Shown piece by piece: positions 1 to 64,000 of a DNA stretch of 64,000 nt. This DNA is from Halichondria panicea. Taxonomy: Eukaryota; Porifera; Demospongiae; Suberitida; Halichondriidae. The position numbers were made by a program, and so were the translations under genes. Within the stretch, counting starts at the first letter, position 1, and every line of letters starts with the position of its first letter. Below the pieces are notes generated by a model, which ran no database searches, was not told the origin of the DNA, and saw nothing but the letters and a program-made list of their open reading frames with translations. The stretch spans positions 4,689,963-4,753,962 of the forward strand of contig NC_087382.1 in the NCBI RefSeq assembly GCF_963675165.1. Reading direction: 5' to 3'.

Positions 1-640
1 TCTAATATACATATATAGTTGCGTGCATTGCATAGCATACACCCTATAGTTTTACTGCATATGATTGTAATCTTTAACTCACTGTTTAAAATGGACGCAC
101 TTTTTTCTGTACAATGCATGTTTGCTAGTTCATCTTCTTTTGAAACTGTTGTATACTAAGGATTGCATATATACACATAGCACGAATATCTGACCTATAT
201 GCAGTAGACTTAACATCCTTCTCATAAAAGTTCCCGCAGCTTTCGAAATTATTGTTGGATGCTAACATGTAAAACCATGCACTGAATCCTTACTTGGTGT
301 GAGTAGATAGATATTGATTGTGTTATGACCTCCTAAAGCTAGCCAAACCGGGAGTTTTATGTATTAACTATAAGTAATGTATTAACTATAAGTACCTTAT
401 CAAAATAGACTACGTCACTTTCATCCAGCCTGTCCTAGATTTGAGCATATACGATGTAATAGGTCTTTACAAAAGCTTTTAGAGTGCATATAATCATAGG
501 TATAGGGTATAATAATTATGATTTTTCTCTGCAGTCAGTTGGACTGCTTTGACTGGATCAAGCATCAAGGCATCTCCATTCGATTCAGTATCACATCACA
601 TGATCGGACTATAGCACCTAGACCCCAGTACCATCATGCA
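1..640 (-). promoter_or_regulatory. Inverted copy of the receptor-gene promoter (5' flank of a predicted divergent paralog)
   Basis: Read on the minus strand, this stretch matches the 5' flanks of the first two receptor genes (about 4174-4890 and 12070-12640). The shared landmarks come in the same order: a block with AAGCTGCGGGAACTTT and GGATGTTAAGTCTAC (about 208-240), a TATA-like TGTGTATATAT (168-178), and a leader sequence ending in a GTGAGT splice donor at minus-strand base 82. In the neighbouring genes the acceptor and ATG lie about 100-120 nt beyond this donor, so the start codon of a leftward-transcribed fifth paralog should lie a few tens of bases outside the window. The repeat relationship is seen directly; the missing gene is inferred. 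Confidence 0.7.
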
Positions 641-756
641 GGTCCCCCTGCTGCTGAGTACATACTAGAGTATAACGGACTAGAGTACAGGCAGCATAAT
701 TATTATAGGCACATTTTTTGGTAAGAATTATATGCAGGATAAATAATGGGCGGGCA

Positions 757-1574
757 GTAACCAGTGGCGTGTACAATGGGGGGCTTTGGGGGCTTGAGCA
801 CCCCCATGTCCTCCCAGACAACCATGAAATATCACTCAGTAGCTAGCTAGCTAACTGTGCAGCTCCAGAGATACGTGCAGCTCTATCTCGTTGACAACGA
901 CAAGTCATGATCGACCACGCCCAATTGAGCATGCGCAATCAGTATTGCCATTCCAATGGTTATGTAATGCTAAATAGCTGATCAAGATCCTCTGCACTCT
1001 CCCAGTCACCTCTTGCTCCACTGAGAGATACTGAGAAGCAATGACTAACACCAGAATGACTGGAAATCCCCATTGCAGTGATTGACCAGTTTGCTAGGAT
1101 GTATCCCAGGAGAATAGTGCATGGAGATCCTACAAGATGACTGACTCATAATTATCATGCTATGAGATCCCATTTGAGTGTATTTAGCAGGGAACTATGA
1201 GCTATAGTACCGGTACTATAGATTGCTCTGGGCTACAAACTACAACATTATACATTGTATTGTCATTTACAAGAAGATACACATGTAATAACATAAAAAT
1301 GACTGTAGCTAGATGCTTTATCTAGTAACATAGTAACAGAACTATAGAATGGAAGAGAGAAGCTCTAGAGGAGAATAGTAGGAGCTGCTCTTTTCTTGGG
1401 CAGTGTGCTGTACTTTTTTGCTGCAAGGCTGCATGGGGGAGGAGCTGGATGTATGAAAGATGCGCCGCAATAAATGAGGGGGTGTAAAATCGCGCGCGCG
1501 CTATGCGCGCGGCCCCATTTTTCTGTATTCTTGAGCACCCTCCTGCTTCAATCTCTAGAAACGCCCCTGGTAAC
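757..1574. mobile_element. Putative non-autonomous DNA transposon (~0.8 kb)
   Basis: The ends are inverted: CAGTGGCGT at 762 and ACGCCCCTG ending at 1569. Both are followed inward by related G-rich/CTTGAGCACCC-like sequence. The element is flanked by a direct GTAAC (757-761 and 1570-1574), which could be a 5-bp target duplication. No transposase ORF is visible. A CG-rich stretch with alternating CGCGCG lies near 1490-1512. The TIR start resembles hAT-type ends, but the flanking duplication is shorter than the 8 bp expected for hAT, so the superfamily is uncertain. Confidence 0.4.
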
Positions 1575-3002
1575 ATTAACGTCTGTAGGCGTTACAGGTA
1601 CTTTCTCATAGAATTGTTGCGATCCTTGACATGGAATATAATTGTAATGATTCTAGACTACAGTGTCAACAGTCATGCATTGGCTATTATAATGTTTGTG
1701 ACAATTTATTTATTAAATTGTGTAATGTCAATGTGAGGCCCTAGCTCTGTATGCATTGGTGTATGCAGTGTTTTGAAAACCTCTGTAGTTCAGTAGCAAA
1801 GAGCTGATACAACACACCGCATTATTGTGTATCTACATACTGTTTTCTCATGCAGGCTTAGTGCTCAAGTTAATTATTGCTTTTTTCCTGCAGGTCCTTC
1901 TATTATGTCACATTGGTGGATATAATAGCATCAACGTTATTGATTCATGTACTGTCAGCAATCCACAATAATCAACATGCATCAGTTGGTCCCTCCGCGA
2001 TGTCTGGTAACGATATGATGGTTCTCTACTTGGCTGACCTGCAAATTGGAACAAGGTGTTAGTCCCGTTTGCATAGTAATTATGAGAATAATACGTTAAT
2101 ATCAACCTATCTATTGGATAAGGCGCGGATCTCCTAAACCAAATGTGTATTCCCATGTCAAGAATGTCGAAAGACAACATCCTTTTCTCGTTAGCAAAGT
2201 TACTGAGTCGATTCCGTCCACAAAGACCATGCATGTATGTATATACAGAACTTCTTATAACAAGGACAAATTGGCTGCTTTCCAGTACGTTGAACAGATT
2301 GTCAAACCTATAGAAGTATAAATATGCAGCTTGTATAAATATGATGTGTGCATGATGTGTATCTAGTATATTTTATTAGCCACTTACCTTGAAATTAATT
2401 TTAAAGCTGGTGGCTGCATTGTAGACAGTAGTGACTGACCAAGCATTCATTTGTTAGGTGTGTATCACAATAAAACATTCATAGACCAAGCATTCATGTG
2501 TGGGTATACATTAATTGGCTGGGAGCTTTTGGTTAATTGCACTGCCTTTACTTAGACAAACCACTCACTTACAGACACTCACTGACAGACACAAAACAAC
2601 CTTTTAGATGCATGACTAATTAAGTGCATTGTGATTTATATGCTATCCCTATAGTGATTGTGTGTCCTACAATAATTATCGGGTATAAGCTGGAGCAATA
2701 CGGACTCTATAACCAGTGCATGGCTATATATACGTCCGTCCATATATACAGCATATTTTAATACATAACTATAATTATACATGTCCAGTTAGACACTTTT
2801 TCGAGTTGTCTATCCTAAAAGCACTGCTGTAGCATAGTTTGATTTTACTTGTGATGGACATGGGGTCTAGGTTGTGTTTTGAAATAATGAAGATGCTCTG
2901 CAGAGCCATGGGTTGAAACAAATTGCAGGAGGAGTAGGAGAGAACAATAATATACTGGTTGTAGTGTGAGCCACTGGTTCCAGAGTCTGTATTGCTCGAG
3001 TT
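1575..3002. other. Intergenic region with repeats, no gene seen
   Basis: No convincing coding sequence. It holds the first copy of a ~220-bp direct repeat (about 2104-2340) and reverse-oriented members of the GAATGCTTGGTC motif family (about 2440-2505). The short ORFs lack codon structure or recognisable domains. Confidence 0.5.
2104..2340 (+). repeat. Direct repeat A, copy 1
   Basis: Starts at CTATTGGATAAGGC and runs through CTCCTAAACC, CATGCATGTAT and a CAGAACTTCTTAT segment. It recurs at about 3456-3680 with scattered mismatches and small indels. It is non-coding and appears to be part of the nested repeat block in front of receptor gene 1. Confidence 0.7.
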
Positions 3003-3163
3003 CTGTCCGATACGATAGAACATACTCTGTATACTGTGAGGGGAAGTAACATATTCAATGCACTTAAACAGTCATCTCCTCCTTGGACATGCATCTAAAA
3101 CGTGGCCACTCAGGAAGCCATTACTATACTATTTGTGTCTGAAAGGTTTGTCTTATGTATAGC
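3003..3163 (+). repeat. Direct repeat B, copy 1
   Basis: A ~161-bp unit from CTGTCCGATACGATAG to CTTATGTATAGC. It is almost identical to 3680-3842, differing mainly by a few substitutions and a short insertion near the middle. Confidence 0.8.
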
Positions 3164-3169
3164 TAAATC

Positions 3170-3352
3170 TAATCCTAGATTTGAGCCTACCATGTAATAG
3201 TCCTTTTTCCAAGAGCTTTAGAGTACATCTTTATTCCATTGCATATATATTGCATACATATAGTATAGGGTTTGATATTTCAATGTTTGCCCTGCAGCAG
3301 TTGGATTGCTTTGACCTCTGTTTTGTAACACATCACATGATCCGACTCCAGC
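3170..3352 (+). repeat. Inverted repeat D, left arm
   Basis: This arm, containing CCTGCAGCAGTTGG and CATCACATGATCCGACTCCAG, is found as its reverse complement at about 4174-4355. A more diverged third copy in the same orientation as this arm lies at about 415-625. The arms flank the tandem B/C repeats, so the region could form a large stem-loop or be a composite of rearranged promoter pieces. Confidence 0.75.
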
Positions 3353-3455
3353 ACTACTCTCCCAGCATGAAATCAGAATTAATGTGTGGGGCGGGCATGA
3401 TACTAATGGATGATTGGTCTATGAATGACACACACCCAACAAATGAACGCTTGGT
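3353..3455 (+). repeat. Direct repeat C, copy 1
   Basis: About 103 bp, from ACTACTCTCCCAGCATG to GAACGCTTGGT. It is essentially identical to 3861-3963. Its end is a variant of the GAATGCTTGGTC motif found throughout the array's intergenic DNA. Confidence 0.8.
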
Positions 3456-3680
3456 AAACCTATATATATCTATTGGATAAGGCACGGATCTCCTAAACCA
3501 AATGTGTATTCCCATATCAAGAATGTTGAAGGACAACAGTTCCTGAGTCAATTTCGTCCACAAGGACCATGCATGTATACAGAACTTCTTATATACAAGG
3601 ACAAACTGGCTCAGGCTTTCTGAACAGATTGTCAAACCTAGTAATACAAATATGCAGCTAGTATAAAAATTATGTGCATC
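3456..3680 (+). repeat. Direct repeat A, copy 2
   Basis: Second copy of the unit at 2104-2340, sharing the CTATTGGATAAGGC and CAGAACTTCTTAT segments with small deletions. Confidence 0.7.
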
Positions 3681-3842
3681 TGTCCGATACGATAGAACAT
3701 ACTCTGTATACTGTGAGGGGAGGTAACATATTCAATGCACTTAATAATAGTTATCTCCTCCTTGGACATGCATCTAAAACGTGGCCACTCAGGAAGCCAT
3801 TACTATACTATTTGTGTCTGAAAGGTTTGTCTTATGTATAGC
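3680..3842 (+). repeat. Direct repeat B, copy 2
   Basis: Near-identical second copy of 3003-3163. The B-D-C order followed by B-C shows a local segmental duplication with partial deletion. Confidence 0.8.
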
Positions 3843-3860
3843 ATTATTTACTAAGTTCAA

Positions 3861-3963
3861 ACTACTCTCCCAGCATGAAATCAGAATTAATGTGTGGGGC
3901 GGGCATGATACTAATGGATGATTGGTCTATGAATGACACACACCCAACAAATGAACGCTTGGT
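3861..3963 (+). repeat. Direct repeat C, copy 2
   Basis: Second copy of 3353-3455, continuing directly into a CCCCACTGTCTGC segment that accompanies the GAATGCTTGGTC motif elsewhere. Confidence 0.8.
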
Positions 3964-4173
3964 CAATCCCCACTGTCTGCAATATATATATTATAAGCAT
4001 GCACATTAATTAGTAGAGAAATTACCTACAGATGTACTCCAATATGCCTACTTGCCCATTTCTTTTAAATTTATCCAGCATAATTCTCACCAAAAAAGGC
4101 TGGTGCCTATAATGAAAATTTTGCTAGCATAATACCAATCAGTATGTACTCACCAGGGGGACAAGGGGACCCG

Positions 4174-4355
4174 GTGCTGGAGTCGGATCATGTGATGTGT
4201 TACAAAACAGAGGTCAAAGCAATCCAACTGCTGCAGGGCAAACATTGAAATATCAAACCCTATACTATGTATGCAATATATATGCAATGGAATAAAGATG
4301 TACTCTAAAGCTCTTGGAAAAAGGCCTATTACATAGTAAGCTCAAATCTAGGACA
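4174..4355 (-). repeat. Inverted repeat D, right arm
   Basis: Reverse complement of 3170-3352. It leads into the conserved distal promoter sequence of gene 1, which is also present in front of gene 2 (from about 12067). Confidence 0.75.
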
Positions 4356-4645
4356 GGCTGAATGAAAGTGGCATATTTTGATAAGGCCTACCTAATTAGG
4401 ATGTTGATTGTATTGGTTTGATTGTGATGGCCTCCTAAAGGTAGCTTTAGCCAAACTAGGTGCTTTCGGTGTAAACAATTAGAGTTTTGCTGCTACATTC
4501 AGAAGGTCATAACACTTGTCTAAGGCTTCTCAGTGCATGCTTTTACATGTTATAGTCCAATTAAAAGATTAACAGCTGCGGGAACTTCATGAGAGGATGT
4601 TAAGTCTAACTCGTAGACTACAGTACAGTACATATAGTCATACTA

Positions 4646-4658
4646 TGTGTATATATAT
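4646..4658 (+). promoter_or_regulatory. TATA-like box of receptor gene 1
   Basis: TGTGTATATATAT lies 131 bp upstream of the leader splice donor. The same element precedes genes 2, 3 and 4 at 12434, 22895 and 31111, followed in each by a related sequence containing the leader. The conservation and the TATA form support a core promoter; the start of transcription itself is not known. Confidence 0.5.
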
Positions 4659-4776
4659 GTGCATGATGAGGCAATCACTAGGAGATGGTAGATTAAAAAC
4701 ATGCTTTTTCCCACGATTCAAACTAGCGTATAGCCGAAGTGATAAAACAGAAAAGAGTGCATCCATTTTAAAAACA

Positions 4777-4877
4777 GTGAGTCCAATAGTTATACATATA
4801 ATTATAGGGTATATATATGCATTGCAATATAGTCATAGTAGTACGATCTTTACAATCATCATTACACGGCACCTCAG
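4777..4877 (+). other. 5' leader intron of receptor gene 1
   Basis: Predicted 101-nt intron: donor GTGAGT after ...TTTTAAAAACA, acceptor ...ACCTCAG 14 nt before the ATG. The donor (CA|GTGAGT) and the acceptor position are conserved in all four paralogs, while the intron interior is less conserved. This explains why the reading frame that runs upstream of the ATG into this stretch should not be included in the protein. Confidence 0.6.
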
Positions 4878-4891
4878 ATATACGGCTAGAC

Positions 4892-7800
4892 ATGCTGTCT
4901 AGAAATATTCTCAGCTGGTTAGTGCTACTGACCATAGCTACTGTTACCAGGAGTGAGCACTATCACATTGTGCCAGTGAATTCAACTGACTTGTGTAATG
5001 ACTATCGAAATGGAACTTGTTTTACTCTCGAGCAGCTTGTTCGAACCGACTTGTTATCTGGTGGAGACAATCTCACCTTGAGCTTTCTACCTGGAGATCA
5101 TGTGTTAACTGAGCAGTTATTGATTCTTAACTTCTCACATGTGCATCTAACTGGCCTGACGGAAAATACAACTGTAGTGAGATTCAATAGCAATGGTGTA
5201 ATACGTTTTGTTAGTATTACCAGATTGAGTATTGAACGTTTTGGTTTCATTGGAGCGAATCTTGGACCACCAAACTCACATCAAGTATTGATCGTTGACA
5301 GTGCCCATGATGTCTATATCAATGACTGCTACTTCCTGGACTTTGATTTACTCATTCAGGCAGAACGGAACATAGTTAAGATTACTAAAACTGAAACTGC
5401 GACAATTGAGAGCACTCTCTTTATGAACAACACTGGACTGGCACTGCACCTTGAGGCTGATAATGTGTACATAACAAATAGTGTGTTCACTAGAAATGAT
5501 GGAGGTGCAGTTAACATTGAATCAAACAACGTACTGATCAACAACACAGAGTTCAACTACAACAGTGCTAAGAAAAGAGGAGCATTAAAAGTTGTATCTG
5601 GAACAGTAGTGATCACTTGGAGCACCTTCACAAATAACAATGTTTATCGGCGGTATGGTGGAGCGATTTATGTTGCCTCAGGCAGTAATGTGTCCATCTC
5701 CAATTGTGAGCTGACAAATAACAGTGCTGGCTGGAATGGTGGAGCAATTTATGTTAGATCAAGTAGTGTGTCTATTTCCGGTAGCACATTGACCAATAAC
5801 AGTGCTGACAAATTTGGTGGAGCAATTGATGTTTACTCAAGCAATGTGTCTATCTCCGACAGCATGCTGAAAAACAACACAGCTGATAATAGTGGTGGAG
5901 CGATTGGTATTTTTAAAGGGAGTGTGACCATTTCCGATAGCAACCTGACAAACAACAGAGCTAATTCCAATAGTGGAGTGATTAATGCTGACTTGGGAAA
6001 TATTTCTATCTCCAACAGCACGCTGACAAAAAACAGTGCTGGCTTGAACGGTGGAGCGATTCGTGTTATATCAGGATATGTGTCTATCTCAGACAGCACA
6101 CTGACAAACAACAGAGCTAATCGCTATGGTGGTGTGATCGATATTCAAAAAGGCAATGTTTCTATTTCCAACAGCATACTGACAAACAACAGTGGTGGCA
6201 AGAATGGTGGCGCTATTGACAATTTTTCAAGCAGTTTGTCTATCTACGACAGCAGACTGACAAACAACACTGCTCACTGGAGTGGTGGAGCGATTCATGT
6301 TAAGTCAGGGAATGTTTCTATCTCAGACAGCACACTGACAAACAACAGAGCTGACAGGAATGGTGGAGCAATTGATACTTCTTCAAGCATTGTGTCTATC
6401 TCAGACAGTAGACTGACAAAAAACAGTGCTCACTTGAGTGGTGGAGGGATCGGTGTTTACTCAGGCAGTGTGACCATCTCTGATAGCTCACTGACAAACA
6501 ATAGAGCTGATAACCATGGTGGAGCGATTGATATTGATTCAGGCATTGTTTCTATTTCCAACAGCACACTGATAAAAAATAGTTGTGGCAAGAACGGTGG
6601 AGCGATTGACAATTTTTCAGGCATTTTGTTTATCTACGACTGTACCCTGACAAACAACACTGCTAATAAGAGTGGTGGAGCGATTGGTGTTCAATCAGGC
6701 AATGTGTCCATCTCCGATAGTACGCTGACAAACAACAGTGCTCATATTGGTGGAGCGATTAATATTGACTCAGGAAGTGTATCTATCTCTGACAGCACAC
6801 TGGCAAGTAACTATGCGGATGGGAATGGTGGAGCAATTCATACTTACTCAGGCGGTGTATCCATCTTCAATAGCACACTGACAAGTAACAATGCTGCCGG
6901 GAATGGTGGAGCGATTGGTGTTTACTCAGGCAATGTGTCTATCTCAGATAGCTCACTGACAAACAACACTGCTGACGGGAATGGTGGAGTGATTCATGGT
7001 GACCTTGGCAGTATTGTGTCGATCTCTGACAGTATGCTGAACAACAACACAGCTACCTCTGGAGGAGGGATATTTCTGAGAGTAAGTACACTCTTTGTAA
7101 ATGAGCCAACAACGATCAATCTCAACACAGCACACCAGGATGGTGGAGGAATTTATGCTCATTCAAGTAGAGTTGAATTTGAATCTGCTTTACCGATTCC
7201 ATCAAATATACGAAGTGAGATTATTGAAAACATTGCTGAGAATGGTGGAGGTATTTATGCAGTAGCTACAACCATTAAACTAACTCGATCACACGTTAAC
7301 ATTGACTCAAACACAGCAACCGCTAGTGGAGGTGGAGTGTTTCTACGGCAAAGTTCAAGACTGTACTTGTTTAAAAAAAACTATGAAAGTGCAAATCAAT
7401 TATATGTCAAGCTAGCGATTAACAACAACTTGGCTCAGTACGGAGGGGGAATATTTGTGGCGGATGACACAGAGAGTGGTGCCTGCAGAGGAGGAGTTAT
7501 AGAAAATGGTGCTACTCAAACCATTTTTGAGGACTGTTTTATTCAAACAATCAATTTGAATGAAATCAAGTCGAAAATAAACCACTTCAACACATTCATG
7601 ACTAACAACACAGCTACCCTGTCAGGAGCAGACATCTATGGAGGTTTGTTGGACAGGTGTACAGCAGAACAAAATGCTGAATATCACAATTCTTCCAATG
7701 GATTGGACTACATATACAAAACTGTAAAACTGTCCACTGAGTTATCAATCTCCTCTTCACCTGTTCAAGTAACTTTTTGTAACTATACACAACGCGAAAA

Positions 7801-9817
7801 CGTTTTCACGAAAAAAGGACACACGTACAAAATTAGTGTTATGGCTTTTGACCAAATTAGAAATCCAATCAATGTCACAATTATCAGTTCTGTTATCACT
7901 AATAGTGGTGTTGGTCGTCTCAAAGAAGGACAGGCTGAACAAGTAGTTGGCAATCAATGCACAGAATTAGAGTACAATGTATTCTCACAAGACAGCTCTG
8001 CTCAAGTGGAACTCTATGCTGATGGTCCATGCATGAATTTGGGAATTTCGAGACAACTTATTAATATTTCTTTTCTACCCTGCACATGCCCTGTCGGGCT
8101 AAAACCAATTCAGTCCGATATTGAGTGCAAATGTGACTGTGATCCAGACTTGCAACAACTATATCAGATAACAAATTGTTCTGAGGAAAATGGGACCATA
8201 AAGCTTGAAAGTAATAACAACATATGGATAGATACTACCAACGGAACAGGTTATGTTGTTAGTAACTGTGCATTTAACTATTGTGTAGAAAAACCAGTTC
8301 ACATCAGTCTAAGCAACCCTGACGAACAGTGTGCTTTCAATCGAAGTGGTGTCTTGTGTGGAGAATGTGAACCAGGACTAAGTCTTGTGTTGGCTACGTC
8401 AAGATGTGCACAATGCTCTGATGTTTACCTTCTTCTACTAATACCATTTGCGCTGGCAGGCATATTATTAGTTGTTGTAATTCTCGTGCTCAACATCACT
8501 ATAGCAACTGGAAATATTCATGGCCTCATTTTTTACGCTAACATAGTAGCTGCTAATAGAGCAATTTTCTATTCTAGAAACAACTTTTTAACAGTTTTTA
8601 TATCATGGGTGAATCTTGACCTGGGAATCGAGACTTGCTTTTACGATGGAATGAACGCTCAAGGAAAAGTGCTCCTTCAACTTGTCTTTCCCACTTACCT
8701 GTTTCTTCTAATGCTTTTTATTATACTTTTGAGCAAGTACTTTGACTCATTTGCAAAGCTCCTCTCCAACAGGAACCCAGTTGCTGCCCTAGGCACACTC
8801 GTCCTACTCTCTTATTCTAAATTTTTACGGTTTATTGTTGCAGCACTACAATTCACAGAATTGCATTATCCTGACGGTTCAACCAAGACTGTTTGGTTGT
8901 TTGACGGCAATGTACAATACTTCACTCCCATTCGCATCCCTCAGTTTGTTGCTGCTATTATAATCCTCATTGCTGGTGTATTGTTCACTGTGCTGCTCTT
9001 CTTTGGACAATGGTTTCCTCGCTGTTCGAAGGTTATGATATGGACCAAGAACACATACTACAATGGTTTCATGGACGCATACCATGCTCCATTCACTCCC
9101 AAGCATCGCTACTGGGTGGGACTGCTCCTCTTTGCTCTGATTGCTCATAATCTAGTAGCTGCCATGGCTACAGACACTTCTCTCCCTGTTCTATCTGCTG
9201 GGTGTATTGCATTCGGACTGATAGCATTGAACAACCGAGTGTATAAAAAGCGACTTAATGAATATTTAGAAGCACTATTTCTGCTTAATCTCGGCATTCT
9301 ATCTATTGGCACTTCATATGTTGTTGAAACACAACAGCAAGACACACTCACAAATGTTTCAATGTCCATAGCTTTCATCCTCTTTGTGATAATAATCAGC
9401 TACCATTTCTACCACTTCATACTAAAGAGCACCAAGATATGGCTTAAGATAAAGGGAGTCATCAAAAACTTGAGAATTGGTGCTGCAGACAATAAGAATC
9501 AACCACCTAACAATGCCATGGCAATGCATCAGCGTGCAGCCAATGATCATGATGAGCAATTTAAAGCTGAGCAAATAGATCTAGACATTGTGGACCCACC
9601 ACCTTACACTGATGGAGCAGTGGAAGAAGCTGACCCTGATCGTTACATCACTCCTCCCGTGATCAGACTAGCCACGAGACCCGAACAGCTGAGACTATCC
9701 TACATGGATGAGCTAGCCCCCCTCACCACAGAGGACTACAGACAAGCCCCTCCCCCTCCAAAAGTCAACCGTCGTCCTGTTGTTACATACACAGAAATCG
9801 GCCTTGTGCACAATTAA
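4892..9817 (+). CDS. Receptor gene 1: Pmp-repeat multi-pass membrane protein (1641 aa)
   Basis: The function is not known. The sequence encodes a large type I-topology surface protein. The start at MLSRNILSW is chosen because all four paralogs share it, although the frame is open 25 codons further upstream into a predicted intron. A signal peptide (residues 1-~21) is followed by a beta-helix-like N domain, then about 25 repeats of ~22-26 residues (about 175-860) with GGAI and NN positions like the chlamydial Pmp repeat family. Next come a beta-sandwich-like segment beginning GHTYKISV (~976), a Cys-rich neck (~1063-1175, motif LCGEC near 1155), about 9-10 membrane segments (1177-~1511, with DAYHAPF and KHRYW), and a cytosolic tail of ~130 residues with PPPY and APPPPK motifs. 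Most repeats carry two N-glycosylation sequons. An adhesion or recognition receptor is plausible but unproven. Confidence 0.85.
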   Translation: MLSRNILSWLVLLTIATVTRSEHYHIVPVNSTDLCNDYRNGTCFTLEQLVRTDLLSGGDNLTLSFLPGDHVLTEQLLILNFSHVHLTGLTENTTVVRFNSNGVIRFVSITRLSIERFGFIGANLGPPNSHQVLIVDSAHDVYINDCYFLDFDLLIQAERNIVKITKTETATIESTLFMNNTGLALHLEADNVYITNSVFTRNDGGAVNIESNNVLINNTEFNYNSAKKRGALKVVSGTVVITWSTFTNNNVYRRYGGAIYVASGSNVSISNCELTNNSAGWNGGAIYVRSSSVSISGSTLTNNSADKFGGAIDVYSSNVSISDSMLKNNTADNSGGAIGIFKGSVTISDSNLTNNRANSNSGVINADLGNISISNSTLTKNSAGLNGGAIRVISGYVSISDSTLTNNRANRYGGVIDIQKGNVSISNSILTNNSGGKNGGAIDNFSSSLSIYDSRLTNNTAHWSGGAIHVKSGNVSISDSTLTNNRADRNGGAIDTSSSIVSISDSRLTKNSAHLSGGGIGVYSGSVTISDSSLTNNRADNHGGAIDIDSGIVSISNSTLIKNSCGKNGGAIDNFSGILFIYDCTLTNNTANKSGGAIGVQSGNVSISDSTLTNNSAHIGGAINIDSGSVSISDSTLASNYADGNGGAIHTYSGGVSIFNSTLTSNNAAGNGGAIGVYSGNVSISDSSLTNNTADGNGGVIHGDLGSIVSISDSMLNNNTATSGGGIFLRVSTLFVNEPTTINLNTAHQDGGGIYAHSSRVEFESALPIPSNIRSEIIENIAENGGGIYAVATTIKLTRSHVNIDSNTATASGGGVFLRQSSRLYLFKKNYESANQLYVKLAINNNLAQYGGGIFVADDTESGACRGGVIENGATQTIFEDCFIQTINLNEIKSKINHFNTFMTNNTATLSGADIYGGLLDRCTAEQNAEYHNSSNGLDYIYKTVKLSTELSISSSPVQVTFCNYTQRENVFTKKGHTYKISVMAFDQIRNPINVTIISSVITNSGVGRLKEGQAEQVVGNQCTELEYNVFSQDSSAQVELYADGPCMNLGISRQLINISFLPCTCPVGLKPIQSDIECKCDCDPDLQQLYQITNCSEENGTIKLESNNNIWIDTTNGTGYVVSNCAFNYCVEKPVHISLSNPDEQCAFNRSGVLCGECEPGLSLVLATSRCAQCSDVYLLLLIPFALAGILLVVVILVLNITIATGNIHGLIFYANIVAANRAIFYSRNNFLTVFISWVNLDLGIETCFYDGMNAQGKVLLQLVFPTYLFLLMLFIILLSKYFDSFAKLLSNRNPVAALGTLVLLSYSKFLRFIVAALQFTELHYPDGSTKTVWLFDGNVQYFTPIRIPQFVAAIIILIAGVLFTVLLFFGQWFPRCSKVMIWTKNTYYNGFMDAYHAPFTPKHRYWVGLLLFALIAHNLVAAMATDTSLPVLSAGCIAFGLIALNNRVYKKRLNEYLEALFLLNLGILSIGTSYVVETQQQDTLTNVSMSIAFILFVIIISYHFYHFILKSTKIWLKIKGVIKNLRIGAADNKNQPPNNAMAMHQRAANDHDEQFKAEQIDLDIVDPPPYTDGAVEEADPDRYITPPVIRLATRPEQLRLSYMDELAPLTTEDYRQAPPPPKVNRRPVVTYTEIGLVHN

Positions 9818-10004
9818 GTGTGAACTGCCTTACTTGGTACAATTTACATGTGCATGTACAGCTTAAAACAATGTCATTAATTAGCTGAATAGTTACATGT
9901 ACTATATATGTAGCTGTTGTATAATTATGTTAGAGAGATAGGCTTTTTGTAGAAACAAAAACTGTTATGATTTGTTTTGATACAACAGTCCCATGTACAC
10001 TAAC

Positions 10005-10010
10005 AATAAA
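10005..10010 (+). terminator. Polyadenylation signal AATAAA of receptor gene 1
   Basis: AATAAA lies 188 bp after the stop codon in an AT-rich 3' flank. No other canonical signal is seen between the stop and this point. The cleavage site is not determined. Confidence 0.45.
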
Positions 10011-12400
10011 ATCCCCACTGAATTATCACTCTCCTATGCCTGATCATGCAGTATAATGTCTATAAAATTATATCAACAGGGAATGGCGACTCGTGTTTAA
10101 AATAGTGTTACGGCTGTTGACAAGTTAGAAATCCAATGAAATATGAACTCAGTCTATCTCTATTATAACCATTCACCTGCCAAATGAAATTTCAGTCTCT
10201 CTATCTCGCCCGATTCACGTGCAGATTTCTGCAACAAGCTGCAACTCACTGACCTCAATTTTAGCCCTTTCTTTGCACATTGATAACCCAATCCAACCAC
10301 ACCCAATACCCCAATGAAACCCTCCCTTTTTCCACATAATGGTCGGAATGTGAAGGGGATCCTTGATGTTCTCGGCGGCCTTAAAGTACTCTTGGAGCTG
10401 TATACCTATATCATGAGATGAGGTTGGCACAACACTAAAACTGTATACATTATATATTCAGCTACTCACCAAATGACGGCTCGGGGGTGAAACCTTAAAA
10501 GTGCCAAACCAAATCCCCACACCAAAACACAAGGGAAAAATTACGCTTTATAACATGCATTGATTTTAGCAACTCTCTGTGACACTTCTGATGGTAGGGC
10601 ACGCGTTTATACGACTCAATAATAATTATTATATCGAGTCAATGGCTAGTAAAGGGTTAAAATAGGTTAGCTACCCCATAGGAGGCTACACAAATTATTG
10701 TCCACTACATCAAAACCGAGGGCGAATCTATACTGTAAAAAATAGAGTGTGCTGAGCACAAAAAAACACTAAAAAGTATGCTATATGCGACAAAAAGTAT
10801 GCAACACACGACGGCCTATAAAGCATTTGGCATCTTCCATGTTCAAGATACCAAGAACAGGTAGTCAGCACTAGCCATTACTTTATCGAATCGATGACTA
10901 TAATTATATCCTTCACCTTATTGTGGTAACACTTTGATATATCACTTTTACCAATTTGTGTACTCAAGAAGAACAATACGTCTACATTGTCCCACGTATG
11001 AATGCTTGGTCGTGAGCAGTGCACACACCCCACATATGAATGTTTGGTCAGTCCCTACTGTCTACAATGACTTGTAGCCACATTTACAAAGCTTCAAAAT
11101 CTCCCAGCATGAAATTAAAATTAATTTGTGCATCCCACACATGAATGCTTGGTCTACGAATGCTTGGTTGTGACATGCACGCAGAACAAATGAATGCTTG
11201 GTCAGTCCTCACAGTCTGCAAAGTGTAGCTACATTTATACTAAGCCCATGCAGCATGAAATCAGAATTAATTTACGTATCCCACACATGAATGCTTGGCC
11301 AGCCCCTACTGTCTACAACAAAGCCATGCACATTTAGTAAGAATCTCCCACTGAATTAATTATGAACCCACACGCAGCCACTGCCCATGATCTATAGCCA
11401 CATATTTAAAAATGTTGCCACCTTTATTACAGTATAGATAATAGTTGTTTTTTGCCCAAGAACGATCACCATAAACACATTTCACAGCACTGAGCTCATT
11501 ATAAACCGTGCAGGAATTAGAATGCTTAAACAGTACATGCACGATTGTCATGTGTACAGAAACAAGAGCTGGTGCAGTTGAACACTGCACACTTTGGTCC
11601 CATTACAATTATGTTTTTTATACTCAGCGGCATCATATTTTAGTGATGCCTGTCTATCAGTCATAACTTGTCAAGCCATTCCCATCACCACCTCACTGAC
11701 ACACAGTGACTGTAAAGCTTGAATTAACACCGGGTGATCCAAGCGCTAAACTGTTCTCATAGACATATTGTATCTCTGTCTTGAAGTCCAGGTGGAACCT
11801 CCGGAGGGGAGTGGTCATACGAATAGTCCTCAGGCCGGGGAACCTAGTATATCTAATAGGTTAACTGTATCTGAACTATACCGGTATGTTTGCATGTGTG
11901 TGCGTGTGTGTTTGAGGATTCCAAATAAAATAAAAGGTGGGTGGAATTGTGTTAAACTGCAACGTATTTTCTCGGGTATTAGAGGCTCAAACTAACTTCT
12001 GACCTTGAGTACAAGACAGTATTGTCTGACCAGTTAACCCTACCAATATAAAAAATATGCAATGGAGTAAAGATGTACTTTAAAGCTCTTGGAAAGGCCT
12101 ATTGTATGGTATGTTCAGATCTGGGACAAACTGAAAGTGGCATGCACATTTTGATAGATCTAATTAGGTTGTTGATGCTATTGGTTATTATGGCCTCCTA
12201 CGTAGCTACCCACACTAGGTGTTTCATGTTTATTTCCCGAAAACACCCGGTTTGGCTGGGAGATCATAACACAATCAATAATTAAGATTTTTACCACACA
12301 TAAAGTGAGGCTTCAGTGCATGCTTTTACATGTTCCAGCTTTGTACGATGATTTCGGCAGCTGCGGGAACTTTATGAGAGGATGTTAAGTCTACTTCCTT
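10011..12400. other. Intergenic region between receptor genes 1 and 2
   Basis: No gene recognised. The stretch around 10880-11350 is filled with degenerate repeats of the GAATGCTTGGTC motif. From about 12060 the sequence becomes the conserved distal promoter of gene 2, sharing TACTTTAAAGCTCTTGGAAA and GGGAACTTTATGAGAGGATG blocks with the flanks of gene 1 and with the left edge of the window. Confidence 0.5.
10990..11310 (+). repeat. Cluster of GAATGCTTGGTC motif repeats
   Basis: At least five or six imperfect copies of CACATATGAATGCTTGGTCA followed by CCCCACTGTCTNC-like sequence occur here, spaced by roughly 15-110 bp. The same motif is scattered in both orientations through the other intergenic regions of the array (about 2440-2505, 21010-21240, 21960-22010, 29390-29600, 30290-30500). 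Confidence 0.65.
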
Positions 12401-12433
12401 ATAGATATCAGACAACACAGCAGAGTCGTGCTA

Positions 12434-12446
12434 TGTGTATATATAT
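12434..12446 (+). promoter_or_regulatory. TATA-like box of receptor gene 2
   Basis: TGTGTATATATAT followed by GATGAGGCAATCACTAGGA, as in gene 1. It lies 95 bp before the leader donor. Confidence 0.5.
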
Positions 12447-12528
12447 GATGAGGCAATCACTAGGATTCAAAAGAAGGCTAACTTGGTACAGCAGAAAATT
12501 AAAGAGAGAGAGGCATCCATTTTAAACA

Positions 12529-12634
12529 GTGAGTTGAAGACAGTATAGATCTACAGGGTATATGCAGTATGCACTTTAATAGCTATTCTGGGAGTAGTAC
12601 GATCTTTTACAATCATCATCCACATGCACCTCAG
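12529..12634 (+). other. 5' leader intron of receptor gene 2
   Basis: Predicted 106-nt intron with donor GTGAGT after TTTTAAACA and acceptor CACCTCAG. The 14 nt between acceptor and ATG (ending ACGGCTAGAC) are nearly identical to those of gene 1. Confidence 0.6.
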
Positions 12635-12648
12635 GTATACGGCTAGAC

Positions 12649-15600
12649 ATGCTGTCTAGAAATATTCTCAACTGGGTGGTGCTACTGACCCTAGCTACCG
12701 TTACCAGGAGCGAGCACTATCACATTGTGCCAGTGGATTCAACTGACTTATGTAATGGATATCGAAATGGAACTTGTTTTACTCTCGAGCAGTTTGTTGA
12801 AACCGACTTGTTATCTGGTGGAGACAATCTCGCCTTGAGCTTTCTACCTGGAGATCATGTGTTAACTGAGCAGTTATGGATTCGTAACTTCTCACATGTG
12901 CATCTCACTGGCCTGCCGGAAAATACAACTGTAGTCAGATTCCATAGCAATGGTGTAATACGTTTTGTTAGTATTACCAAATTGAGCATTGAACGTTTTG
13001 GTTTCATTGGAGTGAATTTGGGATCACCAAACTCACATCCAGGATTGATCGTTGACAGTGCCCACGATGTCTATATCAACGACTGCTACTTTACGAACTT
13101 TGATTTACTCAATCAGGCAGATATAGTTAAGATTACTAATACTCAAACTGCAACAATTGAAAGCACTCTCTTTATGAAGAACATTGATCGGGCACTGCAC
13201 ATCGAGGCTGATGATGTGTACATAACAAAGAGTGTGTTCACTAGAAATGATGGAGGTGCAGTTGACATTCAATCAAACAACACACAGATCAACAACACAG
13301 AGTTCAACTACAACAGTGCTGAGAATGGAGGAGCAGTAGAAGTGATATCTGGTACTGTAGTGATCACTTGGTGTAACTTTACAAATAACAAAGCTTCTCA
13401 GGATGGTGGAGCGCTTTATGTTACTTCAGGCAGCAGTGTGACCATATCCGATAGCAACCTGAAAAACAATGGAGCTAATTGGGGTGGAGCGATAAATGTT
13501 GATTCAGGCAATGTATCTATTTCCGGCAGCACACTGATAAACAACACTGCTATAATGAATGGTGGAGCTGTTGATGCTTCTTCCTCAAGCATTGTGTCCA
13601 TCTTTAACAGTATATTAACAAACAACACCGCTGACAGGAGTGGTGGAGCGTTTGGTGTTACTTCAAACAGCCGTGTGACTATATCCGATAGCAACCTGAC
13701 AAACAACGGAGCTAAAATTTCAGGTGGAGTGATAAATGTTGATTTAGGCAGTGTATCTATTTCCGGCAGCACACTGACAAACAACATTGCTGCAAAGAAT
13801 GGTGGAGCTATTGATGCTTCTTCCACCAGCCGTGTGACCATATATGATAGTAACCTGAAAAACAATGGAGCTAATTGGGGTGGAGCAATAAATGTTAATT
13901 CAGGCAATGTATCTATTTCCGGCAGCACACTGACAAACAACATTGCTGCAATGAATGGTGGAGCTATTGATGCTTCTTCCTCAAGCATTGTGTCCATCTT
14001 CAACAGTATATTAAGAAACAACACCGCTGATGGGAGTGGTGGAGCGATTGGTGTTCAATCAGGCAATTTGAACATATTTGATAGCAACTTGACGAACAAC
14101 AGAGCTAAAATTTGGGGTGGAGCGATAAATGTTGACTCAAGCCGTGTGTCTATCTCCGACAGTATACTGACAGATAACACTGCTGACAGTAGTGGTGGAG
14201 CTATTGATGCTTCCTCAAGCATTATGTCCATCTTCAACAGCACACTGACAAACAACAGTGCTAAAAGGAATGGTGGAGCAATTGGTGTTACTTCAGACAG
14301 CAGCGTGACCATATCCAATAGCAACTTGACGAACAACAGAGCTAAAATTTCAGGTGGAGCGATAAATGTTGATTCAGGCAATGTATCTATTTCCGGGAGC
14401 ACACTGACGAACAACATTGCTGCAATGAATGGTGGAGCTATTGATGCTTCTTCCTTAAGCATTGTGTCCATCTTCAACAGTATATTAAGAAACAACACCG
14501 CTGACGGGAGTGGTGGAGCGTTTGGTGTTACTTCAGGCAGCCGTGTGACCATATCCGATAGCAACCTGACAAACAACAGAGCTAAAATTTGGGGTGGAGC
14601 GATAAATGTTGAATCAGGCAGTGTATCTATTTCCAATAACACAACACTGACAAACAACACTGCTGATGGGAGTGGTGGAGCGATTCGTGTTCAATCAGGC
14701 AATTTGAACATATTTGATAGCAACTTGACGAACAACAGAGCTAAAATTTGGGGTGGAGCGATAAATGTTGATTCAGGCAATGTATCTATTTCCGGCAGCA
14801 CACTGACAAACAACATTGCTACAATGAATGGTGGAGCTATTGATGCTTCTTCCTCAAGCATTGTGTCCATCTTCAACAGTATATTAAGAAACAACACCGC
14901 TGACGGGAGCGGTGGAGCATTTGGTGTTACTTCAAGCAGCCGTGTGACTATATCCGATAGCAACCTGACAAAAAACGGAGCTAAAATTTCAGGTGGAGTG
15001 ATAAATGTTGATTTAGGCAGTGTATCTATTTCCGACAGCACACTGACAAACAACATTGCTACAATGAATGGTGGAGCTATTGATGCTTCTTCCTCAAGCA
15101 TTGTGTCCATCTTCAACAGTATATTAAGAAACAACACCGCTGACGGGAGCGGTGGAGCATTTGGTGTTACTTCAAGCAGCCGTGTGACTATATCCGATAG
15201 CAACCTGACAAAAAACGGAGCTAAAATTTCAGGTGGAGTGATAAATGTTGATTTAGGCAGTGTATCTATTTCCGACAGCACACTGACAAACAACATTGCT
15301 ACAATGAATGGTGGAGCTATTGATGCTTCTTTCTCAAGCATTGTGTCCATCTTCAACAGTATATTAAGAAACAACACCGCTGACGAGAGTGGTGGAGCGT
15401 TTGGTGTTACTTCAGGCAGCCGTGTGACCATATCCGATAGCAACCTGACAAACAACAGAGCTAAAATTTGGGGTGGAGCGATAAATGTTGAATCAGGCAG
15501 TGTATCTATTTCCAATAACACAACACTAACAAACAACACTGCTGATGGGAGTGGTGGAGCGATTGGTGTTCAATCAGGCAATTTGAACATATTTGATAGC

Positions 15601-18600
15601 AACTTAACGAACAACAGAGCTAAAATTTGGGGTGGAGTGATAAATGTTGATTCAGGCAATGTATCTATTTCCGGCAGCACACTGATAAACAACAGTGCTA
15701 TAATGTATGGTGGACCTGTTTACAACATTGCTGCAATGAATGGTGGAGCTATTGATGCTTCTTCCTCAAGCATTGTGTCCATCTTCAACAGTATATTAAG
15801 AAACAACACCGCTGATGGGAGTGGTGGAGCGATTGGTGTTCAATCAGGCAATTTGAACATATTTGATAGCAACTTGACGAACAACAGAGCTAACATTTGG
15901 GGTGGAGCGATAAATGTTGACTCAAGCCGTGTGTCTATCTCCGACAGCATACTGACAGATAACACTGCTGACTACGGTGGAGCGATTGATGCTTCCTCAA
16001 GCATTATGTTCATCTTCAACAGCACACTGACAAACAACAGTGCTAAAAGGAATGGTGGAGCGATTGGTGTTACTTCAAACAGCAGCGTGACCATATCCGA
16101 TAGCAATCTGATAAACAATAGAGCTGAAATTTGGGGTGGAGCGATAAATATTGACTCAGGCAATGTGTCTATCTCTGACAGCATACTAGAAAAGAACAGT
16201 GCTAAGAGGAATGGTGGAGCAATTGATACTTACTCAGGAAGTGTGTCCATCTCCAACAGCACACTTACAAACAACATTGCTGACAGGAGTGGTGGAGCGA
16301 TCGGTGTTTACTCAAGCAGTGTGTCTATCTCAGACAGCACACTGACAAACAATCGTGCTGTCGCGAATGGTGGATTGATCCATTGTGACCTTGGCAGTAC
16401 TGTGTCCATTTCGGACAGTATGCTGAAAAACAACACAGCTACCTCTGGAGGAGGAATATTTCTAAGAGTGAGTACACTCTCTGTAAATGAGCCAATAAAG
16501 ATCAATCTCAACACAGCACACCAGGATGGTGCAGGAATTTATGCTCATTCTAGTAGAGTTGATTTTCAATCTGCGTCTGCAAATATACGAAGTGAGATTG
16601 TTGACAACATTGCTGGAAATGGTGGAGGTATTTATGCAGTAGCTACAACCATTAAACTAACACACTCACACGTCAGCATCGGCTCAAACACCGCAACTGC
16701 TAGTGGAGGTGGAGTGTTTCTACGGCAAAGTTCAAGACTGTACTTATTTAAAAAAGACCATGAACATGTAGCAAAAAAGAATCAGCATAAAATGACGTTC
16801 GTATCATTATTGATCAACAACAACTCGGCTCAGTATGGAGGGGGAATATTTGTGGCGGATGACACAGAGAGTGGTGCCTGCAGAGGAGGGGTCACAGAAA
16901 CTGGTGCTATTCAAACTATTTTTGAGGACTGCTTTATTCAAACAATAAACTTAATGGAACCCGAACCCAAAATAAACCATTTCAACACATTCATGACTAA
17001 TAACACAGCTACTCAGTCAGGAGCAGATATCTATGGAGGTCTGTTGGACAGGTGCACAGCAGAACAAAATGCTGAATATTACAATTCTTCAAATGGATTG
17101 GACTACATAAAAAGAACCGTAAAACCATATACTGAGTTATCAATTTCCTCTTCGCCTATTCAAGTAACTTTTTGCAACCATTCACAAAGTGACTATGTTT
17201 TCACGAAAAAGGGACACACATACAAAATCAATGTTATGGCTTTTGACCAAGTTGGAAATCCAATCAATGCCACAATTCGCAGTTCTGTTATCACTAATAG
17301 TGGTGTTGGTCGTCTCAAAGAAGGACAATCTGAACAAGTAGTTGGCAATCAATGCACAGAATTAGAGTACAATGTATTCTCACAAGACAGCTCTGCTCAA
17401 GTAGAACTCTATGCTGATGGTCCATGCATGAATTTGGGAATTTCGAGACAAGTTATTAATATTTCTTTTCTACCCTGCACATGCCCTGTCGGACTAAAAC
17501 CAATTCAGTCCGATATTGAGTGCAAATGTGACTGTGATCCAGACTTGCAACAACTATATCAGATAACAAATTGTTCTGAGGAAAATGGGTCCATAAAGCT
17601 GGAAAGTAATAACAACATATGGATAGAATTCATAAATACTCCCAACAAAACAGGGTATGTTGTTAGTAACTGTGCATTTGACTATTGTGTAGAAAAACCA
17701 ATCAACATCAGTCTAAGCAACCCTGACGAACAGTGTGCCTTCAATCGAAGTGGTGTCTTGTGTGGAGAATGTGAACCAGGACTCAGTCTTGTGTTGGCTA
17801 CGTCAAACTGTAAAGAATGCTCTAATCTCTACCTTCTTCTACTAATTCCATTTGCACTGGCAGGCATATTGCTAGTTGCTTCAATTCTCGTACTCAATAT
17901 CACTATAGCAACTGGAAATATTCATGGCCTCATTTTTTACGCCAACATAGTAGCTGCTAATAGAGCAATTTTCCTTCCTAGTGTAAAAAATGTTTTAACA
18001 GTTTTTGTATCATGGGTGAATCTTGACTTGGGAATCGAGACTTGCTTTTACGATGGAATGAACTCTCAAGGAAAAGCGCTCATTCAACTTGTCTTTCCCA
18101 CTTACCTATTTGTTCTAATGCTTCTTATTATACTTTTGAGCAAGTACTTTGACTCATTTGCAAAGCTCCTCTCCAACAGGAACCCAGTTGCTGCCCTAGG
18201 CACACTTGTCCTACTCTCTTATTCTAAATTTTTACGGTTTATTGTTGCAGCACTACAATTCACAGAATTGCATTATCCTGACGGTTCGACCAAAGTTGTT
18301 TGGCTGTACGACGGCAATGTGCAATACTTCACTCCCATTCGCATCCCTCAGTTTGTTGCTGCTATCATAATCCTCATTGCCGGTGTATTGTTCACTGTAC
18401 TGCTCTTCTTTGGACAATGGTTTCCTCGCTGTTCCAAGGTTATGATATGCACCAAGAACACATACTACAATGGTTTCATGGACGCATACCATGCTCCATT
18501 CACTCCCAAGCATCGCTACTGGGTGGGACTGCTTCTCTTTGCTCTGATTGTTTATAATTTAGTAGCTGCTATGGATACAGACACTTCTCTCCCTGTTCTA

Positions 18601-19218
18601 TCAGCTGGGTGTATTGCATTCGGACTGATAGCATTGAACAACCGAGTGTATAAAAAGCGATTTAATGAATATTTAGAAGCATTATTTCTACTTAATCTCG
18701 GTATTCTATCTATTGGGACTTCGTATGTTGTTGAAACACACCAACAGCAAGAAACACTGACCATTGTTTCGATGCCTATAGCTTTCATCCTTTTTGTGAT
18801 AATAATCAGCTACCATTTCCACCACTTCATACTAAAGAACACCAAAATATGGCTTAAGATAAAGGAAGTCACAAGAACTGGTACTGCAGACAAAAAGAAT
18901 CAACAACCTAACAACGCCATGGCAATGCATCAGCTTGCAGCCAATGATGATGATGAGCAATTTAATAATGCTGAGCAAATACACATTGTGAATCCACCCC
19001 TTTACACTGGTGGAGCCGTGGAAGAAGCTGACCCTGATCGCTACATCACTCCTCCCATCATCAGACCAGCCACGAGGCCGGAACAGCTGAGACTCTCCTA
19101 CATGGATGAACTAGCCCCCATCACCACAGAGAACTACAGACCAGCCCCTCTCCCTCAAAGAGTCAACCGTCGTCCTACTGTTACACACACAGAAATCGCC
19201 GGGCCCTTTGCGCAATGA
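12649..19218 (+). CDS. Receptor gene 2: longest Pmp-repeat multi-pass membrane protein (2189 aa)
   Basis: Paralog of gene 1 with the same order of parts: signal peptide, N domain, repeats, GHTYKINV beta-sandwich (~1522), Cys-rich neck, membrane core (about 1726-2060) and proline-rich tail. It is longer because it has about 46 Pmp-like repeats. Many fall into higher-order sets of three types, ending roughly GGAIDASS, GGAFGVTS and GGVINVDL. One 240-bp set is duplicated perfectly (14821-15060 and 15061-15300), and a longer block around 14521-14800 recurs around 15401-15680. An irregular repeat reading YGGPVYN (about 15708-15725) looks like the scar of an unequal exchange. The tail motif is PPLY, still a PPxY. 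It ends GPFAQ. The function is unknown; a surface recognition or adhesion role is inferred from the architecture. Confidence 0.85.
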   Translation: MLSRNILNWVVLLTLATVTRSEHYHIVPVDSTDLCNGYRNGTCFTLEQFVETDLLSGGDNLALSFLPGDHVLTEQLWIRNFSHVHLTGLPENTTVVRFHSNGVIRFVSITKLSIERFGFIGVNLGSPNSHPGLIVDSAHDVYINDCYFTNFDLLNQADIVKITNTQTATIESTLFMKNIDRALHIEADDVYITKSVFTRNDGGAVDIQSNNTQINNTEFNYNSAENGGAVEVISGTVVITWCNFTNNKASQDGGALYVTSGSSVTISDSNLKNNGANWGGAINVDSGNVSISGSTLINNTAIMNGGAVDASSSSIVSIFNSILTNNTADRSGGAFGVTSNSRVTISDSNLTNNGAKISGGVINVDLGSVSISGSTLTNNIAAKNGGAIDASSTSRVTIYDSNLKNNGANWGGAINVNSGNVSISGSTLTNNIAAMNGGAIDASSSSIVSIFNSILRNNTADGSGGAIGVQSGNLNIFDSNLTNNRAKIWGGAINVDSSRVSISDSILTDNTADSSGGAIDASSSIMSIFNSTLTNNSAKRNGGAIGVTSDSSVTISNSNLTNNRAKISGGAINVDSGNVSISGSTLTNNIAAMNGGAIDASSLSIVSIFNSILRNNTADGSGGAFGVTSGSRVTISDSNLTNNRAKIWGGAINVESGSVSISNNTTLTNNTADGSGGAIRVQSGNLNIFDSNLTNNRAKIWGGAINVDSGNVSISGSTLTNNIATMNGGAIDASSSSIVSIFNSILRNNTADGSGGAFGVTSSSRVTISDSNLTKNGAKISGGVINVDLGSVSISDSTLTNNIATMNGGAIDASSSSIVSIFNSILRNNTADGSGGAFGVTSSSRVTISDSNLTKNGAKISGGVINVDLGSVSISDSTLTNNIATMNGGAIDASFSSIVSIFNSILRNNTADESGGAFGVTSGSRVTISDSNLTNNRAKIWGGAINVESGSVSISNNTTLTNNTADGSGGAIGVQSGNLNIFDSNLTNNRAKIWGGVINVDSGNVSISGSTLINNSAIMYGGPVYNIAAMNGGAIDASSSSIVSIFNSILRNNTADGSGGAIGVQSGNLNIFDSNLTNNRANIWGGAINVDSSRVSISDSILTDNTADYGGAIDASSSIMFIFNSTLTNNSAKRNGGAIGVTSNSSVTISDSNLINNRAEIWGGAINIDSGNVSISDSILEKNSAKRNGGAIDTYSGSVSISNSTLTNNIADRSGGAIGVYSSSVSISDSTLTNNRAVANGGLIHCDLGSTVSISDSMLKNNTATSGGGIFLRVSTLSVNEPIKINLNTAHQDGAGIYAHSSRVDFQSASANIRSEIVDNIAGNGGGIYAVATTIKLTHSHVSIGSNTATASGGGVFLRQSSRLYLFKKDHEHVAKKNQHKMTFVSLLINNNSAQYGGGIFVADDTESGACRGGVTETGAIQTIFEDCFIQTINLMEPEPKINHFNTFMTNNTATQSGADIYGGLLDRCTAEQNAEYYNSSNGLDYIKRTVKPYTELSISSSPIQVTFCNHSQSDYVFTKKGHTYKINVMAFDQVGNPINATIRSSVITNSGVGRLKEGQSEQVVGNQCTELEYNVFSQDSSAQVELYADGPCMNLGISRQVINISFLPCTCPVGLKPIQSDIECKCDCDPDLQQLYQITNCSEENGSIKLESNNNIWIEFINTPNKTGYVVSNCAFDYCVEKPINISLSNPDEQCAFNRSGVLCGECEPGLSLVLATSNCKECSNLYLLLLIPFALAGILLVASILVLNITIATGNIHGLIFYANIVAANRAIFLPSVKNVLTVFVSWVNLDLGIETCFYDGMNSQGKALIQLVFPTYLFVLMLLIILLSKYFDSFAKLLSNRNPVAALGTLVLLSYSKFLRFIVAALQFTELHYPDGSTKVVWLYDGNVQYFTPIRIPQFVAAIIILIAGVLFTVLLFFGQWFPRCSKVMICTKNTYYNGFMDAYHAPFTPKHRYWVGLLLFALIVYNLVAAMDTDTSLPVLSAGCIAFGLIALNNRVYKKRFNEYLEALFLLNLGILSIGTSYVVETHQQQETLTIVSMPIAFILFVIIISYHFHHFILKNTKIWLKIKEVTRTGTADKKNQQPNNAMAMHQLAANDDDEQFNNAEQIHIVNPPLYTGGAVEEADPDRYITPPIIRPATRPEQLRLSYMDELAPITTENYRPAPLPQRVNRRPTVTHTEIAGPFAQ
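14821..15300 (+). repeat. Perfect 2 x 240-bp in-frame tandem duplication
   Basis: Bases 14821-15060 and 15061-15300 are identical at every position, each encoding 80 residues (three Pmp-like repeats). A third, slightly diverged unit starts at 15301. Identity at silent sites points to very recent unequal exchange, gene conversion or an assembly effect. Confidence 0.95.
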
Positions 19219-20257
19219 AGTGTGAACTGCCTTACTTGGTACAATTTTACATGTACAGCTTAAAACAATGTTCGTTTTCACTAGTTATCTGCATGAATAG
19301 TTATTTGCTGTTGTTGACAATTTTAGTTTAAAGAGAGATTGGCTTTCTGTATTAACACTGAAAAAATGGTTGTGCTACATGTATATATAATTATGATTTG
19401 TATTGAATATTTCATTTCCACAAAATGTTGGCTATCGAAAATTAATGCATGTTCCCTTCCCGGTTATAGTCTTAGCTATTTTTACCATTTTGTTCAATTG
19501 ACGCGTTAGAGAATATTTTAGCTTTTCTGATTCGGGTCAAACAGTGAAGAATTACTGAGCAATGATCTATAGATAGGCCAACCTCTCAAATATTCAAGAA
19601 CAAACTCATTGTATAATTATAATCTACGAATCTGACATAGCAAAGTTGACTTTCCGAAATATATTTAAGTAGCATGCTGGGCAACTAACATTGTTAGTGT
19701 TGTGTCTTCCTTTTGGGTACAACAATTGTATTTCAATGTTTTGAAACTCCAGCTCCGTTGTTGGTGTTACAGCGGATGGTAGCAATCATCCCTATGGCCC
19801 ATACTAGCTGTAATGGGATCAAAAGTACAGCTACGTATAATGTTAAATTATCTTGTACCATCAGGACATAATTATGCAATAATTATGTGACAGACAGTAT
19901 TATGAATTAATCATCCAAGTAATAAGACAGTACAGTCATGTATGCTTAGTCTCGAATACCCGCCTCAACCTGTTTACTTTTGGGATACTTTAATCATTAA
20001 TTTTTGAATTGAGCAGTCTCTTATACAAACTCACAGATGTTGGATTGTTTAATCGAAATCATTCACTGTTTTTTGATAGTAAAATATTATAATTATATAG
20101 CTCTGACACGTCTTCAGTTGGTAGCGCATTAGCAGATTCCCTTAGCATGGACATTCCTTAATTCTCATCATTATACTGAGACCATTATTTGTACCTCTCT
20201 CAAAATTAGTACATACAGGAATTTGCATTGAGAGCATTGCTTCGAGAGCTTGTTTAC

Positions 20258-20590
20258 CTTGTGTACATCGGTAATATTAGCTGACACTAGCTCCAAAATA
20301 TTTGACAGTAGATCTAGCAAGGGGTATACTTTCTGCAATATCTGCTCCAATTGAATGGCTGTTGTATAGACGTAACTTCCATGGACTGAGCCCTTCTTTT
20401 TCCTGCTTTATGATATAGTCATCAATTGGGTACATGTTGTGCCTCACTTTTGATCTCAAATACATCTCGCTCGAATAATTATAGCATTGTTTTATAGTAC
20501 TGCAAACTAAGTTCAGTTCACAGACTAAAATCTCGGGAGCATCATGTATATACTGAATAAATTTTTTGCTGTAGTAACCATAACAACAGT
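20258..20590 (-). pseudogene. Coding-like remnant, copy 1 (unknown family)
   Basis: On the minus strand two protein-like stretches occur in different frames. One is upstream, with YLRSKVRHNMYPIDDY (about 20420-20470). The other is downstream, reading AIQLEQILQKVYPLLDLLSN and ending ITDVHK just before a GTAAAC donor-like site (exon edge about 20258). The change of frame between them suggests a broken exon or an unseen splice. The whole piece is duplicated at 28614-28952, and a third fragment (YLRSKVTHSTYPIDDY) lies near 20905-20970. No family is recognised. Confidence 0.3.
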
Positions 20591-21009
20591 GTAAGCATAA
20601 TTATGGTTGCCAATAGTGTGAGTGACTGGTTCTAGTCTGTTGCTTCAGCTTCTGTCTGATATGATGAAGGGGGGTAACGTGTTCAATGCACTTAATTATA
20701 GGGAAAGCAATATTAATGTGTTCTGTACATGCAATTAATTTGTGTCTAAGAGCATGGCTTGTCTAAACTGAATGTACATTGTCATAACAATTAATGTGTA
20801 CAGGAAGTGTATAGCTTATATAAGTAGCTTCCAGTATAAATTAGTCTATGCTGCACGATGTTTATATATAGTTGTGAGGATGCACACGCACGTCCCACAT
20901 TTATGATCTGATAGTCATCAATTGGGTATGTGCTGTGCGTCACTTTTGATCTTAAATACGTCTCACTCGAATATAATTCCCAACCTGTCTACTTAATTTA
21001 TGTGCCCCA

Positions 21010-21245
21010 CATGATTAGGAATGTGTGGTCTATGAATGCTTTGTTGGTCACGGTTGTTGTGACATGTACACACCCAAGGCCACATATGAATGCTTGGTTA
21101 GTCCCCACTGTCAATCTCCATTAGTATGAATGTTTGGTCTATGAATGCTTTTTTGGTGTTTGGTTGTGACACGTACACACATATGAATGCTTGGTCAGCC
21201 CCCACTGTCAATCCCCTAATGTTTGGTCTATGAATGCTTTGTTTG
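21010..21245 (+). repeat. GAATGCTTGGTC motif cluster, gene 2-3 spacer
   Basis: Several copies of the ATGAATGCTTGGTC / CCCCACTGTCAATC motif, alternating with TGGTCTATGAATGCTT. The same cluster is found at 29375-29600 in the duplicate spacer. Confidence 0.6.
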
Positions 21246-21287
21246 TTCAATGCAATAATACAGGGAAAGCAATAATTACTAAAGTCT

Positions 21288-21832
21288 GAGTTCAACCTTC
21301 ATAAAGTTGTCATAATTTTGTCATACTTCACTGAAATTCAAAGTTTCATTGGATTCCTTGCTGAAAAGCGCTTCTATCTATATGCTATAGAGCTGGTAAG
21401 CTCCAACCGGTTAAAAGTTAGCATTTTCCATGCTGAAGTCCCTGGCATACAGTACGTACTTGTCCACCACATGCACATAAAAGCATTAATGAAGCCATAA
21501 TTGACTACATAACTTCCGGGGCCGCAAATAGACTTTAACCTGTTTGTCTGAGAGCATGATTTCTGGTCATAACAATTAATTTGTGCAGGAAGTTAAGCTT
21601 CCAGCATAAGTCTATATGTGCGTTGAGTTTGACCCCGGAAGATATGTGGTCAACTGATTATGGCTTCATTTATGCTTTATGTGGTTGAGAGGGAGTTCTA
21701 CATGGAAAATGCTAAGGTTACAGCTTTTCAGCTCTACAGCATATAGATAGAAGTGCTTTTTAACAAGGAATTAATCTATGAAACTTTGAAATTTCAGTAA
21801 AGTATGACAAAGTTTATGAAGGTCAAACTCAA
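21288..21832. repeat. Foldback (inverted) repeat, copy 1
   Basis: The left arm (about 21288-21530) and right arm (about 21632-21832) are imperfect reverse complements sharing CTTCTATCTATATGCT, GCATTTTCCATG, GAAGCCATAAT and ACTTCCGGGG segments, with a ~100-bp loop. It contains no ORF with recognisable domains. It could be a foldback/MITE-like element. A second copy lies at 29655-30215. Confidence 0.65.
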
Positions 21833-22572
21833 CACAAATAGACTTTAGTCAGCCTCTATTGTGTTGCATGATACGTTGTGACACAGGTCCATGCAGGGCC
21901 ACATTTGAATGCTTGTCTATACACATGCAATGTAGCCACATTTACAAAATCTCCCAGCGTGAAATCAGTGTGTACCCCACATATGAATGCTTGGTCAATC
22001 CCCACACTCTATACAACTAGGTAAATAAAGTGAAGTGGGCTGGCTTCTGACACACTAAATAATAATGGCTGCATGCGCAACATTGTGATAGTATAGATAG
22101 AAAAAAAATGCTCTCTAATATTTTTCTGACTGTTTATATCAATTTTTTTTATTGTGATATTATTATAACGGGAAAATTTGGCAAGTATTGTATTTGACAA
22201 ATGAAGCATTTGAACAAGTCCACTGGTAAACTTATCATTTTGGCAAAATTCACCAAAATCGCCAAAATAATTAAGACGCTCGCCAACTTTTCCTGTTATA
22301 CAGTTCAATTAAATGGGCAGGGAAGGGGGCGTGTCTCCAACACATTTTGCGCGGCCCTGTTCAACAACCTCACCAATGTGCTAAATTTCCTGGATCTGCT
22401 CCTGCAGTTCATTGTGTACACATCACCAAGACTCTATATATGCACGCCTAAAGCACATTGCACCAACGCACAATGAATGCAATCGCTTGAAGCATGTGGT
22501 ATCAATGCAGGAAATCTCCAAATGCAGCACATATACCTAGTCTAAAGTAGAACCATTGTACAGATAGTGACA

Positions 22573-22673
22573 ATGGTATTGTACGTGTGGGGAGTGGTGA
22601 TTGTGTGCTCCCTACTACTCACTCATCACAATGGCGCACTATCAATGGGCCCCACTGAAAAGAAACACTACAA
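22573..22673 (+). other. Possible orphan signal-peptide exon
   Basis: An ATG opens a short frame, MVLYVWGVVIVCSLLLTHHN..., that looks like a secretory signal peptide. It is cut by a good GTAAGT donor at 22674, with a stop immediately after in the unspliced frame. It lies in a ~270-bp piece present upstream of gene 3 but absent from the equivalent place upstream of gene 4. It may be an alternative first exon, a relic of another secreted-protein gene, or chance. Confidence 0.25.
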
Positions 22674-22894
22674 GTAAGTGTGTGTGTGTACACATTACCC
22701 TAGTCCTAATTAGGCATCCAGATCAGCCTAGACACAGTTGTGTCTAGGTTACTACCTAGGGGAGAACCTTCCAAAAATTAATTAACAGCCAGGTGATGCT
22801 GCAATGTTTATAGTACAACACTGATATTGGAATAACACTGTTATATAACCACAGAAAATATTGGAAGAACACTATTACATACATGTATGATAAC

Positions 22895-22906
22895 TGTGTA
22901 TTTATA
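22895..22906 (+). promoter_or_regulatory. TATA-like box of receptor gene 3
   Basis: TGTGTATTTATA, followed by GAGTGATTGCCTTC, as before gene 4. It lies 89 bp before the leader donor. Confidence 0.45.
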
Positions 22907-22983
22907 GAGTGATTGCCTTCAAAGAAGAGCATTAACTAGCAGAAGTGGTAGAACAGAAAGGAGTGCAACATCCATTATTAACA

Positions 22984-23073
22984 GTGAGTTGATGCAGTAG
23001 CATCTATATTATACAATCTGGAAGCAGTATAATTATTATAATCATTATACAACCATCATTATACATTCACCAG
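22984..23073 (+). other. 5' leader intron of receptor gene 3
   Basis: Predicted 90-nt intron: donor GTGAGT after TATTAACA, acceptor CACCAG two bases before the ATG. It matches the intron position in the paralogs, with a shorter piece between acceptor and start codon than in genes 1 and 2. Confidence 0.6.
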
Positions 23074-23075
23074 AT

Positions 23076-26000
23076 ATGCTGTCTAGAAATATTCTCAGCT
23101 GGTTAGTGCTACTGACCCTGGCTGCTGTTACCAGGAGCGAGCACTATCACATTGTGCCAGTGGATTCAACTGACTTGTGTAATGACTATCGAAATGGAAC
23201 TTGTTTCACTCTCGAGCAACTTGTTCAAACAGACCTGTTATCTGGTGGAGACAATCTCACCTTGAGCTTTCTACCTGGAAATCATATGTTAACTGAGCAG
23301 TTATTGATTCGTAACTTTTCACACGTGCATATCACCGGCCAGAAAAAAAGTACAACTATAGTCATATTCCATAGCAATGGTGTGATACATTTTATTAGTA
23401 TTACTGAATTGAGTATTGACAACTTGGGTTTCGTTGGAGCGAATGTTGGACCACAAAACTCACATCAAATGTTGATCATTGATAGTGCCAATAATATCTA
23501 TATTGACAACTGCAAATTTTCGGACTTTGATCAAGCGGAACATTTAGTACTCAATATCTTTGCATTACTCGATCAGGTGGAAACCCACATAGTTAAGATT
23601 GCTAATACTCAAACTGCAATAATTGAGAGCACTCTCTTTATAAACAACACTGGTCGGGCACTGCACGTTGAGGCTGATAATGTGTACATAACAAATAGTG
23701 AGTTCACTAGAAATGATGGAGGTGCAGTTTACATTAAATCAAACAATATACTGATCAACATCAACAACGCGGAGTTCAACTACAACAGTGCTGAAAACGG
23801 GGGAGCAGTAGAAGTGGTATCTGGTACTGTAGTGATCACTCGGTGTACCTTCACAAATAATAAAGCTTCTCAGTTTGGTGGAGGGATTAATGTTGGCTCA
23901 GGCAGTAGTGTGTCCATCTCTGACAGTACGCTGACAAACAACGCAGCTGACTATGGTGGAGCGATTTATGCTAGATCAAGAAGTGTGTTCATCTCTGACT
24001 GTGAACTGACTAACAACAGAGCTAGAAGGAGAGGTGGAGCGATTCATGTTTACAAAGGCAAAAACGTGTCCATCTCCAACAGCACGCTGACAAACAACAA
24101 AGCTGGTGGGTCTGGTGGAGCAATTCGTGTGGAATCAAGCAGTTTGTCGATCTTTGAAAGTGAACTGACTAACAACAGAGCTAGAAGGAGAGGTGGAGCG
24201 ATTCATGTTTACAAAGGCAAAAACGTGTCCATCTCCAACAGCACGCTGACAAACAACAAAGCTGGTGGGTCTGGTGGAGCAATTCGTGTGGAATCAAGCA
24301 GTTTGTCGATCTTTGAAAGTGAGCTGACAAACAACAGCGCTAAGAGGAACGGTGGAGCGATTCGTATGCTGTCAGGCAACATGTTCATCTCCAAATGTGA
24401 GGTTACAAACAACAGAGTAGAACAAAATGGTGGAGGAGCAATTCGTGTAGGGTCAGGCAACGTGTCTATCTCCGAATGTAAGCTGACTAACAATAGAGCT
24501 AAGAAGAGTGGTGGAGCAATTTATGTTAGCTCAGGCAACGTGTCCATCTCTGACTGTACGTTCTCAGGAAATGTGTCCATCTCCGAACACAACGGTGGTG
24601 TCTATGAGGGTAAAGCCATTTCAGACAGCACCCTAACAAACAACTATGGTACAGTGATTGCTGTTTTTCGTCAATCCACCTTGATCATCAACAATACTAA
24701 TATTACTAATAGTAATGGCCCCATCTATGCTTTTGGCAGTCGAGTCGAGTTTATTGGACCTACAACACTCAGTAACAATCGCGGTGTGTTGGGTGGAACT
24801 ATAAGCCTTGACCGGAGTCAAATGTACATTAACACAGAAGGAGTTATCATCACCAACAACACAGCTATCTCTGGAGGAGGGATATTTCTGAGAGAAAGTA
24901 CACTTTTTGTGAATAAGCCAATAGAGATCTACCACAACACAGCACATAATGGCGGAGGGATTTATGCTTATTCAAGCATAATTAAATTTAATAAACCATA
25001 TTCGTCTAAACAAAGTGAAATTGCTAACAACACTGCTAAGAATGGTGGAGGCATACAAGCAGTATCTTCAACTATTGAACTTATTCAATCATACGTCAAC
25101 ATCGACTCAAACACAGCTAAAGCTAGTGGAGGTGGAATGTATTTACAGCAAAGTTCGAAATTATACCACCTTTTTAAAAAAATCGATAAATTAAAAAATA
25201 CGATTGATGTCAAGTTAATGATTAACAACAACTTGGCTCAGTACGGAGGGGGAATATTTGTGGAAGATGACACACAGACGAGTGCGTGTGGAAGAGAGGC
25301 CACAGAAACAATTTTTTCTGAATGTTTTATTCAAACTATTGAGCTTAATCAAAGAAAAACTAAAACTCTAAGCTATTTCATCACATTCATGGCTAACAAC
25401 ACAGCTACCCAGTCAGGAGCAGACATCTATGGAGGTCTGTTGGACAGGTGTATAGCAAAATATCACATCTATTCTTTAAATGGATTGGAATACATAATTA
25501 AAACTGTGAAATCCTCCTCCAAATTATCAATCTCCTCTAGGCCTGTTCAAGTAATTATTTGCAATAATGACCATATTTCTTCAAGAAAGGGGCACATGTT
25601 TAGAATCAGTGTTATGGCTATTGACCAAGTTGGAAATCCTACAAATGCCACAATTCACAGTTCTGTTATCAGTGAAAGTGGATTTGTTCGTCTCAAAGAA
25701 GGACAGGCAAAACAAGAAGTTGGCAATCAGTGCACAGAATTAGAGTACAATGTGTTCTCACAAGACAGGTCTGCTCAAGTGGAACTCTATGCTGAAGGTC
25801 CATGCATCAATTTGGGAATTTCAAGACAACTTATTAATATTTCTTTTCTACCCTGCACATGCCTTATTGGGCTCAAGCCAATTCAGTCGGATATTGAGTG
25901 CAAGTGTGACTGTGATCCAGACTTGCAAGTATATCAGATAACAAACTGTTCTGAGGAAAATGGGACCATAAAGCTGGAAAGTAATAACAACATATGGATA

Positions 26001-27602
26001 CAGTTCATAAATACTACCAATGAAACAGGGTATGTTGTTAGTAACTGTGCATTTGACTATTGTGTAGAAAAACCAGTCCACATCAGTCTAAGCAACCCTG
26101 ACGAACAATGTGCTTACAATCGAAGTGGTGTCTTGTGTGGAGAATGTGAACCAGGACTAAATCTTGTGCTGGCTACGTCAAACTGTAAAGAATGCTCTAA
26201 TCTTTACCTTCTTCTACTAATTCCATTTGCGCTGGCAGGCATATTGCTAGTTGCTTTAATTCTCGTGCTCAACATCACTATAGCAACTGGAAATATTCAT
26301 GGCCTCATTTTTTATGCCAACGTAGTAGCTGCTAATAGAGCAATTTTCTTTCCTAGTGTAAAAAACTTTTTAACAGTTTTTGTATCATGGGTGAATCTTG
26401 ACCTGGGAATCGAGATATGCTTTTACAATGGAATGAACTCTCAAGGAAAAGCGCTCATTCAACTTGTCTTTCCCACTTACCTATTTTTTCTAATGCTTCT
26501 TATTATACTTTTGAGCAAGTACTTTGACTCATTTTCAAAGCTCCTCTCCAACAGGAACCCAGTTGCTGCCCTAGGCACACTCGTCCTACTCTCTTATTCT
26601 AAATTCTTACGATTTATTGTTGCAGCACTACAATACACAGAATTGCATTATCCTGATGGTTCAACCAAGACTGTTTGGTTGTTTGACGGCAATGTGCAAT
26701 ATTTCACTTTCATTCACATTCCTCAGTTTATTGCTGCTATCATAATCCTCATTGCTGGTGGATTGTTCACTGTAATGCTCTTCTTTGGACAATGGTTTCC
26801 TCGCTGTTCGAAGGTTATAATATGGACCAAGAACACATACTACAATGGTTTCATGGACGCATACCATGCTCCATTCACTCCCAAGCATCGCTACTGGGTG
26901 GGACTGCTCCTCTTTGCTCTGATTGCTCATAATCTAGTAGTTTCCATGGCTCCAAACACGTCTCTTCCTGTTTTATCTGCTGGATGCATTGCATTCGGAC
27001 TGATAACATTGACCAACCGAGTGCACAAAAAGCAATTTAATGAATATATAGAAACATTCTTTCTGCTTAATCTCGGCATTCTATCTATTGGCACTTCCTA
27101 TGTTGTTGAAACACACCAACAGCAAGAAACATTGACCATTGTTTCAATGTCTATAGCTTTCATCCTTTTTGTGATAATAATCAGCTACCATTTCTACCAT
27201 TTCATACTAAAGACCACCAAGATATGGCTTAAGATAAAGGAAGTCACAAAGAAGTTGAGAATTGGTGCTACAGAGAAAAAGAATCAACAACCTAAGAATG
27301 CCATGGCAATGCATCAGCTTGCAGCCAATGATGACGATGAGCAACTTAATAATGCTGAGCAAATAAACATTGTGAATCCACCCCCGTACACAAATGGAGC
27401 CATGGAAGAAGCTGACCCTGATCGCTACATCACTCCTCCCATCATCAGACCAGCCACGAGGCCGGAACAGCTGAGACTCTCCTACATGGATGAACTAGCC
27501 CCCCTCACCACAGAGGACTACAGACCAGCCCCTCCCCCTCCAAGAGTCAACCGTCGTCCTGCTGTTACATACACAGAAATCACCGGACCCTGTGCGCAAT
27601 GA
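23076..27602 (+). CDS. Receptor gene 3: Pmp-repeat multi-pass membrane protein (1508 aa)
   Basis: Shortest of the four paralogs, with about 20 repeats. It shares the signal peptide, N domain (with an ~11-residue insertion near residues 150-165), beta-sandwich segment GHMFRISV (~839), Cys-rich neck, membrane core (about 1042-1375) and tail. Its ectodomain groups with gene 4: both have HITGQK near the N domain, RRGGAIHVYKG-type repeats and a stretch with few canonical repeats before the final GGGI repeats. A 159-bp block is duplicated in tandem (24002-24319). The tail has PPPY and PPPPRVNRRP and ends GPCAQ. N-glycosylation sequons recur in the repeats. The function is unknown; a cell-surface recognition or adhesion receptor is inferred. 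Confidence 0.85.
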   Translation: MLSRNILSWLVLLTLAAVTRSEHYHIVPVDSTDLCNDYRNGTCFTLEQLVQTDLLSGGDNLTLSFLPGNHMLTEQLLIRNFSHVHITGQKKSTTIVIFHSNGVIHFISITELSIDNLGFVGANVGPQNSHQMLIIDSANNIYIDNCKFSDFDQAEHLVLNIFALLDQVETHIVKIANTQTAIIESTLFINNTGRALHVEADNVYITNSEFTRNDGGAVYIKSNNILININNAEFNYNSAENGGAVEVVSGTVVITRCTFTNNKASQFGGGINVGSGSSVSISDSTLTNNAADYGGAIYARSRSVFISDCELTNNRARRRGGAIHVYKGKNVSISNSTLTNNKAGGSGGAIRVESSSLSIFESELTNNRARRRGGAIHVYKGKNVSISNSTLTNNKAGGSGGAIRVESSSLSIFESELTNNSAKRNGGAIRMLSGNMFISKCEVTNNRVEQNGGGAIRVGSGNVSISECKLTNNRAKKSGGAIYVSSGNVSISDCTFSGNVSISEHNGGVYEGKAISDSTLTNNYGTVIAVFRQSTLIINNTNITNSNGPIYAFGSRVEFIGPTTLSNNRGVLGGTISLDRSQMYINTEGVIITNNTAISGGGIFLRESTLFVNKPIEIYHNTAHNGGGIYAYSSIIKFNKPYSSKQSEIANNTAKNGGGIQAVSSTIELIQSYVNIDSNTAKASGGGMYLQQSSKLYHLFKKIDKLKNTIDVKLMINNNLAQYGGGIFVEDDTQTSACGREATETIFSECFIQTIELNQRKTKTLSYFITFMANNTATQSGADIYGGLLDRCIAKYHIYSLNGLEYIIKTVKSSSKLSISSRPVQVIICNNDHISSRKGHMFRISVMAIDQVGNPTNATIHSSVISESGFVRLKEGQAKQEVGNQCTELEYNVFSQDRSAQVELYAEGPCINLGISRQLINISFLPCTCLIGLKPIQSDIECKCDCDPDLQVYQITNCSEENGTIKLESNNNIWIQFINTTNETGYVVSNCAFDYCVEKPVHISLSNPDEQCAYNRSGVLCGECEPGLNLVLATSNCKECSNLYLLLLIPFALAGILLVALILVLNITIATGNIHGLIFYANVVAANRAIFFPSVKNFLTVFVSWVNLDLGIEICFYNGMNSQGKALIQLVFPTYLFFLMLLIILLSKYFDSFSKLLSNRNPVAALGTLVLLSYSKFLRFIVAALQYTELHYPDGSTKTVWLFDGNVQYFTFIHIPQFIAAIIILIAGGLFTVMLFFGQWFPRCSKVIIWTKNTYYNGFMDAYHAPFTPKHRYWVGLLLFALIAHNLVVSMAPNTSLPVLSAGCIAFGLITLTNRVHKKQFNEYIETFFLLNLGILSIGTSYVVETHQQQETLTIVSMSIAFILFVIIISYHFYHFILKTTKIWLKIKEVTKKLRIGATEKKNQQPKNAMAMHQLAANDDDEQLNNAEQINIVNPPPYTNGAMEEADPDRYITPPIIRPATRPEQLRLSYMDELAPLTTEDYRPAPPPPRVNRRPAVTYTEITGPCAQ
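24002..24319 (+). repeat. 2 x 159-bp in-frame tandem duplication in gene 3
   Basis: Unit 24002-24160 repeats at 24161-24319 with no mismatch seen. It codes for 53 residues spanning a GGAIHVYKG repeat and a GGAIRVESS repeat. The 5' part of the unit is related to the 81-bp unit of gene 4. Confidence 0.9.
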
Positions 27603-28613
27603 AGTGTGAACTGCCGCCTTACTTGATACAATTTTACATGTACAGCTTAAAAAACAATGTTCGTTTTCACTAGTTAACTGCATGAATAGTTATTAGCTGT
27701 TGTTGATAATTTTAGTAAAGAGAGATAGGCTTTCTGGTTGTGCTACATGTATATAATTATGATTTGTATTGAATATTTCATTTCCACAAAATGTTGGCTA
27801 TCAAAAATTAATGCATGTTGCCTTCCCGGTTTTAGTCTTAGCTATTTTTACTATTTTGTTTCAATTGACGCGTTAGAGCTTTTCTGATTCGGGTAAAACA
27901 GTGAAGAGTTACTGAACAATGATCTATAGATAGGCCAACCTCTCAAATAGTCAGGAACAAACTCATTGTATATAATGATCTACGAATTTGACATAGCAAA
28001 GTTGACTTTCCGAAATATACTTAAGTATAGCATGCTGGGCAACTAGTGTTGTGTCTTGGGTACAACAATTGTATTTCGAAACTCCAGCTCCGTTGTTGGT
28101 GTTACAGCGGATGGTAGCAATCATCCCTATGGCCCATACTAGCTGTAATGGGATCAAAAGTACAACTACATAATGATTATAATATTAAATTTATGTATAA
28201 TCTTGTACCACCAGGACATATGCAATAATTATGTGACAGACAGTATTATGAATTAATCATCCAAGTAATAAGACAGTACAGTTATGTATGCTTAGTCGAA
28301 TACCCGCCTCAACCTGTTTACTTTTGGGATACTTTAATTAACCATTAATTTTTGAATTGAGCAGTCTCTTATACACACTCACAGATGTTGGATTGTTTAG
28401 TCGAAATCATCCACTGTTTTTTGATAGTAAAATATTATAATTATATAGCTCTGACATGTTTTCAGTTGGTAGCGCATTAGCAGATTCCCTTAGCATGGAC
28501 ATTCCTTAATTCTCATCATTATACTGAAACCATTATTTGTACCTCTCTCAAAATTAGTAGCTATATACATACAGGAATTTGCATTGAGAGCATTGCTTCG
28601 AGAGCTTGTTTAC

Positions 28614-28952
28614 CTTGTGTACATCGGTAATATTAGCTGACACTAGCTCCAAAATATTTGACAGTAGATCTAGCAAGGGGTACTTTCTGCAATATCTGCT
28701 CCAATTGAATGGCTGTAGTATAGACGTAACTTCCATGGACTGAGCCCTTCTTTTTCCTGCTTTATGATCTGATATATAGTCATCAATTGGGTACGTGTTG
28801 TGTCTCACTTTTGATTTCAAATACATCTCGCTCAAATAATTATAGCATTGTTTTATAGTACTGCAAACTAAGTTCAGTTCACAGACTAAAATCTCGGGAG
28901 CATCATGTATATACTGAATAAATTTTTTGCTGTAGTAACCATAACAACAGTG
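28614..28952 (-). pseudogene. Coding-like remnant, copy 2 (unknown family)
   Basis: Copy of 20258-20590. Compared with copy 1 it has a short insertion after the YPIDDY codons and has lost two bases near 28681, shifting the LLDLLSN part into another frame. The two copies decay differently, which argues against present coding function in at least this one. Confidence 0.3.
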
Positions 28953-29374
28953 CAAGCATAATTATGGTTGCCAATAGTGTGAGTGACTGGTTCTAGTCTG
29001 TTGCTTCAGCTTCTGTCTGATATGATGAAGGGGGGTAACGTGTTCATTGCACTTAATTATAGGGAAAGCAATATTAACGTGTTCTGTACATGCAATTAAT
29101 TTGTGTCTAAGAGCATGGTTTGCCTAACTGAATGTACATTGTCATAACAATTAATGTTTACAGGAAGTGTATAGCCTGTATAAGTAGCTTCCAGTATAAA
29201 TTAGTCTACGCTGCACGATGTTTATATATAGTTGTGAGGGTGCACACGCACGCCCCACATTTATGATCTGATAGTCATCAATTGGGTATGTGCTGTGCGT
29301 CACTTTTGATCTCAAATACATCTCACTCGAATATAATTCCCAACCAGTCTACTTAATTTATGTGCCCCACATGA

Positions 29375-29600
29375 TTAGGAATGTGTGGTCTATGAATGCT
29401 TTGTTGGTCACGGTTGTTGTGACATGTGCACACCCAAGGCCACATATGAATGCTTGGTTAGTCCCCACTGTCAATCTCCATTAGTATGAATGTTTGGTCT
29501 ATGAATGCTTTTTTGGTGTTTGGTTGTGACACGTACACACATATGAATGCTTGGTTAGTCCCCACTGTCAATCCCCTAATGTTTGGTCGATGAATGCTTT
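29375..29600 (+). repeat. GAATGCTTGGTC motif cluster, gene 3-4 spacer
   Basis: Duplicate of the cluster at 21010-21245 with few differences. Another pair in opposite orientations occurs at about 30400-30490, where ACCAAGCATTCATATG faces ATGAATGCTTGGTC. Confidence 0.6.
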
Positions 29601-29654
29601 GTTTGTTCAATGCAATAATACAGGGAAAGCAATAAAAATTATTACTAAAGTCTG

Positions 29655-30215
29655 AATTCAACCTTCATAAAGTTGTCAATAATTTTGTCATACTTCACTG
29701 AAATTCAAAGTTTCATTGGATTCCTTGCTGAAAAGCGCTTCTATCTATATGCTATAGAGCTGGTAAGCTCCAACCGGTTAAAAGTTAGCATTTTCCATGC
29801 TGAAGTCCCAGGCATACAGTACGTACTTGTCCACCACATGCACATAAAAGCATTAATGAAGCCATAATTGACCACATAACTTCCGGGGCCGCAAATAGAC
29901 TTTAACGTGTTCTGTTTGTCTGAGAGTATGATTTCAATTAATTTGTGCAGGAAGTTAAGCTTCCAGCATAAGTCTATATGTGCGTTGAGTTTTACCCCGG
30001 AAGTTATGTGGTCAACTGATTATGGCTTCATTTATGCTTTATGTGGTTGACAGGGAGTTCTACATGGAAAATGCTAACTTTTAGCTGGTTGCAGCTTATC
30101 AGCTCTACAGCATATAGATAGAAGTGCTTTTTAACAAGGAATTAATCTAATGGTATATGAAAATTTGAAATTTCAGTGAAGTATGACAAAGTTATTACAA
30201 CTTTATGAAGGTCAA
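29655..30215. repeat. Foldback (inverted) repeat, copy 2
   Basis: Same structure as 21288-21832: arms carrying CTTCTATCTATATGCT and its reverse complement, with a ~100-bp loop. It was duplicated together with the spacer. Confidence 0.65.
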
Positions 30216-31110
30216 ACTCAACAAAATAGACTTTAGTCAGCCTCTATTGTGTTGCATGGTATACGTTGTGACACAGGCCCATGCAGGGCCACATTTGAAT
30301 GCTTGTCTACACATGCAATGTAGCCATGCACATTTACAAAATCTCCCAGCATGAAATCAGAATTAATGTGTGTACGGGGACATTATATGGGGTGTGTGCT
30401 CTTGACCGTAACCAAGCATTTGTGACCAAGCATTCATATGTGGGGTACACATGCACATTAATTCTGATTTCAATGAATGCTTGGTCAATCCCCACTGTCT
30501 ATACAACTAGGTAAATAAAGTGAAGTGGGCTGGCTTCTGACACACTAATGGCTGCATGCATGCGCAACATTGGGAGAGTATAGATAGACAAAAATGCTCT
30601 ACTGTTTATATCAATTTTTTTGTTTGATTGTGACATTATTGTATAACGGGAAAATTTAGCGAGTATTATATTTGACGAATGAAGCATTTGAACAAGTCCA
30701 CTGGTAAACTTATCATTTTGGCAAAATTCACCAAATCGCCAAAATAATTAAGACGCTCGCCAACTTTTCCTGTTATACAGTTCAATTAAATGGGCAGGGA
30801 AGGGGGCGTGTCTCCAACACATTTTGCGCGGCCCTGTTCCACAACCTCACCAATGTGGTAAATTTAATTTCCTGGATCTGCTCCTGCAGTTCATTGTGTA
30901 CACATCACCACGACTCTATATATGCACGCCTAAAGCACACCAATGCACAATGAATGCAACCGCTTGAAGCATGCAGTACCAATGCAGGAACTCTCCAGGA
31001 GATACTGCAATGTTTATAGTACAACACTGATATTGGAATAACACTGTTATATAACCACAGAAAACATTGGAATGACACTATTACACATACATGTATGTTA
31101 TAACTGCATG

Positions 31111-31120
31111 TGTATATATA
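31111..31120 (+). promoter_or_regulatory. TATA-like box of receptor gene 4
   Basis: TGTATATATA followed by GAGTGATTGCCTTCAAAG, 87 bp before the leader donor, as in gene 3. Confidence 0.5.
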
Positions 31121-31197
31121 GAGTGATTGCCTTCAAAGAAGAGCATTAACTACCAGAAGTGGTAGAACAGAAAGGAGTGCAACATCCATTATTAACA

Positions 31198-31283
31198 GTG
31201 AGTTGATGCAGTAGCATCTATAATTATTATACATTCTGGGAGCAGTATAATCATTTTCAATCATCATTATACATGCACCTCAG
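31198..31283 (+). other. 5' leader intron of receptor gene 4
   Basis: Predicted 86-nt intron with donor GTGAGT after ATTAACA and acceptor CACCTCAG two bases before the ATG. It is equivalent to the introns of genes 1-3. Confidence 0.6.
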
Positions 31284-31285
31284 AT

Positions 31286-34200
31286 ATGCTGTCTAGAAAT
31301 ATTCTCAGCTGGTTAGTGCTGCTACTGACCCTAGCTACTGTTACCAGGAGTGAGCACTATCACATTGTGCCAGTGGATTCAACCGACTTGTGTAATGACT
31401 ATCAAAATGGAACTTGTTTTACTCTCGAGCAGCTTGTTCAAACATACCTGTTATCTGGTGGAGACAATCTCACCTTGAGCTTTCTACCTGGAGATCATGA
31501 GTTAACAGAGCAGTTTATGATTCGTAACTTTTCACACGTGCATATCACCGGCCAGAAAGAAAGTACAACTGTGGTCAGATTCCATAGCAATGGTACTATA
31601 CGTTTTGATGGTACTGCTGCATTAAATATTGAACGCTTGGGTTTTGTTGGAGCGAATGTTGGAGAACGAAACTCACGTCAAAGTGTGCTCATTGACGGTT
31701 CCAATGATATCTATATCGACAGCTGCTACTTTTCGGACTTCGAATTACTGAATCAAGTGGAAGCCCATAATAATGATGTACTCCGTATCACTAATACTCA
31801 AACTGCGACAATTGAGAGCACTCTCTTTATGAACAACACTGGTCGGGCACTGCACGTTGAGGCTGATGATGTGCACATAACAAATAGTGTGTTCACTAGA
31901 AATAATGGAGGTGCAGTTGACATTGAATCCAACAACTCTCTGATCAACAACACAGAGTTTAACAATAACAGTGCTGAGATTGGAGGAGCAGTAGAATTGG
32001 CATCTGGTACTGTAGTGATCACTTGGTGTAACTTCACAAATAACAAAGCTTATCTGTACGGTGGAGCGATTTATGTTAGCTCAGGCAATAGTATGTTCAT
32101 CTCTGACTGTACGCTGACAAACAACGCAGCTGACTATGGTGGAGCGATCTATTCTAGATCAAGAAGTATGTTCATCTCTGACAGTACGCTGACAAACAAC
32201 ACAGCTGACTATGGTGGAGCGATTTATGCTAGATCAAGAAATGTATTCATTTCTGACTGTGAGCTGACTAACAACAGAGCTAAGAGAGGCGGTGGGGCAA
32301 TTCATGTTTACAAAGCCAAAAATGTGTCCATCTTCAACAGCACGCTGACAAACAACAAAGCTGACGGGTCTGGTGGAGCGATTCATGTGGAATCAGGCAG
32401 TGTGTCGATCTCTAACTGTGAGCTGACAAAAAACAAAGCTAACTATGATGGTGGAGCAATTCATGTTGGATCAAAAAGTGTGTTCATCACCGACTGTGAG
32501 CTGACTAGCAACAGAGCTAGAAGGAGAGGTGGAGCGATTCATGTTTACAAAGGCCAAAACGTGTCCATCTCCAACAGCACGCTGACAAACAACAAAGCTA
32601 ACAGGAGAGGTGGAGCGATTCATGTTTACAAAGGCCAAAACGTGTCCATCTCCAACAGCACGCTGACAAACAACAAAGCTAACAGGAGAGGTGGAGCGAT
32701 TCATGTTTACAAAGGCCAAAACGTGTCCATCTCCAACAGCACGCTGACAAACAACAAAGCTAACGGGTCTGGTGGAGCGATTCATGTGGAATCAGGCAGT
32801 GTGTCGATCTCTAACTGTGAGTTGACAAAAAACATAGCTGACTATGATGGTGGAGCAATTCATGTTGGATCAAAAAGTGTGTTCATCACCGACTGTGAGC
32901 TGACTAGCAACAGAGCTAGAAGGAGAGGTGGAGCGATTCATGTTTACAAAGGCAAAAACGTGTCCATCTCCAACAGCACGCTGACAAACAACAAAGCAGC
33001 TTACGGGACTGGTGGAGCGATTCGAGTAGAATCAGGCAGTTTTTTATCGATCTTTGAAAGTAAGCTGACAAACAACAGCGCTAAGAGGAGCGGTGGAGCG
33101 ATTTATATGCAGTCAGGTAACGTGTCTATCTCTGAATGTAAGCTGACTAACAACAGAGCTAAGAGGAGTGGTGGAGCAATTTATGTTAGATCAGGCAACG
33201 TGTCCATCTCTGACAGTACGTTCTCAGGAAATGTGTCCATCTCTGAACACAACGTTGGTGTCTATGAGGGTGAAGCCATTTCAGACAGCACGCTAACAAA
33301 CAACTATGGTACAGTGATTGCTGTTTCTCAATCCACCTTGATCATCAACAACACTAATATTACTAATAGTAATGGCCCCATCTATGCTTTGGACAGTCGA
33401 GTAGAGTTTAATGGACCTACAATACTCAGTAACAATCGTGGTGTATTGGGTGGAGCTATAAGCCTTGACCAGAGTCAAATATACATTAACACAGAAGGAG
33501 TAATCATCACCAACAACACAGCTATCTCTGGAGGAGGGATATTTCTGAGAGAGAGTACACTCTTTGTAAATAAGCCAATAAAGATCTATCAAAATACAGC
33601 ACATAATGGCGGAGGGATTTACGCTCATTCAAGCAGAGTTGAGTTCGAATATATGTTAGCAATTCTTCAGAGTACAACTAATCAGAGTGTGATTGCTCAC
33701 AACATTGCTAAGAATAATGGTGGAGGTATACATGCAGTATCTTCAACAATTAAACTTACTCAGTCGTACGTCAACATTGACTCAAACACTGCAAATGCTA
33801 ATGGAGGTGGATTATATCTACAGCACGGTTCAAAACTCTACCTACGTAAACAGACTGAAGAATATAGGTTTGGAAATCAATTATATGTCAAGTTAATGAT
33901 CGACAACAACTCGGCTCAGTATGGAGGGGGAATATTTGTGGAAGATGACACACAGAGGAGTGCTTGTAGAGGAAGGTTAAAAAAAAGTAATGCTATTCAC
34001 ACCATTTTTGCTGGTTGCTTCATTCAAACAATTAAACTGTATGATATCAGCATAATTAATCCTAACAATAAAAACTTTTTAAACACGTTTATGACTAACA
34101 ACACTGCTACCCAGTCAGGAGCAGACATCTACGGTGGTCTGTTGGACAGGTGTACAGCTAATAGAAATGCTGAGTATCACACTTTTTTTAGATTGGACTA

Positions 34201-36313
34201 CATAAAAAGAACTGTTAAACCCTCTACAAAGTTATCAATCTCCTCTTCGCCTGTTCAAGTAATTGTTTGTAACTATTCACAAAGTGATTATAATTCTACA
34301 AGAAAGGGACACACGTATAAAATTAGTGTTATGGCTGTTGACCAAGTTGGAAATCCAATGAATACCACGATTCACAGTTCTGTTATCACTAAGAGTGGTG
34401 TTGGTCGTCTCAAAGAAGGACAGGCTGAACAAACAGTTGGCAATCAGTGCACAGAATTAGAGTACAATGTATTCTCACAAGACAGTTCTGCTCAAGTGGA
34501 ACTCTATGCTGATGGTCCGTGCATCAATTTGGGAATTTCAAGACAACTTATTAATATTTCTTTTCTACCCTGCACATGCTCTATTGGGCTCAAGCCAATT
34601 CAGTCAGATATTGAATGCAAGTGTGACTGTGATCCAGTCTTGCAACAAGATTATCTAATAACACACTGTTCGGAGGAAAATGGAACTATGAAACTGGAAA
34701 GTAACATATGGATAAAAGTCGCAAATACCACCAACGGAAGTGGTTATGTTGTTAGCAATTGTACATTTGACTATTGTGTACAAAAACCAGTCAACATCAA
34801 TCTAAGCAACCCTGACGAACAGTGTGCCTACAATCGAAGTGGTGTCTTGTGTGGAGAATGTAAACCAGGACTCAGTCTTGTGTTGGCTACGTCAAGATGT
34901 GCACAATGCTCTGATGTTTACCTTCTTCTACTAATTCCATTTGCCCTGGCAGGTATATTGCTAGTTGCTTTAATTCTCGTGCTCAACATCACTATAGCAA
35001 CTGGAAATATTCATGGCCTCATTTTTTACGCCAACATAGTAGCTGCTAATAGAGCAATTTTCTTTCCTAGTGTAAACAACTTTTTAACAGTTTTTGTATC
35101 TTGGGTGAATCTTGACCTGGGGATCGAGATATGTTTTTACAATGGAATGAGCTCTCAAGGAAAAGCGCTCATTCAACTTGTCTTCCCCACTTACCTATTT
35201 GTTCTAATGTTTCTTATTATACTTTTGAGCAAGTACTTTGACTCATTTTCAAAGCTCCTCTCCAACAGGAACCCAGTTGCTACCCTAGGCACACTCGTCC
35301 TACTCTCTTATTCTAAATTCTTACGTTTCATTGTTGCAGCACTACAATTCACAGACTTGCATTATCCTGACGGTTCAACCAAAGTTGTTTGGTTGTTTGA
35401 CGGCAATGTGCAATACTTCACTCCCAATCACATCCCTCAGCTTGTTGCTGCTATCATAATCCTCATTGCTGGTGGATTGTTCACTGTAATGCTCTTCTTT
35501 GGACAATGGCTTCCACGCTGTTCCGAGGTTATGATATGGACCAAGAACACATACTACAATGGTTTCATGGACGCATACCATGCTCCATTCACTCCCAAGC
35601 ATCGCTACTGGGTGGGACTGCTCCTCTTTGCTCTGATCACTCATAATCTAGTAGCTGCCATGGATACAGATACTTCTCTCCCTGTTCTATCAGCTGGGTG
35701 TATTGCATTCGGACTGATATCATTGAACAACCGAGTGTATAAAAAGCGCCTTAATGAATATCTAGAAGCATTATTTCTACTTAATCTCGGCATTCTATCT
35801 ATTGGCACTTCCTATGTTGTTGAAACACGACTACAGCAAGAAACACTGACCATTGTTTCAATGTCTATAGCATTCATCCTTTTTGTGACAATTATCAGCT
35901 ACCATTTCCACCACTTCATACTAAACAACACCAAAATATGGCTTAAGATAAAGGAAGCCACAAAGAATTTGAGAACTACTACAGAGAAAAAGAACCAACA
36001 ACCTAAGAACGCCATGGCAATGCATCAGTTCGCAGCCAATGATGACGATGAACAACTTAATAATGCTGAGCAAACAGACATTGTGAATCTACCCCCTTAC
36101 ACAAATGGAGCAGTGGAAGAAGCTGACCCTGATCGCTACATCACTCCTCCCATCATCAGACCAGCCACGAGGCCGGAACAGCTGAGACTCTCTTACATGG
36201 ATGAGCTAGCCCCCCTCACTACAGATGACTACAGACCAGCCCCTCCCCCTCAAAGAGTAAACCGTCGTCCTGTTGTTACGTACACAGAAATCTCCGGGCC
36301 CTGTGCGCAATGA
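31286..36313 (+). CDS. Receptor gene 4: Pmp-repeat multi-pass membrane protein (1675 aa)
   Basis: Closest to gene 3 in ectodomain type and 5' flank, with about 26 repeats. The order of parts is signal peptide, N domain, repeats, GHTYKISV segment (~1008), Cys-rich neck, membrane core (about 1210-1547) and tail ending GPCAQ. Three consecutive near-identical 81-bp units (32522-32764) encode 27-residue RRGGAIHVYKG repeats. In the neck just before the first membrane segment it reads SRCAQCSDV like gene 1, not SNCKECSNL like genes 2 and 3, which suggests gene conversion. The tail has LPPY where the others have PPPY or PPLY, so the strict PPxY motif is lost. Receptor or adhesion function is inferred, not shown. 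Confidence 0.85.
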   Translation: MLSRNILSWLVLLLTLATVTRSEHYHIVPVDSTDLCNDYQNGTCFTLEQLVQTYLLSGGDNLTLSFLPGDHELTEQFMIRNFSHVHITGQKESTTVVRFHSNGTIRFDGTAALNIERLGFVGANVGERNSRQSVLIDGSNDIYIDSCYFSDFELLNQVEAHNNDVLRITNTQTATIESTLFMNNTGRALHVEADDVHITNSVFTRNNGGAVDIESNNSLINNTEFNNNSAEIGGAVELASGTVVITWCNFTNNKAYLYGGAIYVSSGNSMFISDCTLTNNAADYGGAIYSRSRSMFISDSTLTNNTADYGGAIYARSRNVFISDCELTNNRAKRGGGAIHVYKAKNVSIFNSTLTNNKADGSGGAIHVESGSVSISNCELTKNKANYDGGAIHVGSKSVFITDCELTSNRARRRGGAIHVYKGQNVSISNSTLTNNKANRRGGAIHVYKGQNVSISNSTLTNNKANRRGGAIHVYKGQNVSISNSTLTNNKANGSGGAIHVESGSVSISNCELTKNIADYDGGAIHVGSKSVFITDCELTSNRARRRGGAIHVYKGKNVSISNSTLTNNKAAYGTGGAIRVESGSFLSIFESKLTNNSAKRSGGAIYMQSGNVSISECKLTNNRAKRSGGAIYVRSGNVSISDSTFSGNVSISEHNVGVYEGEAISDSTLTNNYGTVIAVSQSTLIINNTNITNSNGPIYALDSRVEFNGPTILSNNRGVLGGAISLDQSQIYINTEGVIITNNTAISGGGIFLRESTLFVNKPIKIYQNTAHNGGGIYAHSSRVEFEYMLAILQSTTNQSVIAHNIAKNNGGGIHAVSSTIKLTQSYVNIDSNTANANGGGLYLQHGSKLYLRKQTEEYRFGNQLYVKLMIDNNSAQYGGGIFVEDDTQRSACRGRLKKSNAIHTIFAGCFIQTIKLYDISIINPNNKNFLNTFMTNNTATQSGADIYGGLLDRCTANRNAEYHTFFRLDYIKRTVKPSTKLSISSSPVQVIVCNYSQSDYNSTRKGHTYKISVMAVDQVGNPMNTTIHSSVITKSGVGRLKEGQAEQTVGNQCTELEYNVFSQDSSAQVELYADGPCINLGISRQLINISFLPCTCSIGLKPIQSDIECKCDCDPVLQQDYLITHCSEENGTMKLESNIWIKVANTTNGSGYVVSNCTFDYCVQKPVNINLSNPDEQCAYNRSGVLCGECKPGLSLVLATSRCAQCSDVYLLLLIPFALAGILLVALILVLNITIATGNIHGLIFYANIVAANRAIFFPSVNNFLTVFVSWVNLDLGIEICFYNGMSSQGKALIQLVFPTYLFVLMFLIILLSKYFDSFSKLLSNRNPVATLGTLVLLSYSKFLRFIVAALQFTDLHYPDGSTKVVWLFDGNVQYFTPNHIPQLVAAIIILIAGGLFTVMLFFGQWLPRCSEVMIWTKNTYYNGFMDAYHAPFTPKHRYWVGLLLFALITHNLVAAMDTDTSLPVLSAGCIAFGLISLNNRVYKKRLNEYLEALFLLNLGILSIGTSYVVETRLQQETLTIVSMSIAFILFVTIISYHFHHFILNNTKIWLKIKEATKNLRTTTEKKNQQPKNAMAMHQFAANDDDEQLNNAEQTDIVNLPPYTNGAVEEADPDRYITPPIIRPATRPEQLRLSYMDELAPLTTDDYRPAPPPQRVNRRPVVTYTEISGPCAQ
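32522..32764 (+). repeat. 3 x 81-bp in-frame tandem repeat in gene 4
   Basis: Units start at 32522, 32603 and 32684 and are identical or nearly so, each coding for one 27-residue GGAIHVYKGQNVSISNST-type repeat. A related unit with K instead of Q occurs downstream at about 32925. Single-repeat gain or loss is thus visible directly. Confidence 0.9.
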
Positions 36314-38526
36314 AGTGTGAACTGATTTTCTTAATTGGTACAATTTTACATGTACAGCTTAAAACAATGTTCGTTTTCACTAGTTAGCTGCATGAATAGT
36401 TATTAGCTGTTGTTGGCAATTTTAGTTTAAAGAGAGATAGGCTTTCTGTATTAACACTGAAAAATGGTTGTGCTACATGTATATATGAATATTTCATTTC
36501 CACAAAATGTTGGCTATCGAAAATTAATACATGTTGCTTTCCCGGTTATAGCTATTTTTACTATTTTGTTCAATTGACGCGTTAGAGAATATTTCAGCTT
36601 TTCTGATTCAGGTCAAACAGTGAAGAATTACTGAACAATGATCTATAGATAGGCCGACCTCTCAAATAGTCAGGACAGGAACAAACTCATTGTATATGTG
36701 ATCTACGAATCTGACATAGCAAATTAAGTTGTCTTTCTGATATATTATTTAAAGCATGCTGGGCAACTATTTTACTAACAATGTTAGTGTTGTGTCTTTT
36801 CCCTTTGGGTAAATTGTAATAATTGTTTCAATGTTTTGCCACTTGAGTTCCATATATTGTTGGTGTTACAGTGGATGGTAACAATCATCCCTATGGCCCA
36901 TAACTGTAATGGGAGCAAAAGTACAGCTACGTAATTAAATTTATGTACACTTATACCACTCAGGACACTTATGTGACAGAGAGTATTACATGTAATTGTG
37001 AATTAATCAAGTAATAAGACAGTAAGTCATGTATGCTTTACTTTTGGTATACTTCAACCATTAATGTTTGAATTGAGCCAAATTGCAGTCTTTTATATAC
37101 ACACTCACAGATGTTGGATTGTTTAATCAAAATCATCCATTGTTTTTTTGATAGTAGAATATTCTATATAGCTCTGACATGTTTTCAGTTAGTGGCCCAT
37201 TAGCAGATTCCCTTAGCATGGACATAATAATAACCTTTGTTGCATTGCTGCATGACTCAAGTTGAGTGTATTCACACTCCTGTCCAACAAAATTAATAAT
37301 GATAATGAGTGTCTCTCATAAAAGCAGTGATTTGACAGTTTGGGTGGGAGGTCGGAAACTTCGCGTATTTAAATGCGGCCTGGAATCGAGGCAAAGCAAA
37401 ACTGGGGCAAAGTGACCTTTTGAGACCTGAGCCTAACATTCTCTATATCGAATACAGTTTTATATGTGATACACTGAATGAGACATTGTGGTTTCTGTAT
37501 AGTAAATATACTAGTCTAAGACAGCAATATGCATGCAGTTACTAATTGTAATTCCAGCCACGTAACCCACCACCCACCTATAGAAATCTCACTGAATAAT
37601 TCCCTCTCTTCCGCAGATCATGCAGCACATGATTCCAGCACAATGCAAATAGCTACAAATTTTTGGGGTATCAATCTGCAAGTATATAGGTGCTGGTTTC
37701 TATATGCAACAAATTAGTATTAGTTATTACATGGCAATTCGTGCCACAAGCAGTTTATTGGCCCTTGTACCAGATAATGATATCCGGCCCTTGACCACAA
37801 TCCTTGACCACAAATAATGATAATGAGTGTCTCTCATAAAAGCAGTGGTCGGAAACTTCACCTAAAGGTCAACTTTCTGTATGTGCCCACTCTGTCCCAC
37901 AAGTAATGAGAATGCTGCTTGATCCCAGGCCGCTCTTCCTTGAAGAGTGGGCCTGGCATCGAGTGCTTGCGCATGCACTAACCATTAGCCAGATACCGGC
38001 TAATACAGGATAACAATGTTTATGTTCAGAAAACAATTACGTCACAGCAAACGGAAGTGGATTAAAGGAAGTAGATAGAAAGTGTGAAGGTTTCTAGCCC
38101 ATCTAATAGCGTTCTGATAGCTACCCCATAGACTGCTATGCTAAAAAGACTGCAACAGTGTGGCACAGTCAGCTTTACCGTATCCCTCGTGCAGCTACAC
38201 CTCGAGGCATAATTATTCATTGACAGGAATGTAAAATGCTGTACACAACATCTACGTTGTAGATCTATTATTAGGCTTCTATAAATCCTTGGATCATTCA
38301 TCAAGCAGTCAGATAGACTTTTGTTCTATTACGCTAGCTCCTCTCCTATAACGACTGTGTGAAAATAATAATTATGACTTGTAGTAACATTATTTGCTTG
38401 TTTTTGACCTCTGAGATCAAAGGAATAGCAGTGATGGCATATTATAGGGCAAAGTGACCTTTTTGGGACCTGAGTCACAATTTTTTTGTGTCTTCTGAGC
38501 CTTGTATAGTAGATAATGATCTCGGG
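36314..38526. other. Spacer after the receptor array
   Basis: 36314 to about 37222 is the same 3' flank as after genes 2 and 3 and marks the right end of the duplicated unit. Beyond it lies unique AT-rich DNA with short direct repeats: AATGAGTGTCTCTCATAAAAG near 37304 and 37812, and GGCAAAGTGACCTTTT near 37404 and 38449. A palindromic CTCGAGG repeat lies at 38165-38225. No gene is seen. Confidence 0.6.
38165..38225 (-). repeat. Dispersed palindromic CCTCGAGG repeat, copy 1
   Basis: Its reverse complement reads ATGCCTCGAGGTGTAGC...CACGAGGGATACGG and continues into TAAAGCTGACTGT. It matches 53000-53048, 15 kb away, in opposite orientation. It is an interspersed repeat of unknown class. Confidence 0.6.
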
Positions 38527-38951
38527 ACTAAAGGTAGGCCCTGGTAAATTATGCTCCTTTTTCTGCCTATTATGCTTTTGAGCAGTGCCCCAAATTCAGC
38601 CTATTATGCTCGCCGAAACAACCCATTATGCTCCATATTGACGTCATAAATAATCTTTTTTCAGCAGTAGTAACAACTCTTGTTGTATTGTACATTTCAA
38701 TACGACAAGAGATAACTTCATTTGTAACATAACTGAAGACAGAAGATTCTTCTAGATGTAAAAGAGGCATTTAAAAGAGAAAAAACACGTTCAGCAGCAG
38801 CAGAGGAGTGAGAGGACGGACCGTTGCATTTGCACCAAACTGACCAAATTCAAAATTTTAACCCTATTATGCCCCAATTATGCCAGCATAATGACCTAAC
38901 CTATTATGCCCCATATTATGCCGGCATAATTTGCCAGGGCCTAACTAAAGG
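38527..38951. mobile_element. hAT-type MITE with perfect 8-bp target duplication
   Basis: A 409-bp element (38535-38943) begins TAGGCCCTGGTAAATTATGC and ends with the near-perfect reverse complement. It is bracketed by ACTAAAGG at 38527-38534 and 38944-38951. An 8-bp target duplication is diagnostic of hAT or P-type insertion, and the TIR form fits hAT. There is no transposase, but the interior has multiple ATTATGC repeats near both ends that could be subterminal transposase sites. Confidence 0.8.
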
Positions 38952-38969
38952 CCCTTGACCACAATCTAC

Positions 38970-39257
38970 TACAGTAGAACCTCGATTATCCGGCCCTCCA
39001 TTATCCGGAACCTCGATTATCCGGCTTGGCAGTTTTCTTGTTATCAGATTAGAAAATGGGCGTGTCCCTCAAACGCGCATGCGCGTTGCAGCTGTTACCA
39101 TGGAGACATGCCTGCTTATCTTCTGCGCATGCGCAGACAACCATGTGGCACTGCTGTCAATAAAGTGGGTGTTTATCTATTCGATTATCCGGCATATTCA
39201 CTTATCCGGCCTGCTTCTGGAACCAAGGTGTCCAGATAATCGAGGTTCTACTCCATA
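38970..39257. mobile_element. Tigger/pogo-like MITE
   Basis: Terminal inverted repeats: CAGTAGAACCTCGATTATCC from 38972, and its reverse complement ending about 39253. Extra ATTATCCGG copies lie inside both ends. TA dinucleotides lie at or close to both ends. TIRs of this form are typical of Tigger/pogo (Tc1/mariner group) elements. It is ~280 bp with no transposase, inserted ~20 bp from the hAT MITE. Confidence 0.75.
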
Positions 39258-39695
39258 ACTAACTTTTGACCTCTGAGATCAAAGGAAACTGTGCACACAT
39301 GGGATACACTGGCTCAGTAGTGCCTTTGCCCTGGGCCTAAGTCACTACTGAGCTATTATATCCCATGTGGCACTATGGCATGTGTCACAACTATTACCTT
39401 AAGCAAACTTAGCGAATTTAAAGCAAAACATGGCGAGAGGCATTAGCACAGCGCAAGCTTGAACTCGTTTGAACAGTTCCAGAATTTGGGAAACAAAATT
39501 AATTCAAAATGACATAAAACTTACAAAATTGACATCAGCTAATAATGCACAAAAAACACTCTCACACTATATACCTAGCTGAACTACAACAGCATAAATT
39601 ATGCATAATAATTAATACTCTGAAAACAGTTGCATGAAATTCCCTATAACAATCTGACTAGCTATACACCTAACAGTCATTAAGTTCAGCCCACC
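39258..39695. other. Spacer downstream of ARP3
   Basis: AT-rich sequence following the 3' end of ARP3, probably including its 3' UTR on the minus strand. A short inverted pair, CACATGGGATA (39297) and TATCCCATGTG (39359), could form a hairpin. No gene is seen. Confidence 0.4.
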
Positions 39696-42600
39696 CTAGG
39701 ACATGGTTCCAAACACGGGGTTGTGACGACAGATGCTGGGTCCGTGCTCATCGTAATCTTTCTTTGTGTGGCATACCTCGTAGAACTCGGGCTGGAGGGG
39801 GAGGGGGGGGTTAGTCAAGACATGTACCATAACTGCTCTAATAGATACGTGTAGTAACTAACTATTAAAGCCTATAACTACACTGTACAGCTACTATAAA
39901 TAACTACCCCCTGCATAAGGTAAGTAGCTCACTCAAAATTAACTCTTCTATAGCGAATGAGATTTGAGGGAAATGTATTGGAATGGGACCTTCGAAACTC
40001 CAATACGTGTGATATGGGAACGGTACAGTATATACATGTAGCACATTACATAGTAAGAGGTAGTGTACTACATGCATGACTCACTGTGCTGGCCAACATG
40101 GATCCTCCAAACCAGACAGCGTAGCGCTGCATGTGATGGGTGATCACTGCCACGTCAATGGGCTTGGGCTGGAGGGGTTAAAATAGCACATGTCACAGGA
40201 AAGCACATACAGTATATGTGAACTACAGTATGGGTATACTACTGCACTGCACTAAGCAACAGAGTAATGCAATGTTCTGTACATTTATTTAACACTTGCA
40301 GGTCAGGTACACATGTACAGGAAGCTTCACAATGGATTTGTTAATAGCTTTCCAGCTCAGGCAATTATATCTAAAAAAGAGCCACCTTTTTATACGTAGT
40401 TGTAAGAAGTTTATGATAGGTAAAGATCATGTGACAAGTATTCTCAAATTAACACTGAGCTACCCCTAACCTTCAGTTTTCCTCCACTGAGCTCAAAGCT
40501 GAGTTGTAGTCGAGCCTCCACTGTTCTCTTGAGATCTCTTTGTAGTCGACGCCCAAAGTCACGGAACATGGTTGACCCTCCAGACAGTACTATGTTCTGT
40601 GTGTGTGCATTTGTGTCAGTAACTAAGTAAAAAACATGAGATATAATATGGAGATTTTTAAAGTGAGGCTCAACTTTACTAAATTTGTTTACACATACAG
40701 CATTATAGGCACATGTACACATGTGTAATGTATACGTGTACAATACTGTAAAAACAGCAACACACATCCGAAGTTAAGCCCCACCCACCTTGTAGAGAGG
40801 ACGTCTGACGTCAATGGGGCAGTGCTGAATGACAGTGTCCACCACCTCTGAGATGGGTGTGGTGAAGTCAGGGTTTGAGAACTCGGGGTGGAAGAAAATC
40901 TCTGGCCCAAGAAACCTCTCGTAACCGACATCCACTGAGAAGGGCTGTGTGTGCAAAGAGGTATTTGTAGCGAATGATACACTTTGCTTGCTAATATTGA
41001 TCAGGACTACATTGCAAAAGAGAATTTGTAGCTCCTTACCACATAAATTACACAAATGCAGTAGCAGTGATTTGAAATATTTCGAGACTACATTGCAAAA
41101 GAGAATTTGCAGCTCCTTACCACACCTAAAATACACAATGCATACTACATATAATTATATTGTACATTGTACACCTACATGTAGGCACACTAATTCCATC
41201 GCAATGCAGCTAAAGTCTCCACCCCCACCCCCACCCCCCACCACACCCACACTTACTTTCTTAGTGATAGTGTTGACTCCATCGTACACCTTGAACCACT
41301 TGGACACCTCATTGTCATATTTGTTAAACTCTTTGGCAACGTCGGGACAGATGTATCCGAAACGCTCTTTGATCTGTTTGGCTGTCTCCAAGCTCTGCTC
41401 TGGGGGGATACCCGACTCCCGCTCTCTCAACAGCTGTTGGATGAAGTACGTGATGTCTCGACCAGCGATAGGGATGTGCTTGATACAGCTGCCAATGACA
41501 TAGCCCTCAGCCTGGGTGAGATCAATGGTGTTATTTATGTGATGAAACTCATACGTACATTGTACTGTATATGACACCGTCTACTTTTGACAGCCTATAA
41601 GTAGAGGCTGCAATTTTCTTGTCAACAAGAGGCTAAGTCGCCCTATACATGTAAGCGTAATACAGCCAGGCCCCCAAAATCTCCATAGAACGTGTTTCAA
41701 ACAGGCCACTATAATTATTACAACCACTGCTGGGGTAACTGCTACATGTACAAAAAAGACGTGTATAAGTAGAAACAAATGAAATAGTCACCATGAGTGA
41801 ATTCAATCAGCCACAATCCTATTATTTACTTACATTGTAACCTCCTTTACCATCCATTGTACATGTATGTGTATTATATGCTCATCAAAATGGACGAAAA
41901 GCTACAAAAAATAGAAATAGGTGGCCTAGTTTACATAGAGGCAACATGTTTGGGATAGACACATGCTGGAATGAACACAGCACTTTACATAGTTTGCAGA
42001 TACACACATGACTTCAATATATACGAAACACAACCATGCTCCCTCCAGTGAGCACAGAACCTTGCAAACACATACCACAAAAGAGCTACGTATAATCCAG
42101 TAGTCCTACATGTACAAGCATGCTTTGCACATCAAAGTGATGCCTGTATGTCTATTGTGGTCATTTTATATACACACAGGTTAATAGGCACTGAAGTTTC
42201 CATAGCAACGTGACAGGCCAACTCTTTACAGCTAGTTTAAAAACTTACCACTGGAATGACGTGAGTAACTCCATCCCCAGAGTCGATAACTGTTCCTGTT
42301 AGAGTTCTCTCACCCACCTGACGTGAGGTCCACGAGGCAGCCAACGCCAGAACAGCCTGTGAGGGTGTGAGGGTGTGTTTGTGTAGGGTATTTGCCAGAG
42401 TATATGCACAGGAACATTCAATACAAACATGTGAGCATCACACTTTATATGTGTACAAGAAACGACACAATTCAAACTAATGGATATCATAACCTGCTCT
42501 GGCAACCACTACAATGACTAGTAGGGTACCTATTAGGATACCTACATGTAGCGTAAACATTCATGAACATACAAGTATGTAGTATACACTAAATTGAAAA

Positions 42601-43000
42601 TGAACACAATCAGCCTACACAAATATCACAACCATGAGGTGGACAATGAAAACACACATCACATCAGTTTCGAAAAACACTAGCAACCACACATATAATT
42701 ATAGTAACCAATCACATGACAGTCACGCCCACCTGTACGGCAATATACAATCCAGGGACATTGAAGGTCTCAAACATAATCTCGGCCGTGTATTCGCGAT
42801 TCTCTGGTGTATTTAGCGGAGGCTCTGTGAGCAAGAAATAGTGATCCTCTGGTTCGGCACGGAGGTACTTGAAGATGCACTGCTCCCAGAATCGCTCCAT
42901 GAGATCCCAATCCTCTACCACACCGTGACGAATCGGGTACTTGGAGGCGTAACTGGGCCTGTCAGCCTCGTCACCAATGTAGAAATCTGTAGGTGTGTGT

Positions 43001-43053
<53 letters not shown>

Positions 43054-43528
43054 TAGATTGCCATCAAAACAGACCACGTGATAAGGACCTGCTACAGAAT
43101 ACGCAATTTTTGACAGAATTGATGTTCCAAATGTCAATTACCGCCATTCAAAGCTACTTAACTACTGCTGTAGCTACTTATTTTTCCACAAAACCAAACT
43201 CTCGAAGCTTTACTGGACTCTGGGGTTTTGCTTGGCTAACGGATCAAGTTGTTTGTATCCTTTCACTTGGAGGCTGGGTTCTATTTTTTTTAAGATGTTT
43301 TTTTTCAATTTCTTTCACCTTGTGATAGAGAATCCTAGAATACACAGAAACTTAGATGCTCCAAACGTTAGTTACGGCCATTCAAAGTAAGTTAGTGAAA
43401 CACACTCAAGTCTATATTTGTTTACATGTATAGATATTCAATTGCTCTCTCACCCAAATCGTCCACTCCCTTGCCCATTCTCCTCTGAGCCTGGTCACCA
43501 ACATGAGCCGACTCCTTGATGGCAATGG

Positions 43529-43591
<63 letters not shown>

Positions 43592-44024
43592 CACGCGCGC
43601 GTGGGAGCAAGTTAACCATTAAAGCTACCCCAGTGGTAAAGAAGAGTTCAGTAAATGTGTGAATCTCTCCAAATTATATATCTCCAATTAGAATGAGGGG
43701 GAGGAGAGGGGTTAACAAATAACACCTTCAATGGCAATAACTAATACACAGCAGCTTAGGCAGGATGGATTCTAATGATGTCACTGGTCTTATGCAAAAG
43801 GCCTTAAAAGGGAAAAACTAACGATCAACAATCACATTAGCAACACACACACAAAGAAGGGGATACATTACTGGCAGCTAATAGAGTTATCCAAAAGAAC
43901 CACAACTCAAGTAAAACACACCTTAACATAATAACGATACTTATATCTAAACCCAAAATAAAAAAGACTAACACTCCTTTAAGGAATAGGATATCTCTAC
44001 CCCGAGCTCATAGGCATGGTGTAC

Positions 44025-44056
<32 letters not shown>

Positions 44057-44876
44057 GGGGGGGGGGGTTGGTGATGCTCACTTGACGGTATGATGAACTG
44101 TGGTTCTGTGTTGCCGGCAAAGCCAAGCTTGGTATACCTGTAGAAACAAAGCAAATTGATATTAAGACGACAAAATAACATGTGTGTATGAAGCACAAGC
44201 TCAACTTAGTACAGTACATGGATACTCAAAATCCAGCAATTTTTGCACACGAAAAATAGAGTGGTTAAACTCTGTGCACATGTAGAGACTTGTGTTTCAC
44301 AGTCAGTGTATCGGAAAAGTTTGTGACGTCAGTCTACTGCACATTTTAGTTATACTACCAAAAAAACTAGATACACAAAAGTCTCCTAGTGCTGTATCAG
44401 TAGGTACTATAGCTAGCTTCATTACTTGCTATGCTATGCTATGCTATGCTATGCTATGGTGGTGAGCATCCCGTGCATTTATTAAATATCACTATCATCT
44501 TGTGGTAACTGCATGTGGTTCAGCCACTTGAGTTGCCAGTATTACAGTGGCAAACATTGCACAAGTTCTACACGGAGAGTGACCAGTCTACTTTTCTTCA
44601 TGCAAAAATGACGGCTAGCGAGTCTACAGTACATGGTGTATTTATAGTCTAAGTGTATACATATACGTACACGCAGACACTCATTATCTCTGCACTTTTG
44701 TAATTGAGCTGCATAAATGCACTAGGGAATTACAGCTTCTAGGGATGCTATGAAACACATGCATTGCTAGAACCATGTGTCAGGTACACGTTTCTTCATG
44801 TGTTTGCGTATGTTATAGGCTCTAAATCTCACCCAGTTCCACAGTCAATGACGGCAGCAGGCTGTCGCATCGACAT
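39696..44876 (-). CDS. ACTR3: Actin-related protein 3 (ARP3), 10 exons, 417 aa
   Basis: Subunit of the Arp2/3 complex that nucleates branched actin filaments at the cell cortex. Exons on the minus strand, in transcript order: 44833-44876, 44082-44137, 43454-43528, 42733-42986, 42249-42356, 41257-41511, 40789-40944, 40471-40596, 40085-40168, 39696-39791. Every intron is GT-AG, and the summed frame gives 417 residues, against 418 for human ARP3. Visible landmarks are the phosphate-binding DCGTGYTKLG and [11 protein letters not shown] loops, [57 protein letters not shown] and the C-terminal [13 protein letters not shown] 44876 is chosen over the in-frame ATG two codons later because it is the first. 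The identification is secure. Introns are 196-737 nt and several contain GT repeats. Confidence 0.97.
40990..41130 (-). repeat. Short tandem duplication in an ARP3 intron
   Basis: A 30-40 bp unit containing CTACATTGCAAAAGAGAATT and CAGCTCCTTACCAC occurs twice about 80-90 bp apart, inside the intron between the sixth and seventh coding exons. It has no apparent coding role. Confidence 0.6.
42991..43054 (+). repeat. (GT)n microsatellite in ARP3 intron
   Basis: Long GT run abutting the acceptor side of the exon at 42733-42986. On the transcribed strand the CA tract lies just before CTACAG. Confidence 0.9.
43529..43602 (+). repeat. (GT)n(GC)n microsatellite forming an ARP3 3' splice site
   Basis: GT repeat passing into alternating GC. 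Read on the minus strand, the CA run ends directly in the CAG acceptor of the exon at 43454-43528, with no normal pyrimidine tract between. Confidence 0.9.
44030..44067 (+). repeat. (GT)n followed by poly-G
   Basis: A simple repeat just after the splice donor of the second ARP3 exon (on the minus strand), with a G run of 12 after the GT run. Confidence 0.9.
44428..44457 (+). repeat. (GCTAT)6 pentanucleotide microsatellite
   Basis: Six tandem copies of GCTAT in the first ARP3 intron. Simple repeat. Confidence 0.9.
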
Positions 44877-47800
44877 CTTGACTTTGGGGGCTAATGGAGA
44901 CTGGAAACAGATAAATAAAGCCAAGAGAACTTGTGTACAAGATGGCTGCCCTGATGATGGTATCAGTGGTTCACGTGACCTAGCCAAATAAAGTCACTGC
45001 CCATTTTCTACGTCACTAAGCGCAAGCACTTCCCATTTTCTGAGCCACTCCCAATTCCGTGACGTTCTTGGAAACAAGCCACGCCTACATCTGCTTTGCA
45101 GTTTTGAGCCCCTCCTTCTTTTATTTGCATGTGGACTATTTTGAGCTTGTGGAAGTGGAAGTGACATCATGAGAAGGTCAATCAGATAAGCTGCTAGCCG
45201 ACCTACAATTTCAGTCTTAGAATTGTCTACAAGTCTTTATAGAGCTAGCTAGAGTACAGTCATCGTTGTGCAGACTGTGATACAGATCATCACACCAAGA
45301 CCTGAAATTGCAGCTACCTCAGCTCAGCCTTTATTTCGTGAGTCTTGTTAGCTAGCTAGCTCTACATCATCTTGTAAACCACAAAGTACATATGCATATG
45401 CGCATGTAGATGAAACATGCATATGTACAATGCACAATGCAGTGTTGTATACCACCAGGCTTATTAAATTTCATCCTATCACTGGTTAGCTAAAGGTTGT
45501 GATATGTCATTTAATATCTACTGAGCATATCTTAATTAGGCGCATAAGGTTGTGCAAAGCTTTTGCACTCGAGTGTAAATTGTATAAGTTGTATGCCACC
45601 TTTGTTGATGGAATGTAACTTCATTTACATCTTCTGAAGTGCACATGTATGTGTGTTTCTGAAGTGCACATGTATGTGTGTTTCTCACTGCTCTGCACTG
45701 TTAGGCCGTCATGTCTCAAATATCACTGTGTAGCGTTAGCGATTGTGCTCTGGTGTGCAGTCAGTTCGGCATCTTTAGCTGTATCACTGCTGAATTTGAA
45801 TTATTGGTCTATTGGTTATTGGTCTACGTCTAAAGTTGCATTGATAGATAGTGATATGTTCATTGTACACATGTAATGTAGATGAGCTGATTATTGACTA
45901 GCTCTAATCAGTTATTGTCTCAAGAACTGCCATTCTCGTGAAACATTCTTACACTCCACACTATGCAAAATACAAGATAGTGAGAACTTGCAGTAGTGAA
46001 TGTGGGCCTGAGAATCCATTGTCTAGGTAACACTGGCTGTGAATATTGTGTTGACTGTGCTCCCACAAAAGGCTTGCTTAGCGCCTGCACTGCCTGCATG
46101 TGTGTTTAGGGTCTGGAAAAGTTGGGAGCATCTTGACAACAGTTGTGTATTTGATAGCTTATGTATTTGTGTTCCGACCATTATATTTATGTAAAGGTCA
46201 ATATGTGTGTGTGGTTAGGTATGGTCAACAGGTTGCATTGTAATTGTCTGAGGACTATCAATAAAGTTATACTTTGTAAACCATATATTTTATTTACTGT
46301 TGCTAAAAGCTTTGAAATATGATACTGGTTTTTAAATTGGCACAGAGAGGTCCCTATGTAAATTTTTGTTCGTTGTGTATGCAACGACGATAATCTTTAA
46401 ATTTAATTTTAGGCTGGCTGGCGTAGAAAGATGGTTGATCTTTTTGGGTGGCTAGCTGGTTTTGCAATGTGATGCACCTGCAGTATTTCCTGTGCCTCCA
46501 CCTCACAGCTGTTGGAGCACATGTCCGGGCTTCAGTGTACATATCAACTATTCAACAGCCTTTGAAGTTGAATTAGAGCCTTTAGTCTTTGAGTATAACA
46601 GAGCTGTGTCTTGTGAGGTGTACCTCCATTATTATAATACTACCCTGCATAAGCCTAGCTGTGCACTGTGTACCTCCATTACTCTGTTTCACTAACATAA
46701 ATTACGCCCCCGTCATCTTAAAAGGTACTAAGTTAACAAACTACACTCTACAAAGCCATTGCAATTTGGACCCTCTCAGAAATTGGCATCTATTCAAAAA
46801 GCTCACTCTTTGGACTATAATTATTTAAATATCCCTAAGAGTGCTCTCTCGTAGATAGTGTAGCGTTGTTTCTAAGGAGACCAAAGCCGCATTACTTAAA
46901 TTCAAGCAACTATGCTCCAAAAATTGCACATTCATGCCTGAGATAGAATTTCCTTTTTTCTGTCGAGCAATTTTCAAACGGGGCTGGGTAGGCAGTTGGT
47001 ATGTCGTTGTTATCATACCGACAAACCCACTGAGTCAGTGAGTGGGGTGTCAAATGACTTTGATCTCTGACAGTTATTGTAATGCTTTATTTTTTCTTCT
47101 TTGAGCTAGGCCTCTCAATTATGCTCCAACCTTCCGTCACACGGTCTCTAATTAAACAGTTAGTCTCTCGGAAAGGATAATATTTCATTGAATAAAAAAG
47201 ACGTTTTGGGCCAGTAGTTCATTTTCTCTTGTAGCGCTAAAATTCCATTTGTGCAGCTCTGTTCAGGCATTCACCTGAAAGTCATAATAAACATAATTGA
47301 CTTGTACATATGCTTGTGTGTGTATACAGTACATGCATATGTAGTTGATACTACAATATAATTGTGTGAAATCCATTAGTAGAATAAGAAAGGCACTGAA
47401 GAATGTGGCGTAATGGGCTGAAGTTACATGAATCGTGTGCAATATATTAGTCACGTCTTATACACTGTGTAGGTAGCCAGTGTTATTGACCGTATGGTTA
47501 AATGTCATTGTCATACTGACTGGACACATGCATGGTCATTCTAATTAAACGTCTGGTGAGTGACCGATGGCAGTGAGTAATTTCTAACACTGGGTAACTT
47601 GTCCCCACAAGTAGATTCTATATTGCTACCTTAATTGTTAAATGACCTGATTAAACTTTAACGTTTGTGGGTGGCATATTGACCCATCAATTTCCTCGAG
47701 GTTGATTGAGCAATGATGAGTTAGTCCTCTTAGATCTGTTGTCACTAGTTGTCTCAGCCATTAATTATCTCGCCGTGTTTTGCAAGTATGTTTTATGCAA

Positions 47801-48208
47801 GATTGAATTGTGTTGACCATGATTCACGGAAAAGTATATCTGATTCGTACGCAAGGGTGACCATCTCCGTGGTGATTGTGTGTGGCCGGCTATAGGAACG
47901 CTATCCCATAATGTACTTTTGAATAATTAATGAGCTATAGTGCTTGAACTATAATGGTTTTACAACACCTGAGCTTTAGGTGTTGTGTTTGTGTTTGCAT
48001 TTGTACACACACCAACTGAAATTCTTCCCACTTGGCTGTACTTTTGTAGCATTTTTATGGGCTTATAGTAATAAGGTTACTGATTGCTCCTGCCATGCAT
48101 CCTTATCCAGGCCAGAGTGCATACATCCTTTATACTCTAGTAATCAGTCATTCAGTGGTGTAGTTGATGGGGTTATTACCAGTGCCTTTGTAGTGAAGGT
48201 AGAAGGAA
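44877..48208. promoter_or_regulatory. Divergent intergenic/promoter region between ARP3 and the SH3 gene
   Basis: ARP3 is transcribed left and the SH3 adaptor right. The first few hundred bases (to about 45350) should contain the ARP3 promoter. A possible untranslated first exon of the SH3 gene may end at a GTGAGT near 45337, but this is weak. The rest is AT-rich with no convincing coding sequence. Confidence 0.35.
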
Positions 48209-48560
48209 GGAAAGAGGTCCTCCTTTGATGCTAGTGCTGGTGGATATTGCAACAGTGTAGAATGTGAATGGTGTCAGGAGAGTCCGATGGTTGCTACGGA
48301 TATTATCTGATCGGTCGTCTAGATTATTCGTTGTTCTAGCTAAGGACGTTCATAAAACACTTACGATTGATTGAGCAAACTAGTGGAAAGAGGTCCTCCT
48401 CTGATGCTAGTGCTGGTGGATATTGCAACAGTGTAGAATGTGAATGGTGTCAGGAGAGTCCGATGGTTGCTACGGATATTATCTGATCGGTCGTCTAGAT
48501 TATTCGTTGTTCTAGCTAAGGACGTTCATAAAACACTTACGATTGATTGAGGAAACTAGT
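48209..48560 (+). repeat. 2 x 176-bp tandem duplication
   Basis: Unit 48209-48384 repeats at 48385-48560 with only about two differences seen (CTTTGATG versus CTCTGATG, GAGCAAAC versus GAGGAAAC). It is non-coding and recent. Confidence 0.92.
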
Positions 48561-51541
48561 GGTGATAATTATCATAACTATATAGCTATTGTTTTTGTGT
48601 GTCCTTCTTATTCTGGGAATTGATGTAAAATGCTTTTAGTTCTCTCCTATGATAATGTTGTTGGAGCCTCTGGAATGCCTCCCACCAGTAAAGAACTCTG
48701 TGATGTGACCGACCGTGTTTTTATACTTGAGTGCTGTTGTTTTAATAAATCTGGTCCCAACGACGCTTGTACACAACACACCGACAATTCAACAAATGAA
48801 ATCGATACGTATATATATAACTTGCTTAGATATATATAACCAAGAGCTTATAAAGAGAAGTGAAAATCAAAGTTGATGTACGCAACGTATTATTATATTC
48901 ATGCTCTCTCTCTCTAAACAAAAGCCTTGTGTTCTCTTCAGCACTTATTTTATATACAGTGCGCGCTATAGCTTTGTGTACAATTGATAGCTGATTAGTT
49001 CTAGATATTTGGTTGCATACCAGCTAGGAAATTTAAAATTGTATGCAATATTGATAGCTACATGTACAGTGCGTTTCTGTTATGACTCTGTGTCCTCTTT
49101 GCAATGTGAATGCACTGGTGTGGGTATCTTATGTTGATACTGAACTCAACCGATTTTAATGGAGGGAAAATATTGTGAAAGTGGACATGCAGTCATTTGT
49201 ATTTCCACTATCAATGTTGTTCTGGGAAGCAGTATCTTCCCAGGAGAATGCTCTTTGTGTTATGGATGTTTTGACTCCTTATTCTGTATGAACTTCCTCC
49301 TTGAGGTTTATATCGTAACCTCAGTTTTAGTTTAGTGGTCACCATTCTGCAGGAAATGGTGAAAAGTATATTAGTCCATGTGTGTTGCAACATCGTACAC
49401 TTTCATTGTATATACTGCAAGCAGTTGTTTTCATAATTATTGTACGTACATCGTAAAATTGTTCTGTACAAGTATACAGATTTTTTTACTGTCCATATAT
49501 ACACGAGTTGTGATGGAGAGGTTAGCTAAGTGTTTGTGTATAGTGAGGGCACAGCATGTCTGGTTCCCATGCAACGCTCACACCTGGCACTGTCTCAATG
49601 CTATCACTTTCAGCCACTTGCAAAGCTAGTTGTTGTTGTGCACATGCACGTGCTCCATTGCAGCTCACCCTTGTTTTCAGCTATGTTAATCTCTGTGGGC
49701 ATGTGGTGCCAATATAGTTGGAGCTGCCTACAAAAACTTTGTGGCATATATGACAACTTTGTGGCTTATGTCTGTTGGTATGTTGTGTACAGATGCCTCT
49801 GGTCTCTACAAGACTGTGTACACTTTGGTAACCATGGTTTGTGGTAGAGGAATGTGGGAAGAATGCAGATTTCCCCCCATGTTCACTAGTAGCTAGGTCT
49901 GTTGGCCTGTGAGAAAGAAAGCTTACAGTAAAGAAGCACTGTTAGCAGTGTCTGTCAAGAGGCAGTACTAAATATAAATGTACTTGTGATGGCTTTAACT
50001 TACTGTACTTACTTTTTGTGGCCATACTTTATTTTTGAAGATTTTTTTTATAGGATGTATACAAACATGTGGGTTGGTATGATCAGTATTACTACTTTTT
50101 GTATAATTTAATTTTCTTAATTAATTGTATGCTGGCTTACAATACAAACTTTACAAGCTATTATAATTGAATGACAAATGGTATAAATTCATCAAACCTC
50201 AATGCTGCCAGTTTAAAATCGCCAGCTGCAAACTTGGCCCAGACCCAGGGCCACCGGCATGTGATTGCATGTTTGTATCCCATGGTAGTTCCCCAGAGGA
50301 AGTCCCACATGCATGCACTAAATCACTACATGTTTGGGCTCATTTCTGGTCACACGTGACAACATGCACAGGGCCCTGTACACTGCACTTGTAGTGATTC
50401 TTACATGCAATGTCAGACCTCCTCTGGTTCTTCCCCGTACCTTTTAGTTGGTTTTAGTTCTAATGAATCAGTGCGAGTGCTTTGCTTGTGGTGATGAGGC
50501 CCTTTGATATTGAGAGATGTGGAGTAATATGTGGTGTGCCCAGAGGTAAACAGCTACTTGGCAACAACATGACTTGTGTATATTGCCTTCTCCTGAAATT
50601 ATGCTTTGGTCTCTTGACCCCAGTTAACGAAGCACTCTAAGCGCATGTAGTGGGTGGAAATGGAAAAGAGATCATTTCCGTCCCCTATTTGTTAATTGAG
50701 ACAACACCGTAACTATCCTACAATGCATGTTTTGATGTTATGGTGTTTCAGTTTGTATAAAAACCGAATGTGTGCATGTTGTAGACACACACCTAAAATA
50801 ATCCCTTGTCTTAATTCAACGCCCACTCACTAATTTAGACCGGTCATTCAGTTGATAATAGTTCTATTGAGATCATTATAAGTACACACTATGATTTTAG
50901 AAGCCCGGTGGTTGAAATCTCAAATTATTTCATTGCTAATTAACGTATGTCAATTTTGTGTTATGGTTTCCCTCGTCAATAGCTCTCCTATACTTAGTGT
51001 GTTGACCACACCTGTTGATGTTCGTGTATGCAGCTGTCTTAACTGTGCATATTTTGCATGTTTTTGTGTCTACATTATTGTTTGTCTCGGAGGATAGTGT
51101 TGTCTATCAACTGTTGATTCTCTGCTGACCTGTTCGCATTTAGTTTATAATGATCTCAATCAGCATGCATATGCAGTGACATCATGTCCCTAGTGTATTG
51201 CAGGCTGCCTTTGAACAAGCCTTGACAAATTTATAACTGTTTGGCAAGACCATTCAAGATTGCGTATTCATTGATAGATAACTATATTCATACGACGTAA
51301 AACGGATAGATTTTCGCGGCTGGTGTATTTCAATGCTTATATTCACACTGTGTGTTGTCTAGAGACACTTAGTTGAGAATTTTGATGCACTATAGCTAAT
51401 AGCCTTTTTGTTTGTTAGCTCTATTATGATATCTCTAAGCACATGCATGCATGCTTTACATTTATGTTATAGCAATAAGTTAATGTACATAATTATAATT
51501 ATGTGTATCTATTCTCAATTATGTTTTTCTTTGCATTGCAG
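48561..51541. other. Intergenic DNA upstream of the SH3 gene
   Basis: AT-rich, with no convincing exon. The right end is a pyrimidine-rich acceptor (TTTTTCTTTGCATTGCAG) at 51541, so an upstream untranslated exon of the SH3 gene must lie somewhere to the left, not pinpointed. Confidence 0.4.
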
Positions 51542-51641
51542 TATAGTTTATAACCTCAAGTCAGTGAGAAACCATATTCAAAGATGTCATTCTTCTGTGC
51601 TGGCTCAACCTCGCAAAATGTGAAGAAGAAAATGAAAGGAG
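51542..51641 (+). other. SH3 gene exon with first start codon
   Basis: Acceptor TTGCAG at 51541, 42 nt of leader, ATG at 51584 in an AAAGATG context, and donor G|GTAAGT at 51642. It contributes 19 codons plus one base, rich in Lys near the end (KKKMKG). Confidence 0.7.
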
Positions 51642-54600
51642 GTAAGTAAACACTGCAATTAATACTGTCATGTTGTGTGAAAGGCCGTGTTGCTTTAACA
51701 AGTGGTTTGATTCTGTGCTGTGCTATATATAGCTAGCTTGTACTATCTTTGCTCTGGTAATTAATGGCCGTCTTGTTTTGTACATACATAAGCAAAATTT
51801 TGGCTACTTGTTATAATTATTTTGACGGACCCCCTCATTTGAAGAGGGAGCCTAAACACATAATGTTATCATGTTTCTATAAAAAACATTTTGTGTCAAT
51901 TTGTTCGTGTTTACTTGCCACTATAGCCGTGTGTACCACATTTGGTGATGTACTTAGCCACTCAAGGGGAATTTCTGGCTTGGTATTGACCAAACATCCT
52001 GATATATTGGACGCCCTAATTCCGAGCATGTTTAGTGCCCATTCATGCGAACAGAGCACACTTCCATAAACTGCAAAGTAGCGTGGTTGAAGTTGTTGTG
52101 TGTACAGTGCCCTCCTATATATAGTTAAAGCTTATTTTTCAGTTTAAGCTTGATAATCGTATAATCAGTGCAGTGATCTATAATCATGCCTGTCCATATA
52201 GTATGTAATTATAGTGGTCACCCTCCTAGACAGTGGCACACATGCTATTAATAGAGACTTTGGGGCCATTAATGTGGCTGAAAGTGGTCACCCTCATAGA
52301 CAGTGGCACACATGCTATGGAGACTTTGGGGCCCATTAATGTGGCTGAAAGTGTCACCCTCATAGACAGTGGCACACATGCTATTAATAGAGACTTTGGG
52401 CCCATTAACACGTGGCTGAAAGTGGTCACCCTCATAGACAGTGGCACACATGCTATGGAGACTTTGGGGCCCATTAATGTGGCTGTGTTGTAGTGCTAAT
52501 GAAAGGTGACCACACTAGACAGGTGTTGTGTGGAGTTAAACCAGGCCATGTTTAATGAATAGTTGAGCTCTTTTTAACTATTGTACCAATGAATACAATT
52601 AGTGCTAACTTGCATGTGGTTCCCATGTTAGACAACTCACAAGCCTGCATGTGACTGTAGTCCTCAAAGCAAAGTTAAAAATGCAGTTTTGATATCATGT
52701 CTATTTCACATCACGTCTTTGTATGGTCATTGTATGGGCAAATAGTGCAAAGACCAAATGTTTAGTCTCACATGTCCTACCCACCTGTACAGCTGTTCCA
52801 TGTAAGTGCCCGTTGCATAGTAACAGCCGATAATTACTCTGTTAAGGATGAATGTGCATGCAGGTAAGAGTCATTAGACGATACGTTTAACCAGGAGTAC
52901 ACGCAGGGTTCAGGGTTCATGCAATCCTGGTTTAGCTAATATAACACTTTGATCGGGGCTGCATGTACCTGTAGCTGTAGCTATCAATAAAGTATCTTTT
53001 TATGCCTCGAGGCGTAGCCGCACGAGGAATACGGTAAAGCTGACTGTCTGTGTGTGTGTGTCTGTTCCAGCTGTAACTGCTCATTTTGAAAGCAATTAGA
53101 CGATTTGGAGTACGTACACCCATGGGATATGTACAGCTGTGCATGTGCGTGCATCCTACACATGTATACTAAGCCTCTCAGTACAGCTAGACTAGGACAG
53201 GTGGTTGTTTGTTTTGATCAAATGCGACAATTGCAGATTATAGAGTTGGCATAAGAGAACACCGCAGCCTGCCATGTTTATGTTATAGCTCTCAAGTGTG
53301 GCGGATAAACACGTGGAAGATGGGATAGTTTTGTTTGATTCAAGCTAGACAGTGTTCCTGCGATTGTCTGGGCTAGTGGGATTGTCTGGCCTATTGGTGT
53401 TTCGTGTCAGAGGTAGCTAGCACATAGTATCTCAGGCACTGGTTAGGAGAACGAACGGTTCCTCTTGCCTGCAAGTATAGTGAAACTCTATTGAAGCCTT
53501 ACCTATACTGAGAATGAGCTGTTGCATTTGACTAATACATTGCAGCTGTTGTTATTATGCTGTGCTGTTTTGTATGTACTAGCTCTGCATTAAAAGTAAA
53601 ATTCTATTTTTTTTTGCAATTTGTGAGCAATTTGTCTAGCCATTCAGTGTTTTAGTGTAGTCCATATGCAGCTGTAGGTGGCACCTCTTATTGTTGCCTG
53701 AAAGGCAGACTTTTAATTACCAATCTCATTGTAGGTCCAAAAGTGGGCTGATTGTCTAACTAGTGTTAGAGTGAAGAGTTAATAAAAGAAGACTGAGTCT
53801 GCCAATTATCCATTGTATGCTGTGTTAGTGTTAGTTGGGCCCATATGGTAGAGGGTGGATTTGGAATATCAGTGGTGGCTTTATCAACTGTTGTGGCCGG
53901 AGGTGTTGTCTGAACTGGGTGTGTGGGATGAACCTGCAGTGCCAGAAATTGCTCTTTATTTTGTCTTTATATCGATTGTTGTGTACTGGTAATTCAGCCT
54001 CAACTTGAGCTAGTTTTGGATGACCGAATTTTAGAAATTTAAGCAGTGAAATTAGAGCCTTAATTCGAAAGCAGCATTTAATGGAAATGAATAATGCTTA
54101 TAATGGATGTTATTGTCTCTGGTGTTGCCATGGTACATTACCTGTTCACTAGACCGTGAGACTGATGTCCTAGCTGCGTGTGTGTATAGTGATGCCACAT
54201 TCCACTGAATTTTTTAACTATAATGTTGCTAAGACCTATACTGTTTGTTGATGAGTATACTTTATACTGACGGGCTTGTTACATACGATACTTATAGGGT
54301 TAATCACTTGTACGCTTATTGCATGCATGGCTTACGTCACGTTACATGTACACCGAAAAAGACCAAGTTTTGAATTAATGCATAGCGTACAACACTGTAC
54401 AAAGTGATTGCGTTTCTAACTATTATGAAGTGAATGTAAAGCATTTATTGTATGCGCACGCTTTCTCCTTTGCGAGTCTTTTATTTTCGATCAATGCAAA
54501 AACTCGCAATCAAACTGTATAATAGTGTATAAAGTCTCTGGGCCTCTGTTTACTATTTAATGATCTAGGTGCAAATGTGCAACTAGTCCGTTGTATAGGG

Positions 54601-54989
54601 CACACCCGAGTTGTGTTTGCATGCAGTCCAATCATTTTAGCAGGTGCTTATTTCAAAGGCGCTTCTAACAATAGATTGCCTCAGCTGCTTCACCAAGATG
54701 GTAGTATAATTTCTCACGGTTATCAAAGCCAAAGTTTGATTGCAGACGTTGTTATCTTTGGCAGTGCATTGAGCACGAGTGTTTCGTTCTGTTAGACTGA
54801 ATTAAGGAATTAATTGTTTTAGGGCCGTCTTAATTATTCATGCACCTTTTCAGGCAAAGGTTTGGCAATAGTTATGATCTATAGTAATTTTCATGGCATA
54901 GGACCTCTAAAATCGTAGTTTGTAGTGCACTTATCCACCTTTGTCGAATACCGATTGCTGTTGCTGTTGCTGGCTGTAATGTACGCGTA

Positions 54990-55044
<55 letters not shown>

Positions 55045-58000
55045 GATGATAAGAATGTGGTGTGTTGATTGTGCAACATGTGTGGATGTAAAATGATAAT
55101 GTGTGACTAGTGACGGCAACAGCCCAGAGGGAATACACAGCCTCATTGATGCATATCACTGTTATCTATGATGTCATATATATATCACTGACTTCATTGC
55201 CTTAATTGATCAATTATCATTTTTCCGTTAAAAATGAGTTCACCGTGATGTACAATATCCAGCTACAACAATAACACGTGGAGAACACATAATAAAAGCA
55301 ATAAGTACGGTACACTATGCAGATGGATAAAGCAGCTTTAGTTCATGCAACTTAGCTAAGTTTGTTATGCGTTAATTGCAAATACATTTTTATTTTTAAG
55401 AGCCAAAAATCTGTTTGAAAATAGCCAATAATTCAATGAATAAAGTGGTGACATGTGAAGCTTTTAGCCAGCCCTTGTTTTGTCACGCTCCACTGGTCAG
55501 TGTCTGGTGTCTCAGATGTGTGGTGAGATAAGACAACAGTGGACTGATAATGGTTTGTGTAGGGCACATGTTTGTGTAGATGAATGAGGAGATAGCTAAT
55601 GATGGAATGGGAATGGGACATGGAAGTATTAGAATGAGTTTTGTCTATACACTCTTGTAATTTGAGCTGTTTGTGGTAATGTGATTCAATCCTTTGAAGC
55701 TGTAGTCTAAGCATTATTCATTGACATAGACAAAGTGTGGTCAACATATACAATAGCAACTTGTATATGAGATGCCCTTTACCAGGACAATTGCCCAGCT
55801 TATGTATCCTGTATTTTTGGCTCTGTGCCACTTGGGGTGTATGATTTCCCCCTGACCACCACAACCCTCTCACATGACCTGTAGTGTCTGAGATACCTTG
55901 ACCACATGAGCAGCTCGTATTTCTCAACCCATACACATTCCCAGGCCACCTGCACTCTCTGTGTCTCTGTGTCTGTGTTGTTCATTAGGTTGTCTAGGTT
56001 GCTCATATGAGTCAGCTTCAGGACATTTACTGGTATATACATGTGCAGTAGATTTACAGCTCCAGTAAAAGTTAAAAAAATATCTGTTCAGTAATAGTCT
56101 GCTTTTTGCATTCAAATGTTCAATGCGCTTGATCTACCTACTGGGTATGTTTTTCTGCATACACGTTTATTGTGACCATGCATGCGCCCTGTAAGCAGGT
56201 CACCCTCGATCTATAATACAGCCAGCTAAGTTAGTGGGCCCTAGCTCTTATTACAGCCACTGTTGATCGCTACCCAAGGTTGCATGACTAGTTTTTACTG
56301 TTGTATGGATTCACAATTCCAGATAGTCCTTCCTCTTTCTACCTTAGCTGTGTTTCCTTGAAAGATGTAATGACGTACATGTAGCTAAGTGTTAATTATT
56401 CTGACTAGCCTAGCCCTAGGGCCAAGCCTTGATATGCGAGCTGTCTGAAACCTGTAATATCTCACATCCTGCATGCAATTAAAGTGCCCCGAGGCTACAT
56501 GTATGATTATAGCCAATCGTTATAGGATGGTCTTCATAATGAACAAATTTGGCTTTTGTTCAAATTTAGACTTGTACTACACTTTGTTTTTTGTTAATCC
56601 TATAGGCGTCAGTTATATCTACTCTGGTTCTAATTGATGCAGTATGTCATTACAGTACATTGTAAACGATATACTATCGAGCACACGCCCACCTATTAGC
56701 TGGGAATCGTCTTGTACAAACCATGTAGGCCACTTGTAGGGTCTCACTGTGTGTGTGTCAGTGTGTGTGCGTGCATATCGAATTAAGGGAAGCCCTACTA
56801 CTGGGCTCGTATAAAAACACATGCACTTTGTTAAGCGTTTACATTCTTGTCAGTGACTTTAGTCAAGGAAGCTATTCACCTAGTTGGCTAGCTATAGCAT
56901 ATTAGTGCTGTAAAGATGTTTTCACATTTACCGGAGGCTTGGCTTAGTTTCAGAGGTGAGATCCCGTACTTGATATAATGGTGACTGTGTGTGTTGTTGA
57001 TTGTGATAGTTGCATGCTTAGCTATACTGCCTGCGTTGCATAATCACGCCCGGTGAACAAAGGCTGGAGGCCAGCCATGCATATGTATTGTTCTATAAGC
57101 TATAGACACTTTTCAAGTGATTCTAAACATGGTTCTGCCACATGGAGGAGTTGGTGTACATGAATAGGAATATGCATGGCTACTGTGATATACATGTATG
57201 CTTGTGATGGTTGTTCAGTGTCGCGTATAATATACACTGTACATGTATATGTAGGTACCGTTGTGATGCCCTTCTGGTTTGCGTAGGTGTACTGTATTGT
57301 ACACGACTGTATAGTTGTGGTCGTGTAGGCAACAATCTAGTGTTGCTATCACTGTCCTCACACGCCACAGTTATATGTAGCTCGTATACATGTACAGTGA
57401 AGTGGTGACTAGCTTTGAGAGCTCATAACTCTAGTATACAAGGTCCAATTTCAGTGGTTTAAAGATGAAGTTGAAACTGAAAGTGAGCTCTTTCCCCCTA
57501 GCTAATATGATTAGCCCTGTATTATTGATACTGCCTCAAAGTTGCGTACATAACACCAATAATTATAAGCGCCTTGTAAACAGCGTACTTATTCCGGGTT
57601 GTGTACATAACCGCCAGCTGTGTGTACAAGGCTTAGACAATGACTTAATGTATGTATACAGTAGAGATTGCATTGATAACAATCGCTAATCACCCTTTGT
57701 GAAGGTCAGAGTGCATGCATGTCATCATGTGATATATGTAAGGCTACAGTTTAGTATATAAATGCTTCGTTAAACAAATACGTGTAGGTGTAGACTAAGC
57801 TAACTGATATGCTGTAGGAATGGTGGTTTCATTTAACTATAGCTTCATTGTGTATAGGATTATGTAGTTGAAGCTTATTGAGACTATATATAGAGTCAGT
57901 GCTATCAAGGGCTTATGAAGAGAAGTTTAAAGTTATAAACTCTTGCTGATGTCTTTTTACTCTGGTATCAAGTCTTCCTTCAAGAGAGGTATGACAATTG

Positions 58001-61000
58001 GCATGGTTGATGCTTATTGTAGCTCTCATAACAATACAGGTTCTGTGTTTCTATGGTATCTCTAATCTCTCCAGGAATAATTATTCCACAAAGTAATACT
58101 AATACCTAGGAATGCTTAACCTTACATGTGTAGCTCTTCTAAGAAGTATATAAATCTCATTTTAATTTCTTGAATGTACAGTTCCCAAGGTACTGTAGCT
58201 ATAGCTACATGTACGTACGTGTATTGACTTTGTCTGGTGCATTATCATAAGCTGATCTCAGAATAATGGACTGCCAGCCATTAAATTTTTATCCCAAAAT
58301 ATTTGGTGTACTAAACGGGTTACTCGAAGTGTTATGTATCTCTTGTATGCTAATATGTTGTCGTCGTTAGTAACGCTTGAGTTAACTGGTAGGATCATTC
58401 CATTTCGTTCCTGATATCATTCAAAAGGTTCCTTCACTGACCTCTCCCTTGTCTGTGATGGTCATCTTTGACCCCTGGGTATAGACCAACAGTGGCTGTA
58501 TTATAGAGGGTGGCCTGCTAACACAGGTCCAAACACATGCTATGGAGAGACTTTGGGGTCCATTAACCTGTCTGTATTATAGATGGTGACCTGCTTACAG
58601 GGTGACCACAATAGGCAAGTGTCAGTATAGCAGCTTGTACTCGTGAACCACACATATGTCCATAAATTAACTGTCTTAATTATGTACCGACTGTCAGTTT
58701 TGATGTCATGATTAGAATCTCTTGAACTGTGTTATTGCACACACCTTGTTAAACGGTACTGTCCGTTGCCATGGAGTACACGTACGGCTTTACCATTTCT
58801 ATTATTACGGGCTTTTGTTGACCGTCTTTGAAGCCCAGTAACTGCATTAGTTACTCGTCCAACTGGCAACATCACTCAGTGTCTGTTGTACTTTACACAT
58901 GAACTGGAAGCAAGTTAAAGCATCATCAGCCGTAAACAAAGTAGTCTTCATTATACAACATGCAGTGCACATTTTGTGTGTAATTTAAACAGATGCTTTT
59001 AGTCTCCACTTTGAAACCACTTTACAGCTCGTGTTATTGGTAATAGTTTTTGTAACTATAGAGTCTAGATAATGGATACCATTATACGGCTGCATTAAGT
59101 TTCATTGAAACTAGAGGCCTCAGAAGTTGGCACATCCAACCCACAATCTTTAGATCATGTCACTAATGGCCCGAGGCTGAGAATTTCTACGTATAGTCTG
59201 AAGCAATTAAATTTTTATGGGTAGTTCTGAGCTTCTTCATTTCTTTTGCATATTACCCTTACTTGACGAAGTTGCCAAGCAGTGTGTAATAACTACATTC
59301 CAGTTCGAGTAGATATTGCACCAAAGGCATAACCTATTGAATAAAATGGTGTCAGTTGTACTCGTCAGAATCAACTGCCAGGTTTGTTGAGACTGCTCTC
59401 ATTACTTTTGATATGATTTTGAAGGACCTCTTTCTTCATCTTAGCCAAAGTTCGATATCATAACTCTTTGGTACAGCCATTACTTTACTGCGGATGATTG
59501 ATTAGACTGAGGGCACTTTGTGTTGGCGTTTATTTTAGCTACTGCCTAAAACTACATGTGCAAATAATGACTTGTGAGTACGAATAAAATTTACACTATA
59601 CATTTACCTCCCCCCCCCCACACACACACACACACACTCACTCCACAGGTTCCAAACCCACCTCTCAACCCATTGGCAAATCATCGAGCAATGGCCGTGT
59701 CGCCGCAAATCCATTCCAAGACAGTAAGAAATCACTTCCAACAATCCCGTTCTCAGATCAGCCCAACACGCGGCGAATGATTGTCCTTCAAGAATACAAA
59801 GCCGTCGACAATCAAGGCCTGACAGTGCAGAGGGGAGAACAAGTTCAAGTCCTGAGCCAAGAAGGGGATTGGTATTATGCTCGAAACGAAACCAAGAAAC
59901 AAGGATTTGTACCGTGCTCACATCTAGTACTCCCGTACTCTGCAACAAGGACGAAGAAATCGCACACACACCCGATACGCCCTGTGGCAAGCAACTCGAC
60001 CATCCATGAAATGGAGCACGTGCACCAGGGTGGGGTGCCTATGTACCCAAGCCACTCGGCCGGTATACCGAGGCCTCAGGACGAGTTTATGAATCGAGCG
60101 AATGCGTTCGCACGACGTGGCAGTTCCCCTCAAGTGCTGGCCGTGAACGAAACGTGTAATAACAACAACGGAACGACCAATGGGATGACAGTAGCGATGT
60201 ACGAACAGAAATATTCGCCGTCCTCTTCGAGCGGTGTTGCCAGTATGAATGGACCGTCCTCTCCCAGTTTTCAGTCGCTACCCGAGAATTACTCACAGGA
60301 CATTAATGGGCCACATTCTAGTGGTAGCAGTGTGACACAGGAACGGACATCTCTCTCGAGCATCGAGGAGAATGGAATCGAACCACCCAACGGTTATCAC
60401 ATGCAGAATGGAGTCGGATTTGAGGAGCCTGGAATGCGATCGCAGCGTACGAACTCTGAATCAAGCCTCATGCACATGCAGGCACGCCCCCTACCACACC
60501 CACCTCCTCTGCCGAACCATGAGGGAGTGTATCTCGACAAGAGAATGCAGCACATTTATAGTACTATCACAAACGGCGAGAACCCACCACCAATCCCCCC
60601 CAGGGAGAGACCCCCTGCGCTCATGTCTCACAGTCAACCTTACCCCGATAGTGACGAGTATATTGCACCTGCTGACGCTGTTTTGGAACAGCCTGGACCA
60701 CATTTGGATAGACCTCGAGTTCAAAGTTTGAGCGATGTACGAGCGAGAGAAGGTCACAGACACGTTCAGTCGAACGTGGACTATTCGGAAGTATTCAAAG
60801 GCAAGAAACGTTCACACAGATCGAACGGATATCACCACGGGAACGATACGGCATCCGAACACAGCGAGGGAGGGTCTAGTAATCTCTCCTCCCGGCGAGG
60901 CAGTGGTTCACGACGAGCTCACGATCAAATTACCACCTCTAGAGAAGTCTTCCCCCACGAGGCTCGACCGAGTCTCGCCCATATACCTACCCAATCAACC

Positions 61001-62501
61001 TCCACACGAGTGGCTAAGTTTAGAAAGTGCCTCTGGGGCGTGTTTGTGGTGATAAAAACTTTTGAGTCCCAGGACGAGAATGAGTTGTCCGTATTGGAAG
61101 GGGAACATGTATCGGTATGGAATCAAGACGATCAGGATTGGTTCTGGATCGTGAAGCACTCTACTTCGGATGAGGGTTTCGTTCCAAGCCGGTTTCTCAA
61201 AGAAGTGGTGGCTTCTGAAGTTCAACCCACAAGTGGTGAGTATTCTCTGTAGACTTTCTGTACAATGCATACCCGAATAGAAACCAGGCACAATTGTTTC
61301 CATTATGATATTTACTTGAAGCAAGGTCTTGTAGTGTGTCTAGAAAAGCTCTAGTGATGCTCAGTATGTTTGGAATGGCCTCTTAAAAGTTGTTGGTTGT
61401 TTTTGCATTAATTTAAGAGCTTGTTTTATGTTTTTTCGATGATACACTCTCTTGAAACCCGAGTTAGGCTAATGTATGCAAAGTCCATTAAAGAAACTTA
61501 ATACAATAATTATATTACTGTCTAGTACGTGTTATAAACAACTCAGAAATTTAAGTCTTGCTTCATTAACTTATCGTCTGATAGTAGCATCAATTTTCCA
61601 AGCTTTGCCAAAGTGCCTGTTCGAATTAAGTGCTTTTGATGGACCATGCCCTAAAATAGAACTTATACGTTTTACAAGAGTGATTAAACTTATTGTTAGC
61701 GATTTAATCGGCGTGTTGTTGGTCCATTAAGTACAAGGTGTTGTGATAGTCCACTGCATGGATTGTGCTGGCTACGTGTAATTAGTGGCTGGAGCTTTTG
61801 GGCCAATTGTGTCAAATGTCGTGACTGTAATTAAATTGTTGGCTGTGTATCTAAAAGCCACGCACACTCCCCCAGAGCTTAGATTGCTATAATTTTTATT
61901 AGCTAATAGTACGTGTTTTCAATGCTCAACTCCTTTACTCTCTCTCTCCCCTATACTTGCAGTTTCTGTGCAATCCCACCAACTACCTCCGATTCCACCC
62001 AAACACCACTCAAACCACACCCACTCAGATACCGGACAATTCCGAAACCGCTCACACTCACAAGAATCCAGCAATCAAGTTAATCAAACCAATCAAGTCA
62101 ATCGCAATCGAGGGCGACTAAACTCAGGCGGAAGTTCTCGATCTCGTTCCAGTCTGAAAGCCAACCACTCTGTGACAAGCATCGAGAAAATGGAGATACC
62201 AGAGAGTCCCTCGACCACACCCCCTCCTCCGTATTGCGAGTACGAGCACACACACTCTCACCAGCCCGCCCCCACACATCCTCACCAGCCCGCCCCCACA
62301 CGTCATCACAGCCTCTCACAGCACGATGGTCACTCGTCACAGCAAGGTGTCGTGGCACAGATGCATCGGACACGCTCGCAAGGTCATGTGATCAGACAGA
62401 GACCACACCCACCCCCACCCATGCAGAGATTTCTGAGCCCACCAGAGACTTACAATTTACGATCTCCTACGACTTCTATTGACGATGGAACTCTTGTTTG
62501 A
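51584..62501 (+). CDS. SH3-domain adaptor protein (two SH3 domains, ~727 aa)
   Basis: Three coding exons are predicted: 51584-51641 (start MSFFCAGSTSQ), 59649-61235 and 61963-62501. The splice phases agree (1 nt, 1 nt) and the total is 2184 nt with a stop at 62501. SH3-1 (about residues 61-117) has the ALYDF-like LQEYKA, DWYYARN and GFVP signatures. SH3-2 (about 477-541) has DENELSVLEGE, DWFWIV and GFVPSRF. Between them is a long Ser/His/Pro-rich linker with PPLP and PPIPPRERPP motifs. The last exon adds LPPIPPK, a PPPPY (PPxY) motif, a short HQPAPT repeat and the C-terminus GTLV, which fits a class I PDZ ligand. The domain order recalls the Dlish-type SH3 adaptors of Fat/Dachs signalling, but this is from memory and uncertain. 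A cytosolic scaffold near membrane or actin is likely. Confidence 0.8.
52213..52484 (+). repeat. Four-unit minisatellite (~67-71 bp)
   Basis: Units start near 52213, 52283, 52350 and 52421. Each holds GGTCACCCTCATAGACAGTG, CACACATGCTAT, an optional TAATAG, GAGACTTTGG and CCATTAATGTGGCTG. A diverged relative with ACACATGCTATGGAGAGACTTTGGGG lies at about 58535-58570. Confidence 0.9.
52995..53050 (+). repeat. Dispersed palindromic CCTCGAGG repeat, copy 2
   Basis: ATGCCTCGAGGCGTAGCCGC followed by ACGAGGAATACGGTAAAGC. It is the reverse complement of 38165-38225. Confidence 0.6.
54992..55045 (+). repeat. (GT)n microsatellite
   Basis: GT run of about 50 bases in the SH3 gene intron. Confidence 0.9.
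57949..57988 (+). CDS. Alternative first coding exon of the SH3 gene
   Basis: ATG followed by 13 codons reading MSFYSGIKSSFKR and one base (G), then a GTATGA donor. Like the exon at 51584 it starts MSF, is basic at the end and leaves the same one-base phase, so it can join the 59649 exon in frame to give a ~721-residue protein. An upstream promoter or a leader exon would be needed; a run of TATATATA lies about 65 bp upstream. The two exons look like homologous alternative N-termini. Confidence 0.5.
57989..59648. other. Intron of the SH3 gene (right part)
   Basis: No coding exon seen. It contains a relative of the minisatellite unit (58480-58600) and ends in a C-rich/CA-rich tract and CCACAG acceptor at 59643-59648. 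Confidence 0.5.
61236..61962 (+). other. Last intron of the SH3 gene
   Basis: Donor GTGAGT at 61236 and acceptor CTATACTTGCAG ending at 61962, preceded by a strong CTCTCTCTCTCC tract. If it is retained, translation ends after five more codons at a TAG at 61250-61252, giving a shorter protein without the PPxY and PDZ-type tail. Confidence 0.7.
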
Positions 62502-64000
62502 ATTGACTACTTGAACAATTCTTTTTGCTAGTGTGTGACTGTGTGTGTTGTATTTAAGTCGACTTTGTATGTTTGTATAAATTATATACCCAACTTTGTA
62601 ATAATTATTGTGTTATGCGATTTTGTTTTGGTGTTTGATAAGATTATTAATTTTACATACAAATACGTATACCATAGAGACAGGGATTGGAAACGTTCAC
62701 GTGCCCCGGTATAATTATGTGCTCTATATATTATCTATGTGTATACATACCTTCCTAACAATACACGTAGATCTAATGTAATGTACGTATAGGCAGTATA
62801 AATTATGATAGATGATAATTTATTAATTTTTATTAGTGGTTATTAATTAAGATGAACCAACAACAAGCACGAGTTATAACTATAATAAAATAACTATGTC
62901 GAGAATTTGAAAAATGTCAAAAATTAATGTTTATGTAATAAATATTTCCCACCTACTACACTTTTGCCATGTAGTCTAGTGGGGTTTAACTGTCATAAAT
63001 TGGCACCTCAGGGCTATATAAGGGAAAATATGGCTCATAAATTGGCACCTCAAGCATATGCAACTAAAATTAAAATAATGGTGTTTTCGATAAATGAAGA
63101 TGAATGAAATGTCTTGCAAGAGAAACAAAATGTCATAAATGAAACACATAGAGTCGGGTGTAGTCTGTAAGACTAGTTCATCAAAAATTCTGCTGTGTGC
63201 TTGCAGAAGGAGCTGATTTAGAGACACTCTGGGAGACTAGCTGGCTCAGGCAGACTTGCTCACTAGCACTAGTACTGCACGCACTGAACTAGGTCTGTTC
63301 AGCTTCTGTATTCAAAGAAAAAGAAGCCAGTTTAATAATAATATAGGAGTGGCTATTTTAAGCTTACCTTTGCTTGCTTACTAGCCTGGCATAGCCAAAG
63401 AGAGCTAGCTGTGTTATTTTTTCTGGCTGGTTCAGTGCTGCAGTACTAGGTGGAGGGAGGGGCTGGCTAATTGCACAGAGAGGGGGAGTGGCTCTGTACC
63501 GGTCGCTTTGGAGGGAGGGGCTGGCTGCTCATAATATTATTCTGTCGCAAGGTGTGGACTGGAGCCCTGCATGGTACGTGGTGTGGACGAGCTCTCTTTT
63601 TCCTAGTTGTCTTCTTGTTTGAATAGTGTTGCTATGTGGTAGCCATGCGCAAGCTTATATAGCTGGATGGATAGCAACCAGTCAGCCAATCAGATGAGAC
63701 ATATATCAGTTAATGCACAGTGCCTCGGGGTTTATGACAGTAAACCACACCTCTCCCTCGGGCTTACGCCCTCGTAGTCGGGAGGTTTACTGTCATAAAC
63801 CCCTCTACACTGTACATTAACTAATACTTAAAACTACGTACACCAAAAATCGTAATTAGTACATGCACTCAAATCCTAATGGAAGTTATAATTTACGAAA
63901 CATTATTATAAAATTAATTATCAGCTTATACAGTTACTATAGCTACTAACACACACAAGTTATATAACACCGCTACAGTTCATTCGGCAGTTTTATACTT
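62502..64000. other. Region downstream of the SH3 gene
   Basis: 3' UTR and AT-rich intergenic DNA with several AATAAA-like signals around 62880-62945. TCATAAATTGGCACCTCA is present twice (about 62994 and 63034). A G-rich stretch with two GGAGGGAGGGGCTGGCT repeats lies at about 63450-63530. No gene is recognised. Confidence 0.45.
63728..63810. repeat. Palindromic repeat (20-nt perfect arms)
   Basis: GGGGTTTATGACAGTAAACC faces GGTTTACTGTCATAAACCCC, with an inner CTCGGGCTTACGCCCTCG. It could fold as a hairpin. A partial relative, GGGGTTTAACTGTCATAAA, lies at 62981. It is a probable foldback/MITE remnant of unknown class. Confidence 0.7.

Follow-up and report, generated by a model that had tools for sequence, protein, structure and literature searches.

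A clustered gene family of the sponge Halichondria panicea encodes predicted beta-helix surface proteins with a conserved hydrophobic core

Four adjacent genes in a 64,000-nucleotide stretch of the Halichondria panicea genome (hereafter, the window) encode one architecture, in which Pmp-like repeats stand between a signal-peptide-like start and a Cys-rich neck, and the neck leads into a hydrophobic core and a short tail. They are part of a family whose copies in the same genome (131.5 Mb, 39 contigs) number at least 93, the union of three protein searches to which the matches listed by a fourth added no further place. This number is a lower bound, with each search having scored the best 80-89 of 395-479 candidates. 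The family is clustered and copy-rich and joins a variable ectodomain to a constant core, as animal recognition gene families do. We propose that its members are surface receptors that recognise ligands via the helix and whose diversity arose through changes in repeat number, through exchange between paralogs and through birth and death, a reading to which we give about an even chance. By analogy, recognition would be the most likely use of such a copy-rich clustered family, and we hypothesize a role in self/non-self or microbe recognition.

The window genes were read as long single-exon open reading frames on the forward strand (Table 1), in agreement with an earlier note made from the same DNA, which had described four adjacent genes of one architecture. 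The N-terminal signal-peptide-like stretch is nearly identical across the four genes, and one frame runs throughout each of them. Gene 1 was counted from an inner Met at 4892, which aligns with the starts of genes 2-4; the first ATG of its frame is at 4817. The four genes stood as the note had placed them, but not the extent of the array: they close a cluster of 11 copies (gaps <60 kb), the other seven of which lie to the left of the window. Because of the match between them (Table 1), the spacers that follow genes 2 and 3 seem to have been duplicated recently, and the spacer between genes 3 and 4 is likely a duplicate of the one that precedes it.

Table 1. Positions of the four genes, their parts and two of the spacers in the window
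Feature	Position	Strand	Details
Gene 1	4892-9817	+	single exon; 1641 aa; 21 repeat units
Gene 1, signal peptide	~4892-4951	+	
Gene 1, N-cap	to ~5500	+	
Gene 1, repeats	5501-7135	+	
Gene 1, helix end	to ~7636	+	
Gene 1, Cys-rich neck	7637-8338	+	
Gene 1, membrane core	8339-9433	+	
Gene 1, tail	9434-9814	+	
Gene 2	12649-19218	+	single exon; 2189 aa; 41 repeat units; higher-order tandem arrays with 240-bp (93% matched) and 399-bp (85% matched) units
Gene 2, repeats	13252-16521	+	
Gene 2, neck	17032-17742	+	
Gene 2, core	17743-18837	+	
Gene 2, tail	18838-19215	+	
Spacer, genes 2-3	19219-23075	.	first 2.75 kb, 91.9% match to start of spacer after gene 3
Gene 3	23076-27602	+	single exon; 1508 aa; 15 repeat units
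Gene 3, repeats	23679-24980	+	
Gene 3, neck	25428-26117	+	
Gene 3, core	26118-27212	+	
Gene 3, tail	27213-27599	+	
Spacer, genes 3-4	27603-31285	.	94.1% over 1953 columns (upstream comparison, genes 3 vs 4)
Gene 4	31286-36313	+	single exon; 1675 aa; 21 repeat units; higher-order tandem units of 399 bp (94% matched)
Gene 4, repeats	31907-33748	+	
Gene 4, neck	34130-34831	+	
Gene 4, core	34832-35926	+	
Gene 4, tail	35927-36310	+	

The repeats are of a 26-residue GGAI...LTNN type. Pfam Chlam_PMP was detected in all four window proteins (E 2.4e-30 to 3.2e-52, far above chance), Beta_helix in three of the four, and TIGR01376 (Pmp) in the two that were scanned (E 5.7e-14 and 4.1e-17). When the whole genome was searched with the Chlam_PMP model alone (19 positions), no match at E <= 0.001 was found among the best 150 of 540 candidates, which we attribute to the shortness of the model. 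Repeat units were counted with an HMM built here on 62 exact units of 26 residues, drawn from six genes; those with a positive score are listed in Table 1, and those scoring >5 number 21, 41, 12 and 19 in genes 1-4, respectively. Repeat number therefore differs widely between neighbours, as had been claimed, but over a counted range of 15-41 in place of 20-46. Tandem Repeats Finder reported units of 75-81 bp in the window genes, with higher-order units of 156-240 and 399 bp. The repeat arrays turn over quickly. A near-identical partner (96-100%) was present in the same gene for 13 of the 19 exact units of gene 2 and for 4 of 9 in gene 4, and for none in gene 1 (0/14) or gene 3 (0/7).

The ectodomain of gene 3 (23136-25472) was modelled as a right-handed parallel beta-helix, with three-strand coils stacked in a solenoid (pLDDT 78). 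TM-scores by query length were <=0.28 among the best 50 Foldseek matches of this model, and no chlamydial Pmp was among the best 50 fold matches obtained with VIA-align. Searching PDB sequences with the ectodomain profile gave one match (E 0.15), which was taken as chance. Many of the nearest folds bind or cleave polysaccharides, and the Foldseek matches include antigen 43 and a 'bacterial self-associating protein' with weak E values (0.016-0.066). In addition, the four window proteins carry 23-54 N-glycosylation sequons per ectodomain. These sequons, together with the matches to self-associating beta-helix proteins, speak for adhesion or surface-coat proteins, in which the helix would pack with itself or with matrix between cells, its length setting the spacing only and no recognition step being involved. 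We regard this explanation as possible but doubtful; a similar fold says nothing of function, and at least 93 paralogs, with a tail block kept in 33-34 of the 34 members read, are hardly what a purely structural role would require.

The Cys-rich neck described in the earlier note was recovered, with 17 Cys invariant across genes 1-4 in the first 262 residues of the alignment. Its end matched DUF7630 at 16.6-19 bits in the four proteins, below the curated cut-off of 27 bits, and the weak match recurred in 32 of 32 cores (best E 0.013), perhaps marking a distant relative. The core plus tail shows 86-88% identity to gene 1. At a hydropathy of >1.6, 6-7 segments were counted per protein, one of which is the signal peptide in gene 4; the hydrophobic core is as described, but the count is lower than the ~9-10 membrane segments proposed, a number that the proteins may still have. 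Among other early animals and protists, too, Cys-rich domains are followed by cores of a similar kind. No Pfam family scored above its own cut-off for the neck or core in the four proteins or in 32 cores, and no PDB sequence was matched by one protein at E <= 1 or by the 32-row profile at E <= 10. An AlphaFold model of the core from the 4-sequence alignment was unreliable (pLDDT 32). We also looked for relatives of the core in prokaryote contigs (10 pattern matches) and viral contigs (IMG/VR, 23 pattern matches); none was confirmed in either or in phages, and a prokaryotic or viral origin was rejected.

The conserved hydrophobic multi-helix core and the polysaccharide-binding or polysaccharide-cleaving folds near the ectodomain could also indicate environmental or food sensing, in which the core would act as a GPCR-like sensor or ion channel while glycans of food bacteria are caught by the helix. 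However, Pfam gave no 7tm/GPCR family (adhesion GPCR included) at E <= 1 in the four full proteins, no GPCR family in the list of 25 that the 32 cores gave at E <= 10, a result that remote homology could still accommodate, and no ion channel family for the four proteins or the 32 cores. With no PDB sequence match even for the 32-member profile and a core model of such low confidence, we consider a sensor of this kind quite unlikely.

The tail had been described as strongly conserved and proline-rich, with a WW-ligand motif. PPxY is present in genes 1-3, and gene 4 has LPPY instead. We read 34 members, which lean to close relatives (L001-L030 are the best matches to the gene 3 core and include the four window genes); PPxY occurs in 6 of them, window genes included, or in 8 when LPxY is counted. 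A WW-ligand tail was therefore ruled out as a family trait, PPxY being a local variant. The constant feature of the tail is a C-terminal block, YITPP..QLR..D.LAP.T..DY.PAP, whose loose patterns were found in 33/34 (YITP) and 34/34 (QLR, LAP and DY..AP) of the members read. This block is kept in a gene on contig C14 that has its own repeat type, and partly in a gene on contig C16 with few canonical repeats. Taken whole, the tail is not strongly conserved, since its linker evolves fast (pooled pN/pS 0.39-0.80).

The pattern of variable outside, constant inside and clustered was borne out on a larger scale than that of the window: the copies, at least 93 in number, lie on C6 (69), C11 (8), C14 (7), C4 (3), C16 (3), C3 (2) and C10 (1), with C6 being a 7.6-Mb contig. 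Frames of >=1300 aa without a stop in the matched core were found in 56 of 93 copies (range 1316-2847 aa, median 1540); a stop in the matched core was found in 10, and a further 27 have a shorter frame (<1300 aa). The core is nearly uniform in length among the members read, and since it hardly varies, frame length would mostly track repeat number. The longest open frame of the 93, L024 (C6:3203956), has 2847 aa and would hold ~50 more repeats than gene 3 if the excess is all repeats. A divergent subgroup is formed on C16 by L033 together with the copies next to it, at C16:4118748 and C16:4146392; L033, the one member of it that was read, shares the neck and core of the family but has few canonical repeats and its tail is shortened. 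The subgroup is possibly nearer the ancestral form.

We compared selection between regions in 32 of the 34 members (L026 and L033 lacked anchors), pooling pN/pS over five core-dS bins. For helix end, neck, core and tail block, the values were 0.49-0.70, 0.39-0.47, 0.28-0.36 and 0.33-0.64, respectively, and all regions, the tail linker included, were <1. Among the six window pairs, dS was 0.12-0.17 in the core, 0.16-0.37 in the neck and 0.31-0.80 at the helix end, the last taken from a fixed 260-residue stretch that may include repeats that are not truly homologous. In a narrower anchored helix-end stretch, distances were 0.13-0.26 versus 0.06-0.07 in the core. Between genes 2 and 3, dS fell from 0.80 (helix end) through 0.31 (neck) and 0.17 (core) to 0.06 (tail), despite spacers that look recently duplicated; for genes 3 and 4, the aligned kilobase upstream gave 0.066 differences per site, and helix-end dS was 0.38. 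Because the spacers are similar yet the helix ends are far apart, we infer duplication breakpoints or conversion tracts inside the genes. Judging from these sequence distances, core constancy may come partly from recent common ancestry or conversion, beyond selection alone.

Tree conflict was assessed in the 25 members for which every anchor was present; of the remaining seven, six were without the one at the helix end, and L031 was left out as distant. When the maximum-likelihood tree of each region (helix end, neck or core) was fitted to the data of the other two, all six cross-comparisons lost 203-621 lnL, whereas odd/even codon splits of one region, used as the control, lost 33-62 lnL (six values, half-length data). 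The AU test nominally rejected the odd/even controls as well (p 0.0003-0.022), which have half the sites; therefore, we used the size of the lnL conflict and dropped the AU p-values. With helix end, neck and core trees in such strong conflict, the genes look mosaic. The two core halves lost 83 and 284 lnL against each other, suggesting that exchange probably also took place inside the core. Nearest-neighbour agreement between helix end and core was 2 of 26, a figure that overstates the conflict, some nearest members being without the helix-end anchor.

In the window repeats (47 distinct units), positions 5, 7, 22, 24, 25 and 26, which were picked after seeing the window data, showed a pN/pS of 1.15 (0.98-1.39), compared with 0.75 (0.63-0.84) at the other outward positions. 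The same six positions in non-window repeats (32 distinct units) gave 0.86 (0.70-1.02) versus 0.82 (0.73-0.93), i.e., the signal was not replicated; the C14 gene alone (11 units) had the same lean as the window (1.04 at the chosen positions versus 0.75 at the others). A hypervariable binding face on the helix was accordingly rejected, and no evidence of diversifying selection was drawn from these values. The lack of a replicated pN/pS >1 is consistent with a mostly neutral expansion, in which tandem duplication and gene conversion would act on a repeat-rich intronless gene with no selection for diversity; so are the 37 of 93 copies in which the matched core holds a stop or the frame is <1300 aa, and homogenisation may account for part of the core constancy. 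We consider this explanation very improbable, however, because the long open frames retained in more than half of the copies (56/93), together with the low core pN/pS in 5/5 dS bins, suggest that purifying selection acts on many copies.

If the proteins are ligand-recognising surface receptors, as we propose, the helix would project from the cell and bind glycans, microbial surfaces or the helices of other cells, the core would pass the signal through the membrane, and the terminal tail block would dock a shared cytoplasmic partner. Diversity would come from repeat-number change inside the array, segment exchange between paralogs, and duplication with pseudogenisation, and a sessile animal would most likely use it for microbe or self/non-self recognition. 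We further suggest, tentatively and as a rather unlikely extension, that the family is the germline repertoire of an unrecognised sponge-grade recognition system, a chromosome-scale beta-helix receptor complex in which specificities would arise from repeat-number change and from ectodomain segments being swapped between paralogs onto one membrane core and docking tail. The long-sought allorecognition receptors could be among its members.

Chlamydial Pmp proteins (Chlam_PMP, TIGR01376) are a surface protein family with which the sponge proteins share the GGAI-type repeat of a right-handed beta-helix. Unlike them, the four window proteins lack the Pmp middle domain and autotransporter barrel (Pfam, E <= 1), have a hydrophobic C-terminal half, and are encoded by an animal genome; their other parts are a signal peptide, a neck rich in Cys, a multi-helix hydrophobic core and a tail. 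Leucine-rich-repeat and VLR-type receptors are repeat solenoids in which a fixed scaffold carries varying exposed residues. The window family would work alike in this respect, but its fold is another one, its varying-face signal was not replicated, and somatic rearrangement is not among the features seen. The sponge aggregation factor is a secreted proteoglycan, whereas the window family consists of predicted multi-pass surface proteins. To our knowledge, the sponge receptors for allorecognition and symbiont discrimination are unsettled; if recognition is the true function, the family would offer at least 93 concrete candidate genes for both, 69 of them on one contig. Large candidate recognition repertoires (SRCR, NLR) have been reported in sponges (PMC10855680, PMC12909245). 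The present family has other domains, with no SRCR or NACHT listed for the four proteins. The terms 'pmp' and 'outer membrane' have no occurrence in the main text of a paper on the sponge aggregation factor and allograft response (PMC5450542). A search of the literature on Pmp-like repeats, pectin lyase and allorecognition, with partial coverage and with subscription journals and preprints mostly outside it, found no paper on such a family. Clustered receptor families that are variable outside and constant inside are of a known kind, and the joining of a Pmp-like beta-helix to an unclassified membrane core had no match in the portion of the literature examined.

Bacterial or symbiont contamination was ruled out as a source of the family; the window also has actin-family gene pieces and a gene with two SH3 domains. 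The genome is that of an animal, as indicated by ten Wnt exon matches (best E 5.3e-54, two on C6), with none in 14 control genomes. The actin-related pieces lie at 40447-43137 on the reverse strand over several frames, forming an intron-bearing neighbour of the intronless family; one piece was scanned (Pfam Actin E 7.7e-05, below its cut-off), and its sequence suggests Arp3. The SH3 domains (SH3_2 E 1.9e-18) lie in an open stretch at 59588-61249 on the forward strand whose middle is proline-rich; this adaptor-like stretch is a neighbour of the gene cluster. To the right of the gene cluster, short tandem arrays are present at 48209-48562 and 52213-52485 (a 176-bp unit, 98% matched, and 66- and 138-bp units).
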